DNA of 64,000 nt, taken from Protonemura montana. Taxonomy: Eukaryota > Arthropoda > Insecta > Plecoptera > Nemouridae. Under the pieces are notes generated by a model. The model worked only from the letters and a program-made list of their open reading frames with translations. It was not told where the DNA came from and did not search any database. Positions 1 through 64,000 of this stretch are shown here, piece after piece. The DNA is taken from the NCBI GenBank assembly GCA_947568835.1, contig OX387611.1, forward strand, positions 5,026,001-5,090,000, in the 5' to 3' direction. How positions within the stretch are numbered: the stretch's first letter is position 1; each line of letters opens with the position of its first letter. The translations under genes were made by a program, and so were the position numbers.

Positions 1-134
1 TTTGAGCTGGTGAATTTTTTTTTTAATTTTAAACAGAGATTAGCACAAAGAGAAAATATTGACTGACACAAAAAAAATTTGTTTGTTGTGACTGAACAGT
101 GGCTTCTTGAATAAATACCAAATTTAACAAACAC

Positions 135-325
135 TATTTGAACTGGGTTTTGAATGCTCAGTAAAGGAAAACTAAATTTCATTGTTCTTTTATGAAATTT
201 TGTCAAATTTCGAAATTTAGTTGTTGTTTACTTAGCATTTAAAACCCAGCTTTAAAAGTTTTTGTTAAAACTAGAGCTTCGGTTAAATCAAGTATACATG
301 AGTCTAAAAACATTCATAAATACCA
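135..325 (+). repeat. PLE pseudo-LTR fragment
   Basis: Degraded copy of the recurrent Penelope pseudo-LTR end. It holds the tract ending in AAAACCC, then TTTTTGTTAAAACTAG and the ATGAGTCTAAAAAC segment also seen at 38580-38660. It lies in intron 3 of gene A. Confidence 0.55.
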
Positions 326-660
326 AATTTATTTTTCTTTATCACACCTAAGAGCGCGTTACCCAATGTTAAATTAATAAACAATGTCGTTCCCATATCT
401 CGAGCCCATGATATCTCATACATACATTGACATCTCGAGCCCTGATCACTAACATCATTTCAATATGCTCCTTGCTTCTCCTGATCGCAAATTTCGGTTG
501 CGAATACTTGAGAAGTATTGTGAATCATTTTTTATATCGTTTTTATTTTTAACTCATTTAAAAAAACGGGCAAAAAATGTAAATTTTTACTATAATGGAA
601 ATTATAATTAAAACAAGTACCTATGTTCATTATAGTAAAACAAAACACTTTTCTTTTTAG

Positions 661-1840
661 GTAATAACAATGACTTCCGCCGGCCTCATCACCTCCAGTC
701 TAACAATGTCGACCTTGCTTCTGCTGATCGCGATCCACCCCGATTGGCAAGACGCCCTCTTCGCCGAGATGAGCGACATCTTCGGCGACGACATGTCCCG
801 TCCAGCAACGAACCTCGACCTCTCAAAGATGGCTGTCATGGACCGAGTGCTTCGAGAGACGCTGCGAATGTACCCGGCGGTCACTTTAGCACCTCGTGAG
901 ATCAAAGAGGATGTCGTATTGCCGAGTGGATACACGTTGCCAGCTGGGAGTTCAGCACTTGTTATTTTTAACCTTGTGCATCGGGATCCCAAGAATTACC
1001 CGGAACCAAACAGGTAAGTCCTCAGATGTGACGATGAGTGCGTTGAGTGGAGATCTGGACTAATTTTGTGGATGAAATATGGGATTTAGAATTTCTTTCA
1101 TGCAGTTCATGCTCGTACGAGTGGATCACTTTTGTCACAATTAAAGAGAGTAAATTCGCTCTAGGGTAATAATAATGGGGCTTCGCTGACTACACTAATT
1201 TACCGACAAGTAAATCATGAACTTGGATCTATAAAACTAAATTCGAAGGGAGTGAGATCTTTGAGGCAACGGTCATGAATACCAAAAAATGTAAAATTAG
1301 ATTATTTATTGATTACATGTTTAGTGCATACAATGTTTGCGGACACAGGATAGAAGTTATAGAAACTTGTGGACAAGTCGGGCAGAGATTTTGGTCGTCT
1401 CGTGGACTTTGTTTAGATAGTTATAATTGCAAATTTTTTGGCATCTCATGAATAAATGTAATAGATTGTCTTTATCTAGGTGTAATGAAAACAAGAAATG
1501 TCACAATTCAGAATGAGCGTATCAAAAGAGATAGAATAAAGCATAAGTTGAATTAATTATATCTTTGTAACACAGATTTCTGCCGGATCGTTGGCTACCT
1601 GACTCAGACATCAACAGGCACTCCTACGCGTTTCTTCCGTTCGGCGCCGGATTACGCCAATGCATCGGACAGAAGTACTCACTCTTGCAGATGAAGTCGA
1701 CAATAAGTCAGATGGTGCGACGGTACAAGATTGCCACTGACCTCACCATGCAGGACCTCGAGAAACTGGAAATAGGTCTACTTTCCAGATTGTGCTCAGG
1801 AGGATATCAGCTACAGCTGAAGAAAAGAGAGAGCGTTTAG
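661..1840 (+). CDS. CYP4-clan cytochrome P450, gene A (last two exons only; 5' part outside window)
   Basis: Two exons at 661-1013 and 1576-1840, bounded by AG acceptors (660, 1575) and a GT donor (1014). They have the same lengths (353 and 265 nt) and phases as exons 4 and 5 of the complete gene D. Exon 4 encodes the I helix (TSAGLITSS in place of the usual EGHDTTS), the K helix ExxR (RETLRMYP) and the start of the PERF region. Exon 5 encodes FLPDRW and the haem loop PFGAGLRQCIG with the cysteine thiolate ligand, ending in TAG. The family are haem monooxygenases anchored in the ER membrane that use NADPH-P450 reductase. The substrate cannot be told. No internal stop is seen, so the copy may be functional, but exons 1-3 lie upstream of the window. 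Its introns and 3' flank closely resemble those of gene D. Confidence 0.88.
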
Positions 1841-2075
1841 GGTGGGGTTCTTACCAGTAAAATTAAGGACAAAAGTGAAATGCTTTATTGTTTTAATTAT
1901 TTTGTGAGTACATGGAATTTTCGCATACAGCAGACAGGGTGGCGAGAGGTTTGCAAATTTCTGCAGATTAAGTCATAGTTTTGTTTGTTTTGGAGAATTA
2001 TTTAAGTCCAATGAAAACATTGTGGCAAGCATATTGACGAAGTTTTACAATTATTCCACAGCGTGTTACGTTTCG
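1841..2075. other. 3' flank of gene A, shared with gene D
   Basis: Sequence after the stop codon is closely similar to 30311-30535 downstream of gene D. It presumably holds the 3' UTR. No canonical AATAAA stands out. No other gene is seen. Confidence 0.5.
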
Positions 2076-2560
2076 TGTTAATTTTTTAATTTTGACTTGA
2101 CTACGTCTTAAAGCGCATTATATAGGGAGGCATGTATGGATTTGCTCTCCAAAATAGCCAATGTGTAACAAGCCCTACAGCCTACAGGAAGCTAAGTATA
2201 GAGTGCGACTTATTATCATTCAAAAGTTCAGATAATTCTCTAGAAGTACTTTTTTTTTTTTCGATAAAATAAATATTGGAGGCGTGAGAGGAGGCGGCGT
2301 TTTTAGCACTCGTCATTAGACTAATGGAAAAAAAAATATATATATCGCAAGATGACACTGCCATCCCAATCTGTAAAGTCCTTCAGCATGTAAATTAGAT
2401 ATGAAAACACAACCCAAATAAAGAGAGATGTAAAACTTGCATGTCAAGTATGGTCAGTACGGTAGTTGACCTACGTGCCTACGCGGTAGTTGAACGTAGT
2501 CACGCTTAAATCTCGGCCGTGTCAATAAGATACAGCTACACCCGTTTTTTCTCTAAAACT
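2076..2560. mobile_element. Unclassified ~450-bp MITE-like insert
   Basis: This block is absent from the equivalent place after gene D (near 30535) but recurs at 9339-11483, where it interrupts a PLE pseudo-LTR. It therefore behaves as a mobile unit. The ends carry related subterminal inverted motifs: GACTACGTC near the left end and GAACGTAGTCACGC near the right. No coding capacity is seen. Its internal GCCTACAG (about 2181) is the empty version of the hAT target at 9422. Confidence 0.5.
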
Positions 2561-2724
2561 TGTTTCTAAAATTGTTCTGATATTTGGACAACATCTAAGT
2601 AAACTAGTGGGCATTTAATCTAAGGTTCATCTCAGTTAGATTACTTATATATTGGTTTTTTTAATCCGACTATAAATCGTTGTTATTTTTGGGAAAGTAT
2701 TGTAAATAGTAAATGGAGGAAGTT

Positions 2725-2850
2725 AACTGGCATTTTATTATTATCAACACTATAACCGTGTCAAAAATTGATGCCCAAACGTGGACTCGAGTTCCCGTTT
2801 GGGCATCAATTTTTGAGACGGTTATAGTGTTGATAATAATAAAATACCCC
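2725..2850. repeat. Foldback of tRNA-like repeat (arms about 55 bp)
   Basis: The left arm starts at about 2729 (ATTTTATTATTATCAACACT) and its near-perfect reverse complement ends at about 2847. The centre holds a remnant CCCAAAC...GTTTGGG. The arms equal the 3' part of the tRNA-like repeat described at 35690-36130, so this is a head-to-head derivative that has lost the tRNA core. The shared tail with GCGCATTGCAAGCGTTTGCA follows. Confidence 0.65.
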
Positions 2851-2884
2851 GCGCATTGCAAGCGTTTGCAATTTAAATAAGATT

Positions 2885-3640
2885 TCATCCCAAGTTAGCT
2901 GGCGGTCAGCCAGGGTTTCATTGGTAGTATTGTAGTATTGTAAGCAATCTGTAGTATTGCAGTACCTTGCAGTGGGAAAAGCAAAAGGTGGAACATAAAC
3001 AAGGCCGTTGATCTCCAGCCTAGAAGACGATCGGCAACAAAGTCGTGATTGGAAAAATAATTTTTTTAAGGCTTCGAAAGCGTGGATCTCATAGGATTCT
3101 CAATAAATTTAATTGCAAGGACATCAGATGGTTGCAGATCTTTACATATGAGATTGTTACCAACTGTTGGCGTACAACTCTGCCAGAAGAATCTGATTGA
3201 GACAAAGAATCAAAATAATTAGGTTTAATTAATTAAAAAATTATTTAACATATACCGTGAAACGATAAGGCTGAACATGCGAACGCAAGTACGCATGTTA
3301 TGCTGTAATTTACTTAAATGCTCCAAATTGGTTGGAAGCAAAAAAAAAAAAAACAACGAAAAACGTTTTTTTCTGCTGATAAAATGTTTTTTATGCGACA
3401 ATTATAAAAATAATTAACATAAAAAACAACAAAGATTACTCTTTTAATGTCCAGATTGCTGAATTTGTCAAAATTAAACAAAAATAACAACACATCGTTG
3501 GCATAATTCAAATCGCAAAGTTGTGTACTGAGAAATATTATATTCTCCTGTATGCATGAAATATTTATTGCACGTTCGGTCTTTTGCCGAAAATTGACCT
3601 ATCCACGTTACTCGTTAACTTCAAACTATAAAGAAATGTA
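2885..3640. other. Intergenic, no gene seen
   Basis: AT-rich spacer upstream of pseudogene B. Short ORFs on the minus strand have low-complexity composition and no recognisable domain. Confidence 0.5.
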
Positions 3641-3676
3641 TAACTATCACGAAGGGCCGTCTTTCACGGGAAAATC

Positions 3677-3683
3677 TATAAAT
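3677..3683 (+). promoter_or_regulatory. TATA box of P450 copy B
   Basis: TATAAAT lies about 36 bases upstream of the ancestral ATG at 3719. It matches in position the TATA elements of genes C (11761) and D (21487). Confidence 0.45.
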
Positions 3684-4285
3684 GTCTAACGAAAGAGCCA
3701 ACGATTGCAGTTTTAGTCATGGATAGTTTTTTAACGGTACCGACTATCTTTATGATATTCTTTTTTTTTTGTGCATCTTCTACTGGCGTCCTCGTCTTAA
3801 GATTTGAGCCGCTGCCCGACTTATACCAGGCCCGAAACCGTTACCGCTAATCGGGAACGCAATGCTTTTTTGGAGCGACATACGAGATACTTTGCCTAAA
3901 CTTTTGAAACTTCAGAATGAGTTCGGTAACATTGGCCGAGCATGGATGGATAACCAGTTAATGGTGATACTATCCGATCCTAAAGATATTAAGTGTGTTT
4001 TAGGGAATCCCAGGGTAACTAATAGGGACTCTAACCTATCCCTGGCATTAACACCGTTTTTTGGCAACGGTTAACTTTCAAACGCCGACGACGTGTGGAA
4101 AGTTCACAGGAAGTTGATTACTCCAATGTTCCATTTTAAAGTGCTCGAGTCCTATTAAGAGATATTTGGGTCGAAGGCGAAGATATTGATGGACAAACTG
4201 GATGAAGTGGCGGACGGCTCGCCGTTTGATATCAATAAAAAGCTTTGTCTGTGTACTCTGGACGCTGTTTGCGAGACTGTTGTTG

Positions 4286-4640
4286 GTAAGTGATTTCAAT
4301 GACCGGCGATAGGCAGGTTCTGAGTTCGGATCCCGGTTTGGCTTTTAAACTCCCATAAACGCCTCAAGACGAATAAAAGCACTGACAAAAAATAGATATC
4401 CTTAGCGTATTCAGTGCTTAAATTTTAATTTATTTTTACCATAGATATTTAATAACAAAGATTATTTATTTATTTTGGAACTAATTGATTGATTTCAAAT
4501 TCAATTATTTTTGTCATGGCTTACCCGAAGCGGTCTAATTACTTGAATTTGTGATATGAGGTGATCATTATAGAATAATTGTCCTCAAAGTATTGAATTA
4601 CGTCTTTAGATATGATGAAAAGTTTATCTACCTGTTTTTT
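4286..4640. other. Decayed intron 1 sequence of P450 copy B
   Basis: It is similar to 31720-31990 behind exon fragment E, including the CCCGAAGCGGTCTAATTA segment. This shows that B and E come from one duplicated block. Confidence 0.55.
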
Positions 4641-4644
4641 TCCA

Positions 4645-4735
4645 GTGTGAAATTAGCTGATAGATGACCGGCCTTGACCGAAACGTCGAATTACAGGTGT
4701 CTTTAAAAAGGTCAAACACCTTCTTGCATCAAAAC
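4645..4735 (+). repeat. PLE-type repeat with CTGAT...CGAAACGTCG motif
   Basis: CTGATAGATGA, a GGCC-rich stem and CGAAACGTCG occur in the order of a hammerhead-ribozyme core, followed by a hairpin (GGTG...CACC). A paralogous copy lies at 17205-17320. The CTGAT box has extra bases relative to the hammerhead consensus, so activity is doubtful. Confidence 0.4.
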
Positions 4736-5043
4736 AAAATCGATTTACCATAAACACTCATTTCGATGATCAATACTTCGTATTTAACGAGCCAAATATT
4801 TTAAAACTGTTTTTATTTTACTGTTTATTTATTTATCTTTTATTTATTTGTCCTAAAAAGGAACTAAGATTTAGGCGAAGTTTCAACTTCACTGGCGTTG
4901 TCATCATCCGAACTGTATGCCGATACTTATCTCACCCACTCTGTCGCTTTCAAAGTATTTTTAACATTTTTTAAAAATCAGTTCACTCTGCCAGTGACAC
5001 AAACATAAACACAAATTGAAAAAAAAAACTATAAAAACATAAA

Positions 5044-5200
5044 CTAGAATCTTTTTATTATTATGAACATTATGACCATCTCAAAAATTGATGCCCAAAC
5101 GGGGACAAAACGGCATCAATTTTTGAGACGGTTGTAGTGTTCATAAGAATAAAATGCCCCGCGCATTGCAAGCGTTTGCAATTTAAATAAGATTTCATCT
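5044..5200. repeat. Second foldback of the tRNA-like repeat
   Basis: Arms meet at ATGCCCAAACGGGGACAAAACGGCAT and run outward through AATTTTTGAGACGGTT to the ATAATAAAAT ends. The tail with GCGCATTGCAAGCGTTTGCA follows. It lies in the degenerate intron of pseudogene B. Confidence 0.6.
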
Positions 5201-5739
5201 AATTAAAGTTAAACTCGAGTCAATTTTCTGGCAAACTAAAACTTCTAACGACACATTGAAGTTATGTCCATAGACTCGCAATCCTCGGAGAATTTGTCCT
5301 TGTGGCTTGCCAGTCTTAAAGATGTCGAGTATTCCGACTGAAACAGGTGGATTCCTCATCCGTCGTCCTTGAACACTTTTTGCAGGGGTTTTAAATTTAT
5401 ACGAATGCTACAATATTTTTCTTTTTTTTCCCCAGATTTCTGCCAGATCGTTGGCTACCTGGCTCAAACATCAACAGACACCCCTACGCGTTTCTCCCCT
5501 TCAGCGCTGGAGCCCGCCATTGCATCGGACAAAAGTACTCACTCTTTCAAATGAAGTCAACAATTAGCCACTTGGTGCGGCGATTCAAGATGACCACCGA
5601 CCTCACCATGCAGGACCTCGAGAAACTAGAAATGAGTTTTATTTTTCGACTGCGTTCAGGAGGCTACCAGTTGAAGCTTGAGAAAAAAGTGGTCGTTGAT
5701 GATGGGGTATATTCATCGGAGATTAATGCCCAGTGAAAT

Positions 5740-6200
5740 GCAAGACTGATTATTGAAAAACATCTTGAAAATGTTTCCATAAAGAAAGCAAGGCATTTAC
5801 TTTTTTTTTAAATAAGTTACATAATCTTGATGTAATATAAACTTCTTTTCCGACCGACATCATCAAACCATTAACGACTTCTTTTTGTTCTTCTTAAGAC
5901 AGAAAGGGCTTAATCTTCCGTAGCTTCTAAACCTCTTAAAAAATCACTCTCAGGATTAGAGATTGTCAAAACATGCAATTGAATGTGAAACTGCCAAAGA
6001 AAACGAACGGATGAATGTAAAAAGCTTCCTGAAATACGTACTAACGAATATTAATTTTCGAATTTAAAACGTACAAAAAATGTGAAGTTTTCATTAAAAA
6101 ATATACTAACAAATGTAAAATGTCAAATGAAAAATTACTAGCAAATTAATCATCATAAACATGCCAGGTCCTGATAAGTATGACTGAAGGATTGTCGGGT
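5740..6200. other. 3' flank of copy B, no gene seen
   Basis: AT-rich. The first 80 bases match the 3' flank of gene C (17967-18060). Confidence 0.4.
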
Positions 6201-6204
6201 TTTT

Positions 6205-6430
6205 AGTTACGCACTCTTTTAGCAACGGGCTCTGTCGAAGAGCACCAAGGAGACCACCGGCTTAACTTCCCTTCCGAAGGACGGTACAACGTGAACAACA
6301 GGATTCCTCCACAAATCCATGCTGTCGAGAGGTTGATAAGCAAGGCTAGTGAAGTTGCTGTACTAACTTTCATCCCTCCAACCTCTCTCCCGAACAGAAC
6401 TGGTTATGTGTATGATGGTCATGTGTACCG
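6205..6430 (-). mobile_element. 5S-headed SINE, truncated
   Basis: Minus-strand copy of the SINE body: ACCACCGGCTTAAC, GGACGGTACAAC, then CATGCTGTCGAGAGGTTGAT, and the link region ending AACAGAACTGGTTATG. The 5S-derived head is truncated here. Confidence 0.65.
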
Positions 6431-6489
6431 AAATAAACCAAGTACCGGCACCAAGTTTTCCTCCTTTATTCTATACTTCTTAAGATAAA

Positions 6490-6765
6490 TCATAATCCCC
6501 ATAATTAACCACTTATTACCGTCGCCTTTAGTCTAGTGACGCACGGCCTGTTGTCTTAAAAAGCGCATCTTTTAACACCACATAACAAAAAATAAATAAA
6601 AAATCCACTTTCCAATAATTGACCCAGCCCAGAGGTGCTCTTGATTGCCTGACTAGATCCGGCGTTTCCATCACTTCAAGCAGAACGATAAAAAACAGTG
6701 CGGTAGTTAATGCAAATAATCTCCATACCCTCATGTGGTTTGATATATTATAAACTATGTTTCTT
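6490..6765. repeat. Duplicated spacer segment
   Basis: Parallels 20735-20960, including GACCCAGCCCA, CCGGCGTTTCCATCAC and CTCATGTGG. It includes a relic SINE tail (AAAAAGCGCATCTTTTAACACCACATAA). It is part of the block duplication of the P450 cluster. Confidence 0.5.
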
Positions 6766-6894
6766 ACACGTAATAATATTGTTTGTCTAATTAAAGCTCT
6801 CTGCATGTAGGTAGTAAAACAACGATTTGCTGTTGTCAAAGACATCACAGACATTTTAAGTTCAGAAGATTTTTTCTTGCCGTAATCAGAGAAA

Positions 6895-7185
6895 AGGAAA
6901 CTAAAAACTATTTGAACTGGGTTTTGAATGCTAAGTAAAGGACAAAAAAATTTCTCGACGTTTCGTGACATGTACTAGTTACTTCCTCAAGGGTAAGAGC
7001 AGTCCTGACAATTTTCCGATAACAAAAGAACCACATAAAATTATAACAATTACCTAGTTCAAGCTTCCTAAATGCATCTAAATAAAATAATCAGGGTCAA
7101 TAACTTAAAAACTAGTTTATTTTGTATTTTCTGAAATAAAATCTTGAAAACATTGGCGTTTTTACTAACTAACCAATTATGTGTA
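6895..7185 (-). repeat. PLE pseudo-LTR (inverted copy)
   Basis: Reverse complement of 9098-9345. It carries the GAAACGTCG segment on the minus strand (about 6955) and the hammerhead-like stem ACTAGTTACTTCCTC. Confidence 0.7.
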
Positions 7186-7317
7186 TGGAAAAAACGCCTA
7201 TTTTTTAAAGGTTGTCCTAACGTTATGTGATACAATCAAAATTTCCTTATCCATTACGTTTAGTTCTTAATCTACTTATCCTCAGTTGCAGTTCATTAAA
7301 TGTGAAATAGAATAATA

Positions 7318-8178
7318 TTTAAGTAAGTTGGCTAGTATGAGGGATCCCTGTGGACGAACATCTCCAAATCTGGTCACAAACTAAATTCGAGCTAACGATT
7401 GGTCGATGGAGCCACGAGTTGTGGAATATGGAGAGGGAGCTTGAGGAACGCGAGAAGAAGACCAAGGAAGAAGCAAGGAGACGGGCCGAGGCCGGGGACG
7501 TGACAAGACGTGTCAAAAGAGACGGCCCGAGGCTAGTAAACCGAGCGGACGTAGGAGCAGGAAGTCAGTGGAGGCCCCTGGACTGAGCGGACGTGATTTT
7601 ACCATCGTCTGACCAACAAAGAGACGGTCGGGGAGCGAAGTTTTGGAAGTACCACGCCTTGCTCTAACGCGCCCTAAGCTACGAGCCACCTGGATACCAC
7701 GACGTCACTCGATTCGCGACGCTGTCTCGATCCACGACGCCTGCTCGATTGCGCCTGGAGTTGCGACGCTGTCCCGAGCTACGACGCCTGAGTTGCGAGC
7801 CGCCTTGATACCACGATGCCTGCTCGACTGCGCCTTGAGCTACGAGTCAACGCGAACTAAGACGCCTGACCGACCGTGACACACGGCTAAATCGACGCTA
7901 TCGTACTCAAGTAACATTTATAATTTTATTCTGGCCAGACAGCTAGCTAGGGAATTAGGGATCTTCTGTCGTATCATATATAAATATCATTGTGGGTTTT
8001 GTATTCCGAGTGTAGCCAATTTATTACCTAGAGTAAATTGTTTGTTTGTAAACATATTTTGGGTAAGTTAAAGTTTGTATCCCGCATTCTTCTCCCTCGT
8101 ATGACCACACTGAGTGTGTCGGCGACACTTTTGAGGCATCGGAGGCGATCAGAGGTATTTTGAGGCCCCCTTCATTAC
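7318..8178. mobile_element. GC-richer insertion inside the PLE, possibly an LTR-type fossil
   Basis: This block splits the PLE and has a different base composition, rich in CGACGC and GAGCTACGA motifs repeated irregularly at 7670-7870. Its 3' part contains a TATATAAATA tract and a region ending in CATTACAG. This layout resembles a solitary terminal repeat of an LTR element, but no coding region, duplicate terminus or target duplication could be shown. Any element here is a remnant. Confidence 0.3.
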
Positions 8179-9097
8179 AGTGCTAATTTTCCTTCCTGTT
8201 TCTCCTATGTAAACTTTTCCACACTCACAACTTTTTATAAACGCCTTTGCATTCTAATGGAACCTGATCCTTACCCGGTCTTACCATTGTACTTATTTTT
8301 CTATCTGCCCTAAATGCTGTAAAAATCTGGTTTTTTGATAGTTCTTTTTTTATCTTCTAGACGCCTACTTTAGGTACGTATGGTAAAACTGCGACGGATT
8401 TGATTTCATCTAAACTGTTTTCACTAATTCCTTTTTCAACTATCCCAGAGATTATTCCCCTACTTTCTTTATTTTTTAACCGGCTCATTTCTTCAAGTAC
8501 TCTTCTCATTTCCCTAGTTTTATAACCATTCTTAGTGTTTTATTTTCTGCTTTCTTCTTTTCTGTTAATCTCGCTGATCTAGTCGCTAATGTGTTTAGTA
8601 CCCCCTGTTTTTGGCTAGGATGATGACATGAATCTGCGTGTAAGACTCTTTTTGTGTTTGTTTTCTTTTTGGAGACTGTGTGCCCTAATGAGCCATCTTC
8701 TTTTCTAATAACTAAAACATCAAGAAAAGCTTAACATCTATTCCCTTCTACCTCCATACTGAATTGTATCTTATCATGTTGTCTATTCATGTGTTCTAAA
8801 AATGTATCCAAATTTTCTCTCCCATGTTGCCAAACCAAAAAAGTGTCATCTACATGTCTGAAGAAGCATCTAGGTTTTAGTTCTGCATTATTCAACGCTA
8901 TTGTCTCTAGATGTTTCATGAATATATTCGCTAATGTTGGAGATAAAGGTGACACCGTTGCTATTCCTTCTTTCTGTTGATGAATTTTACCATCCCATAA
9001 GAAATAATTGCACTTTAAACATTCTTCTATCAAATTGATCAACGTTATTGGTAGTCTTAACTGTCTAATACATTTTTTCAAAAATGAAAAAGTTTTA

Positions 9098-9345
9098 TTT
9101 TATTTCAGAAAATACAAAATACATTAGTTTTTAAGTTATTGACCCTGATTATTTTATTTAGATGCTTTTAGGATGCTTGAACTAGGTAATTGTCATAATT
9201 TTATGTGGTTCTTTTGTTATTGGAAAATTGTCAGGACTGCTCTAGCCCTTAAAGAAGTTACTAGTACATGTTACGAAACGTCAATACATTTAGTTGTCCT
9301 TTACTTAGCATTGAAAACCCATTTCAAATAGTTTTGACGTGACTA
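9098..9345 (+). repeat. PLE pseudo-LTR
   Basis: Near-full copy with AAAATACAAAATACATTAG, ATTGACCCTGATTATTTTA, the AAGAAGTTACTAGTACATGT stem region and ACGAAACGTC. It is broken near AAATAGTTTT by the insertion 9339-11483; the rest of the repeat resumes at 11484. Confidence 0.7.
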
Positions 9346-11483
9346 CGTCTTATTGCGCAGTATATAGGGAGGCATGTACGGATTTGCTCTCCAAAATGGC
9401 CAATGTGTAACAAGCCCTAGAGCCTACAGCAGTGGCGTAACTAGGTATCCCTGGGCCCGGGGGTAAGATTCCCCCCCCATACCCCCCCCCCCCCTCCACC
9501 GCCACACTAAAGAAGTGGTCTGAAAAAAATTACCAGTTTAATGTTTCTGTAATGCACACATTTCTATACGTTCACTTGCGAGTGCTGAAAAAGATACAAA
9601 CAATAAGTATGGTTACTAGAAATAAACAATTCTTTGCTATTAAGTAATTATTCGAGATCGCAGAAGGCGATCCAAGGTGAAAAATAACGTGTGGATGTTT
9701 CCAGATACGAATTCCATTTGCCCCCGGGGGTAGCTGCCTTTGTCATTAACGGCTACTTGTAGTTTTTCTGTCAGCAAATAGCCAACACAGTTGACAATGT
9801 GCGTCATCAAGTGCAGTTGATTAGCCAAGCCCCGTCTTGGATTTAGTTTCTTAGTAGCTAGCAGAAAATCTTTGTTTTGACTCAGTACGAGTAGGCAAAT
9901 ACAACGAAGTACGACACAAGCCCTTGTCAACAAGGAAATATTTCGTACGGACAACAACGATGTCCGGGTCATGCTTGCGAGGAGTTGGATTATTCATTAT
10001 TTCTGCGTGTCGGGAAATTTGGGCTGTCGTGACACGACGAGAACGCAAATATTTCAGTCTCATTCACGTTCTGAAACAACTGAAAGATAGCGTTATCAAA
10101 CTTAATATGCAGTGATATTCACATCAAAGTGACTACAGATTGAGAAAGTATGATAGATTTAAGATCCAAGGGACCGCATGCTAAACTTTATATGGGAGGA
10201 AATTAAAGAAGGCACCTTGCGCCAAATTTGATTGAAAATAACTGAAACTGGGATTATGATTAATTAACCCCCGCCATATGTAAATGTTATCTAATATATT
10301 CTCACCGAACTATCTCGTAGTGAACGTCTGACATACGGTTAAACTTGAACCAGTAGACACGAAAAAAGCTACTGGTTTTAGAAAGTTTTTTCACTATCTT
10401 GTGTAAATTGTCACATTTCATACGCCTTTTTTGACCTAGCGATGTCCCCGCGGTGACTGCCGTCAGCCACTGTAGCCCAGTGAACAGTAACAACTAAACT
10501 ACTTATTGTATTGTGTAAAAGCATTTTTTTCCCACAATTGGTAAAAATAAGTTAACTATACCCTCAAAAATAACGCAAATTCGGTCTTTTGCGCCGACAA
10601 AGAGTAGGGCAGTAGCGTTAGTGTGTAGCCTACGCACTCAGCGGCAGTAACAACGTACTATGTAACCATTACCAGGAGTAGGCTCAATGGGGTAGTGAGA
10701 GTGCCTGAAATGCAACTATTAACTTTAAGATTATTTTGGCAAAAACATCAAATACTTTTAACGTGGTCGTGGGCACGGGCTCGTCGGCCGGCCTGAGTAC
10801 GGAACGCGTCACATTTGTTCCCTTTTGGTGCCACCGCGAGCCACCGCTCGTGGGCCCACCTTTCAGGGAAAAACCTCTGGGCCCGGGGGCGGTCGCCCCG
10901 CCTGCCCTGCCGGTAGTTACGCCACTGGCCTACAGGAAGCAAAGGACAGAGTGCGATTAATTATCATTCAATAGTTCAGATAATTCTCTAGAGTTATTTT
11001 TTTAAATTTTTGCTAAACTAAATATTGGAGACGGGGGAGAAGGCGACGTTTTTAGCACTCGTCATCAGACTAATGCAAAATAAAATATATCTATTGCAAG
11101 ATGACATTTTCATCCCAATCTGTATAGTCCTTCAGCATGTAGATTTGATATGTAAACACAACCCAAATAAAGAGAGACGTAAAACAGACATATTTTCGAG
11201 GACTCCGTCTAAGGTTCCAGTCCTGGTACAAGCGAACCCGCCACTCAAACAACGGCGCCGACCCCCGGCATGTGAACTAGATGTGGGAAACATTTCCAAT
11301 ACACAGTGGCGTTGAACAAGCACACGTATTGATGACTTGTTGAATCGTCTCAGATAATGAGTTTTATGGTTTTATGGTTTCTTGCATGTGAAGTATGGTC
11401 AGTACGGTAGTTGACCTACGTGCCTACGCGGTAGTTGAACGTAGTCACGCTTAAATATCGGCCGTATCAATAAGATACAGCTA
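9339..11483. mobile_element. MITE-like insert (second copy), itself interrupted by a hAT element
   Basis: Homologous to 2076-2560. It separates CAAATAGTTTT from TTTTTGTTAAAACTAG, which are adjacent in intact pseudo-LTRs, so it inserted into the PLE repeat. A further unrelated tract of about 150 bp (11190-11340) is also present only in this copy. Confidence 0.55.
9430..10927. mobile_element. hAT-superfamily DNA transposon, non-autonomous or decayed
   Basis: The ends are inverted repeats CAGTGGCGTAACTA and TAGTTACGCCACTG. Both sides carry the perfect 8-bp target duplication GCCTACAG (9422-9429 and 10928-10935). Terminal CAGTG and 8-bp duplications are hAT hallmarks. The paralogous block at about 2181 has a single GCCTACAG, an empty site. 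The interior (about 1.5 kb) shows only short ORFs on both strands with no recognisable DDE transposase or dimerisation domain. C- and G-runs occur just inside both ends. Confidence 0.85.
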
Positions 11484-11570
11484 CACCCATTTTTGTTAAA
11501 ACTAGTGCTAAGGATAAATTAAGTAGACATGAGTCTAAAAACCATCAGAAATTATTATTACACATATATT
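11484..11570 (+). repeat. Resumed 3' part of PLE pseudo-LTR
   Basis: Continues the repeat interrupted at 9339: TTTTTGTTAAAACTAGTGCT, then GTAGACATGAGTCTAAAAAC. Confidence 0.6.
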
Positions 11571-11760
11571 TTTTTTTAATTACCGGTTTTTGTCATAGGT
11601 ATAGCCAAAAAAAAGTACCAAAACATAATTACAGGAATTAAAATCGCAAATTTGCGTTAAATCTTGAAAAAAAAAATGCAATTATTCAGTAACTTACAAA
11701 AAATGCACCTTAAGCATTTTAGGTATTTATCACAAGAGCCGACCTTCACAGAAAACAAAC

Positions 11761-11769
11761 TATAAAATA
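11761..11769 (+). promoter_or_regulatory. TATA box of P450 gene C
   Basis: TATAAAATA lies 43 bases before the ATG. Assuming initiation about 30 bases downstream near TAGTCTTCATC, the 5' UTR would be very short (about 10 nt). The same TATA-to-ATG layout is seen at the relic start of gene D. Confidence 0.55.
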
Positions 11770-11803
11770 AATTGCAAGCGGGTAGGCGACTTTAGTCTTC
11801 ATC

Positions 11804-14800
11804 ATGGATAGCTTTTCAGCGGTTCCGTTCATCATTCTGGTGTTCTCCTGTATTTGGTGTTTATTCTACTGGCGTCCTCGTCTTAAGATTTGGGCCGCCG
11901 CCCGACTTATTCCAGGCCCGAAACCGTTACCGCTGATCGGGAACGCAACGCTATTCTGGGGCCACATGCACGAAACACTTCCAAATCTTCGGAAACTTCA
12001 GGCCAATTTCGGTGCCATTGTCCGTGTGTGGATGGGTAATCAGTTAATGGTGTTAATTAACGATCCTGAAGATATTAAGTGTGTTTTAAGGACTCCCGGG
12101 GTAACTAACAGGGATCACAACTTAGCCCTGGCGCTAAAGCCGTTTTTTGGCAACGGTTTATTTTCAAACGCCGACGACGTGTGGAAAGTTCACAGAAAGT
12201 TGATTACTCCAATGTTCCATTTTAAAGTGCTCGAGTCCTATTTAGAGATATTTGGGTCGAAGGCGAAGATATTGATGGACAAACTGGATGAAGTGGCGGA
12301 CGGCTCGCCGTTTGACATCAACAAGAAGCTATGTCTGTGTACGCTGGACGCTGTTTGTGAGACGGTCCTTGGTAAGTGATTTCAATGACCGGCGATAGGC
12401 AGGTTTCGATAAGCCGTTCATCCAGTATGAGCTAGAATACAAAATCACTCTTTGGTTTTAAATGCTTAGTAAAAAGAATACTAATTTTCGAACTTATTCC
12501 TGATTCTTTATCAAGGGTGAAATCAATTGTCAATAGCATATTTGTTAATAAAACGTTAATTAATATTTGTTAATACCAAACGGCTTGATGTTCTCTTTCA
12601 TTTTTAATACAAGTTAACTGAGCCGATTATTAAAAAAAAAGTAGCAGATCCAAATGTCGATAATTAGAAAGTGTCATGTTCTATAATTTTAATCAGTCAA
12701 TCCTTTAATTTGGTAGAGAACCGAAATCTCCTCTAAAAAATATCTGTATTTGCGTTATTCGTGTATTGGGACCAGTTGAAGTGTTCTTTTGTCACACAGG
12801 CTTGGCAACGAGCACCCAAGAGGCAGGTTACAGTGAATTCCAGAAGGTGCATTACACTGCACTGCAGCTCATAAATCGGCGGGTCGTCTACCCCTGGCTG
12901 TTAATTCCCTGGTTGTACTCTCTCACGAGCGACGGCTGGAGAGCCAAGAAAGTCATCAAGGTACAAACTTAAGGTGGTTCATACTAGACTTGAGTGATTC
13001 GTGGTGTTTAAAGACACGTTTTTTTGACAACTAACCCTGCGACACTGGTCTTATGGCGTCCGTGAATGAAAGGTTGATGATGAGGATGATGATGAACATA
13101 ACCTAGCCTCAAAGGGAGGAGGTTCAATCAGGTGCCGGCACGAAGCCCACTCCTGTCGAAGGGCACCAAAGGGACCACCGGCTTAACGTCCCTTCCGAAG
13201 GACGGTACAACTCGAACAACAGGATTCCTTTACAAATCCATGCTGTCGAGAGGTTAATAAGCAAGGCGAGTAAAGTTGCTGTACAAAATTTCATCCCTCC
13301 AACCTCTCTCCCGAACAGAACTGGTCATGTGTATGATGGCCACCCATCCAATACCTGACTCAGCGCAGTGTTGCTTAACTTTCATCCCTCCAACCTCTCT
13401 CCCGAACAGAACTGGTCATGTGTATGATGGTCACCCATCCAATACCTGACTCAGCGCAGTGTTGCTTAGCTTCGGTGATCTCATGAGAACCGGTGTTTCC
13501 AACTCGCCAAATCGTTTGGTACGAAAACTTGAAATTTGAAATATGAGCAAATTTGTTTGCATTTTATTATTCTCACGTGTTGCTGAGTCTCCAAAAAAAT
13601 ACTCAAAAAATTATTTTACTGGAAATTTGTGGGAAACTCGGATTTTTTTTTTTTTTTTTTTTTTTGCTGTCGCCTTCGGTTTTTCAAGAAGTAATAGGGT
13701 TGAGTAATTTCGTAATTTTTTATTCCTTACAAGCACAATACTAATCTTGAGAGAGAAAAAAAACTTTTTCAGACATCTTCCTTATCTTCTTCCAATAACA
13801 TTAGTGTTTATAATTGTGTAAAAATGACTAAAAAACTCTGCCCGTGTCTCAACGCCGAAACCTCACCAGTAAAAACAACTGTAAAAGCGATAATTTGTAA
13901 TTATATTCCGTAAAGCACGACAATTTCAGAAATGTTAGTCTTATCTCGATCAGACAAATAGTTTCAATGAAATTACGTCCAGCGCTTGGACTCGCTGTCG
14001 GTAGCTACTCATTACCCCTCCTAACAGCGGAGTGGGGAGACCCATGAATCGCTCAGACGCGTTGTCAGTAGATCCTCCTAACAGTGGAGTGGGGAGACCC
14101 ATGAATCGCTCAGAAGCGATGTCAGTAGATCCTCCTAACAGCGGAGTGGGGAGACCCATGAATCGCTCAGACGCGCTGTCAGTAGATCCTCCGAACAGGA
14201 GAGTGGCGAGACCCATGAGTCGCTTAGACGCGCTGTCAGTAGATCCTCCTAACAGTGGAGTGGGGAGATCCATAAATCGCTTAGACGAGCTCCCAGTAGA
14301 TCCTCCTAACAGCATAGTGGGGAGACCCATGAATCGATTCGTCTTTCTCAACAAATACACTAAAATCCTCTAAAAAATGACATGTCCAATTAAACTCAAT
14401 TGGATGGAGCAACACCCGCTATAGGTGGAGATCGGTGTCCATGTCCTTTTTGGACATACATTTTTTAGAAGATACTAGGATTCCTAATAGCAAATACAGA
14501 CAACATTGAAACCTGAAAAATAACTGAAGATGTTCTTTTTGTAGAGCATCGATGCATTCAACAGCGACGTGATTTCTCGCAAGCTGGCAGCCTATCGACA
14601 GGGAAATCGACATGCAGGCATCGCGACAGCTTCCGGCAAGACCGTCACGTCGTTCCTGGAAATGATCATCGAGGCTTCCGAGACGCAGGGGTCCATCCTG
14701 ACCGAGAAGGAGATGCAGGATGAGGTGACGAACATTTTAAATATTGCTTTACTTATTGGCTCCAACGTATTTAGTTTATAGAAACGTAGGAAATAAATAC

Positions 14801-17800
14801 ACACTCTTACCAATGACGAATTTCTTATTGTTTATCGTTTATCCTGATATTTGATATTTGATATTTTTATTTCATCATACGATTGTGCATGGTATGGTTC
14901 GTGGTAAGAAAATATTAATAATAGTATAATATAATAATAACTATAATGGTAAATTCATTATAATTGTAGTAATATAAAAAAATATCATTATTATTATATT
15001 ACTATTATTTTTATTTTTTACTATTAATACTAGTTTTATGACTTTGGTTGGGAATAAACTATTTTTAGAAATTAAATATCTACATTTGGCAATACTTAGC
15101 CCTTTGGCTCTACGTTCAGGCTTTAAGGCATTCCATTCCCTTATGGTCCTGATGACTTGGGAGATTTTGTCCACGTCGCCTCTAGCTCCTCTCTCTCTTT
15201 TATGTTATTCTCTTTTCTTGAGGGGTCTAGTTTGGTCCTTCACTCTACCCATCCCGAGTGGCCGTTTACCGTCCGTTTGAGGTTGCAGAGTCTCGCCGTT
15301 TTTCTTCTGTTCTGTAGCGTTTCCCACCTTAGCATCTGTACAATTTCTGAGGGGCTTTCTCATACTTTGATTGGTTCCCCACCCAAGCCCTGCTCTGTCC
15401 TCCACTTTCTGTTTGTGCCAGTGACCCTCCGAGCAGCAATTTTCTGGTCTTTTTCTATGTAAGTGATGTCTTTTGCCTATGGGGGTCCCATATAGCACCT
15501 ACATATTCGATCATTGGTCGAATAAGGGTGAGGTAAGATTTTTCCTTTGTGGTCGTGGTGGCTCCTCTAATTGCCCTCGTCACGAAGTTTAGATTTCGTG
15601 TCGTTTTTCCTGTGTTTTTTTTTCGTGTTGTGTCCTCCCGTTCAAGGTGCTGTCTAGCCAGATTCCTGGGTATTTTTACTCCTTTACAGTTGTAAGTTAC
15701 TTTTCTTGGAGGTTGTATTTCTTATCTTCCCCATTATGTCTCCTGCTGAATCTCACTGTCTTGCATTTGTCCACGTTCAGCTCCATTTGCGAGTAGGTGA
15801 TCCATTTACATACTCTGTCTTAGTCCTGTTGCAGTGTTGACTCGTCTTCAGGATTTTTGATTTCTCTGTAAATTACACAATCATCCACAAAGAGGCGTTT
15901 ACTCCTCATGACCTTTTCTGTAATGTCGTTGATAAAGATTATGAATAGTAGGGGGCCGATTACACTACTTTGCGGTACGCCTGAGGTGACTGGGATTTCT
16001 ATCGACGTGTTCTCTTCCACTTTGACCACCATTGTTCAGTCCCACAGTATCTCTTGTATGATATTCATAAAAAAATCTGCTCTCTTTAGGTAACAACAAT
16101 TACTGCAGCCGGCCTCATTACCACCAGCATAACAATGTCGACCTTGCTCCTCCTGATCGCGATCCACCCCGAGTGGCAAGACGCCCTCTTCGCTGAGATG
16201 TGCGACGTCTTCGCCGACGACATGTCCCGTCCGGCAACACTCCAAGACTATCCCAAGATGCCTGTCTTGGACCGAGTGGTTCGAGAGACCCTGCGAATGT
16301 ATCCAGTAGTTGGTCTAATACCGCGTGAGATCACAGAGGATGTCGTGTTGCCGAGTGGATGCACGTTACCAGCTGGCTGTTCGGCAATTGTAATCAACTT
16401 CAACGTGCATAGAGATGCCAATAATTACCCAGAACCAAACAAGTAAGTTTTGACCTAGAGAAAACTATATGCAAAAATTTATGTATGAATTTTATTGATT
16501 ATTGACATGTTGAAATTCACCTCAAACTTTTGAATTTCATTACTACCATAATGTTCCAAAATAATCAATTTATTTCATTATCATCATAGCAAAAATACAC
16601 CAAATCACGCTTCGAACAGGCCTGCACAAGAGTGTACGGTGGGTGGTAATATGTTTCTTGATATATTTGTTACAAAATATTGAACCACCATGTTCATCAA
16701 ACAAATTGGTAGAGCGTGCCGTACCATTTTGAACAAGCTACCTGATATCTGTAAATCAAGTGACTAAATAAATAAATGGATTAACTGTGGTGTTGGCAAG
16801 GGAAAGGTGGAGCATTATGGTGCACAACTCTAAGCGTCCCATGCTTTATATGCAGTTCTTGAACAATTTAAGTAGCAAAAATGTTTCACGCAAAACGCTG
16901 ACGCTTTTTATACAATTTATAATTTTTTTTCCGAAAAATAAATAAGACTTCAGAAAATTGAATGTCCCTTTACATGAAGACTAACCGATTTTAACGATTT
17001 TGTGTAAAACAAACCTGTGCAGTGGTTCAAGTGCTCGATGAAATTAAATGCCAAACACTTTTGATAGTAATTTGTGAGCATGAGAAAGCCTAGAAGAGTT
17101 TCAAATTTTAACTAGAAAAACGTAAATATTTTGCACAGTGTAAAAATATATCTGCTATCGATCGTTTCCTAAGCCAGGAATGAATTGTGTGTACGCTTTA
17201 GCTGCTTTTCTCCGATGTAAAATCAGCTGATGGATGGCCGGACTTGACCAAAACGTCGAGTTAAAGGTGCCTTCAAAAAGTTCAAGCACCTTCTTGCATC
17301 AAAACACCCACTCTGTCACTTTCAAAGTATTTTTAACTTTTATTTTTAATAATAATTTCTCTCTGCCAGTGCCACAAACATAAACACAAACTGAAAAACA
17401 AACTATAAAAACATCAACTCGAGTCAATTTTCTGGCAAACTAAAACATCAAGCGACACATTGAAGTTATGTCCATAGACTCGCAATCCTCGGAGAATTTG
17501 TCCTTGTGGCTTGCCAGTCTTAAAGATGTCGAGTATTCCGACTGAAACAGGTGGATTCCTCGCCCGTCGTGAACTGGATACCTAGCAATCACACGTTTTG
17601 CAGACGTTTTAAATATTTACAAATACCACAGCAAATACTACAATATTTTTCTATTTTTCCCCCAGATTTCTGCCAGATCGTTGGCTACCTGGCTCAAACA
17701 TCAACAGACACCCCTACGCGTTTCTCCCCTTCAGCGCTGGAGCCCGTCATTGCATCGGACAAAAGTACTCACTCTTTCAAATGAAGTCAACAATTAGCCA

Positions 17801-17966
17801 CTTGGTGCGGCGATTCAAGATGACCACCGACCTCACCATGCAGGACCTCGAGAAACTGGAGATGACTTTTATTCTTCGACTGCGTTCAGGAGGCTACCAG
17901 TTGAAGCTTGAGAAAAGGGTGGGCGTTGATGATGGGGTATATTCATCGGAGATTAATGCCCAGTGA
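11804..17966 (+). CDS. CYP4-clan cytochrome P450, gene C (complete, five exons, 520 aa)
   Basis: Exons 11804-12371, 12800-12960, 14545-14724, 16090-16442 and 17666-17966 join in frame with GT-AG borders and give 520 residues. Seen: an N-terminal membrane anchor (about residues 5-25), the hinge [21 protein letters not shown] in the C-helix region, I helix [10 protein letters not shown]-helix RETLRMYP (Glu369, Arg372), FLPDRW, and haem loop [11 protein letters not shown] with Cys450. Odd: in the usual CYP4 EGHDTT motif the Glu that can form an ester to haem is Ala310, and the proton-relay Asp is Ile313, while Thr314 remains. The C terminus has about 12 more residues than gene D. The family are ER haem monooxygenases acting on fatty acids, hydrocarbons, hormones or xenobiotics. 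The substrate is unknown and the altered I helix makes classical monooxygenation uncertain. Introns contain a SINE, a minisatellite and a LINE. Confidence 0.93.
12440..12545 (-). repeat. Degraded PLE pseudo-LTR fragment in intron 1 of gene C
   Basis: GGTTTTAAATGCTTAGTAAA...CTTTATCAAGGGTGAAA matches, diverged, the minus-strand pseudo-LTR pattern at 6915-7000. Confidence 0.35.
13035..13518 (-). mobile_element. 5S-headed SINE with two 5S modules
   Basis: Full-length minus-strand copy in intron 2 of gene C. Read on the minus strand, it starts with the 5S-like GGTTCTCATGAGATCACCGA, then AGCTAAGCAAC and GGATGGGTGACC. A second module (13353-13443) follows, then the body CAACCTCTCGA and GTACCGTCCTTCGGAAG, and finally the tail at 13035-13110 with trinucleotide-like CATCATCCTCATCATC. 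Confidence 0.8.
13520..14015. other. Intron 2 of gene C, no gene seen
   Basis: AT-rich, with a poly-T run near 13645-13665. Confidence 0.4.
14020..14345. repeat. 57-bp minisatellite (about 5.7 units)
   Basis: The unit contains GATCCTCCTAACAG, GGAGTGGGGAGACCCATGAA and CGCTGTCAGTA. Because 57 is divisible by 3, it keeps open frames on both strands (19-residue repeats). These are not considered genes. It lies in intron 2 of gene C. Confidence 0.85.
14350..14480 (+). repeat. tRNA-like repeat copy (diverged)
   Basis: Flank ATACACTAAAATCCTCTAAA, then a degenerate tRNA-like core (AACTCAATTGGATGGAGCAA, GGTGGAGATCGGTGTCC), then the opposite flank TTTTTTAGAAGA. It lies just before exon 3 of gene C. 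Confidence 0.5.
14725..15130. other. Intron 3 of gene C, AT-rich
   Basis: Low-complexity AT tract (TAATAATAGTATAATATAATAATAA region). Nothing coding. Confidence 0.45.
15130..16060 (-). mobile_element. LINE fragment (reverse transcriptase 3' half) in intron 3 of gene C
   Basis: The minus strand at 15820-16032 encodes [20 protein letters not shown] and [15 protein letters not shown] blocks 4 and 5 of non-LTR retrotransposons (the usual ADD is VDD). Downstream on the minus strand (to about 15130) the thumb/C-terminal region continues with several stops, including a KYPGIWLDS-like segment and [10 protein letters not shown]. It is 5'-truncated and ends about 30 bases short of exon 4. The clade is uncertain (CR1/Jockey-like). 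Confidence 0.8.
16443..17200. other. Intron 4 of gene C, no gene seen
   Basis: AT-rich intron; only short unsupported ORFs. Confidence 0.5.
17205..17320 (+). repeat. PLE-type repeat with CTGATGGATGG...AAAACGTCG motif
   Basis: Paralogous to 4645-4735, with a downstream hairpin (GGTGCC...AGCACC). It lies in intron 4 of gene C. Confidence 0.4.
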
Positions 17967-18059
17967 AATGCAAGACTGATTATTGAAAAACATCTTGAAG
18001 ATGTTTCCATAAAGAAAGCACGGCATTTATTCTTCGTTTTAAAACACGTTACATAATCT

Positions 18060-19000
18060 TGATGTAATATAAACTTCTTTTCCGACCAACACCAATAGCG
18101 ATCTTTTTATAAACAAACAGAAAACTGTATTTTTCCACTAAGAATGTACTGTTAAAATCTAGCCCTCTCAAATTATTGAAAGGTTGTACCATTAAAGAAC
18201 ACAATAAAGTGAAATTTTTAGGGCTTTTTTTAGACAACAAGATGAAGTGGGAAAACCATATCCTTAAAATATGTATGAAGGTTTAACTTACCAGGGTGCT
18301 ACCTTATGAAAAGAATTATGAATGTTTGTAATACAGCGACAGCAAAAATGATTGACTGTGAGTGTGATAGTAAACGAATAGCAACAAGCTTTCATAAAAA
18401 TGTTGTGGAAAAGCGTACCAGAAATAGTGGCTAACATACAGATGGTGGATATGAATAATATGCATAACGAACTTGTTAAAAAAGTTAAAAGACTTCTGCC
18501 AGATTAGTATTTTAGATTTAAATAATTTGGTGGGAGGCTTACAAAATAAAGGAGGAGGAACACTGGATAGACTGCCTAATGTAATCATCCTCTCATTGTA
18601 CAAAGGCAAATTCCCAGAGAAATGGAAAGAATCATCGATTATTCAAACTCCCAAAGTCAAGGACACAAGGTTAATGGGTGAGTTTAGACCGATCAATATA
18701 CTACAAGTCTTCCATAAAAATTGGAATTAGTTGTCCACAAACAATTGAAATAATACTTCTATTCAAATAATTTTATATTAGCAAACCAATCTGGTCTTCG
18801 AAAAGCACACTCGTGTGAATCAGCAGTTCAATTATTAATATCTGAATGGAATAAGCACAGAGATAAAAATCGGTCAATCCTGGCAGTATTCTTAGACTTT
18901 AAAAGAGCATTTGAGACAATCGACAGAAAAAGCCTCTAAGATAAACTTAGGTATATGTATGGGATTGGCATTGTGCGGACGTCTGGTCCTTTTAAGTAAA
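18060..19000 (+). mobile_element. Rearranged LINE remnant
   Basis: 18100-18290 encodes in one frame a C-terminal RT piece (KVKFLGLFLDNKMKWENHI). 18390-18720 encodes an N-terminal RT piece (GKFPEKWKESSIIQTPKV, then GEFRPINILQVFHK). 18780-18940 continues with LANQSGLRKAHSCESAVQLL and AVFLDFKRAFETIDR. The order (C-terminal piece first) shows two fragments or a rearrangement. Several stops are present. It is a non-LTR element, probably of the Jockey/CR1 group. Confidence 0.72.
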
Positions 19001-20435
19001 AATAGTAAAGCTTATAGGTCTACAGATCAACAATTCGCAGATTCTTTAGCCTTCTCCACTCATTCTTCCACCAGTAGCACGCAAAAATTCCAAAGCAACG
19101 CGACGTTACTAGCGGTCGGTGGTAACATCGGTCGCAAAACTTTATTTAAATTATTATTATATTTTTTTTTATTTAACACTAAAATCAGGCTACAGTCTTA
19201 GGGATCGAAAAGAAAAAGAAATTGCAGATTTTTTTATGTTTGTTTGCACAGCCAAGCATTCATGTCTGTGCATTCACTGTAAAAAAAAAAGTAAAATTAG
19301 GAAAAAATCCCTATTAACCAAGACCATTGGCTGCCTCTGCTTTTCTGAAAAGGTGTTTGCACAAAATCCTGAAAATTACGGTCGGTTAGCAAAATATCTG
19401 GAAAAACCACCGTTAATTTCGCTGTTCAGTGAAAAAAAAAAAAAGAGTAGCTGCTTGACCGATTGGGCAAAAAAAAACACTTTGATTTTTTATGGACAAG
19501 TAAAATTGAAGACTGGAACTAAGTAAAGAAAATTGAAATTTATTTTGCAATTTTTGTAAAAAATTCGGACTTGCCAATTGGCCTGGTAGAACGCCAAGAA
19601 ACACACAAATAATCAATGCTACTTTTTAAAGAATCTCTTCACAAGCTACTTTCATCAACTAAAAACAAATTTTAAGTTTTAGATTTTAGATTTTTAGTGG
19701 AATTAGCCTAAAGTAGGTACGATTATAAAGATATTCTTGAAAAAAAAAAAATCATAATTGTTGAGAACTACTAATTATAGCTTCACACGAATTAAAAATT
19801 GATTGAGCGGGTTATAATTAAATTTTTAATTTTTTTATATAGGTAAGGTTTACAAGGTTATACTTCATCAGCATGAACGGAAACTGTGATGTGTTTTTAG
19901 TGAGAGTATTTATTTTTCTTTATTATATTGTTAAAAAAATATAATTATTCGTTTATTTTTCGCATGAATTGGGACAGTAAAAAAAATTGTATTTACAAAA
20001 CACATTTTACATTTTACAACACATTTTACGGATCCTAAACAAACCTAACCGATCAATATTTTCCGCATTTCTCTTAAAAATTCTTTTATATTTTTAGCAT
20101 ATCTTAAATTTAAAGATAATTTATTAAAATATCTCACCCAGTTATAAAAAAGTGATTTTACTGAAGCAATTGTTCTAATAAAGATCTAAATAGTAGATCT
20201 AATAGTAGATAAAGAAAAATACCGGGGTAAGGTTTCCAAATTTAGCTTAAAAAAAATACGCATTGCATTAAAATATTTATTATTTTGTACATTTATCAAC
20301 CTTAGTGCTATGAGCATGTTATTTATAAGAACTTTTTTTATTTCCATTAGATGACCCTATCTTTGATGGTTATTGAAGATCACCAAAAAATCGAAGAAAA
20401 GCGTCTATCGTGAGATTTTTAAAGTTAAGAAAAGC
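19000..20435. other. Spacer between genes C and D, no gene recognised
   Basis: AT-rich. A 135-codon plus-strand ORF at 19119-19526 is lysine-rich, has no recognisable domain and contains homopolymer A runs, so it is not called as a gene. Confidence 0.5.
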
Positions 20436-20436
20436 T

Positions 20437-20800
20437 GCACTGAGTTAGGTATTGGATGGGTGACCATCATACACATGACCAGTTCTGTTCGGGAGAGAGG
20501 TTGAAGGGATGAAAGTTAGTACAGCAACTTCACTCGCCCTGCTTATCAACCTCTCGACAGCATGGATTTGTGGAAGAATCCTGTTGTTCACGTTGTACCG
20601 TCCTTCGGAAGGGACGTTAAGTCAATGTTCCCTTTGGTGCTCTTCGACAGGAGTAGGCTACGTGCCAGCACCGGGTTTCCCCTCCTTTTTTATGCTTCTG
20701 AAGGTTTATCATCATCCTCATCATCATCCAATCATCATCGACGCTTTTAGATTAGTGACTCGTAGTCAAAACAGCGCGTGTTAAAACACCACTTAATAAT
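20437..20800 (+). mobile_element. 5S-headed SINE (head truncated)
   Basis: Starts in the 3' part of the 5S module (GAGTTAGGTATTGGATGGGTGACC), continues through the link (ATACACATGACCAGTTCTGT) and body (CAACCTCTCGACAGCATGGA; CGTCCTTCGGAAGGGACG), and ends with a CATCATCC-rich tail and AAACACCACTTAATAATAAA. Confidence 0.8.
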
Positions 20801-20959
20801 AAAAAAAGTGAACGTCAACTATCGAATCCCTGACCCAGCCCAGGAGCCCACTTGGTCAACTAACTAGAACCGGCGTTTCCATCACCTCAAGCGCAACGAT
20901 GATAAAGCAGCGCAGTAATTAATTCAATTTATTACAAAGTTCTCATGTGGATTGAAGCA

Positions 20960-21480
20960 ACTGCACATGCTATAGCCAACTTTTGACCAATACTTAATTA
21001 TTACAGGTGAATAAGTCGAAAAAGCTATTTAATATTTACCACGGATCGATCATGATCCACTGAACTAGTATGTTACACATAATATGATGTAATTGCATCT
21101 AATGAACGGTTTGGGCATGTTGGTAAAATAACAATTATTTTAAGTTTCTCATTCAAAACCTGGTATTTTCATTTGAGAAGACATTTGCATTCCGTAATTG
21201 GGAAAAATAAAACAATTATAAAAAACAAATTATTAATTTATTTAACTACCAGTTTGCGTAAGATATCGACCCAAACAAAAGTACCAAAATATAATTGCAG
21301 TTATTAAAATCGCTTAGCTGTGTGTGAACCTTGAGAAAACGTTAAATTATTCTATAGTTGTAATACGATTGCCAAACACTAAATGTGCGTCCATTTCTTT
21401 ACAGTGAATTGATTTACATGTGTTGCACACACATCTTAAGCTATTTAGGTCTTTCTCACAAGAGCTGACCTTCGCAGAAA
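20960..21480. other. Upstream region of gene D
   Basis: AT-rich; the last 80 bases resemble the region upstream of gene C (CACAAGAGC..GACCTTC..CAGAAAACAAACTATA). Confidence 0.45.
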
Positions 21481-21486
21481 ACAAAC

Positions 21487-21493
21487 TATATAA
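21487..21493 (+). promoter_or_regulatory. TATA box upstream of gene D
   Basis: TATATAA in the context AAACAAACTATATAATGAAC, 43 bases before the relic ATG at 21530 and 147 bases before the likely true start. Position and context match the gene C promoter. Confidence 0.5.
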
Positions 21494-21529
21494 TGAACGA
21501 CGAGAGAGACATTGACTCTAGTCTTCATC

Positions 21530-21580
21530 ATGAACAATTTTTTAACGGTTCCGTGCGTCTTTTTAGTGTTTCGACCTTAG
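21530..21580 (+). other. Upstream ORF: relic first exon start of a P450
   Basis: The ATG opens MNNFLTVPCVFLVFRP then TAG (16 codons). It is homologous to the anchor starts of copies B (MDSFLTVPTIF) and C ([11 protein letters not shown]). It sits between the TATA box and the functional start at 21634, so a transcript from this promoter would carry it as a uORF. It reads as the stub of a former exon 1 followed by a replacement exon 1. Confidence 0.6.
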
Positions 21581-21633
21581 ATATCACATCTATAAAACGA
21601 TTGACGAGATAGTTTAAGACTCCAGTCCTCAAC

Positions 21634-24600
21634 ATGGCTAGTATTCTCACGTTAGTCATCCTCCTCCTGGCGTTCTTCTGTATTTGGTGCATTTTCTACT
21701 GGCATCCACGTCGCAAGATTTGGGCCGCCGCCCGTCTTATTCCAGGCCCGAAACCGTTACCGCTGATCGGGAACGCAACGATTTTCTGGGGCGACATACG
21801 CGATACTCTTCCGAAACTTCAAAAAATTCATGCCGATTTCGGTAACATTGCCCGTGTGTGGCTGGGTAATCAGTTAATGGTGATACTTAACGATCCTGAA
21901 GATATTCAGTGTGTTTTTGGGAATCCAAATATAATCAACAGGGATCACAACTTAGCCCTGGCGCTAAAGCCGTTTTTTGGCAACGGTTTACTTTCAAACG
22001 CTGACGACGTGTGGAAAGTTCACAGGAAGTTGATACAGCCTATGTTCCACTTTAAAGTTCTGGAGTCTTATGTCGAGATCTTCGGGGCAAAGGCGAAGAT
22101 CTTGATACAAAAACTGGACGAGATTGCGGATGGCTCGCCGTTTAATATCAACAAGATGATAAGTTTGTGCACACTGGACGCAATTTGCGATACTTTCGTT
22201 GGTAAGCGAACTTTATTTAGCGTTGGTAACTTGAAAACTAGCTTTAATGCCTTTCAAAACTCCAGGACTTGCTCTAGAAAGCCTATTATCATGGCATACA
22301 TAAAAAAATTCTTGAAAAATGACTAATTGGAAATATGATACCTTAAATTTATGATACAGTATTTTTAAAAGTGAAGTTTAATTACAAAAACTACGAGCCA
22401 CAGGTCCCCGATTTGAAACCTTTCATCATTGGTAAAAGGTAAATTCCAGGAGATTGCTACAGTTTAAAAAATATATATTCAAATCGGTGAAACGAATAGA
22501 AAGTTTATTTATTTGGTGTCCTTTCCACACAAAAGTGCCTTACCACCTGAAATTTTACGGATTTTGGTCAAAGGTGTCCAAATGATTTAAAATATACTGA
22601 TAGAGATGTAATTTCTTTTTTATCACACAGGCTTGACAACGAGTATGCAAAATACCGGGCATCTTGAATTTCAGGAGGCCCATTACTCCACATCCGAGTT
22701 AGTTTATCGCCGGGTAATCTACCCCTGGCTACTCTTACCCTGGCTGTACCCTCTCACTAGTGACGGCCGGAAAGCCAAGAAAATCATGAAGGTACCAACT
22801 TAAGATCAAAGAGAGAGTGATCTTAAGATCACTCAAATATATTTCCACACATAATTTGTTAGTTAGTAAAAAAAAAACCCAATTCGTTCGGGGTAATTTT
22901 TTTTCGAAAATACAAAATATATTGGTTTTTGAGTTTTTGGTTATTTTAGTTAGATGCATTTAGGATGCTTGAACCAGATAATTGTTTTAATTTTTTGAGG
23001 TTTTTTTATATCGGAAAATTGTCAGGACCGCTTTTACCCTTGACTTAGCAGGTACAAGTTACAAATTGTTGGGAAATGTAGTTAATAATTATAATAATTT
23101 TTATTTTTGCCAGATCGATTACATTATGTAATATTGGGCGAGTCTTATACATGAATCACATGAATACACATGATTGTCCAGACACTAGGACTTTATATAA
23201 ACAGATACATGAAAACATATTCATAAAAACATACAGAAAATATATCACAAAATTGTCTTACAGTGTGGATATATTGTAGAATTCCTTTAGGGAATACATG
23301 CAATGTTCCAACAAGAATTCTGTAAGTTTTACTGAAAAGTCTTGTTTGTATAATCTGGTTTTTAAGATGTTGGGTAGTTTATTAAAGATAACTATCCCAG
23401 CAGAGACAGGACTTTTAATGTCATTAGTTGATGCTGTTAGATTTATTTCTGCGTTACCTCTTAACAGGTAGTTATGGTTTCCCAAATATTTTATGACATC
23501 GTTATTATTGATGACGTACATTACGATATAGTAGATGTAAAGGCAAGGAAGTGGCATTATTTTAAATTTATGAAAAAACGGTTTACAAGAGTCTTTATAG
23601 TACATACCAGGGGTCGTAGGGTCAAAACTGGCATTGGCAAGGAATCTGATGGCTCTTTTTTGCAACCTGAATAATTTTTCGGCTAGTGGTACAATGCCGT
23701 ATTGTAACTTGGACTGTACGTACGCAAAGTAAACAGCTTTAGCTGAATGGAAGTCGCAAGTTTTCATTGTCCTGCTCACTAGGTAGCAACCTGAGGCAAC
23801 CGATAGTGCGGATTTATTAATATGGGCTTCCCATTTTAGCCTATGATCAATGATCAGACCGAGGAACCTCGTTTCATTGAGTACCTGAATACTTTTTCCC
23901 TCTAGGTATTATAGAGGGGAGGCGTTAGACTCCATGGTCTTGTGTTTTTGTTTGAAGTTGATTAGCACAGTTTTTCTGTTATTGAGCTTGAGCCCATTAG
24001 CTGAACTCCAGGTGACCATTTGGGATATGGCCTCTGTACAGGCCGAGTGAATGAGCGGAGTGTTCTCTGAGATGCGATGAGTGGTGTCGTCCGCATAAGT
24101 GGTCAGATTCCCACGATTGATTGACTTTTTTAAGTCATTGGTAAAAAGGATGAACAAGATAGGGGAGAGAGTAGCGCCCTGTGGGACTCCCATTGTTAGG
24201 GTAGCTTCCTCCGAGAAATGCGTGCCTGTTTTATTAGTAATTTTGACTGTTTGTTTACGTTTATATAGAAATGAACTTATCCAATCATTAGGAGTTCCGC
24301 GTATCCCATAACTTTTCAGTTTTCCTATGAGTAAGGTGTGCTCGATTTTTTCGAATGCCTTGATATAGTCATAAAAAATGCCATTGGCAGAATTACTCTC
24401 TTTCAAGGAAAGGAGTAGCTCATTGACAAAATTTGACACAGCTTTTATAGTTGACCTTTGTTTTCTGAAGCCGTGTTGACAGTTATCCAGTATATTGAAT
24501 TTGTTGAGGTGACTAAGCAAGCGATTACAGAAAGCATTCTCGAACAGTTTGGAGAAAACAGAGAGATTGGAGATCGGTCTGTAGTTGTTAAGTTTTTGTT

Positions 24601-27600
24601 TGTCGCCCTTTTTAGAAACGGGGATTACTATCGCTCGCTTCAGTTGTTCAGGAAAGATACCGGTCTCAAAAGACATGATTACAAGGAAAAGTAAGGGCAT
24701 CATCAAATGTACTGAAGCATGTTTAAGAACAAAAGCCGGGACTTCATCATAGCCAGCTGATTTTTTTCTTGTAATTTTCATGAGTATTTTTTTAATATTC
24801 TTTACCATTTAAGGGGCTTAGAAAGATGTTATGATAATTACTGCCAGTTGCAGAGGTGCTATTGTTATTGTTGGCGAACGGCTCGCTCTGTCTGATGTTT
24901 GGAACTGTTATAGTTGTGTCATTAAAGTGGTTGTTAAATATGTCAGCCACTTCTCTACCCGAGGTTATTAGGGATCCATTATGTTTTAGGTTACTGGGGG
25001 ACGTGTCAGCTTCTTTTTTAAATTTGTTGATAATTATCCAAGCTGGTTTCCTTTATTGGTGGATTTTCTAATGTTATTTATGTTGGCACGCTTTATTTCA
25101 TTAGCTATCTCGAGGTGATAAGCCTTTTTCATTTTTTTGTAAATGATATTGTCTTGTTCTTTCTTTGTAGATTTATAATTTAGATACATTTTCTTAACTT
25201 CCAGTGACATAGAGATAATATTAGGACTAAACTTCCGTTTTTTATTTGATTTATGGTGACTATGTTTGTGTTTATTATTATTTATTTTTTTGGAAAGGCT
25301 CTATCGAAGGACTTCATAAAAATTGAATGAAAGACGTTGAAAGCTTCATTCATATCAGCTTCTGCATATAGGGAGTCCGAATTAATCTCGCTTAATAGAA
25401 AGGCGAAATAATCTATTTGATTTTGTTTAAATGTGCGTTTGATGAGGTTAACGTTATCTTCCGATGCATGGTTGTTGTTACCGGTGATTGGAGGATTGGG
25501 GGTATCAATAAATACCAATTGATCCTTGTGATCTGACAGCCCTAATTCCACGTTTGCATCTAGATTAACGTACTTGTTATTCGTAATGACGTTGTCAATT
25601 GAGGAAGACGTAGTTTTCTGTTGCATTATTGCTACTCTTGTGGGTTCTTTATTGAGGAGCCTGCAGATTCCTAACAGTACCGCTTCTGAAAACATGTAGG
25701 ATAGTTTTTGATCGTTTATGTCTATATTAAAATCTCCACAGATCAAGAGGTTTTGTTGCCCTATGTGGTTCAACAGGTTTAGCAGACGTGACATAAAAGT
25801 CAGTATACAGGCTTTTGGGGGCTTGTAGCAAGTAACGATTATAATATTAAAAGGAGACTTCAACTCAATTGCGCATATTTCGAATTCAGATTCGATTGCC
25901 CTTAGATTGATGTCATTTCTGGGAGTGCAGACCAACTTCGAAACATTATTTACATAGATAGCGGTACCACCGTCCTTTTTAGTATTTCTACTGAAACATG
26001 ATACTAGTTTGTCACTATCGAAAGATGCTACTCTTTGAAGTTGTTCTTCACTTATGCTTAGCTCTTAAAAAATTAGCAATTTTCATGTAAAATGGGTAGT
26101 GGGCACGTAGGGTTGTTTTTCGTAACATTAGAAATTTGGTTGAAAACGGTTGAAAAGTTTTAATTTGTACGTCACTTGTGAGAATTACCCTAAACATGAC
26201 ATTTTTATAATAGCGACATGAAAATCAATGAAGTATTTTATGTATAAGTTGATGGCAAGGTAAGATATTTTCTAAGTGGCTTCAATTTATTTTAGTAATT
26301 TTAAAGTCTGTTGGCGTGTGTTCATGCTGCTTATTGAAAGAAAAATATTGACTAAATGCTATTCAATTTGTTTTTATATCATCAAAGTGCATTTTAGGAA
26401 ATGTTGACGGCCATTTTCAACCGCTATCTACATTTGTTTTCGAATTACTGCCAACCTTGGAATCCTAAAAGTGACCTTCTCTCAAAAAGGCTGGACATTT
26501 TTTCCAAAGGATTTTTTTTTTCGGAAAATGATAAGTTCTGTTAAAATAATATATAAATGTGTTGTTTGTACTCACAGATCATCGACAAGTTCAACAACGG
26601 TATCATTGCTCAAAAGGTCGCCTCCTACCGCGAGGGGGATCGTCGCCCAGGGATTGAGACGGGAACTGGCAAGATCATCACTTCCTTTCTAGACATGCTC
26701 ATCGAGGCCTCAAAGACACAGGGGTCCGTTCTTACTGAGCGAGAAATCTTGGACGAGGTGAGGCAATACCTGGACAGGAGCATTGCATCCAGCCAGCTTT
26801 TCTAGGGGTGCTTTCAGCTATCTTGGCTTACACTTAGTTTAAGCTTAAGTTTATTTATTCCCTTATTCAATGACATTTTGGAAACGTCAGGCAAGCACGT
26901 TTTAGATTTTTTTTTCTCCATCACACCTAATAGCGTGTTACCAAATGTTTAATTAATTAACAATGTCGTTCCGCCGGGTATCAACATTGACATCTCGAGA
27001 CCTGATCACTAACAGCATTTCAATATCCTCCTTGCTACTCCTGATCGCAAATTTCGGTTGAACGCTGCTTTTTACGAGATTATTACTGTTAATACTTTTT
27101 TATATCGTTTTTAATTTGGAAATTTTAATTTAAAAAACGGGCAAAAAATCTAAATTTTCACTATATTGGAAATTATAATTTTATAACAAGTAAGTAGGGG
27201 AGACTGGGGCAATTTGTTACAGGGGCAAGTTGTTACAGGGGCAAGTTGTTACAGGGGCAAGTTGTTACAGAGGCAAGTTGTTACAGGGGCTAGTTGTTAC
27301 AGGGGCAAGTTGTTACAATCCACTATAAAAATAGGGGATTTGAAAAATCGCGGTGTCATAAATATAAGTGTTAACTAATAGGTCGCTCGTCAGTCTGAAA
27401 CTGCAAAACTAGTCCGAAGCGCCAAAGTAAGGAAATTATTTGAGATAAAACGATTTTGACACCACGAGGCTAGATATAATTTTTTTCTTTTTTCCTTCCT
27501 AGCTGTTTTAGTTTAATGCAATCCCCAAATGAGTTGTGTTACCTGTTAGCCCCACATTTTCTCGTAATGCCAATAGTTATCTCCGGGCTGATAATCAAAT

Positions 27601-30310
27601 AGGTCGTGAAATAATAGCACTAATGTAATTGAAGTGCTACTGGGGCTAGTTGTTACTGTTCATTTCTTGTGTGGGTCTGGACATGATGTGAGGTTATGGG
27701 ACACTGCCTTTTCTATTTTACGCTGGATATATTTTTGGGTTTCATATTTCGTTTGTACAAAATATAATATGATTGTTTCCATTAGATGTCCAGGTTATAA
27801 AATGCGAATTTATAGGAGGAACATTGACATATTGACATAATATGAGATAAGAAGCGAAAAGAGACAACAAACGTCAACGAGAACTCTCCGCCGGAGGAGG
27901 AGGACGACGAAGACTTCGTTTGTTTTGTCTGTTCTCGACTCTTCTCCAAATCAGGCCCCGCTGAACTCGACAGGATTCAGTGCATTTAGTGTTTGGTTAA
28001 GCCGCATGTGAAGTGTATTGTATTCACACCAGAATATATCTGTGTAGATTGCACGTAAACGATTGATACAGTTGAATGTTTATTCAGTAAATATAACGTT
28101 TCACTTAAAAAATAAAACCTCAGATGCATTATCTATTGAACATTATTTATAATCAGCTCATTTTTGTTTTTTCCCCTATTAACTAGGTACTGTAACAACT
28201 AGCCCCTGACCTGTAACAACTTGCCCCGACAAGGGGCAAGTTGTTACACTTTGCAATCTGGCAAATTTTACGTTATCACGTGTCTATTAGGAAAATTATC
28301 ATTGTTATAAAAATTATTTCTATTAGTCAAAAGATGTGCGAATACATTGCCAAATTTAAAATTCATGAAAATTTTGTTAAATGTCCACAAAAAAATCAAA
28401 TGTCAAAATTGTAACAACTAGCCCCAGTCTCCCCTACCTATGTTCATTAAAGTAAAAAAAATCTTGTCCTTTTAGGTAACAACAATGACTGCCGCCGGCC
28501 TCATCACCTCCAGCATAACAATGTGTACCTTGCTCCTCCTGATCGCGATCCACCCCGAGTGGCAAGACGCCCTCTTCGCCGAGATGAGCGACATCTTCGG
28601 CGACGACACGTCCCGTCCAGCAACGCACCTGGACCTCTCCAAGATGCTTGTCATGGACCGAGTGATTCGAGAGACGCTGCGAATGTACCCGTCGATCACT
28701 TTGACACCTCGAGAGATCAAAGAAGATGTTGTTTTGCCCAGTGGATACAAGTTACCAGCTGGGAGTTCGGCGGTTGTTATTTTTAACCTTGTGCATCGGG
28801 ATCCCAAGAATTACCCGAAACCAAACAGGTAAGTTCTCAGATGTGACGATGAGTGCGTTGGGTGGTAAACCTGGGCTAATTTTGTGGATGAAATATGGGA
28901 TTTGGGATTTTTTTCAATTCAGTTATGATGCGAATTTAGCTCGAAAGAGTGGACAATTTTTTTTTATTATAATGAACAAGTCTCAAAAACTGATGCCCAA
29001 ACTTTTGTCACAATTAAAGAGAATAAATTCCCACACTAATTTACCGACTAACAGATCATGAACTTGGATTTATAAAACCAAATTTTGGTGGCGCTATTCG
29101 AAGGGAGGGTGATCTTTGAGGCAAAGGTCATGAATACCAGAAAGTGTAATATTTGATTATTTATTGATTAAATGTTCAGTCGTTGAGTGTGCAGGTTCTA
29201 GGTAGAGGCACAACTTTAATGTTATAGTTTCTGCGTGAAAGATGACCGCCAAATCACTACCCTAACGACAAAAATGCAGTTTACCGGAACATCACGGTAA
29301 GTGGAGCCACTGTCATATGAAATTTAATTTCGATATTTCTCGTAGGTTTACTAGCTTTTGAGACTTTTCGTGCTGAAAAGATTTCCATCAATGTTTACCT
29401 CAAAGATTGATATACACGAAACGAGATTCAAAAGCGAGTAACCTACGTGAAATATCGAAATTAAATTTCATACGACAGTGGCTCAACTTAACGGCGTGTT
29501 CCGGTACTCTACATTTTTGTCGGTAAGGTAGTCATTTGGCGGCCATCTTTAACACAGAAACTGTAACATTAACGTTCTGTCTCTACCCTAAACCTGCACA
29601 ATCAACGGTTTAACATTGACGTTCTGTCTCTACTTATAACCTGCAAAGTCAACGGTTTAACATTAACGTTCTGTCTCTACCTATAACCTGCACACTCAAC
29701 GGTTTAACATGACCGTTCTGCCTCTATCTATAACCTGCACACTCAACGGTTTAACATTACCGTTCTGCCTCTACCTAGAACCTGCAAACTCAACGGTTTA
29801 GTACATACATTGTTTGCGGACACAGGATAGAAGTTATAGAAACTTGTGGACGATTCGGGCAGAGTTTTTGGTCGTCTCCTGGACTTTATTTACAAAGTTA
29901 TAAAAGAAAAATTTATTACGAGTAAATGTAATACATTGTTTTCAAATAGGTAAAAGCAAAGCTATAAATGTCACAATTAAGAATGAGCGTATCAAAAGAG
30001 ATAGAATAAAGCATAAATTGAAACAATTATATTTGTGTAACACAGATTTCTGCCAGATCGTTGGCTACCTGACTCAGACATCAACAGGCACTCCTACGCG
30101 TTTCTTCCGTTCGGCGCCGGATTACGCCACTGCATTGGACAGAAGTACTCACTCTTGCAGATGAAGTCAATAATAAGTCAGATGGTGCGACGGTACAAGA
30201 TGACCACCGACCTCACCATGCAGGATCTCGAAAAACTGGAAATAAGTATATTTTCAAGGCTGTGCTCAGGAGGATATCAGTTAAAGCTGGAGAAAAGGGC
30301 CAGCGTTTAG
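21634..30310 (+). CDS. CYP4-clan cytochrome P450, gene D (complete, five exons, 508 aa)
   Basis: Exons 21634-22201, 22631-22791, 26578-26757, 28476-28828 and 30046-30310 join in frame (568/161/180/353/265 nt) to 508 residues. The start MASILTLVILLLAFFCIWC gives a hydrophobic anchor, followed by the hinge [12 protein letters not shown]. The I helix reads TAAGLITSS, the K helix RETLRMYP, then FLPDRW and the haem loop PFGAGLRHCIG with Cys450. As in A and C, the CYP4 haem-linking Glu and the Asp of the acid-alcohol pair are replaced by Ala and Ile. It is probably an ER-anchored haem enzyme with unknown substrate. Intron 2 (3.8 kb) holds an antisense LINE, intron 3 a pogo-like element, and intron 4 a foldback MITE. 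No frame damage is seen. Its 3' half is closest to gene A, while its 5' half resembles C. Confidence 0.93.
22202..22630. other. Intron 1 of gene D
   Basis: No recognisable repeat. The reading frame stays open for 42 codons past the donor, but the splice donor GTAAG and homology to gene C support splicing at 22201. Confidence 0.5.
22865..23090 (+). repeat. PLE pseudo-LTR, diverged
   Basis: Contains AAAATACAAAATATATTGG, TTTAGGATGCTTGAACCAGA, GGAAAATTGTCAGGACCGC and AGGTACAAGTTAC. It lies in intron 2 of gene D. Confidence 0.65.
23095..26100 (-). mobile_element. LINE (non-LTR retrotransposon) with endonuclease and RT, decayed, in intron 2 of gene D
   Basis: Minus-strand order: apurinic-type endonuclease at 25282-25935 (NLLICGDFNIDINDQ; ELGLSDHKDQLVFI), then RT at 23909-24808 (KSAGYDEVPAFVLK; NNYRPISNLSVFSKLFE; QHGFRKQRST; GVPQGATLSPILFILFTNDL; TTYADDTTHRI), then a C-terminal domain at 23258-23779. 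Stops and frame changes separate the three. The length of about 3 kb covers most of ORF2; an ORF1 gag-like part is not seen. It belongs to the Jockey/CR1-like group by motif style. Antisense to the host gene. Confidence 0.88.
26105..26570. other. Rest of intron 2 of gene D, no gene seen
   Basis: AT-rich, ending in the polypyrimidine tract and CTCACAG acceptor. Confidence 0.45.
26758..27194. other. Intron 3 of gene D, shared with gene A
   Basis: 26890-27194 corresponds to 330-620 upstream of exon 4 in gene A (CATCTCGAG, CTGATCGCAAATTTCGGTTG). This is direct evidence for block duplication. Confidence 0.6.
27195..28438. mobile_element. pogo/Tigger-like DNA transposon, internally deleted
   Basis: The ends are inverted: TAGGGGAGACTGGGGC on the left (27195 on) and GCCCCAGTCTCCCCTA on the right (about 28423-28438), flanked by TA. 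The homologous intron of gene A (615-625, ACAAGTACCTATG) lacks the element. Plus-strand 27870-28070 encodes a Cys-rich finger (EEEDDEDFVCFVCSRLF, IQCI, KCIVF, YICVDCT) of the CxxC...C...HxxC...CxxC kind found at the C terminus of insect pogo-like transposases. The catalytic DDE core is not seen. The left end has the terminal 16-bp motif repeated about seven times (27202-27315). Confidence 0.75.
27202..27315. repeat. 16-bp tandem repeat of the transposon end
   Basis: About seven units of GGGGCAAGTTGTTACA with a few substitutions. The same motif reappears inverted at 28193-28230 and 28412-28432. Confidence 0.85.
29181..29796. mobile_element. Foldback MITE with amplified right arm
   Basis: The left end CGTTGAGTGTGCAGGTTCTA is inverted at the right end (TAGAACCTGCAAACTCAACG). 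Long inverted arms (about 29200-29350 against 29430-29590, both with ATTTAATTTCGATATTT or its complement) meet in a 70-bp centre. After the right arm the terminal segment is repeated about five times with a 46-47 bp period (29555-29796). TTCAGT/TTTAGT flank the element, and gene A intron 4 (near 1320) has the uninterrupted sequence. It lies in intron 4 of gene D. Confidence 0.75.
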
Positions 30311-30730
30311 AGCGGGGTTCTTACCAATAAGGTTAAGGACAAAAGTGGAATGCTTTATTGTTTTAATCATTTTGTGAGTACATGGGATTTTCACTAAGAG
30401 CAGACAGGGTGGCGATAGGTCAGCACATTTTTTTAGATTAAGTCATATTTTTGTTTGTTATGTGGAATTTTTTAAATCCAATGAAAAAATTTTGGCAAGC
30501 ATATTGACAAAGTTTGACAATTATTTCACAAGTTTCTTAAACTTGTTTCTAAAATTGTTCTGATATTTGGACAACATCTAAGTAAACTAGTGGGCATTTA
30601 ATCTCAGGTTCATCTCAGTTAGAGTACTTATGTATTGATTTTTTTAATCTGACTTTAAATCGTTGTTATTTTTGGGAAAGTATTGTAAAAAGAAAACGGA
30701 TAGGTTAGCTGGCAGTCAGCCAGGGTTTCA
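30311..30730. other. 3' flank of gene D
   Basis: Matches 1841-2075 and 2560-2720 behind gene A, without the 2076-2560 insert. Confidence 0.55.
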
Positions 30731-31480
30731 TTGGTTCACAAAGACGGTTCTTGGTCTGGTGTATTTAATACAGATGGTTTATTAGTTGTGTTCATTTGTA
30801 TTGCAATTTTCCACACCTATGCTCAACTCAAACTCCCAGTGTTTTCTAATAATTCAGTGCACATCAACTATCGAAGAGCTTAAGACCAGTAATTTATGGT
30901 TCCTTATCATTGATACAACCATTCACGTCGACATTTCTCTTTTCTACTTTTAAATAATGTTTGTGTTATAGTTGATATTATCTGTACAAATGTTTGTTTA
31001 TATAGAAGTATAGATCATGCGACAAGTGTTTAATATGGTTACAGCAAATATTTATGACGAGCAGTTTGTATAAATATTACCAATATACACTCTAGTATTA
31101 ACCAAATAAAAGTGGTGAGGCCATAAAGCCATACACTTAAATGATGGACAAATACTTTTTGGTTATCCATAGATGTTTTTATAAATACTAAAACATTTAC
31201 CTCGAGAAGAAAGCAGTGTCCCTACGGATGATTTACGAAGCGCCTTGAAAAAAGTAACCGTATATACACCGATAAATCTGAGGTAGGCTAATTAATTATT
31301 GAGTGGGGTGATGAATTCTTGCGATTGTCTCTCGGGTGCCAACCCCTTCCACCCTCGCAAAAACCTGCTCTCTGCTGGGAAAAAGTTAAACTTCTGAAAT
31401 CACTGGTTAACAAGTAAACGAGGAAAGTTGCGCCATTGTCGTGTACCTACAATTGTGTACTTACATAAGAAGTTGAACAT
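30730..31480. other. Intergenic, no gene seen
   Basis: No repeat or coding region recognised. Confidence 0.4.
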
Positions 31481-31485
31481 AACAA

Positions 31486-31719
31486 AGCCTTTTTTTGGCA
31501 ACGGTTTATTTTCAAACGCTGACGACGTGTGGAAAGTTCACAGGAAGTTGATTACTCCTATGTTTCATTTTAAAGTGCTCGAGTCCTATTTAGAGATATT
31601 TGGGTCGAAGGCGAAGATATTGATGGACAAACTGGATGAAGTGGCAGACGGCTCGCCGTTTGATATCAATAAGAAGGTGTGTCTGTGTACGCTGGACGCT
31701 GTTTGTGAGACTGTGGTTG
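31486..31719 (+). pseudogene. CYP4-clan P450 exon-1 fragment E
   Basis: The frame from [20 protein letters not shown] to [14 protein letters not shown] matches the 3' 40% of exon 1 in gene C, ending at an intact donor GTAAG. There is no membrane anchor or hinge upstream, and no exons 2-5 follow within the window. The coding frame itself is undamaged, so truncation was recent or the piece was copied alone. Confidence 0.85.
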
Positions 31720-31990
31720 GTAAGTGATTTTTTAATCCTCCATAAACGCCCCAAGACTAATAAAAACACTGACTAAAAATATCTATCTTTTGCGTATTCA
31801 GAGTTTAACTGTTTATTAATTTCAACCAGAGATATTTAATAACAAAAATAATTCATTTATTTTGGTTCAAATTGATTGGTTTCAAATTCAATTATTTTTG
31901 TCGTGGCTGACCCGAAGCGGTCTAATTAATTAAATTCCGTTGAAAAAAGGGGTTTTAATTATAGAATTACTGTCTTAATGTATCGAATTA
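31720..31990. other. Relic intron 1 behind fragment E
   Basis: Parallels 4286-4560 behind exon 1 of pseudogene B. Confidence 0.55.
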
Positions 31991-31992
31991 CA

Positions 31993-32525
31993 CCGAACGG
32001 TTTGGCGTGTTGGAAACACCGGTTCTCGTTAGATCACCGAAGTCCAGCAACACTGCGCTGAGTCAGGTATTGGATGGGTGATCATCATACACGTGACCAG
32101 TTCTGTTCGGGAGAGAGGTTGGAGGGATGAAAGTTAAGCAACACTGCGCTGGGTCAGGTATTGGATGGGTGACCATCATACACATGACCAGTTCTGTTGG
32201 GGAGAGAGGTTAGAGAGATTAAAGTCAGTACAGCAACTTCACTCGCCTTGCTTATCAACCTCTCGAAAGCATGGATTTGTGGAGGAATCCTGCTGTTCGA
32301 GTTGTACCGTCCTTCGGAAGGGACGTAAAGCCGGTGGTCCCCTTGGTGCTTTTCGACAGGAGTAGGCTACGTGCCGGCACCGGGTTTCCCCTCCTCCCTT
32401 CTAGGCTAGGTAAAGTTCACCAGTAACCTCATCATCATCCACTCATTCACCGACGCCATTAGACCAGTGCCGCATGGGCAGATGTCAAAACAGTGCGTCG
32501 TTAAACACCACAAATAATAATAAAG
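31993..32525 (+). mobile_element. 5S-headed SINE, full length, two 5S modules
   Basis: The best complete copy. The head has AAACACCGGTTCTCGTTAGA, then ATCACCGAAG, GCAACACTGCGC and GGATGGGTGA, i.e. the 5S rRNA middle region including the box A, intermediate element and box C positions. A second module (32130-32190) follows, then the body with CAACCTCTCGA and CGTCCTTCGGAAGGGACG, and the tail with CATCATCATCC, CAAAACAGTGCGTCGTTAAA and CACCACAAATAATAATAAA. Confidence 0.88.
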
Positions 32526-32591
32526 ATTAATATACGTTTATATACTCAAGTTTTGTGTCAGTGACATGCCATCAACAACATAACCCCACAG

Positions 32592-32960
32592 ATGGTTATT
32601 GTCTTTTTTTCAGACCTCGTATTCGCCACAGAAGTATTAAAGAAAACTGTTGCTAATTCAGCGGAGTGTGCAGCAGTAGCTTGCTTGCAAGCTCTGCTGA
32701 GTCTTGTGCTTCAGAGAAGCGTTCTGTGGGGTCCCGTGCTTATCCTACTGCTTATTCCATTGAAGACTCCGAAGGAGTGGACGACCCAGTCCCATTGGCA
32801 TCGTCATCCATTTTTTAAGAATCGTAAGTCTGTGCCGGATATTTTAGAGGAGAGAAGGCTCGACAGGGAAAAGCGCCACCGAGAAAAGATGGAAATAGAT
32901 AAGATGTTCAAAGAGGACCTACTTAATCTCATTAAACAGAGCCTGGAAAAGAAAGACTAA
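32592..32960 (+). CDS. Putative orphan protein or terminal exon with basic coiled-coil C terminus
   Basis: A 122-codon ORF. The first 60 residues are hydrophobic and may be an artefact. The last 60 (FFKNRKSVPDILEERR, DREKRHREKMEIDKMF, LLNLIKQSLEKKD) form a charged helix like the C termini of Myb/SANT- or MADF-type DNA-binding proteins, without the DNA-binding domain itself. A polypyrimidine tract plus CAG at about 32602-32613 could be a splice acceptor, so this may be a last exon with its other exons elsewhere. Not recognised as a known family. Confidence 0.35.
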   Translation: MVIVFFSDLVFATEVLKKTVANSAECAAVACLQALLSLVLQRSVLWGPVLILLLIPLKTPKEWTTQSHWHRHPFFKNRKSVPDILEERRLDREKRHREKMEIDKMFKEDLLNLIKQSLEKKD

Positions 32961-33125
32961 ATTACCCCGGTCAATTGCATTGTTTAACATCAATGTTTAT
33001 AATACTACAAACCATTTCTTTATACTGAACTTTAAAAGTCTAGGGTGTATTTACTTTTGTGTTGAAAGGGTTTAATCACGTTTTTGACGATTAGCAGACG
33101 CTGAACATTTAATACCATTTTGAAA

Positions 33126-33275
33126 AAAACTATTACAAACTGGGTTTTGAATGCTAAATAAAAGATTAATTGATTTCCTGACGTTTCGTATTATGTACCA
33201 GCTACGAAACGTCGGGAAATCAGTGATACTTTTATATGACATTTAAAACCTAGTTTGTAATAGTTTTTTTTAAAC
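33126..33275. repeat. Head-to-head pair of PLE pseudo-LTR ends
   Basis: ACTATTACAAACTGGGTTTT at the left is inverted as AAACCTAGTTTGTAATAGT at the right. The centre has GACGTTTCG...CGAAACGTC. It forms a hairpin with arms of about 65 bp. Confidence 0.7.
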
Positions 33276-33279
33276 TATT

Positions 33280-35680
33280 GCTTAAGGCCCATCACTCCTG
33301 CGGGTAAAATCGTTAAAAATTAGTCTCAAATGGATATATAGTGTTTGTATTATGTTAACGACAAGGAAAAATAAGTTCCGGAAAATTTGTGAGTTTTCCG
33401 GGAAAATTAAAAATCAAATCCTTGGCGCAAATCAGCGCTGCAAAAACACGAGTTAAAGAGTCCGCGATTTTTTCCAGAAATGCCTCAACATGGTCTTCTC
33501 ACACAAACAATTTTGGAAGTCACAGCTTTAAAATTGATTGAGATATCAATTTTCAAAAACTCTTCATTTAATCTAAAAAAGTTTCTGGTTTTAAACCGAT
33601 CGTCAGTTGCACAAAAAATGATCCATTAAACTAATAATAAGGATGTCGTAAAGCCTGAAGCATGCAGATTTCAAATATGTGTGTTTTTTCACGATCGGAC
33701 GAACGATGTAGGTACTGGTTTGAGCCAGGTAAACGCTTGCGTGGCGCAACTTTTCGGACAAGTCGAAGTCGTAAAAAATGCATATTGCATACATTCAGGC
33801 TGATGCTAGTGCCTGCTAGCTAGTTGTACCAGCTACTTCAAGCGCGACCTTGCAGTCTTTCATGAGGCAGGAGAGTCTGCAATTGGTCTTATCGCTGTAA
33901 TCCTCGAGTGGAATTTTTTAAATTCCCTAATGAATGAGCTGAGATTTGTAAACATAGCGCGCGATTTCAGAGCGTGTAACAAGTATGATTTGCCTGCCAG
34001 ACTTCAATTCCACATTATTATTTTGCGAAGGAGCGGGAGCAATTAGACATGTATTTCATTCGGGTTCTCCAATAGTCGCGATTGACTTATTGGCGCTACA
34101 TATTATTGTAGCTGTACATTATTTCTTCACAGATTGCAACACGGTACGCAAACGTCATTCGAGGATATAAAATCTTCAAAACATGTTCTGTTTGACGAAA
34201 AATTAGCCAATTACCAGAACCGATCAGGAATCTGATATTTCACATTGCAACCATCGACACACAATTTATTTCTTATCTAAGTGAGGCACACGTGGGAAAA
34301 TAATTAGAAGTGGAATTTGAAGTGCTCAGCGTAATAATTCTACAAAGAAATGCAGTGTAATTCTTGGCTTACCAGTGGTGGGCCACCTTCGAGAGTCCTC
34401 GTCAGTTTGTGCCAACTTTTCGTTCATTGAACACATGATAGTTTGGTAAGATTCTGGACATTTTTAAAATGCATCCACCAGCGGCATCTCACGAGGTTTT
34501 TTTTATTCCTCAGTCAAAATTGACTCTAAATCCGTTCAAAAAACGATCATCAGTTGCAAGTCGATGCAGTTACGATAGTAATCAACAAAGAATTGAATAA
34601 AAAAATCAATTGATTTTAAATGTATTAATTTTTATCTCTAAGGATTTTGCTGAGTATTTTATTGCCTTGCTTCAAGCGCAGAGCAATGAAAACATCAGTC
34701 TTGCGATAAGAAGGCTTAGCGAATAGCGATGACTCATTTGCAAGGATACGAGAAATCATTATTTTACAGCGCGCGAACGCACTTGGCGTTCCACATTTCT
34801 TGTGCTAGAAAATCGATTGAAATTGATTTGAAATCTGCATATTATCACGAACTCAATGATATCAGGAAAATAATGAAACTCCCGATTTAGTAGGTTTGTT
34901 GTTGTTGTTGCATTGGTTGGGGAATTACTTGATAAATCATAATCCTTCGAGGATTAAGGTGTTAGTGGAAATGTACACTGGCTTGGCTACCTTTTTGATA
35001 TCACGCCATTTCGAGGCTTAACCATTTTTTAAAGTAGACTAGGCTGCTGTTTTTACACGCAAATTTATTTTGTTGGAATTTGGTATTAGCTTACAAAACA
35101 AGCAAATCTCACGTATGACGCACTCGAAAGTACTTATCAAAGTCAACCTACAATCTAAATTCAGTATTAAAAAAATACGATATTGCATGCTCATAATGGC
35201 TAGGTGTTTGTCTGGAAGGCATTGCCATTTTTTCTTTACGTCCAATTACCCTTTTTTTAAGACAAAAATTACCTTTTAGCTTGATAAAAAACTAATTTTT
35301 TTACAATAAATTTTAATATATAATAATTTTACAAAACGTTTTAACAATACATATCATCTCCGTTGACAAAAGACACTTTGGTCTAACAGCATTTTTCATT
35401 TGGTAATGATTTATTTAGCGAGCAATTAAAAGATTTTTTTTTTTCAAAAATTAAAAAAATCACGTAATTCCTTGCAGACGTCAAATTTTGTTTATTAAAT
35501 TTTTTGAAATCCTGCTTATAAAAATCAAGACAAATTTTGCATGCCCGTTTTAGTAGCAATGCTGTGGGGAAATTCTTTTGCTGGCAACTTCGTTCACAGG
35601 TTAACAGCATAAAGGGTAAAAATTTCGTGTTCTTTAAATATGTGTTTATTTTTTAAATCTAGGACTAAGACTACATTTAC
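33280..35680. other. Gene-poor intergenic stretch
   Basis: AT-rich. Only short unsupported ORFs, a GTTGTTGTTGTTG run near 34900 and no recognised repeat family. Confidence 0.5.
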
Positions 35681-35689
35681 TTTATTTTA

Positions 35690-36130
35690 AGTGGGCCATT
35701 ATTAAACTCCAAGGAGTAGAATTTTTGAGACGTGTTCATAAAAATAAAAAAAACCCAGCGCATTGCAAGCGTTTGCAATTTAAATAAGATTTCATCAAAA
35801 TAAAGCAACGAATCCAACGTCAAATTGGAGTTACTCGAGTTTGACAGGTTGTGACGTGATATAGCGTCACTAGAATCAGAGTGACTGTGCGTTTTCACAG
35901 CCTCTTGGTTCTACTCCTTGGAGAACCGTCATTCTCATCAAATACACTAAAATCATCTCAAAAAGCCAGTGTCCAAATAGCTCAATGGGCTAGAGCAACA
36001 CCTGCGATAGGCGGAGATCGGGGTTCGAGTCCCCGTTTAGGCATCAATTCTTGAGACAGTTATTGTGTTCATAATAATAAAATAACCCACACTCTGCCAG
36101 CGATTGAAATTTTAATACAATTTCATAATT
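35690..36130 (+). repeat. tRNA-like repeat, fullest copy
   Basis: 35970-36045 carries a tRNA-like core: A box TAGCTCAATGGG, GCTAGAGCA, and B box GGTTCGAGTCC, ending in TTTAGGCATC. It lies between inverted flanks CACTAAAATCATCTCAAAAA (35951) and TTCTTGAGACAGTTATTGTG. Upstream (35740-35940) are GCGCATTGCAAGCGTTTGCA and further shared sequence. A cloverleaf is plausible but the anticodon loop lacks the usual U33, so a real tRNA gene is unlikely. Confidence 0.65.
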
Positions 36131-36850
36131 TTTTTTTTTTTTTTTTAATGAGCTTCTAAATCGTCAAGGTTTCTACTAACGTGGTCCATTTTAACTACCT
36201 TATGGAAACGCCCACTTTTTTTTGGCGAGGATCATCTGACGTTGACGTTTGCTGACGTGCATCGTCGAGTTTTTAGGTTATAGTTAGAGAAACAAGTCAA
36301 TGTTAAACATTTTTCTGACCAAAAGAGCCGGCAACTCGTGGTGACGGAGAACATTACCCAGAGGCGTTAGCGGCCGTCTCTTTGATACATCTTTACAAAT
36401 AAATAATAACGACTCAATATAATGATATATGTTTATCAATCTTTGAGGTTAATTATGTCCAACCTTGAATATCTACACATCTTTCCACCATGAACTGAGA
36501 ATAGCCTAGGTCCTGTTGCGTGTGGGCTTTTCTTTTTTTATTTTATTTTATTTTATTTTATTTTATTTTTGGATTTGCAAACTAATTACGCTCTATTTTC
36601 TTGAGGATCAAAAGCATGTCTTCCAATTGCGCCAGTTCTAGTGCAGACATCGGCTCTCACTGGTTGATCAATTTTTTAAGGAAGCGTCAAGAGTAACTTC
36701 ACTATTTGATTACCAAAATTTTAATATCATCAATCTGTGCGCTAATAATTTCAAGTATTTTAAAACTTAATTCAATTCGAACAAAAATTTTAAATCTGAT
36801 ATTGATAGTATTTTTGTTTCCTGTAGTGATTTCAAGCAAGTACCTCCACA
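36130..36850 (+). promoter_or_regulatory. Region upstream of DHDDS, probable promoter and 5' UTR
   Basis: 36230-36410 has more CpG than its surroundings (GACGTTGACG, GCCGGCAACTCG, GCGTTAGCGGCCGTC). A (TTTTA)n run sits at 36536-36570. The exact start of transcription is not visible. Confidence 0.35.
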
Positions 36851-39800
36851 ATGTCGTGGTTTACGGAAAATTCATTGAGTTGGATTAAACGGATGGGCAT
36901 AAAAGTGTTAAAAGTGGGCCCGATTCCAAAACATGTCGCCTTTATCATGGATGGCAACAGGCGGTTTGCCGAAAAGTACAACTTGGAAAGAAATACAGGA
37001 CATTGGAGAGGGTGAGCAATAAAAGAGATTTAAATCGATTTTGACCGTTTACATATTGTTTGAAACAGGGGTTCCCAACCTTTCTTGTTCCATTCCCTCT
37101 TCATCAACGCCCAGAATATAATTTCCCCCCTTCCAAAGAGGCTAACTGAATAAATTAGTACAAGTGAGTAATTTATGAATTGTTCTTTCTGCTAATTTTG
37201 GGTCGGAATCCACATTTAGGTTAACATTCTGTAATTGATTTATCTTCAAAATTCTCCCCCTAGAACTACCAAATTTTTATTTTTTAATTATTTTATTTAT
37301 TTTATTTATTTTATTGGTTAGCACATTACATTTCTATAATATAATATTAACCTTGTCACTATTTTAATTCATTCAGCTAAATTAATGATGAACAATTCAT
37401 TACATACATTAATTACCTAAATTTACTCGTTAACATTATAAAACAATTTATCAAGAAGAAATTCATCGAGATTGTCTTTAAAGACGTTGCGTTGTGTCGC
37501 AGCTTTAATAAAAACGGGCAGTTTATTGAAAATTTATTGACAAATTCTTCACCGGTTTGGAACCACTGGTCTAAAAGGTTAATAATGAAATATTTAAACT
37601 CTTGACTAAAGTATTATTGTTAAAAGGGTTTTAAACTCAATGCTCATTTTATTAAAGAAAATAGCACAAGTATCAGGATTAAATCTTATTCAAATTGCAA
37701 ACGCTTGCAATGCGCGGGTATTTTATTATTGTGAACACTAAATAACCGTCTCAAATTTTTTTTTTTGAGACGGTTATAGTGTTGATAATAATAAAATAAC
37801 ACAAGTGCATCTATATAACCCTGTGGCCAAATAAACTTACTGATTTACCCAGAATTAATTTTTTTAAATATTTACCTCAATAATTGATAAACACGTATCG
37901 GTATTCTGAGAATTGTAATTATTCCATATTTTGGTTTTGTTAAAAAGAACGGCTGCAAGCGCCATTGGGTAACAATTATCGTTGACACTCGTTGCCGGCC
38001 TCGTTTGCTCAGCAGCAAGCTTAACATTACCGCTGGTCCTCTTACTAGCTCGATGATTAAAATAAGCTGAGCTTTAGAAAATATATGTAAGTTATCTGTT
38101 TCTGTTTTTTTGATTACAGTTACAACGAACTAGTTGAAACATTTGAATGGTGCAGAGAGTTAGGAATCCTCGAAGTGACTGTCTACACTTTCAGCATCGA
38201 GAATTTTAAACGGAGTCCAGAAGAAGTGGAAGGTCTCATGGAATTGGCTCGAATAAAATTCCAATATATTCTGGATGACAAGTAGGTACAGTTAAAAAAA
38301 AACATTATTCCTTACACATAATTAGTTAGTTTAAAAACGCCAATGTGTTTGAGATCTTATTTCAGAAAATACAAAATACATTAGTTTTTAAGTTATTGAC
38401 CCTGATTATTTTATTTAGATGCATTTAGGAAGCTTGAACTTGGTAATTGTTATAATTTTATGTGGTTCTTTTGTTATTGGAAAATTGCCAGGACTGCTCT
38501 CACCCTTGAAGAAGTAACTAGTACATGTAACGAAACGTCGGGAAATTTAGTTGCCCTTTACTTAGCATTCAAAACCCAGTTCAAATAGTGTTTGTTAAAA
38601 CTAGTGCTAAGGATAAGTCAAGTAGACATGAGTCTAAAAACCATCATAACGTTATTGATATATATATATATATATATTTTTTTTTTAATTTAAGTGTACT
38701 TGATCTACTCTTAGCTTAAGTCCTGAAGGAACAATATTTAAAATTGTGCTTTGAACACTAACTTTAATACAATGAAATCAGAAAATTTAGGGAAGAATGT
38801 CATTCTTCCCTAAATTTTCTGATTTCTGTTTATTTTTGGGGTGTCAACTGATATTAATACTAATATTAATAATAATATTATAATATACTAATATATTAAT
38901 ATTAATACTAACCTTGCCTCGGCACCCTTCATCTATCTAAATAACCAATAGGGTAAAGTGCCAGTTTTGGAATAGGGTTCGGAATTTAATTAATTTAACT
39001 CAGTAAATATCATTTTTAAAATCCAAAAAAAATGTCATCATTTGACAATATAGACAAAGCAACAGAATAAAAAGATTTGTGATTTTTTAGAACTTTTTAG
39101 TACCTACTTAAAAAAAATATATTGAAAAACCCTGTTATTATCCATAACTGGGCACTGGTGCCAGTTTTGGATCAAAATTAATTTTCAATCAGAATGATAA
39201 TATATCATTGCCCCATGTGTTTGAAACATATTTATGAAAGGCGCTTAAAGATATAAAAAAAACGCAGAAGTTATTAATATATATGTACATGGTAGTTTAG
39301 TGCCAGTTTTGGATCAAAAAATCAAAATTAGGCTTATTTACACTGCAAACAGAATATCTGTTTCCTCCTCTGAAAAATTTGGGTTCATCAAAAAATTCAA
39401 AGTTCATTTGAAAAATGATCCGAAACCGGACACTGATCCAAAACTGGCACTTTACTCTATATAATCATCCATAGCTATTTTTTCGATATTTTTCTCTAGT
39501 ATATGACTTCCAATAACATTTTTAAAAGTTTTTTAGGAACATATTATAATAAATATGACACGTTTTTCTGTTCTAGGGAAAGGTTCAAGGAACGAGGAAT
39601 CAGAGTTCGATTTTTTGGAAAACTTTCGTTACTGTCGGTAGATCTCCAGCATATTATGATTGAAGCCATGCGAGTCACCCAAAATAATACAAGGTTTACA
39701 TGGAATATGGCATTTCCGTACACTGGTAAGTGCATGCACTTAAAACCTTCTTAGCCAGATCATTCTGAAACCATAAAAAGCAGCTAAAATCCTAGTAACT

Positions 39801-40630
39801 ATTCAATTTGAAATGTAGTTCTTATATGATTGATAGCTAGGTAGGTTAGATTAGGTTTTTGCACCTTCCACAACTATCGACATACTTAAGGAAACCAAAA
39901 ATTAAAAACACTCTGGAAAGTTCGTTAATCAAACGCCCAAACATTGTGGAACGCACAAAAGAGCTAAAATTCTTGAGCTAAATACAATTTTGAAAACAAA
40001 GGTCTTATTCTGTTCAAGGCCCGCTTTATTGCAGGGCTCGCAGTTTATTTAAGGAATTAAATATGTCAATTCACTTTTATTTTTATTTTTTTTGTTGATT
40101 TGTTATGGAATGACCAAGTCCATACATATATCGACATCTAAAAATACGTTACAAAAACCAATTGCTTCAACTTTATTCATCTGTGTTCATATACCTAGAT
40201 AAAATAAACTAAAGCCGGGATATCTCTTGCTCGAACAGGCCGTGAGGAAATAACACAAGCGGTATCAGCCATCGTCACGGGGGTGTCCAGCGGTGCCCTG
40301 GCTCATGAAGATGTATCAGAGGAACTGATCTCCAACTGCTTGTACACGAACCCAAGCTCGCACCCAGATCTTCTTATCAGGACTTCCGGTGAAGTGAGGC
40401 TCAGTGACTTCCTGGTTTGGCAAACATCGTACAGCTGCCTCTACTTCACCGAGACTCTCTGGCCCGAATTCGGGTTATGGAATATGTTGGATGCGATCCT
40501 CCACTATCAACGATCATATACTCAGCTAGCTTCACTTAAAAAAGAGCACGATTTCACTTGCATTTCACAAAGAACCGCTTCATTTATTGACAGCGTAATA
40601 GATTCCAGGCATCACGTTTTAATTGATTAA
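36851..40630 (+). CDS. DHDDS: Dehydrodolichyl diphosphate synthase catalytic subunit (cis-prenyltransferase)
   Basis: Four exons, 36851-37011, 38120-38281, 39577-39725 and 40239-40630, join in frame with GT-AG borders to about 287 aa. The start [14 protein letters not shown] resembles animal DHDDS. The catalytic motif [13 protein letters not shown] contains the essential Asp. Later blocks are [20 protein letters not shown] and [18 protein letters not shown] followed by [11 protein letters not shown] (diphosphate-binding Arg-Ser region), then LWPEF. The enzyme elongates FPP with IPP in cis at the ER, together with the NgBR/NUS1 subunit, to make dolichol precursor for N-glycosylation. The length is slightly below the vertebrate form, which has a longer C-terminal helix. 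The donor of exon 2 falls inside AAGTAGGT, so reading through would hit a stop at once. Confidence 0.95.
37690..37805. repeat. Short foldback of tRNA-like repeat
   Basis: TTATTATTGTGAACACTAAATAACCGTCTCAAA and its inverse around a T10 centre, in intron 1 of DHDDS. The adjoining CGCTTGCAATGCGC tail is in reverse orientation. Confidence 0.6.
38325..38660 (+). repeat. PLE pseudo-LTR, nearly complete, in intron 2 of DHDDS
   Basis: Carries all segments seen in the other copies, from AAAACGCCAATGTG to GTAGACATGAGTCTAAAAAC. The hammerhead-like part is 38503-38540: CCC, TTGAAGA, stem GTAAC/GTAAC-like, then CGAAACGTC and GGG. No PLE coding sequence is attached. Confidence 0.7.
38775..38825. repeat. 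Perfect palindrome, 25-bp arms, 1-base spacer
   Basis: AAATCAGAAAATTTAGGGAA... (38775-38799) is exactly inverted at 38801-38825 around a single T. It lies in intron 2 of DHDDS. Confidence 0.9.
38951..39457. mobile_element. TA-flanked MITE in intron 2 of DHDDS
   Basis: Inverted ends GGGTAAAGTGCCAGTTTTGG and CCAAAACTGGCACTTTACTC, with TA on each side, as for Tc1/mariner/pogo elements. The motif GTGCCAGTTTTGGATCAAAA recurs internally at about 39151 and 39300. No ORF is seen. Confidence 0.75.
39726..40238. other. Intron 3 of DHDDS
   Basis: AT-rich; no repeat recognised. Confidence 0.5.
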
Positions 40631-40644
40631 TTGATTGGTTAGTG

Positions 40645-41035
40645 TTGTTTAACGACGCACTGTTGCGTTGACAACTTGATGATAGTGATAATAATAATCC
40701 TAATCTAGCCTAGAAATGGAGGAGAGAAAGACCGGTGTCGGCAAGCAGCCTACTCCATTCAAAGAAAACCAAGGGCATTCATTTGCTTTGCTTATCAACC
40801 TCTCGACAGCATGGATTTGTGGAGGAATCCTGTTGTTCACGTTGTACCGTCCTTCGGAAGGGACGTTATGCCGGTGGTCCCCTTGGTGCTCTTTGTCAGA
40901 AGTAGCCTACGTGCCGGCACCGGGCCTCCTACCTTCTTTTTTGGCTGGTCTAGGTTCATCGTTATCTTCATCATCTCCATCAGACCAATGTCATAGGGCC
41001 CTTTGCCATAAGAGTGCACATTTAAACCATACTAA
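40645..41035. mobile_element. Two head-to-head SINE pieces in the DHDDS 3' region
   Basis: 40645-40780 is a minus-oriented SINE tail (GTTTAACGACGCACTGTT, GATAATAATAATCC). It is followed from about 40780 by a plus-oriented body (CTTATCAACCTCTCGACAGC, CCGTCCTTCGGAAGGGACG, GTGCCGGCACCGGG) and tail. It starts about 15 bases after the DHDDS stop, so it probably forms part of its 3' UTR. Confidence 0.75.
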
Positions 41036-41039
41036 AATC

Positions 41040-42950
41040 TAACTACCAAGCTCGTGGTAAATTTCTTATGGTACAAATTAGAGATAGATAAGAGATACAC
41101 TTGTTTTTAAAACAACACGAATAATAAAAAAATGCAAAAGTTTCATAAAAAATATAATGTTTTCACGTTTACAATTTCTGTGAAGGTAGTTACTAAAAAT
41201 TGGCGATGCAAACCTTTACTCGTTCAGACTGTCGGGGTTCTAAATTTGTTCGAATACATCTAAAAAAAATTGCTTCAAAAAGGCTGTGGTTATGGTACAT
41301 TTTTCACAAATATATTCACATATATTTATTTATTAAACTTGTCACACAAAATCACTTACAAAATGTTGTGCAATTTTCTTCTTTTTCAAACGCTCATGCC
41401 GTCTACATTTTGCAAAATATCAAAATATCAAATTGTCGCCGCCATGTAGGCACTATTTTTTTAAACACTTGATATTAATTTTTGACCACCAAACGTCTTA
41501 CCACGTGGACTTCTGTTGATAAAGCAGTTTAAGGAATTTTATCGCCTCCACATTTTTTTCCTTGGAGATCCAGGTAACAAAATAAAAAAATGTTTTTATT
41601 CTTGAATTGGTGTAAGTGTCAACTGTTTCAGCAACTAAAAAAATCTCTTTGAGAGCAAATTTTCTGGAAAATTCATTAAAAGAAAATTATATTTTAGCAC
41701 ACAATACGAAAATGGTCCGCTCTAGTATTTTTTTATGTGTAGTTTGGTAGTGTAAACAGATTGACACAGATTGACAGATTGATCCACAGCTGCTACAAAA
41801 ACCCCGATTATTTTTTCTGAAAAAAACTGGAAAACAGGCTCTTCAAAAACGCGTGTAACTATAAGAAAAATAATATTTTTGATTTTGAAAAAACGTCAAT
41901 CTGTTGCCAATAGTGTGATGAGTCGCCTAGTTTTTTATCGTCGCGATCGGACAAGTGGTTCGACCGATTAGTTGTATCCATATCTATATTATAAATATAT
42001 TAATAAACGATATAATAATAAATAATATAATAAATATCTATATTTAAAAAACTATCTCAATAATTGATTGATTAGAATATGCAAATCACTTTCAGTGCAC
42101 ATGAGGGGAGGAAACACCGCTATTTTCAACGGAAACTTGTCATGAAATTAAAAAAATAAATTTTTAAACCTTATTATAAAAATCTCTTCGCTCTTATCGC
42201 CCAACGGGCTTCCGAGATCTCCTCAATCTCAAGTGCATGTCTCACAATTATTGATAGCAAATTTTCAACTGCAATCCAGCAAGAAATAACGTCATTCTTT
42301 GTACTGCATTGGCTAGCTAAAATAATTTTGCTATCTGTTAAAAAAGATTAAATCTACAGCTCAAATATTCTTATCAACGCGTATCGATGCACGCAAGCAG
42401 TTTGTTGAGAGTACCATTGATTGGAATCTTATCACCGAGCTCCTACATCTGAGTTTAATTAATAAACACAATGCACATCAAAACTGTGTGGTCATTATTA
42501 CAAATGTCTTTCATGGAGAAGCAAGTTTAAATTTGACGGAGCTATTTTGGTGGTAATCGACATTGAAATTTGACAGAATGTCTTCTTTTTTTGGTAGGTT
42601 TGCTATATTTCTGTTTCGTTAATCATCTTTTAAATTGTCACAGCCATTTAGATACTTCTAATTTTATCATAATCCAAGTAGCTCATTTAAATGGACTTTT
42701 TTGTTTATTTGACTCGAATTTTGTGCGGCTCTAATCCAACAATGGATTTCAAGTTATTTCACTGTCGATTTATTATTACTTACAAGCTTATCGGCGACAC
42801 ACATTTCAGAAAGAACAGAGAAGAAAAATGAAAATGTCAAGAAACAGACCTATCTTTTCTGGAATTTCCCGGTCTTTTCATTGACTCTAGCATTCTAGAA
42901 ACCATGTTTGACGTAGACAAATAATAAGCTCTCAGCAGAGTTTTTATATT
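41040..42950. other. Intergenic, no gene seen
   Basis: AT-rich. Short ORFs only; a TA-rich tract near 41990-42050. Confidence 0.5.
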
Positions 42951-42954
42951 TTAA

Positions 42955-43160
42955 CAAAAACTACTTTAACTGGGTTTTGAATGCCAAGTGAAGAACAGCT
43001 AAATTTCCCAACGTTTCGTAACTTGTACCTGTTACTTTATCTAGGGTATGAGCAGTCCAATAGCATTCAAAACCCATTTCAAATAGTTTTTGTCAAAATC
43101 AATGCTAAGGTTACATGTTACATCAAGTAGACATGAGTCAAAAACAAAATCATAACTATT
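42955..43160. repeat. PLE pseudo-LTR ends, head-to-head
   Basis: CTGGGTTTTGAATGCCAAGT (minus pattern) is followed by AGCATTCAAAACCCATTTCA (plus pattern), with CCCAACGTTTCGTAACTTG and GGTACATG-type segments between. The continuing plus tail has GTAGACATGAGTC. Confidence 0.65.
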
Positions 43161-43234
43161 TTTAGTATTTTTTTTTCGAATTTTTTTTATTTTGCCTTGC
43201 GTGCGTTATCCTGAACTGGGTTAAAAATGCTCTT

Positions 43235-43810
43235 TTGGCGGATCATTTTGGCAAGTTGAGAAAAAAATATTGGAAAAAAAACTTGTTCACCAAAAGTGTA
43301 ATTCTTTGTCAAAAAAACTCAATTTCCAAAATGTCAGCTTCAATGGTACGACCAGGAAAAGTCTTCGAATATTTTGGTAATAAAAATTCACATTTTTTGT
43401 TCCTTTCAGGTATGGTAGTCAACAAATGGACGTCACCCGACTTTAAATCCGAGCCATACACCATCCCACACTCGGTGCAAATCTCAAAGATAGTCCTCAT
43501 AACCAAGAAACAAACTACACTCAGCAACAGAACCACTCCGAAACTCTTGACAATGTCAACCTCATGCTCAGGAAACCATGGAAGAGACCCGGTGGTCGTT
43601 TGCCGATTTGCCTCGCCTGCTTTTGAAAACGACGTCGACCTGAAGGTGTGTCGAGGTGAAAGTGTCAGGTTCGGTTTGATTCTAGACGACGATGACGTTG
43701 AAACAAGTGAACAGTTTTACGAGGTTCATCTGAGTGGTTATTATATAAATGTCGTGTCAAAATTGTCGCAGGCGATTGATATTAATGTACCAATTTGTAA
43801 TTTAATGTGA
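43235..43810 (+). CDS. Hypothetical ORF, 191 codons, unrecognised
   Basis: Open frame ending TGA. The N-terminal 60 codons are Lys/Asn/Ser-rich and may be spurious. A polypyrimidine-AG at about 43395-43409 could be an acceptor for an exon starting near MVVNKWTSPDFKSEP. The C-terminal part (SVRFGLILDDDDVETSEQFYEVHLSGYY) has the look of a beta-strand domain with an acidic turn, faintly like a Calx-beta repeat, but not enough to assign. It could be a decayed gene piece. Confidence 0.25.
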   Translation: MADHFGKLRKKYWKKNLFTKSVILCQKNSISKMSASMVRPGKVFEYFGNKNSHFLFLSGMVVNKWTSPDFKSEPYTIPHSVQISKIVLITKKQTTLSNRTTPKLLTMSTSCSGNHGRDPVVVCRFASPAFENDVDLKVCRGESVRFGLILDDDDVETSEQFYEVHLSGYYINVVSKLSQAIDINVPICNLM

Positions 43811-44019
43811 TTTTTGGAAACGAATTTAGTCAGAGTCTCAGCGCTAACGTTGTACTATTTGCTGAGAAAAAGAATTCCTCTGGCAAACAAAAAAAGGTGC
43901 TGGTCCTTTTTCAAAACCATTAAAAATATAATAATTACTGTTTGAAATGTCGAAAAATGCGTATTAATTGTTAAAATTAGCATTAATACAGATTAAATAA
44001 ATTAAAACCTGTCTCAAAT

Positions 44020-45888
44020 GCCCGGCATCGGGCAGTTCATCACAATGTAATAGTAATGGGTGAGTGAAACAAGGGTTGTCATGGCAATCTAAAACAAGTA
44101 ACCCGTGCCCGGCATCGGGCAGTTCATCACAATGTGATAGTAATGGGTGAGTGAAACAAGGGTTGTCATGGCAATCTAAAACAAGTAACCCGTGCCCGGC
44201 ATCGGGCAGTTCATCACAATGTAATAGTAATGGGTGGGTGAAACAAGGGTTGTCATGGCAATCTAAAACAAGTAACCCGTGCCCGGCATCGGGCAGTTCA
44301 TCACAATGTAATAGTAATTGGTGGGTGAAACAAGGGTTGTCATGGCAATCTAAAACAAGTAACCCAAGCCCGGCATCGGGCAGTTCATCACAATGTAATA
44401 GTAATGGGTGGGTGAAACAAGGGTTGTCATGGCAATCTAAAACAAGTAACCCGTGCCCGGCATCGGGCAGTTCATCACAATGTAATAGTAATGGGTGGGT
44501 GAAACAAGGGTTGTCATGGCAATCTAAAACAAGTAACCCGTGCCCGGCATCGGGCAGTTCATCACAATGTAATAGTAATGGGTGGGTGAAACAAGGGATG
44601 TCATGGCCATCTAAAACAAGTAACCCGTGCCCGGCATCGGGCAGTTCATCACAATGTAATAGTAATGGGTGGGTGAAACAAGGGTTGTCATGGCAATCTA
44701 AAACAAGTAACCCGTGCCCGGCATCGGGCAGTTCATCACATGTAATAGTAATGGGTGGGTGAAACAAGGGTTATCATGGCAATCTAAAACAAGTAACCCG
44801 TGCCCGGCATCGGGCAGTTCATCACAATGTAATAGTAATGGGTGGGTGAAACAAGGGTTGTCATGGCAATCTAAAACAAGTAACCCGTGCCCGGCATCGG
44901 GCAGTTCATCACAATGTAATAGTAATGGGTGGGTAAAACAGGGGTTGTCATGGCAATCTAAAACAAGTAACCCGTCCCCGGCATCGGGCAGTTCATCACA
45001 ATGTGATAGTAATGGGTGAGTGAAACAAGGGTTGTCATGGCAATCTAAAACAAGTAACCCGTGCCCGGCATCGGGCAGTTCATCACAATGTAATAGTAAT
45101 GGGTGGGTGAAACAAGGGTTGTCATGGCAATCTAAAACAAGTAACCCGTGCCCGGCATCGGGCAGTTCATCACAATGTAATAGTAATTGGTGGGTGAAAC
45201 AAGGGTTGTCATGGCAATCTAAAACAAGTAACCCAAGCCCGGCATCGGGCAGTTCATCACAATGTAATAGTAATGGGTGGGTGAAACAAGGGTTGTCATG
45301 GCAATCTAAAACAAGTAACCCGTGCCCGGCATCGGGCAGTTCATCACAATGTAATAGTAATGGGTGGGTGAAACAAGGGTTGTCATGGCAATCTAAAACA
45401 AGTAACCCGTGCCCGGCATCGGGCAGTTCATCACAATGTAATAGTAATGGGTGGGTGAAACAAGGGATGTCATGGCCATCTAAAACAAGTAACCCGTGCC
45501 CGGCATCGGGCAGTTCATCACAATGTAATAGTAATGGGTGGGTGAAACAAGGGTTGTCATGGCAATCTAAAACAAGTAACCCGTGCCCGGCATCGGGCAG
45601 TTCATCACATGTAATAGTAATGGGTGGGTGAAACAAGGGTTATCATGGCAATCTAAAACAAGTAACCCGTGCCCGGCATCGGGCAGTTCATCACAATGTA
45701 ATAGTAATGGGTGGGTGAAACAAGGGTTGTCATGGCAATCTAAAACAAGTAACCCGTGCCCGGCATCGGGCAGTTCATCACAATGTAATAGTAATGGGTG
45801 GGTAAAACAGGGGTTGTCATGGCAATCTAAAACAAGTAACCCGTCCCCGGCATCGGGCAGTTCATCACAATGTAATAGTAATTAGAGG
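44020..45888. repeat. 87-bp satellite array 1 (about 21 units) with 869-bp higher-order unit
   Basis: The unit contains GCCCGGCATCGGGC (a 5-bp-stem hairpin), AGTTCATCACAATGTAATAG, GGGTGGGTGAAACAAGG and CAATCTAAAACAAGTAACCC. Variants at 44134 recur at 45003 (869 bp later), including a one-base-short monomer. So a ten-monomer block is present twice. As 87 is 29 codons, frames stay open on both strands; those ORFs are repeat artefacts. Confidence 0.95.
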
Positions 45889-45889
45889 G

Positions 45890-46175
45890 TGGGCAACACG
45901 AGGGCATACTCCTGTCAAAGAGCACCAAGGGGACCACCGACTTAACGTCCCTTCCGAAGGACGGTACAACGCGAACAAGAGGATTCCTCCACAAATCTAT
46001 GCTGTCGAGAGGTTGATAAGCAAGGCGAATGAAGTTGTACTAACTTTCATCCCTCCAACCTCTCTCCCGAACAGATGATTGGATGGTCACCCATCCAATA
46101 CCTGACCCAGCGCAGTGTTGCTTAACTTTGGTGATATTATAAGAACCGGTGTTTGCAGCATGCCAAAGCGTTTGA
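45890..46175 (-). mobile_element. 5S-headed SINE abutting the 87-bp array
   Basis: Minus-strand copy. The head at the right (AAACACCGGTTCTTATAATA read on the minus strand, then ACCAAAGTTAAGCAACACTG, GGATGGGTGACC) has one shortened module. The body ends within 10 bases of the satellite. Confidence 0.8.
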
Positions 46176-46179
46176 TTTA

Positions 46180-48065
46180 TATTGAAAGCATTGCCTGTAT
46201 GTAGTATACAATCTGAATTAAAAATAACAAATTGTATCTACCTGTTTGCTTTGTTTGTTTCCATTGATATTCATCTACTCATTCCTTTATCGTACTCTTT
46301 CAGGGATCATTTTTAATTCAGAGCAAAAAAATGTCCACCCTTTAATCAGGGGCGGATCTAAGACTCAATAGGCTATCAGCAAACCTTTCCAAGGGGCCTT
46401 TGTTGGAAGGGGGGGGGGGGGGGGATTTTATGCAAAAAAAATCCTAAACGGCAATACATTCCGTCAAGCATAAAATTCGTCGTGCGGGGTATCAAAAAAA
46501 TGTCCACAGTGTGACGTGATATTATTTTTCATTATTAATTCAATGTAATTATATGTTGACTCACCCCATCTACATAAATGTGGCACAACGGCGGCTTTTT
46601 GCATTGGCAAAAGTGTCCATCAGGGTTGAAAAGTTCAATTTTTTGGCTTCCTATATTTCAATGGACAGACTTCCGAATGACAACTTCCGTTGTTTAACAT
46701 CACTTGCCGCGGCTGCTAGCAAGACCTTAGCCCTCTCTTTTCGCTTCGATGCACGGACTCAAATTTTTGATTACCAGACATGTTGAAAACTCTGTTCTCT
46801 AATCGCACTACAAAGCACTCGGCACTAACCAAAAACTGAACTTAAAACGGGTGAAATTCTAACCCGAACTGACTGCACGGGTTGATTTTTTTACTTCTAT
46901 ATATGCGCAAAACGCGAGAATTGCCTTGGAATTACAACTTTAGTTAGCCTTCAGCGTGCCCAGAGCAAAATCATAAATGTTCTCTTTAGCCTACAATTTC
47001 TCATTGAGTAACAAAAAAAAAACCACCCAATACCCAGTAGTTGTCTTCGTTCCATACTGTCGCGTTGCTTTGTCGGCGCTGACCGACAAAGGGTAGCAGC
47101 TCGATAAGCGAGTCGATGGTACTCCGAGCTCTATGGATATTCAAGTGAACATACGAATACGCTGCTAGCCAAGCTTACGACCTAACGTTACAAGTTACAG
47201 CTCGCAGGTTGAGCTTTCTGCTGAAATTTCATAACATTTATCCATAACCGATGTCAACCATAGAAAATATTTACTTTTACTTGACGACAGTGGCAGATCT
47301 TAGCCGAAGGTAGTTCTACCACTTATACCATGGTTTTATCAAGAACTTGAAATAATAATGCTGTGGTTATTTAGGGCCCTAGTGGTCAGTCTCACATTTT
47401 TCGTACATAAGGTGTTATCAACTTACTTTTAATTTCATCAAATGTATAAACATTTCTTTTCTTGTATCAAAAATTGTCTACGAACAGGGCCAGCTGGCAG
47501 GGGCCTAGTCAGCATTTGCTGAAATGCTGACCGTTTGATCCGACTTTGAGATCTGTTTTTTTTTGGACTTTGGAAGATCATACGAATTTTCCCATACCAG
47601 TTTAGGAGGTGGTGAGAGTTGGCTTTTGTCAAAATTACAACATTAAAAAAAAAACACCTAGAAACCCACCAGAAAATAAATAATAATTTTTCATTTAAAA
47701 ACCTCTGCTCTGTTAAATGCTTTTTTACCATTTTCAGTATCATTATCAGAATGTAGGGGATTTAATGCAGTTTTAAATAATGGTGCGCTAATGATCTCGG
47801 ACTATAGAACTGCAATTGAAGCTTTGAAGCTAGTGCTGCCACCTTTCGGCAATTTATTACACCAAGACAAGAATCATTGGCGCGTAAGACTGTAGTAGTA
47901 GCACAATTTAATGTAGGAGGAGCTTAGTATAGTTTATCTCCTACACAAAGGTACCGTTATTTTTATGACATTTATTCAGGCGATTTGTAGGGTATATTAT
48001 CATACAATAGCACGTGTGAGTGTAGAATTAATCATTTGTCTGCGTAGTCTAATATGTCTTCTCAA
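46180..48065. other. Spacer, no gene recognised
   Basis: A poly-G run lies at about 46411-46424. CAGGGGCGGATCTAAGA at about 46347 resembles one end of a hAT-type element, but no matching opposite end was found. Short ORFs at 46553-46786 and 47438-47743 show no domain. Confidence 0.4.
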
Positions 48066-48070
48066 ACAAT

Positions 48071-48945
48071 GCGCTGAGTCAGGTATTAGATGGGTGACCA
48101 TCATACACATGACCAGTTCTGTTAGGGAGAGAGGTTGGAGGGATGAAAGTTAAGCAACACTGCGCTGGGTCAGGTATTAGATGGGTGACCATCATACACA
48201 TGACCAGTTCTGTTTGGGAGAGAGGTTGGAGGGATGAAAGTTAAGCAACACTGCGCTGGGTCAGGTATTGGATGGGTGACCATCATACACATGACCAGTT
48301 CTGTTCGGGAGAGAGGTTGGAGGGATGAAAGTTAAGCAACACTGCGCTGGGTCAGGTATTAGATGGGTGACCATCATACACATGACCAGTTCTGTTTGGG
48401 AGAGAGGTTGGAGGGATGAAAGTTAAGCAACACTGCGCTGGGTCAGGTATTGGATGGGTGACCATCATACACATGACCAGTTCTGTTCAGGAGAGAGGTT
48501 GGAAGGATGAAAGTTAAGCAACACTGCGCTGGGCCAGGTATTGGATGAGTGACCATCATACACATGACCAGTTCTGTTCGGGAGAGAGGTTGGAGGGATG
48601 AAAGTTAAGTAGCACTGCGCTGGGTCAGGTATTGGATGGGTGACCATCATACACATGATCAGTTCTGTTCGGGAGAGAGGTTGGAGCGATGAAAGTTAGT
48701 ACAGCAACTTCACTCGCCATGCTTATCAACCTCTCGACAGCATGGATTTGTGGAGAAATCTTGTTGTTCGCGTCGTACCGTCCTTCGGAAGGTATGGGAA
48801 GCTGGTGGTCCCCTTGGTGCTCTTTGACAGGAGTAGTCCACGTGCCGGCACTGGGTCTCCCCTTCTCCCTTCTAAGTAAGTTAGGTTCATCATCATCCTC
48901 ATAATCATCCACTCATTCACCGACGCCATTAGACCAGTGCCGCAT
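48071..48945 (+). mobile_element. 5S-headed SINE with seven tandem 5S modules
   Basis: 91-bp units begin at 48071, 48162, 48253, 48344, 48435, 48526 and 48617, each with GCGCTGGGTCAGGTATT, GATGGGTGACC, ATCATACACATGACCAGTTC and GATGAAAGTTAAGCAACACT. The last unit runs into the normal body (AGTACAGCAACTTCACTCGC) and tail (CCTCATAATCATCC, to about 48945). Confidence 0.9.
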
Positions 48946-48949
48946 AGTA

Positions 48950-49940
48950 TTGTAGGTGAGCTTGAGTTGCCAGCACAGTCGAGACGGGTTGAAATTATAA
49001 CACCTGACAAGATGAGCATGAATCGCACAAAGACCCTTCTAATATCTAATGAAATATTTGAAAACTAAATGACTATGTGTTTTTGGGATACTCCATTTAA
49101 GATTTTCTAGCATCAATTATGCATTTAAGCTTTATCTGTGCTTTTGATTCGGTGACATTACATTGGGATATTTGTTTCATTACATGTTTACATGTTTTAC
49201 TTTATGTTATGGACATAAAAATATTTTCTTGCGTTTTGGACCGCTTTTATATGGACACGTTACATCTGTAGCTTTTTATTCATGCACTTTTTCACTGGCC
49301 TATTCTTGAATTAAATTACAATTAGTTTGCCCGAATAGAGCTTAAACAATAAATCAGATAAAACAAAAATAATTTAAATTTACAACATATTTTCCTATCT
49401 GCTCATCAGCAGCGTGTAATTAACTACTTAAACGATATCTATTTACGTTTCTTCTTGATCGGATAAAAGCAATGAATTAAATATCTTGTAAGTATAATTA
49501 TTAAATATTTAGACCAAATAAAAAATAATTATATATACAAATCCAATAATTATACACTTTGAAGTATAATTTCAATCGCGATTATTTTCGTTTTAATATC
49601 TGCATTATGAATATTAAATGAGGTTCGCTGTGATCATTGCCGCACGTATGCGGAGCGAAAAAAGCAGCGTTTCAGTCTCCTTTTTTAAAAATCTAAACAA
49701 TGCCTGAAGCACAACGTATACGCGACCGGCATGGAGAAGTGTATTAAATCACGGAATCACGTGTATTTCAAGGGAAACCACTTTTTTGTCTGAAAAAACC
49801 GGTCACTTGCATGAGATTCGAACCCGGAACTACCCAATTACGATGCAGATGCACTCTCAATTTAATTAGATTACAGAAAAAAAAACGAAATTTTAAGTAC
49901 ATTTTGTAACAATCAATTATATAACTCTAACAAATAAACA
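48950..49940. other. Spacer, no gene seen
   Basis: AT-rich; no repeat recognised. Confidence 0.4.
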
Positions 49941-49944
49941 AACA

Positions 49945-50035
49945 CCCTTGAAGAAGGAACTATGTTACGAAATGTCGGGAAATTTAGCTGTACTTTACTT
50001 AGCATTCAAAACCCATTTCAAATAGTTTTTGTTAA
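49945..50035 (+). repeat. PLE pseudo-LTR fragment
   Basis: CACCCTTGAAGAAGGAACTA, GTTACGAAATGTCGGG, TTAGCATTCAAAACCC and AAATAGTTTTTGTTAA. Confidence 0.65.
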
Positions 50036-50959
50036 GACAAAAACACAATTCTGATATTTCCTCCAATTGGAATATAATCTCTTTTCTGATCATGTGCTAC
50101 CCAACTTGACGGTGCAACCTACACATAATCTTTACGTGTTTTCAACCTGCTTTATGTAATGTCGCCTAGCCATGCTGGTTTATAACATATAATTACATTT
50201 ATATCAAATCGCTGTAGCTCTGGGCAGATCACCATAGCCATTGTTCTACAGTATTGTGCTCACAAATAAGGCAATATTATGATTTATTAGAACGCAAACC
50301 GTTTGGCGTTGAGCACGTAACGAAATCTATCGGTCGAATGATGCAATAATGTACGGCCATATCGGTACGCATTTAATTGGTCTGCCATGTGACCTTAATT
50401 TTGTTATAATCACTGTCACAGGTGGCGCAATCTATGGCAGTTGGCAATTATTTTTGATTAATTTTTGTCATATTTGGATTGTTATTAGATGCAGCTGGCT
50501 GGCTTGCTTAAGATTGTCGTCGAATGAATGGCTGGCTGTGTTTTTACCTTTAGAAATGGTCACTCGCTTCGATTTAGATTGGTTGTCAGTCAGTTTCAAT
50601 TCGTATCTCGTGAGCCGTTGAAAGCCTACCGGGTGTTTGTTTATTTTAAAATTTTAAAACAACTTTTTTTTGTTATGTTCCCAGTTGGCCTTAGCCTTAA
50701 ATTAATGCATTTCAATGTCGTAAGTACGGGTTTCTTAAAAATGTATTTATAATAATTTTTTAATTATAGTTGTGGCCGGGTTACTAAAGGTAAATGATCT
50801 CAAAACAGCTGATAACAAAAAAACAATCGTTGAAATACTGTATCGATTTGATCACGAACTCGATATCATTTTTTTTTCAGCTACCGTAACCAATCGCAGA
50901 AAACATTTAAAGTTATTCCGTTTTTTTTTTCAAACATTCAAAAATATTCCGTAAATTTT

Positions 50960-51673
50960 CAACCAGCCGTTGCATTGAGATTGCGCAGTGGCGCCAGCGC
51001 GGCTACTGGCGACTTTGCGAACTAGCTCTGGAGAGAGCGCGCTTCCCCGCCAGTGTGATCGCGGATGCTGTAAGCAAGAGCACGCCTGCTTTTGTTCCGT
51101 TCGGGCGACAAACACGTGCGTCAGTGCGGTTCATACTCTCGACTTGACAGTTAGCTTGCTTTTACAGTGGACAACGACGGTTACTGCAATTTTATGTTCG
51201 TTTTGAGTTCAAGATCTATTATTTAAAGTGATTTTCTCCACATTTCTGTTAAAAATCGCGGTCTAAAACTAAATACACCTGTCTTGTGATCATGAATATT
51301 ACACAATACAGCCAATTCATTGTCCTTTTTTAAATTCATATCATTTTGTATCACCTATTATATATTTTTTCTGCGATTAACTTACTAAAATTAACATATC
51401 TAGTGAACCAACCCGTGTGTTTTTGCTATTAGATTCAGTGCGCATGTGTTTTAAACATACATTTTACTCCATCGGCTTGAAAACCTGACTAATCGTTGTC
51501 AGTGCAATAAACAATTATTAGATTGTTTGCATTCTGGTGCGGTTTCATTCCATTTCGATTGACAATAGCAATAATTAACCTTGAACTTGAAGTTTCAAGT
51601 GCAGTATACCTTTCAATTTATAACAGTGCTTGTGGTAACAATTAGTTCGGCGTTTTGGACTGTCCAACTAAAG
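50960..51673 (+). promoter_or_regulatory. Candidate promoter and non-coding first exon
   Basis: 50985-51120 is CpG-rich in an AT-rich setting (GCGCAGTGGCGCCAGCGCGG; GAGAGCGCGCTTCCCCGCC). It is followed by an arthropod-type initiator TCAGTGCG at about 51120. The block ends at a consensus donor AAAG|GTAAGTG (51673/51674). No long ORF is present. This is what the 5' end of a housekeeping or developmental gene looks like; the nearest plausible coding exon is at 63887. Confidence 0.45.
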
Positions 51674-51689
51674 GTAAGTGAAGAGTTAT

Positions 51690-51855
51690 TTAAATTTTAT
51701 TATTATCAACACTATATATAACCGTCTCAAAAATTGTTGCCCAAACGGGGACACGAACCCCGATTTCCACATGTCCCAGGTGTTGCTCTGAACCATTGAG
51801 CTATTTGGACACTGGCTTTTTGAGACGATTTTAGTGTATTTGATGAGAATGACAG
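51690..51855 (-). repeat. tRNA-like repeat copy
   Basis: On the minus strand: flank CACTAAAATCGTCTCAAAAA, core TAGCTCAATGG...CACCTGGGACATGTGG, GGGGTTCGTGTCCCCG, opposite flank AATTTTTGAGACGG. It starts 25 bases into the putative intron. Confidence 0.65.
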
Positions 51856-52370
51856 TTTTCATGTTCTCATGTCTTCAATGTTTGTGAATTCTCGTAAAAG
51901 ATGATCACATTTAATTGAATCGAACTCGGTACTGTTGTATTCCGTTGATTAGGGCTATGGTCATCATTCGAGGCTTGTTTCAAAAAGCTAAGAAAGAAAG
52001 AAAACACATAAATGATAGAATATCAATAAAAACGAGACTATGCCAATTTCGCTTGACTCTGGATTCGTGCATAGCCTGGGGCGTTCTCGATGCAGAAATG
52101 GTTTCGATTTCTTGTCACTGACTATTCGCTAGACAATATTGGAGTATCGGGACAGGAAGCGGGAAATGGGATCGCTTTATCTTATGCATTGTGATAGGAA
52201 ATAATACCGTATATATATATCTTATATGTCGAACACGCATCTGAAATACTTCATTTTGCATAAATTATTATCTTCTATAAAGCGGTACCTAGGTACTTTA
52301 ATCAGCATGTTTGACGTTATTTGTCAGTTATTTTATGGTTAATTTATTACATCAGAACTGGTGATTTGTT
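51855..52370. other. Spacer, no gene seen
   Basis: AT-rich, with a TATATATATA run near 52210. Confidence 0.35.
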
Positions 52371-52450
52371 ATGGTCACACATCCAAAACCCAAATATTTC
52401 TGTTCGGATGAGTGGTTGGAGGGATGAACGTTAGTTCAGCAACATCATTC
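52370..52450 (+). repeat. SINE fragment at the edge of satellite array 2
   Basis: TGGTCACACATCC, TTCTGTTCGGATGAGTGGTT, GGAGGGATGAACGTTAGTTC and AGCAACATCA match the module-to-body junction of the 5S-headed SINE, with divergence. Confidence 0.55.
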
Positions 52451-53685
52451 CCAGCATCGGACACTTCATCAAAATGTTATAGTAATGGGTGGGTGAAACA
52501 AGGGTTGTAATGGTAATCTAGAACAAGTAACCCGTGCCTGGCATCGGGCAGTTCATCACAATGTAATAGTAATGTGTGGGTGAAACAAGGGTTGTCATGG
52601 CAATCTAAAACAAGTAACCCGTGCCCGGCATCGGGCAGTTCATCACAATGTAATAGTAATGGGTGGGTGAAACAAGGGTTGTCATGGTAATCTAGAACAA
52701 GTAACCCGTGCCCGGCATCGGGCAGTTCATCACAATGTAATAGTAATGGGTGGGTGAAACAAGGGTTGTAATGGTAATCTAGAACAAGTAACCCGTGCCT
52801 GGCATCGGGCAGTTCATCACAATGTAATAGTAATGTGTGGGTGAAACAAGGGTTGTTATGGCAATCTAAAACAAGTAACCCGTGCCCGGCATCGGGCAGT
52901 TCATCACAATGTAATAGTAATGGGTGGGTGAAACAAGGGTTGTCATGGCTATCTAAAACAAGTAACCCGTGCCCGGCATCGGGCAGTTCATCACAATGTA
53001 ATAGTAATGATGGGTGAAACAAGGATTGTCATGGCAATCTAAAACAAGTAACCCGTGCCCGGCATCGGGCAGTTCATCACAATGTAATAGTAATGGATGG
53101 GTGAAACAAGGGTTGTCATGGCAATCTAAAACAAGTAACCCGTGCCCGGCATCGGGCAGTTCATCACAATTTAATAGTAATGGGTGGGTGAAACAAGGGT
53201 TGTCATGACAATCTAAAACAAGTAACCCGTGCCCGGCATCGGGCAGTTCATCACAATGTAAAAGTAATGGGTGGGTGAAACAAGGGTTGTCATGGCAATC
53301 TAAAACAAGTAACCCGTGCCCGTCATCGGGCAGTTCATCACAATGTAATAGTAATGGTTGGGTGAAACAAGGGTTGTCATGGCAATCTAAAACAAGTAAC
53401 CCGTGCCCGGCATCGGGCAGTTCATCACAATGTAATAGTAATGATGGGTGAAACAAGGATTGTCATGGCAATCTAAAACAAGTAACCCGTGCCCGGCATC
53501 GGGCAGTTCATCACAATGTAATAGTAATGGATGGGTGAAACAAGGATTGTCATGGCAATCTAAAACAAGTAACCAGTGCCCGGCATCGGGCAGTTCATCA
53601 CAATGTAATAGTAATGGGTGGGTGAAACAAGGGTTGTCATGGCAATCTAAAACAAGTAACCCATGCCCGGCATATATGGCAATAT
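52450..53685. repeat. 87-bp satellite array 2 (about 14 units)
   Basis: Same unit as array 1 but more heterogeneous. Variant monomers recur at 261 bp (52572 and 52833) and 435 bp (53006 and 53441), i.e. three- and five-monomer higher-order steps. Open frames on both strands follow from the 29-codon period. Confidence 0.95.
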
Positions 53686-53689
53686 ATAA

Positions 53690-54490
53690 ACAAGTAAATT
53701 GAAATTAAAATGGTAAATTATGGATCTCACGAGTTTGCAAAAAATCATATTTTTCTTGTCATTTGACACAGATTCTAGCGCGTGAATAAGGAAATGTATC
53801 AAGGAGACGATTTATTAAATCACAAATTTGGAAAGAATCCAATTTACGGTCTTTCTCGGATTTCCAGAGATGCAAGTATTACACATCTTGCACTTTCTTG
53901 TATATAAGTTGTTTCCATACCTACATAAATCATACACATTTTTATACTCAAAAGCAAAAATCTCCTTGTTCTTGTTAGCTTTTCTCCTGAATGAAAAGTA
54001 GACTTTTCTTTTCGTCACGCGAAAAGAAAATCCTTCACATAAATCATGTAAATGCTTTTAAATCTATGCAATTTTTCTCTCGCATATTATTATTCTAATT
54101 TACTCGTGCTATGACGGGGGCGGCGGGAAATGAATGTGGATTCACGGGTTCAAAAATGACTTACGATTTAATTTCCTACAATTTCACAAAAATAAAACTG
54201 TCTTTGCAAATGATTATTATGTTAATTCTCGGTGGCAAGAAACTAGACATCTCGGATCTCCTTATTTATGAACACGCACGTTCACCTGCCTACAAACTTG
54301 TATTAAAAACTACATTTTCAAGTAAAAATATTATCGTTAAAAATGATCAGCGACTTACACCTCATAAGAGGTGGGCTTTTTAAGCCGATTTTAAGCTTTT
54401 CCCTCATAACTTTAAAGTTGTTATTAGCACAGTACCAAGCCTTGAAAATCAGGTAACACCTTCTGTGATTATGATGGTGTTTGATTCATG
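53690..54490. other. Spacer, no gene recognised
   Basis: AT-rich. ORFs at 53815-54018 (minus) and 54111-54383 (plus) lack recognisable features. Confidence 0.4.
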
Positions 54491-54494
54491 TCTT

Positions 54495-54575
54495 CTTGAT
54501 TTATCCTTAGCACTAGTTTTAACAAAACCTATTTAAAATGGGTTTTGAATGCTAAGTGAAGGACAACTGATCATC
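54495..54575 (-). repeat. PLE pseudo-LTR fragment
   Basis: CCTTAGCACTAGTTTTAACA and ATGGGTTTTGAATGCTAAGT, the minus orientation. Confidence 0.6.
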
Positions 54576-54767
54576 TGATCATATTTAAACCCTGGTAATT
54601 ACATTTAAACTTTGATTTGTGGACCAGCCCCTAAGAGAAGGGCCCTGAAGGGTTTTGACAATATTGTAATAATTGCAGATATCGCGTTTCTGGTAAATTC
54701 TCTTCACTTCTGCAAAAAGAACATTTAAAAAATATCTATTTATACCAAACAATACTTTTTTTAATTC

Positions 54768-55375
54768 AGCGCAGCCATCATACACATGACCAGTTCTGTT
54801 CGGGAGAGAGGTTGGAGGGATGAAAGTTAAGCAACACTGCGCTAGGTCAGGTATTGGATGGGTGACCATCATACACATGACCAGTTCTGTTCGGGAGAGA
54901 GGTTGGAGGGATGAAAGTTAAGCAACACTGCGCTGGGTCAGGTATTGGATGGGTGACTATCATACACATGACCAGTTCTGTTCGGGAGAGAGGTTGGAGG
55001 GATGAAAGTTAAGCAACACTGCGCTGGGTCAGGTATTGGATGGGTGACCATCATACACATGACCAGTTCTGTTCGGGAGAGAAGTTGGAGGGATGAAAGT
55101 TTGTAAAACAACTTCATTCGCCTTGCTTATCAACCTCTCGACAGCATGGATTTGTGAAGGAATCCCGTTGTTCGCGTTGTATTGTCCTTCGGAAGGGACG
55201 CTAAGCCGGTGGTCCCCTTGGTCTTCAACAGGAGTAGGTTACGTGCCCGCACCGGTTTTCCCTCATACGTTTTAGGCTAAGCTAGGTCCATTATCATCCG
55301 CTCATTCACCGACGCCATTAGACCAATGCCGCATGGCCAGTTGTCGAAACAGTGCGTCGTTAAACACCAATAATC
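54768..55375 (+). mobile_element. 5S-headed SINE with three to four 5S modules
   Basis: A partial module (54775) is followed by 91-bp modules starting at about 54838, 54929 and 55020. Then come the body (CAACCTCTCGACAGCATGGA, GTCCTTCGGAAGGGACG) and a tail ending in GTGCGTCGTTAAACACC and AATAATC. Confidence 0.88.
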
Positions 55376-55414
55376 ATGAAGCCATCATGCTTACTTTTTC
55401 CTTTTATGGGTTAA

Positions 55415-55645
55415 TAATTCTTAAAATACAATGCGCTGCATGTTTGTAGCACTTCAAATTTAATTAAGATTTCCGAAAAAAACGCATCCAACGTTAAATT
55501 GGAGTTACTCGAGATTGACAGGTTGTGATGTAGTATAACTCCTTGGAGAACTGTCATTCTCATCAAATACACTAAAATCGTCTCAAAAATACCATTTCCA
55601 GGTAGCTCAATAGTAGATCGGGGTGTCCGGCTAGGCACAAATTTA
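55415..55645 (+). repeat. tRNA-like repeat copy, core degraded
   Basis: AATACAATGCGCTGCATG, CCAACGTTAAATTGGAGTTA, CTCGAGATTGACAGG, then ACACTAAAATCGTCTCAAAA and a shortened core (GGTAGCTCAATAGTAG, ATCGGGGTGTCC). Confidence 0.55.
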
Positions 55646-55799
55646 TAAAAGGTTAGTAGTGTTTCTGATAGTAAAATACACAAAAAGTGTCAAAGAAAAG
55701 AAAAATGCAAGACACATAAATAATTCAAAGTTCACAATTTATTTTCGAAATTAGTTGAGCTAGCTCGCTCCACCAAAATCAACATAAACAACTCTCCTA

Positions 55800-56135
55800 A
55801 CTTGATTGTTTTTAGACTCATGTCTACTTGATTTCCATACATATAATTAGTTTGTTAATAAAAAACGCCAATTTGTTCGGGATTTTTTTTCAGAAAATAC
55901 AAAATACATTAGTTTTTGAGTTATTGACCCTGATTATTTTATTTAGATGCATTTAGGAAGCTTGAACTAGGTCATTGTTATAATTTTTGTGCGGTTCTTT
56001 TGTTATCGGAAGATTGTCAGGACTGCTCTAACCCTTGAAGAAGTAACAGGTACAAGTTACGAAACGTCGGGAAATTTAGTTGTTCTTCACTTAGCATATA
56101 AAACCCAGTTCAAATAGTTTTTGTTATCAAGTCAT
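55800..56135 (+). repeat. PLE pseudo-LTR, nearly complete
   Basis: Runs from AAAACGCCAATTTG to CCAGTTCAAATAGTTTTTGT. The hammerhead-like segment 56032-56070 reads CCC, TTGAAGA, stem GTAAC...GTTAC, CGAAACGTC, GGG. Confidence 0.7.
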
Positions 56136-56194
56136 CATGATTATTTTTTAATTTTAGAGGTGAATAGTTTTCTTAAATACAATGCGGTGCCAAT

Positions 56195-56430
56195 TTTATA
56201 TTAGATTTCGCAAATAATAAAGTCCAAAATATCCAAGTGATATGACGTAGTTCAGCGTTAGTGACTGTGAGTATTCACAGCCTCTTGGTTCTACTCCTTG
56301 GAGATCCGTCATTCTCATCAAATACACTAAAATCATTTTTTTTAAATACCATGTCCAAAAAGCTCAATAGGAGATCGGGGTCTCCAGTTAGGCACTTGTT
56401 TCTGATAGTAAAACACACAAAAAGTGTAAA
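56195..56430 (+). repeat. tRNA-like repeat copy, core degraded
   Basis: Shares TTCACAGCCTCTTGGTTCTA, CTCCTTGGAGA, ATTCTCATCAAATACACTAA and AAGCTCAATAGGAGATCGGG with the copy at 35690-36130. Confidence 0.55.
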
Positions 56431-56434
56431 AGAA

Positions 56435-56970
56435 CAGAAAAACGCAAGGCACACAAAAAATTCAAAGTTCACAATTTATTTTCGAAATCAGTTGAGCTAG
56501 CTCGCTTCACCATAATCAACATAAACAACTCCCCCAACTTTCAAATACATCAACAAAAGAAAGCGGCTCAACAAAATATTGCCGCTATCGATACACACGC
56601 AAGCTACCTTGCAATAGAGTTCACTAACTGACCGCATGGGGCGCTGTAACGCTGCGTTGAGTTACAGCGCCTGGCCAATAGGAGGCAAGTGACATAACGC
56701 TGGTTTAACACGCGATTACCCAGTGAGTGGTCAGTAAAATCGACCAGAAGGACACCCGCTGTTACTGTCAAGGTGTATAACCAAGGCTGATCCTTGTTTA
56801 GGAGCCAAGATGATGACAAGCTATAGTCAAAGTTAGCCGAAATAGAACCCTTATGGCGGAAATGTTAAGTTATCACTAGAGATGTAAGGATTTTATTGGG
56901 TTTATAAAACACCATAGCTTTCCGCCATTACGGTGGTCATGAACGACCGTTATTATGAACGGGCACACTG
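56435..56970. other. Spacer before the 68-bp array
   Basis: No gene; 56625-56680 has an inverted pair around GGGGCGCTGTAACGC / TTACAGCGCC. Confidence 0.35.
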
Positions 56971-57920
56971 TGTTAGCTGCTCTTGTCCAACTGCACCAAG
57001 GACCGGCCACCGCTTAGCCTTGTCCCTTTGACACACTGTGTTGGCTGCTCCTGTCCAACAGCACCAAGGACCGGCCACCGCTTAGCCTTGTCACTTTGAC
57101 ACACTATGTTTGCTGCTCCTGTCCAACAGCACCAAAGACCGGTCACCGCTTAGCCTTGTCCCTTTGACACACTGTGTTGGCTGCTCCTGTTCAACAGCAC
57201 TAAGGACCGGCCACCGCTTAGCCTTGTCACTTTGACACACTGTGTTGGCTGCTCCTGTCCAACAGCACCAAGGACCGGCCACCGCTCAGCCTTGTCCCTT
57301 TGACACACTGTGTTGGCTGCTTCTGTCCAACAGCACCAAGGACCGGCCACCACTTAGCCTTGTCACTTTGACACACTGTGTTGGCTGCTTCTGTCCAACA
57401 GCACCAAGAACCGGCCACCACTTAGCCTTGTCACTTTGACACACTGTGTTGGCTGCTTCTGTCCAACAGCACCAAGGACCGGCCACCGCTAAGCCTTGTC
57501 CCTTCGACACACTGTGTTGGCTGCTCCTGTCCAACAGCACCAAGGACCGGCCACCGCTTAGCCTTGTCACTTTGACACACTGTGTTGGCTGCTTCTGTCC
57601 AACAGCACCAAGGACCGGCCACCGCTTAGCCTTGTGCCTTTGACACACTGTGTTGGCTGCTCCTGTCCAACAGCACCAAGGACCGGCCACAGCTTAGCCT
57701 TGTCACTTTGACACACTGTGTTGGCTGCTCCTGTCCAACAGCACCAAGGACCGGCCACCGCTTAGCCTTGTCACTTTGACACACTGTGTTGGCTGCTCCT
57801 GTCCAACAACACCAAGGACCGGCCACCGCTTAGCCTTGTCCCTTTGACACACTGTGTTGGCTGCTCCTGTCCAACAGCACCAAGGATCGGCCACAGCTTA
57901 GCCTTGTCACTTTGACACGA
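56970..57920. repeat. 68-bp minisatellite (about 14 units)
   Basis: The unit contains TTGGCTGCTCCTGTCCAACA, GCACCAAGGACCGGCCACCG, CTTAGCCTTGT and a C/T-variable ACTTTGACACACTGTG. Neighbouring units alternate in a few variant bases (TCAC against CCCT), hinting at a 136-bp dimer over part of the array. Overlapping ORFs on both strands are artefacts. Confidence 0.95.
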
Positions 57921-57924
57921 TATG

Positions 57925-58670
57925 TTGTAGCTGTTACCTAGAAGAGAGGTGAGATTGAAACCGGCGCCGGAATATTACTTGCTATGGTTGATGACGGCTG
58001 ATAATTCCGCCTAGCCTGGAAGAAAGCAGTGGGTTTTCTTGCCTGAAGGCCCCAAATGAAATTTTAGTCTAAAATCTAAAATTTGTTTTTGATCAAATGT
58101 CCCGTTATTTTATCAAGGGCCATAATAACTATGCCTAGATGAAAAAATATCTGCCAGTTAACAACTCACCTCCATGATTACAGCCAATCAGACACTTCAA
58201 ATTTCATCTTAATAAAGTGGAAATACCTTCAACACATAATCAATAGCTACAATATAACTTTAATGCTGAAAACTGGACAAAAAGTTCGGTGTATTGTAAT
58301 AAAGATCTGTGACACGTTTCAACCACGTGACATTCAAATGACGACACAACCACAAATAAAATAAAACATTCGTGCACATCTTTTAAACCTAGGGTATATA
58401 TATATATATATCTATGTACAGCGCAATTACAACAGCGTAATTCTCTGTACGTCTACCCAGTTTACAGCTTGCAATAACCATTAGGTTCCAAGAGTGACGG
58501 GCACTATAATTTGGCTGACACGCATTGCGCATGAGCGTGGGCTATGTTTCGCGATGACAGGTAATAGGTTTATGCATGGACACCAGTTGCATAGACTATG
58601 CTGCAATTAGTCTAACTCAAATTGGCTGATGCCTTACTGTACAGTCGGAGAAGATACAAGCATCTATATC
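57925..58670. other. Spacer between minisatellites
   Basis: No gene; (TA)n near 58395-58410. Confidence 0.4.
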
Positions 58671-58674
58671 AGAT

Positions 58675-59480
58675 CTCCATTGCTACAGTCTAGCCCGTGA
58701 GAGAAGATACCAGCACAAGGACCGTCCCCTGCATTGCTACAGTCTAGCCCGTGAGAGAAGATACCAGCACAAGGACTGTCCCTGCATTGCTACAGTCTAG
58801 CTTGTGAGAGAAGATACCAGCACAAGGACTGTCCCTGCATTGCTACAGTCTAGCTTGTGAGAGAAGATACCAGCACAAGGACTGTACCCTGCATTGGTAC
58901 AGTCTAGCCTGTGAGAGAAGATACCAGCACAAGGACTATCCCCTGCATGGCTACAGTCTAGCCCGTGAGAGAAGATACCAGCACAAGGACTATCCCCTGC
59001 ATGGCTACAGTCTAGCCCGTGAGAGAAGATACCGGCACAAGGACTGTCCCCTGCATTGCTACTGTCTAGCCCGTGAGAGAAGATACCAGCACAAGGACTA
59101 TACCCTGCATGGCTACAGTCTAGCCCGTGAGAGAAGATACCAGCACAAGGACTGTCCCCTGCATTGCTACAGTCTAGCCCGTGAGAGAAGATACCAGCAC
59201 AAGGACTGTCCCCTACATTACTACAGTCTAGCCCGTGAGAGAAGATACCAGCACAAAGACTGTCTCCTGCATTTCTACAGTCTAGCCCGTGAGAGAAGAT
59301 ACCAGCACAAGGACTGTCCCCTGCATTGCTACAGTCTAGCCCGTGAGAGAAAATACCAGCACAAAGACTGTCTCCTGCATTGCTACAGTCTAGCCCGTGA
59401 GAGAAGATACCAGCACAAGGACTGTCCCCTGCATTGCTACAGTCAAGCCCGTGAGAGAAGATAACAGCACAAAGACTGTT
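58675..59480 (+). repeat. 54-bp minisatellite, forward orientation (about 15 units)
   Basis: The unit contains CTACAGTCTAGCCCGTGAGA, GAAGATACCAGCACAAGGAC and TGTCCCCTGCATTG. A few units are one base short. The minus strand keeps a 240-codon open frame of 18-residue repeats, considered an artefact. Confidence 0.95.
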
Positions 59481-60440
59481 GAGCACGTGAAAGTTGCACT
59501 GGGACAGAGTCACATGCACAGTCGAACACGTGAAAGTTGCACTGGGACAGAGTCACATGCCCAGTCGAACACGTGAAAGTTGCACTGGGACAGAGTCACA
59601 TGCCCAGTCGAACACGTGAAAGTTGCACTGGGACAGAGTCACATGCCCAGTCGAACACGTGAAAGTTGCACTGGGGCAGAGTCACATGCACAGTCGAACA
59701 CGTGAAAGTTGCACCGGGACAGAGTCACATGCCCAGTCGAACAAGTGAAAGTTGCACTGGGACAGAGTCACATGCCCAGCTGAACACGTGAAAGTTGCAC
59801 TGGGGCAGAGTCACATGCCCAGTCAAACACGTGAAAGTTGCACTGGGACAATGTCACATGTCCAGTCGAACACGTGAAAGTTGTACTGGGACAGAGTCAC
59901 ATGCCCAGTCGAACACGTGAAAGTTGCGCTGGGACAGAGTCACATGCCCAGTCGAACACGTGAAAGTTGCACTGGGACAGAGTCACATGCCTAGTCGAAC
60001 ACGTGCAAGTTGCACTGGGACAGAGTCACATGCCCAGTCGAACACGTGAAAGTTGCACTGGCACACAGTCACATGCCCAGTCGAACACGTGAAAGTTGCA
60101 CCGGGACAGAGTCACATGCCCAGTCGAACACGTGAAAGTTGCACTGGGGCAGAGTCACATGCCCAGTCGAACACGTGAAAGTTGCACTGGGACAGAGTCA
60201 CATGCCCAGTCGAACACGTGAAAGTTGCACTGGAGCAGAGTCACATGCCCAGTCGAACACGTGAAAGTTGCACTGGAGCAGAGTCACATGCCCAGTCGAA
60301 CACGTGAAAGTTGCACTGGGGCAGAGTCACATGACCAGTCGAACACGTGAAAGTTGCACTGGGACAGAGTCACATACCCAGTCAAACACGTGAAAGTTGC
60401 ACTGGGACAGAGTAACATGCCCAGTCGAACCTAAGGCGCA
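59480..60440. repeat. 43-bp minisatellite with CACGTG in each unit (about 22 units)
   Basis: The unit contains GAACACGTGAAAGTTGCACT, GGGACAGAGTCACATGCCCA and GTC. The palindromic E-box CACGTG is kept in about 21 of 22 units. It follows the 54-bp array without spacer. Confidence 0.95.
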
Positions 60441-61190
60441 CTGGGACAGCCAGTCGAAATCGACATTCGAAGTTGCTTAACCAAATTGGACGGATATAGA
60501 CCCGTGTGAGCTATTTACGATCAGCTATAATAGAAGTTTTGCATTGAATCTTAAGCCCATAGTTCGACCATTCGGTACGGGATGTTAAAAGGTGCTTCTA
60601 GTGTTAGCTCCCTCCCTCTCCCTCAACCACTCCATCATCTCTCTCTTTCTCTCTAGAGGCACTATAGATCTGTTTGGCTGAGGCAATAAATTTTCTTTAG
60701 ACCACCAGTCAGGTCTATATTTCTCGATAGAGTTAATAGCATTCCGAAATGGAACTAATTCAAGTCTCTACGCGCAATCGGTTTGAGGTTCTGGCATCAT
60801 TCTCGATTATTGGTTTCTGTTTTCAATAAAGCGAATAAGCCTGATGCATTTCTGGAATCGCTAGTCGCTATAATCAATTAATATTTTTATTATACGCCAT
60901 TCAGCAGGAGAATATACTTTTTTTTTAGCAGAGGCACCACCACCACGGGCATCAACGTTCGTTTTTGGGTGACTGGTGGGCTTGGCATTGAGCGGCAACC
61001 ATCTCCGCTGATGTTTGCCATTACTTTGTGCTCAAAAGCTTTTTTCTGGCCATGATGAGTGTTTTTTTTCTACCTGTTGTAGGTATTTTTCTGCCAGTCA
61101 TAACATTAGTGGTAAATATTTTGCTGACATAAAAAGTAACCAGAAAACCAGCCATTAAAATTGTAACTAAACTTTCATTCATGATTTGAT
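60440..61190. other. Single-copy spacer between arrays
   Basis: Pyrimidine-rich stretch with CTCCCTCTCCCTC near 60612; no gene seen. Confidence 0.4.
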
Positions 61191-61194
61191 AGCA

Positions 61195-62690
61195 ATACAG
61201 GGGACAGTCCTTGTGCTGGTATCTTCTCTCACGGGCTAGACTGTAGCAATGCTGGGGCAGTCTTTGTGCTGGTATCTTCTCTAACATGCTAGACTGTAGC
61301 AATGCTGGGGCAGTCCTTGTGCTGGTATCTTCTCTCACGGGCTAGACTGTAGCAATGCTGGGGCAGTCCTTGTGCTGGTATCTTCTCTCACGGGCTAGAC
61401 TGTAGCAATGCAGGGGACAGTCCTTGTGCTGGTATCTTCTCTCACGGGCTAGACTGTAGCAATGCAGGGGACAGTCCTTGTGCTGGTATCTTCTCTCACG
61501 GGCTAGACTGTAGCAATGCACGGGACAGTCCTTGTGTTGGTATCTTCTCTCAAGGGCTAGACTGTAGCAATGCAGGGGACAGTCCTTGTGCTGGTATCTT
61601 CTCTCACGGGCTAGACTGTAGCAATGCACGGGACAATCCTTGTGCTGGTATCTTCTCTCACGGGCTAGACTGTAGCAATGCAGGGGACAGTCCCTGTGCT
61701 GGTATCTTCTCTCACGGACTAGACTGTAGCAATGCAGAGGACAGTCCTTGTGCTGGTATCTTCTCTCACGGGCTAGACTGTAGCCGTACAGGGGATAGTC
61801 CTTGTGCTGGTATCTTCTCTCACGGGCTAGACTGTAGCAATGCAGAGACAGTCCTTGTGCTGGTATCTTCTCTCACGGGCTAGACTGTAGCAATGCAGGG
61901 GACAGTCCTTGTGCTGGTATCTTCTCTCACGGGCTAGACTGTAGCAATGCAGGGGACAGTCCTTGTGCTGGTATCTTCTCTCACGGGCTAGACTGTAGCA
62001 ATGCAGGGGACAGTCCTTGTGCTGGTATCTTCTCTTACGGGCTAGACTGTAGCAATGCTGGGACAGTCCTTGTGCTGGTATCTTCTCTCACGGACTAGAC
62101 TGTAGCAATGCAGGGACAGTCTTTGTGCTGGTATCTTCTCTCACGGGCTAGACTGTAGCAATGCAGGGACAGTCCTTGTGCTGGTATCTTCTCTCACGGG
62201 CTAGACTGTAGCCGTACAGGGGATAGTCCTTGTGCTGGTATCTTCTCTCACGGGCTAGACTGTAGCAATGCAGAGACAGTCCTTGTGCTGGTATCTTCTC
62301 TCACGGGCTAGACTGTAGCAATGCAGGGGACAGTCCTTGTGCTGGTATCTTCTCTCACGGGCTAGACTGTAGCAATGCAGGGGACAGTCCTTGTGCTGGT
62401 ATCTTTTCTCACGGGCTAGACTGTAGCAATGCAGGGGACAGTCCTTGTGCTGGTATCTTCTCTCACGGGCTGGACTGTACCAATGCAGGGGACAGTCCTT
62501 TTGCTGGTATCTTCTCTCACGGGCTAGACTGTAGCAATGCAGGGGACAGTCCTTGTGCTGGTATCTTCTCTCACAGGCTAGACTGTACCAATGCAGGGGA
62601 CAGTCCTTTTGCTGGTATCTTCTCTCACGGGCTAGACTGTAGCAACACAGGGGATAGTCCTTTTGCTGGTATCTTCTCTCGGGGGTTAGA
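61195..62690 (-). repeat. 54-bp minisatellite, reverse orientation (about 27 units)
   Basis: Exact reverse complement of the unit at 58675-59480 (here AGTCCTTGTGCTGGTATCTT, CTCTCACGGGCTAGACTGTA, GCAATGCAGGGGAC). A block of about 430 bp (61780-62200) with variants CCGTACAGGGGATAG and GCAGAGACAG recurs at about 62210, a higher-order step. Confidence 0.95.
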
Positions 62691-62694
62691 ATTT

Positions 62695-63180
62695 AAGGCC
62701 TTATATTTTCCGCCAAGGAGCAGAAACCTGGACGGAGGAAATATAAACTCATCATCTTGTCAATAATAATAAATGGTATTTCATAACTTCTGAGTTACAG
62801 TCTGAACACAAGTAATTTTGTTTGATTTCAAAGAAGCAACTTTGCAATGGGTGCAAGACATTGGTAAGAATGTATTTCCGGTCAATATTACTACCAATCG
62901 TATTATTATAAAGCTCCTGCTATTACTGGCAATATCGAAATGTTGAAATGTTCGACAGGTTATTTGTTTTTCATTGCGTTATTGGGTTTGACAAGCAAGT
63001 CACAACTTTTGTTGCTCAATGTCCTATTTTAAAAATGGAAACGAGACTCATGGCTAGAAGGCTCGCTTGTTTTGATTAAAATTACAATAATACATGATCA
63101 GTGCTTTGGTCGTTGTATTTACACTGATTGGCAAATGTACATAAAAAAATGGCTTTAAAGAATTGGTTAGGAAAATACTG
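62695..63180. other. Spacer, no gene seen
   Basis: Nothing recognised. Confidence 0.35.
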
Positions 63181-63182
63181 TT

Positions 63183-63300
63183 CACTTGCAATGCGCGGAG
63201 TGTTTTATTGTTGGGAACAATAATAATCTCTCAAAAATGGATGTCCAAAACGGGGAATCGAATCCCGAACTCCATCTGTCGCGGGTGTTGCTCGAAAAAT
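63183..63300 (-). repeat. tRNA-like repeat copy
   Basis: GCAATGCGCGGAGTGTTTTA, then TCTCAAAAATGGATGTCC, AAACGGGGAATCGAATCCCG (minus-strand B box GGATTCGATTCCC) and GCGGGTGTTGCTC; the A-box half is lost. Confidence 0.55.
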
Positions 63301-63371
63301 TCTTACAATTGAAAGAAGCTGGTAGTTGATATTTCCAATTCCATAAAACAGGCTTGACAATGATTGATTTG

Positions 63372-63620
63372 TTTTCGTGTTTAACAACGCACTGTTTTGA
63401 CATCTGGCCCAGTGACACAAGTCTAATGGCGTCAATGAATGAGTGGATGATGATGAGGATGATTAAGAAACTAACCTAGCCTAGAAGGGAGGAGAGGAAA
63501 CCCGATGCCAGCAGGTAGCACCAAGGGGACCACCGGCTTAACGTCCCTTCCGAAGGACGGTACAACGCGAACAACAGGATTCCTCCACAAATCCATGCTG
63601 TCGATAGGTTGATCTGAATT
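63372..63620 (-). mobile_element. 5S-headed SINE, body and tail
   Basis: Minus-strand tail (GTTTAACAACGCACTGTT) and body (CACCGGCTTAACGTCCCTTC, CATGCTGTCGATAGGTTGAT), lacking the 5S head. A short SINE-tail piece in the other orientation follows at about 63690-63750 (CAAAACAGTGCGTCGTTAGA). Confidence 0.75.
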
Positions 63621-63886
63621 TTCTTTAAGACGACAAAATTCACATGGCGCGATTGGTTTTCAAGTTACAGATTAATTACTGACATCATAAGACCATTATT
63701 ACTGGACTTATTGTCAAAACAGTGCGTCGTTAGACACAACTTAAATAATAATTATGCCGCTGAAGTCAAAAAAATCGTTTTTAACAGTTTTTTTATTTTA
63801 TTTTCAAATTTTTTTCTTTTTTTCTTTACTTAGCTACAAATACTTATCTAGTTTAAATTTAGATTAAAATACTTTTATTGTTTCAG

Positions 63887-64000
63887 GTCAGTGATGGCAA
63901 CTACAGACGAGTCACTTGCATTTGAGGTTTGTCGAAATATTTTCAAACTACAAACGTCTCATGTTTTCAATATGCAATCGATCCCGTGCTCGGACAAAAC
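63887..64000 (+). CDS. Candidate first coding exon of an unrecognised gene (runs off the window)
   Basis: After a polypyrimidine tract, TTTCAG (63881-63886) is a good acceptor. ATG at 63894 opens MATTDESLAFEVCRNIFKLQ and the frame stays open for 35 codons to the window edge. GAG|GTTTGT at 63926 is a weaker alternative donor. With the donor at 51673 this would make a gene with a non-coding first exon and a 12.2-kb first intron. The product is not recognised from so short a piece. Confidence 0.4.

What the first reader, a model, noticed from the sequence alone, without database searches (positions are those of the whole stretch)
661..30310. CYP4-clan P450s A, C and D have lost both acidic I-helix residues
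Exon 4 of A (661), C (16090) and D (28476) reads AGLIT(T/S)S where CYP4 enzymes have EGHDTT(S). Alignment from the preceding DEV is gap-free: the CYP4 Glu that can form a covalent ester with haem becomes Ala, and the Asp of the acid-alcohol pair becomes Ile, while the Thr, ExxR and haem Cys are intact and the frames are undamaged. P450s lacking the acid are often not classical monooxygenases (isomerases, dehydratases, peroxide users). Retention of the same change in three copies suggests a selected, specialised subfamily.
Basis: partly seen in the sequence, partly recalled or inferred. Interest (0 to 1): 0.75.

Follow-up and report, generated by a model that had tools for sequence, protein, structure and literature searches.

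The report
P450 array missing proton-relay acid
A small tandem cluster of arthropod cytochrome P450 genes shares one inherited change that replaces the acid normally used to pass protons to the haem with isoleucine; the proteins are still under selection, though looser than usual, and whether they have changed their chemistry is not known.

Summary
The motif is real: A, C and D in the window read AGLIT(T/S)S, gap-free, in intact genes. Half of the claim is wrong. The alanine is not a loss: of 31 readable I-helices in fetched loci of this genome, 23 have Ala there and one (a true CYP4, EGHDTT) has Glu. The real change is loss of the acid of the acid-alcohol pair, from Glu, not Asp, to Ile. It is derived and has one origin. 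Five intact genes carry it (A, C, D and two upstream of the window); the other 26 readable I-helices keep Asp/Glu, including the closest paralogs (AGLETT). The Ile genes form one clade (99% bootstrap). Their dN/dS is 0.31, far below 1 but three times that of the acid-bearing paralogs; the terminal branches of A and C cannot be told from neutral. Exon 4 seems partly homogenised between copies, so copy number is weak evidence of selection. The array also holds at least three broken copies. Most likely this is a turning-over detoxification-type P450 array with a rewired or weakened proton relay. A switch to non-monooxygenase chemistry is possible but untested. New variant of a known kind; moderate interest.

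The parts
661..1013 (+). Gene A exon 4 (I-helix AGLITSS, K-helix ETLR)
   Evidence: Gene model; Pfam p450 match by genome search
1576..1840 (+). Gene A exon 5 (haem loop FGAGLRQCIG) with stop; exons 1-3 lie upstream of the window (C14:5,023,550-5,025,761)
418..489 (+). Decayed copy of the first part of exon 4 in intron 3 of A (IHTLTSRALITNIISICSLLLLIA); also carries Ile
   Evidence: tblastn E 0.027
3772..4287 (+). Pseudogene B, exon-1 remnant with three in-frame stops
5434..5736 (+). Pseudogene B, exon-5 remnant, 95% identical to C; no exons 2-4 found between by tblastn at E 1e-3
11804..12371 (+). Gene C exon 1 (membrane anchor, [17 protein letters not shown])
   Evidence: Pfam p450 E 4.8e-25
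12800..12960 (+). Gene C exon 2
14545..14724 (+). Gene C exon 3, ends at DE|V
16090..16442 (+). Gene C exon 4 (AGLITTS; Ile313, Thr314)
   Evidence: Pfam p450 E 2.5e-28
17666..17966 (+). Gene C exon 5 (haem loop [10 protein letters not shown]) with stop
   Evidence: Pfam p450 E 1.8e-16
21634..22201 (+). Gene D exon 1
   Evidence: Pfam p450 E 1e-22 for the open frame
22631..22791 (+). Gene D exon 2
26578..26757 (+). Gene D exon 3
26978..27048 (+). Decayed copy of the first 71 bp of exon 4 in intron 3 of D (VSTLTSRDLITNSISISSLLLLIA); also carries Ile; of six exons compared it matches exon 4 of Y best
   Evidence: local DNA alignment; not returned by tblastn at E < 5
28476..28828 (+). Gene D exon 4 (AGLITSS)
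   Evidence: Pfam p450 E 3.2e-28
30046..30310 (+). Gene D exon 5 (haem loop FGAGLRHCIG) with stop
31440..31721 (+). Fragment E, partial exon 1 of the same family, nothing further of the gene found downstream in the window

Best explanation
This is a tandem array of clan-4-like microsomal cytochrome P450 genes in an arthropod genome. Shown: the array descends from one ancestor in which the I-helix proton-relay acid Glu313 became Ile, together with Ala308 to Thr and, relative to the three nearest paralogs, Gly316 to Ser. Five full-length genes and at least three fragments remain. The haem ligand, ExxR, WxxxR and the oxygen-activating Thr are kept. As a clade the proteins evolve under purifying selection that is clearly relaxed, and exon 4 appears partly homogenised between copies. 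Inferred: the products are still haem-thiolate enzymes fed by P450 reductase. With no carboxylate at 313, the second proton needed for Compound I must come through water held by Thr314, Thr/Ser315 and the newly gained hydroxyls at 308 and 316. Such an enzyme would be a slow, poorly coupled or substrate-restricted oxygenase, as expected of a fast-turning-over detoxification-type array.
Against: No expression, protein or activity data. The compensating-hydroxyl idea rests on sequence position alone; no structure was modelled. A and C, two of the three intact genes in the window, have terminal branches compatible with neutrality. Silent sites between the acid-bearing paralogs are saturated, so their low omega may be underestimated. 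The I-helix clustering test was made after seeing the data, and the ten exon-4 tests were not corrected for number. Which acid-bearing paralog is sister differs between exons: P22 in exons 1, 4, 5 and 3-5, P25 in exons 2 and 2+3.
Confidence: 0.55

Rival explanations
1. The subfamily has left Compound-I monooxygenation. Without the proton relay it works from the ferric-peroxo state or from substrate hydroperoxides, as a lyase, isomerase, dehydratase or peroxygenase, with Thr314 only positioning the peroxide.
For: In CYP17A1 E305G hydroxylation falls while C-C lyase chemistry is not significantly perturbed overall, with substrate-dependent shifts (PMC13312268). CYP74 enzymes use hydroperoxides and have an altered I-helix groove (PMC10813956). 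Ile is present in all five intact copies and in both exon-4 relics.
Against: Thr314, the Gly-x-x-Thr spacing and the other monooxygenase landmarks are kept. No CYP74-type insertion is seen in the haem loop. Relaxed selection and broken copies suggest detoxification-type turnover rather than a fixed essential reaction.
Confidence: 0.22
2. A decaying array: the acid was lost when function no longer mattered, and the copies persist through duplication and exchange while losing function one by one.
For: At least three broken copies (X, B, E) beside five intact ones. Terminal omega of A (0.61) and C (0.65) is not distinguishable from 1. Selection is three-fold looser than in the paralogs. Exon 4 is partly homogenised. 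81 of 502 sites invariant in the four acid-bearing genes vary among the Ile genes.
Against: Crown omega=1 is strongly rejected. Y (0.14) and Z (0.37) are clearly constrained on their own branches. Reading frames and catalytic motifs of all five are intact. The reverse count is larger: 104 sites invariant in the Ile genes vary among the acid-bearing ones.
Confidence: 0.18
3. The acid is supplied by an alternative exon 4 or the change is an assembly artefact, so the expressed enzymes are ordinary.
For: A and D each carry a second, decayed exon-4-like stretch in intron 3, so exon-4 duplication has happened.
Against: Both relics also read L-I-T and match only the I-helix segment. No acid-bearing exon 4 was returned from the stretches holding A, C, D, Y and Z at tblastn E < 5, though that search also missed the D relic. 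Five separate genomic copies share Ile.
Confidence: 0.03

Closest known systems
Paralogs P22 (C14:9.33 Mb), P25 (C15:4.86 Mb), P26 (C5:6.12 Mb), P27 (C4:15.2 Mb) in the same genome
   Same: Same five-exon gene (P27 lacks intron 3), 49-69% amino-acid identity to the Ile genes on 502 columns, same landmarks, same Ala at 310
   Different: Acid-pair Glu313 kept (AGLETTG or AGLETTA), Ala308, Gly/Ala316; outside the array and under much tighter selection
CYP4B1 (rabbit, PDB 5T6Q and E310A mutant 6C93)
   Same: Best solved-structure match (E 1.2e-46 for 6C93, 6e-46 for 5T6Q), gap-free through the I-helix, Thr314 aligned
   Different: CYP4B1 has EGHDTT: Glu310 ester to haem and Asp313; here Ala310 and Ile313
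True CYP4 genes in the same genome (L065, C3:18.118 Mb, EGHDTT)
   Same: P450 motifs of the CYP4 kind
   Different: Keeps both acids; the search with C exon 4 meets this locus only as a 36% identical partial hit (query 30-85)
Natural acid-position variants: cnidarian CYP3336A1 (AGHHTS), CYP3336B2/B3 (AGSTSL); CYP51 His-Thr and CYP7A1/CYP8B1 Asn-Thr (these last recalled, from no call)
   Same: I-helix acid replaced in P450s that keep their other motifs
   Different: Replaced by polar residues. In my count by eye of Tables 1-3 of PMC8110760, 3 of 83 motif rows lack the acid (His, Thr, Thr) and none has Ile; that paper set genes lacking a motif aside as fragments, so 3 of 83 is likely too low
CYP74 hydroperoxide enzymes
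   Same: Non-canonical I-helix groove in a P450 fold (PMC10813956, passages seen)
   Different: Here Thr314 and the normal spacing are kept and there is no nine-residue haem-domain insertion

Membership tests
Cytochrome P450 superfamily (PF00067) | Profile match and haem-cysteine loop FxxGxRxCxG | tested here: met
   Pfam p450 above cut-off for five tested exon frames of C and D; haem loop in all five Ile genes
Cytochrome P450 superfamily (PF00067) | ExxR and WxxxR | tested here: met
   ETLR and a WxxxR match in all five
CYP4 clan | Closest relationship to CYP4 among P450 clans | tested here: inconclusive
   CYP4B1 is the best solved match, 162 vs 134 bits for CYP3A7; no curated insect or crustacean CYP set was available for a clan tree
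CYP4 enzymes with covalent haem | I-helix Glu310 (EGHDTT) | tested here: not met
   Ala310 in all five; Ala, Gly or Ser in 30 of 31 readable I-helices in the fetched loci
Classical monooxygenase P450s with an acid-alcohol pair | Asp/Glu at 313 | tested here: not met
   Ile in 5 of 5 intact genes of the array
Classical monooxygenase P450s with an acid-alcohol pair | Thr/Ser at 314 | tested here: met
   Thr314 in 5 of 5
Classical monooxygenase P450s with an acid-alcohol pair | O2/NADPH-dependent oxygenation | not testable with these tools
   Needs protein
CYP74-type hydroperoxide enzymes | Nine-residue insertion in the haem domain and altered I-helix groove | tested here: not met
   Haem region of C collinear with CYP4B1 and the five with the paralogs P22, P25 and P26; Thr and spacing kept

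The most novel reading that the evidence does not exclude
An arthropod P450 subfamily that abandoned acid-dependent Compound-I formation in a single Glu-to-Ile replacement with compensating I-helix hydroxyls, and now runs on ferric-peroxo or hydroperoxide chemistry. This would be a natural counterpart of the CYP17A1 E305G mutant, with an acid-bearing close relative (P22) still present on the same contig.
Probability: 0.18. Interest if true: 0.65.

Novelty: new variant of a known kind. Interest (0 to 1): 0.36.

Why it matters
The acid of the acid-alcohol pair is one of the well-kept catalytic residues of P450s, and much of what is known of its role comes from laboratory mutants. A natural clade that lost it once, to a residue that can carry no proton, and stayed under selection with acid-bearing paralogs in the same genome gives a matched set for asking what a P450 does without it. 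It also shows that the CYP4 haem-ester Glu should not be assumed ancestral in every clan-4-like family.

Tried and rejected
Rejected: 'Glu-to-Ala loss' (the usual state here is Ala). Rejected: Asp-to-Ile (nearest paralogs have Glu). Rejected: transfer of an Ile exon into otherwise acid-type genes. Trees of exons 1, 2, 2+3, 4 and 5 put the Ile genes together, with uneven support; the exon-3 tree alone is unresolved. Looked for and not found, with limited sensitivity: an acid-bearing alternative exon 4.

Led nowhere: naming the species by assembly size in papers. A bacterial/archaeal relative scan gave one Chloroflexi locus, L066, in which the I-helix profile found nothing. Nine paper searches for acid-lacking or atypical P450s showed no title or abstract start about an Ile at this position; that is a limited search of an open-access library and no proof of absence. 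A DNA pattern for the AGLIT motif is too short to be specific (68 matches vs 66 in the reversed-pattern control); the five array copies are among them. Own errors: a tblastn option (script failed); wrong splice joins for P27, which spoil the tables and the P27 rows (mended; identities recomputed); a column-index slip in the printed labels (mended). The codon-model topology was fixed by hand from the exon 3-5 tree; the full-length tree orders P25, P26 and P27 otherwise, and with that order the results hold.
Full report
Setting. The window is bases 5,026,001-5,090,000 of contig C14 of a 258 Mb, 34-contig genome. Abundant (TTAGG)n repeats (15,571 overlapping pattern matches on both strands against 1 in the control) and a COX1 with TGA inside the frame, open under the invertebrate mitochondrial code, point to an arthropod; that TTAGG is the arthropod telomere unit is recalled. 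The species was not identified.

Observation. The exon-4 frames at 661, 16090 and 28476 read AGLIT(T/S)S as stated. I built full gene models with introns in phases 1, 0, 0 and 2. C is 11804-17966 (520 aa). D is 21634-30310 (508 aa) and A is 508 aa with its first three exons upstream of the window. All keep WxxxR, ETLR, Thr314 and the haem-cysteine loop. The alignment of C to rabbit CYP4B1 is gap-free through the I-helix. C numbering matches CYP4B1 numbering here: Ala310 stands where CYP4B1 has Glu310 (E310 in PMC9916508), followed by Ile313 and Thr314.

Two corrections. Upstream lie intact Y and Z, both AGLITTS, and a broken fragment X; in the window lie pseudogene B (three stops, no exons 2-4 found) and fragment E. 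Second, alanine at the CYP4 haem-ester position is not a loss. I collected every I-helix readable in the loci fetched, 33 distinct matches of which 2 did not reach the motif. Position 310 is Ala 23, Gly 6, Ser 1, Glu 1 of 31; position 313 is Glu 16, Asp 10, Ile 5. These loci are the best-ranked part of the genome's P450s (105 and 116 exon-level matches), not all of them. The single Glu310 read is a CYP4 reading EGHDTT (L065). A DNA pattern for EGxDTT gave 40 matches against 67 in its reversed control; four further ones with a His codon at x lie near P450 matches on C3 (two), C12 and C13 and may be more true CYP4s, but were not fetched. CYP4B1 orthologs themselves often have Ala or Gly there, and the E310A mutant keeps its overall rate but loses omega-selectivity (PMC9916508, passages seen). 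So the unusual change is at the acid of the acid-alcohol pair, from Glu to Ile.

Origin. Four paralogs elsewhere in the genome share the gene structure and read AGLETTG or AGLETTA (P22 C14:9.33 Mb, P25 C15, P26 C5, P27 C4). A tree of exons 3-5 rooted with more distant P450s of this genome puts the five Ile genes together (SH-aLRT 98.5, bootstrap 99), sister to P22 (bootstrap 86), with acid-bearing genes branching around them. Trees of exons 1, 2, 2+3, 4 and 5 also group the Ile genes (bootstrap 99, 84, 96, 91, 97; the first three rooted on P27 only); the exon-3 tree alone is unresolved. The sister differs: P22 in exons 1, 4 and 5, P25 in exons 2 and 2+3, with modest support. Glu to Ile is therefore one derived change. 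The codons are GAA/GAG against ATC/ATT. Seven sites are fixed for different residues between the five Ile genes and all four paralogs, of which A308T and E313I lie in the I-helix; G316S joins when the most distant paralog P27 is left out. Two of seven in a 12-residue core has binomial p=0.011, three of nine p=0.001; this test was chosen after seeing the data.

Independence of the copies. Four-fold silent divergence in exon 4 is much lower than in exons 1-3 for A-Z (9/50 vs 35/68, p=1.6e-4) and D-Z (9/51 vs 37/77, p=3.4e-4), and lower for C-Y, A-Y, C-Z, D-Y and Y-Z at p 0.001-0.014, uncorrected for ten tests. Three of ten Ile pairs show no significant reduction (A-C, C-D) or the reverse (A-D, 0.19 vs 0.04). 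None of the six pairs of acid-bearing paralogs shows a significant reduction (lowest p 0.065, P26-P27). Exon 4 has probably been homogenised among some members, so 'the same change in several copies' is weaker evidence for selection than it looks. A and D also each carry a decayed copy of the first part of exon 4 in intron 3; both relics still read L-I-T, and of six exons compared the D relic matches exon 4 of Y best. Ile therefore probably predates at least one round of exon-4 duplication, and no acid-bearing alternative exon was found.

What it probably does. In characterised P450s the I-helix acid feeds the proton that leads to Compound I. Mutating the pair cuts hydroxylation 10-15-fold in CYP17A1 (E305G, T306A) while the lyase step is not significantly affected overall, though E305G shifts it between substrates (PMC13312268, passages seen). 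In aromatase D309N 95% of activity is lost, with the rest attributed to alternative proton routes (PMC9366932, passages seen). By inference an Ile there should make an ordinary monooxygenase slow or uncoupled unless another relay exists. The kept Thr314 and the gained hydroxyls at 308 and 316 make a rewired water/alcohol relay my leading mechanism. Ferric-peroxo or hydroperoxide chemistry is the most interesting rival, and simple decay of a detoxification-type array the dullest. Sequence cannot separate them.

Comparison and novelty. I-helix variation is called 'not uncommon' in a survey of cnidarian P450s; counting by eye in its Tables 1-3, 3 of 83 rows with a motif lack the acid (His, Thr, Thr) and none has Ile (PMC8110760, section 7 read). 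That survey set genes lacking a motif aside as fragments, so the count is likely too low. CYP74 enzymes also depart from the monooxygenase I-helix (PMC10813956, passages seen) but differ in other defining features. I saw no report of an Ile here in nine paper-search listings. I file it as a new variant of a known kind with moderate interest.

Noticed in passing
window 23909-26064 (-): Non-LTR retrotransposon pieces (reverse transcriptase, Pfam RVT_1 E 1.7e-31, and endonuclease, Exo_endo_phos_2 E 1.6e-6) inside intron 2 of gene D, antisense to it; the adjoining open frame 23258-23908 has no Pfam match.
   Followed up: partly
window 27191-28440: A 1.25 kb stretch with 31-nt inverted ends (90% complementary) and many GGGGCAAGTTGTTACAG units, in intron 3 of gene D just downstream of the exon-4 relic; looks like a mobile element.
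   Followed up: partly
window 44019-45882, 52450-53673, 56964-57918, 58678-60430, 61190-62680: Long tandem arrays (units of 87, 68, 54 and 43 bases, 94-97% matches) that give repetitive open frames on both strands; the same 87-base unit occurs in two arrays about 7 kb apart.
   Followed up: partly
window 40208-40630: Exon of a cis-prenyltransferase-like gene (PF01255, E 2.2e-30) downstream of the array.
   Followed up: no
G000:C4:5,760,925-5,762,262 and 5,776,811-5,777,755: COX1-like stretches on a chromosome-sized contig, one with the same length, score and TGA count as the copy on the 15,885-base contig C34: probably a large recent nuclear mitochondrial insertion.
   Followed up: no
loci L034, L037, L038, L040 (C5:9.10-9.12 Mb): A second tandem P450 cluster with an odd I-helix, GG(A/T/I)ESCA: acid kept but Ser-Cys in place of Thr-Thr.
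   Followed up: no
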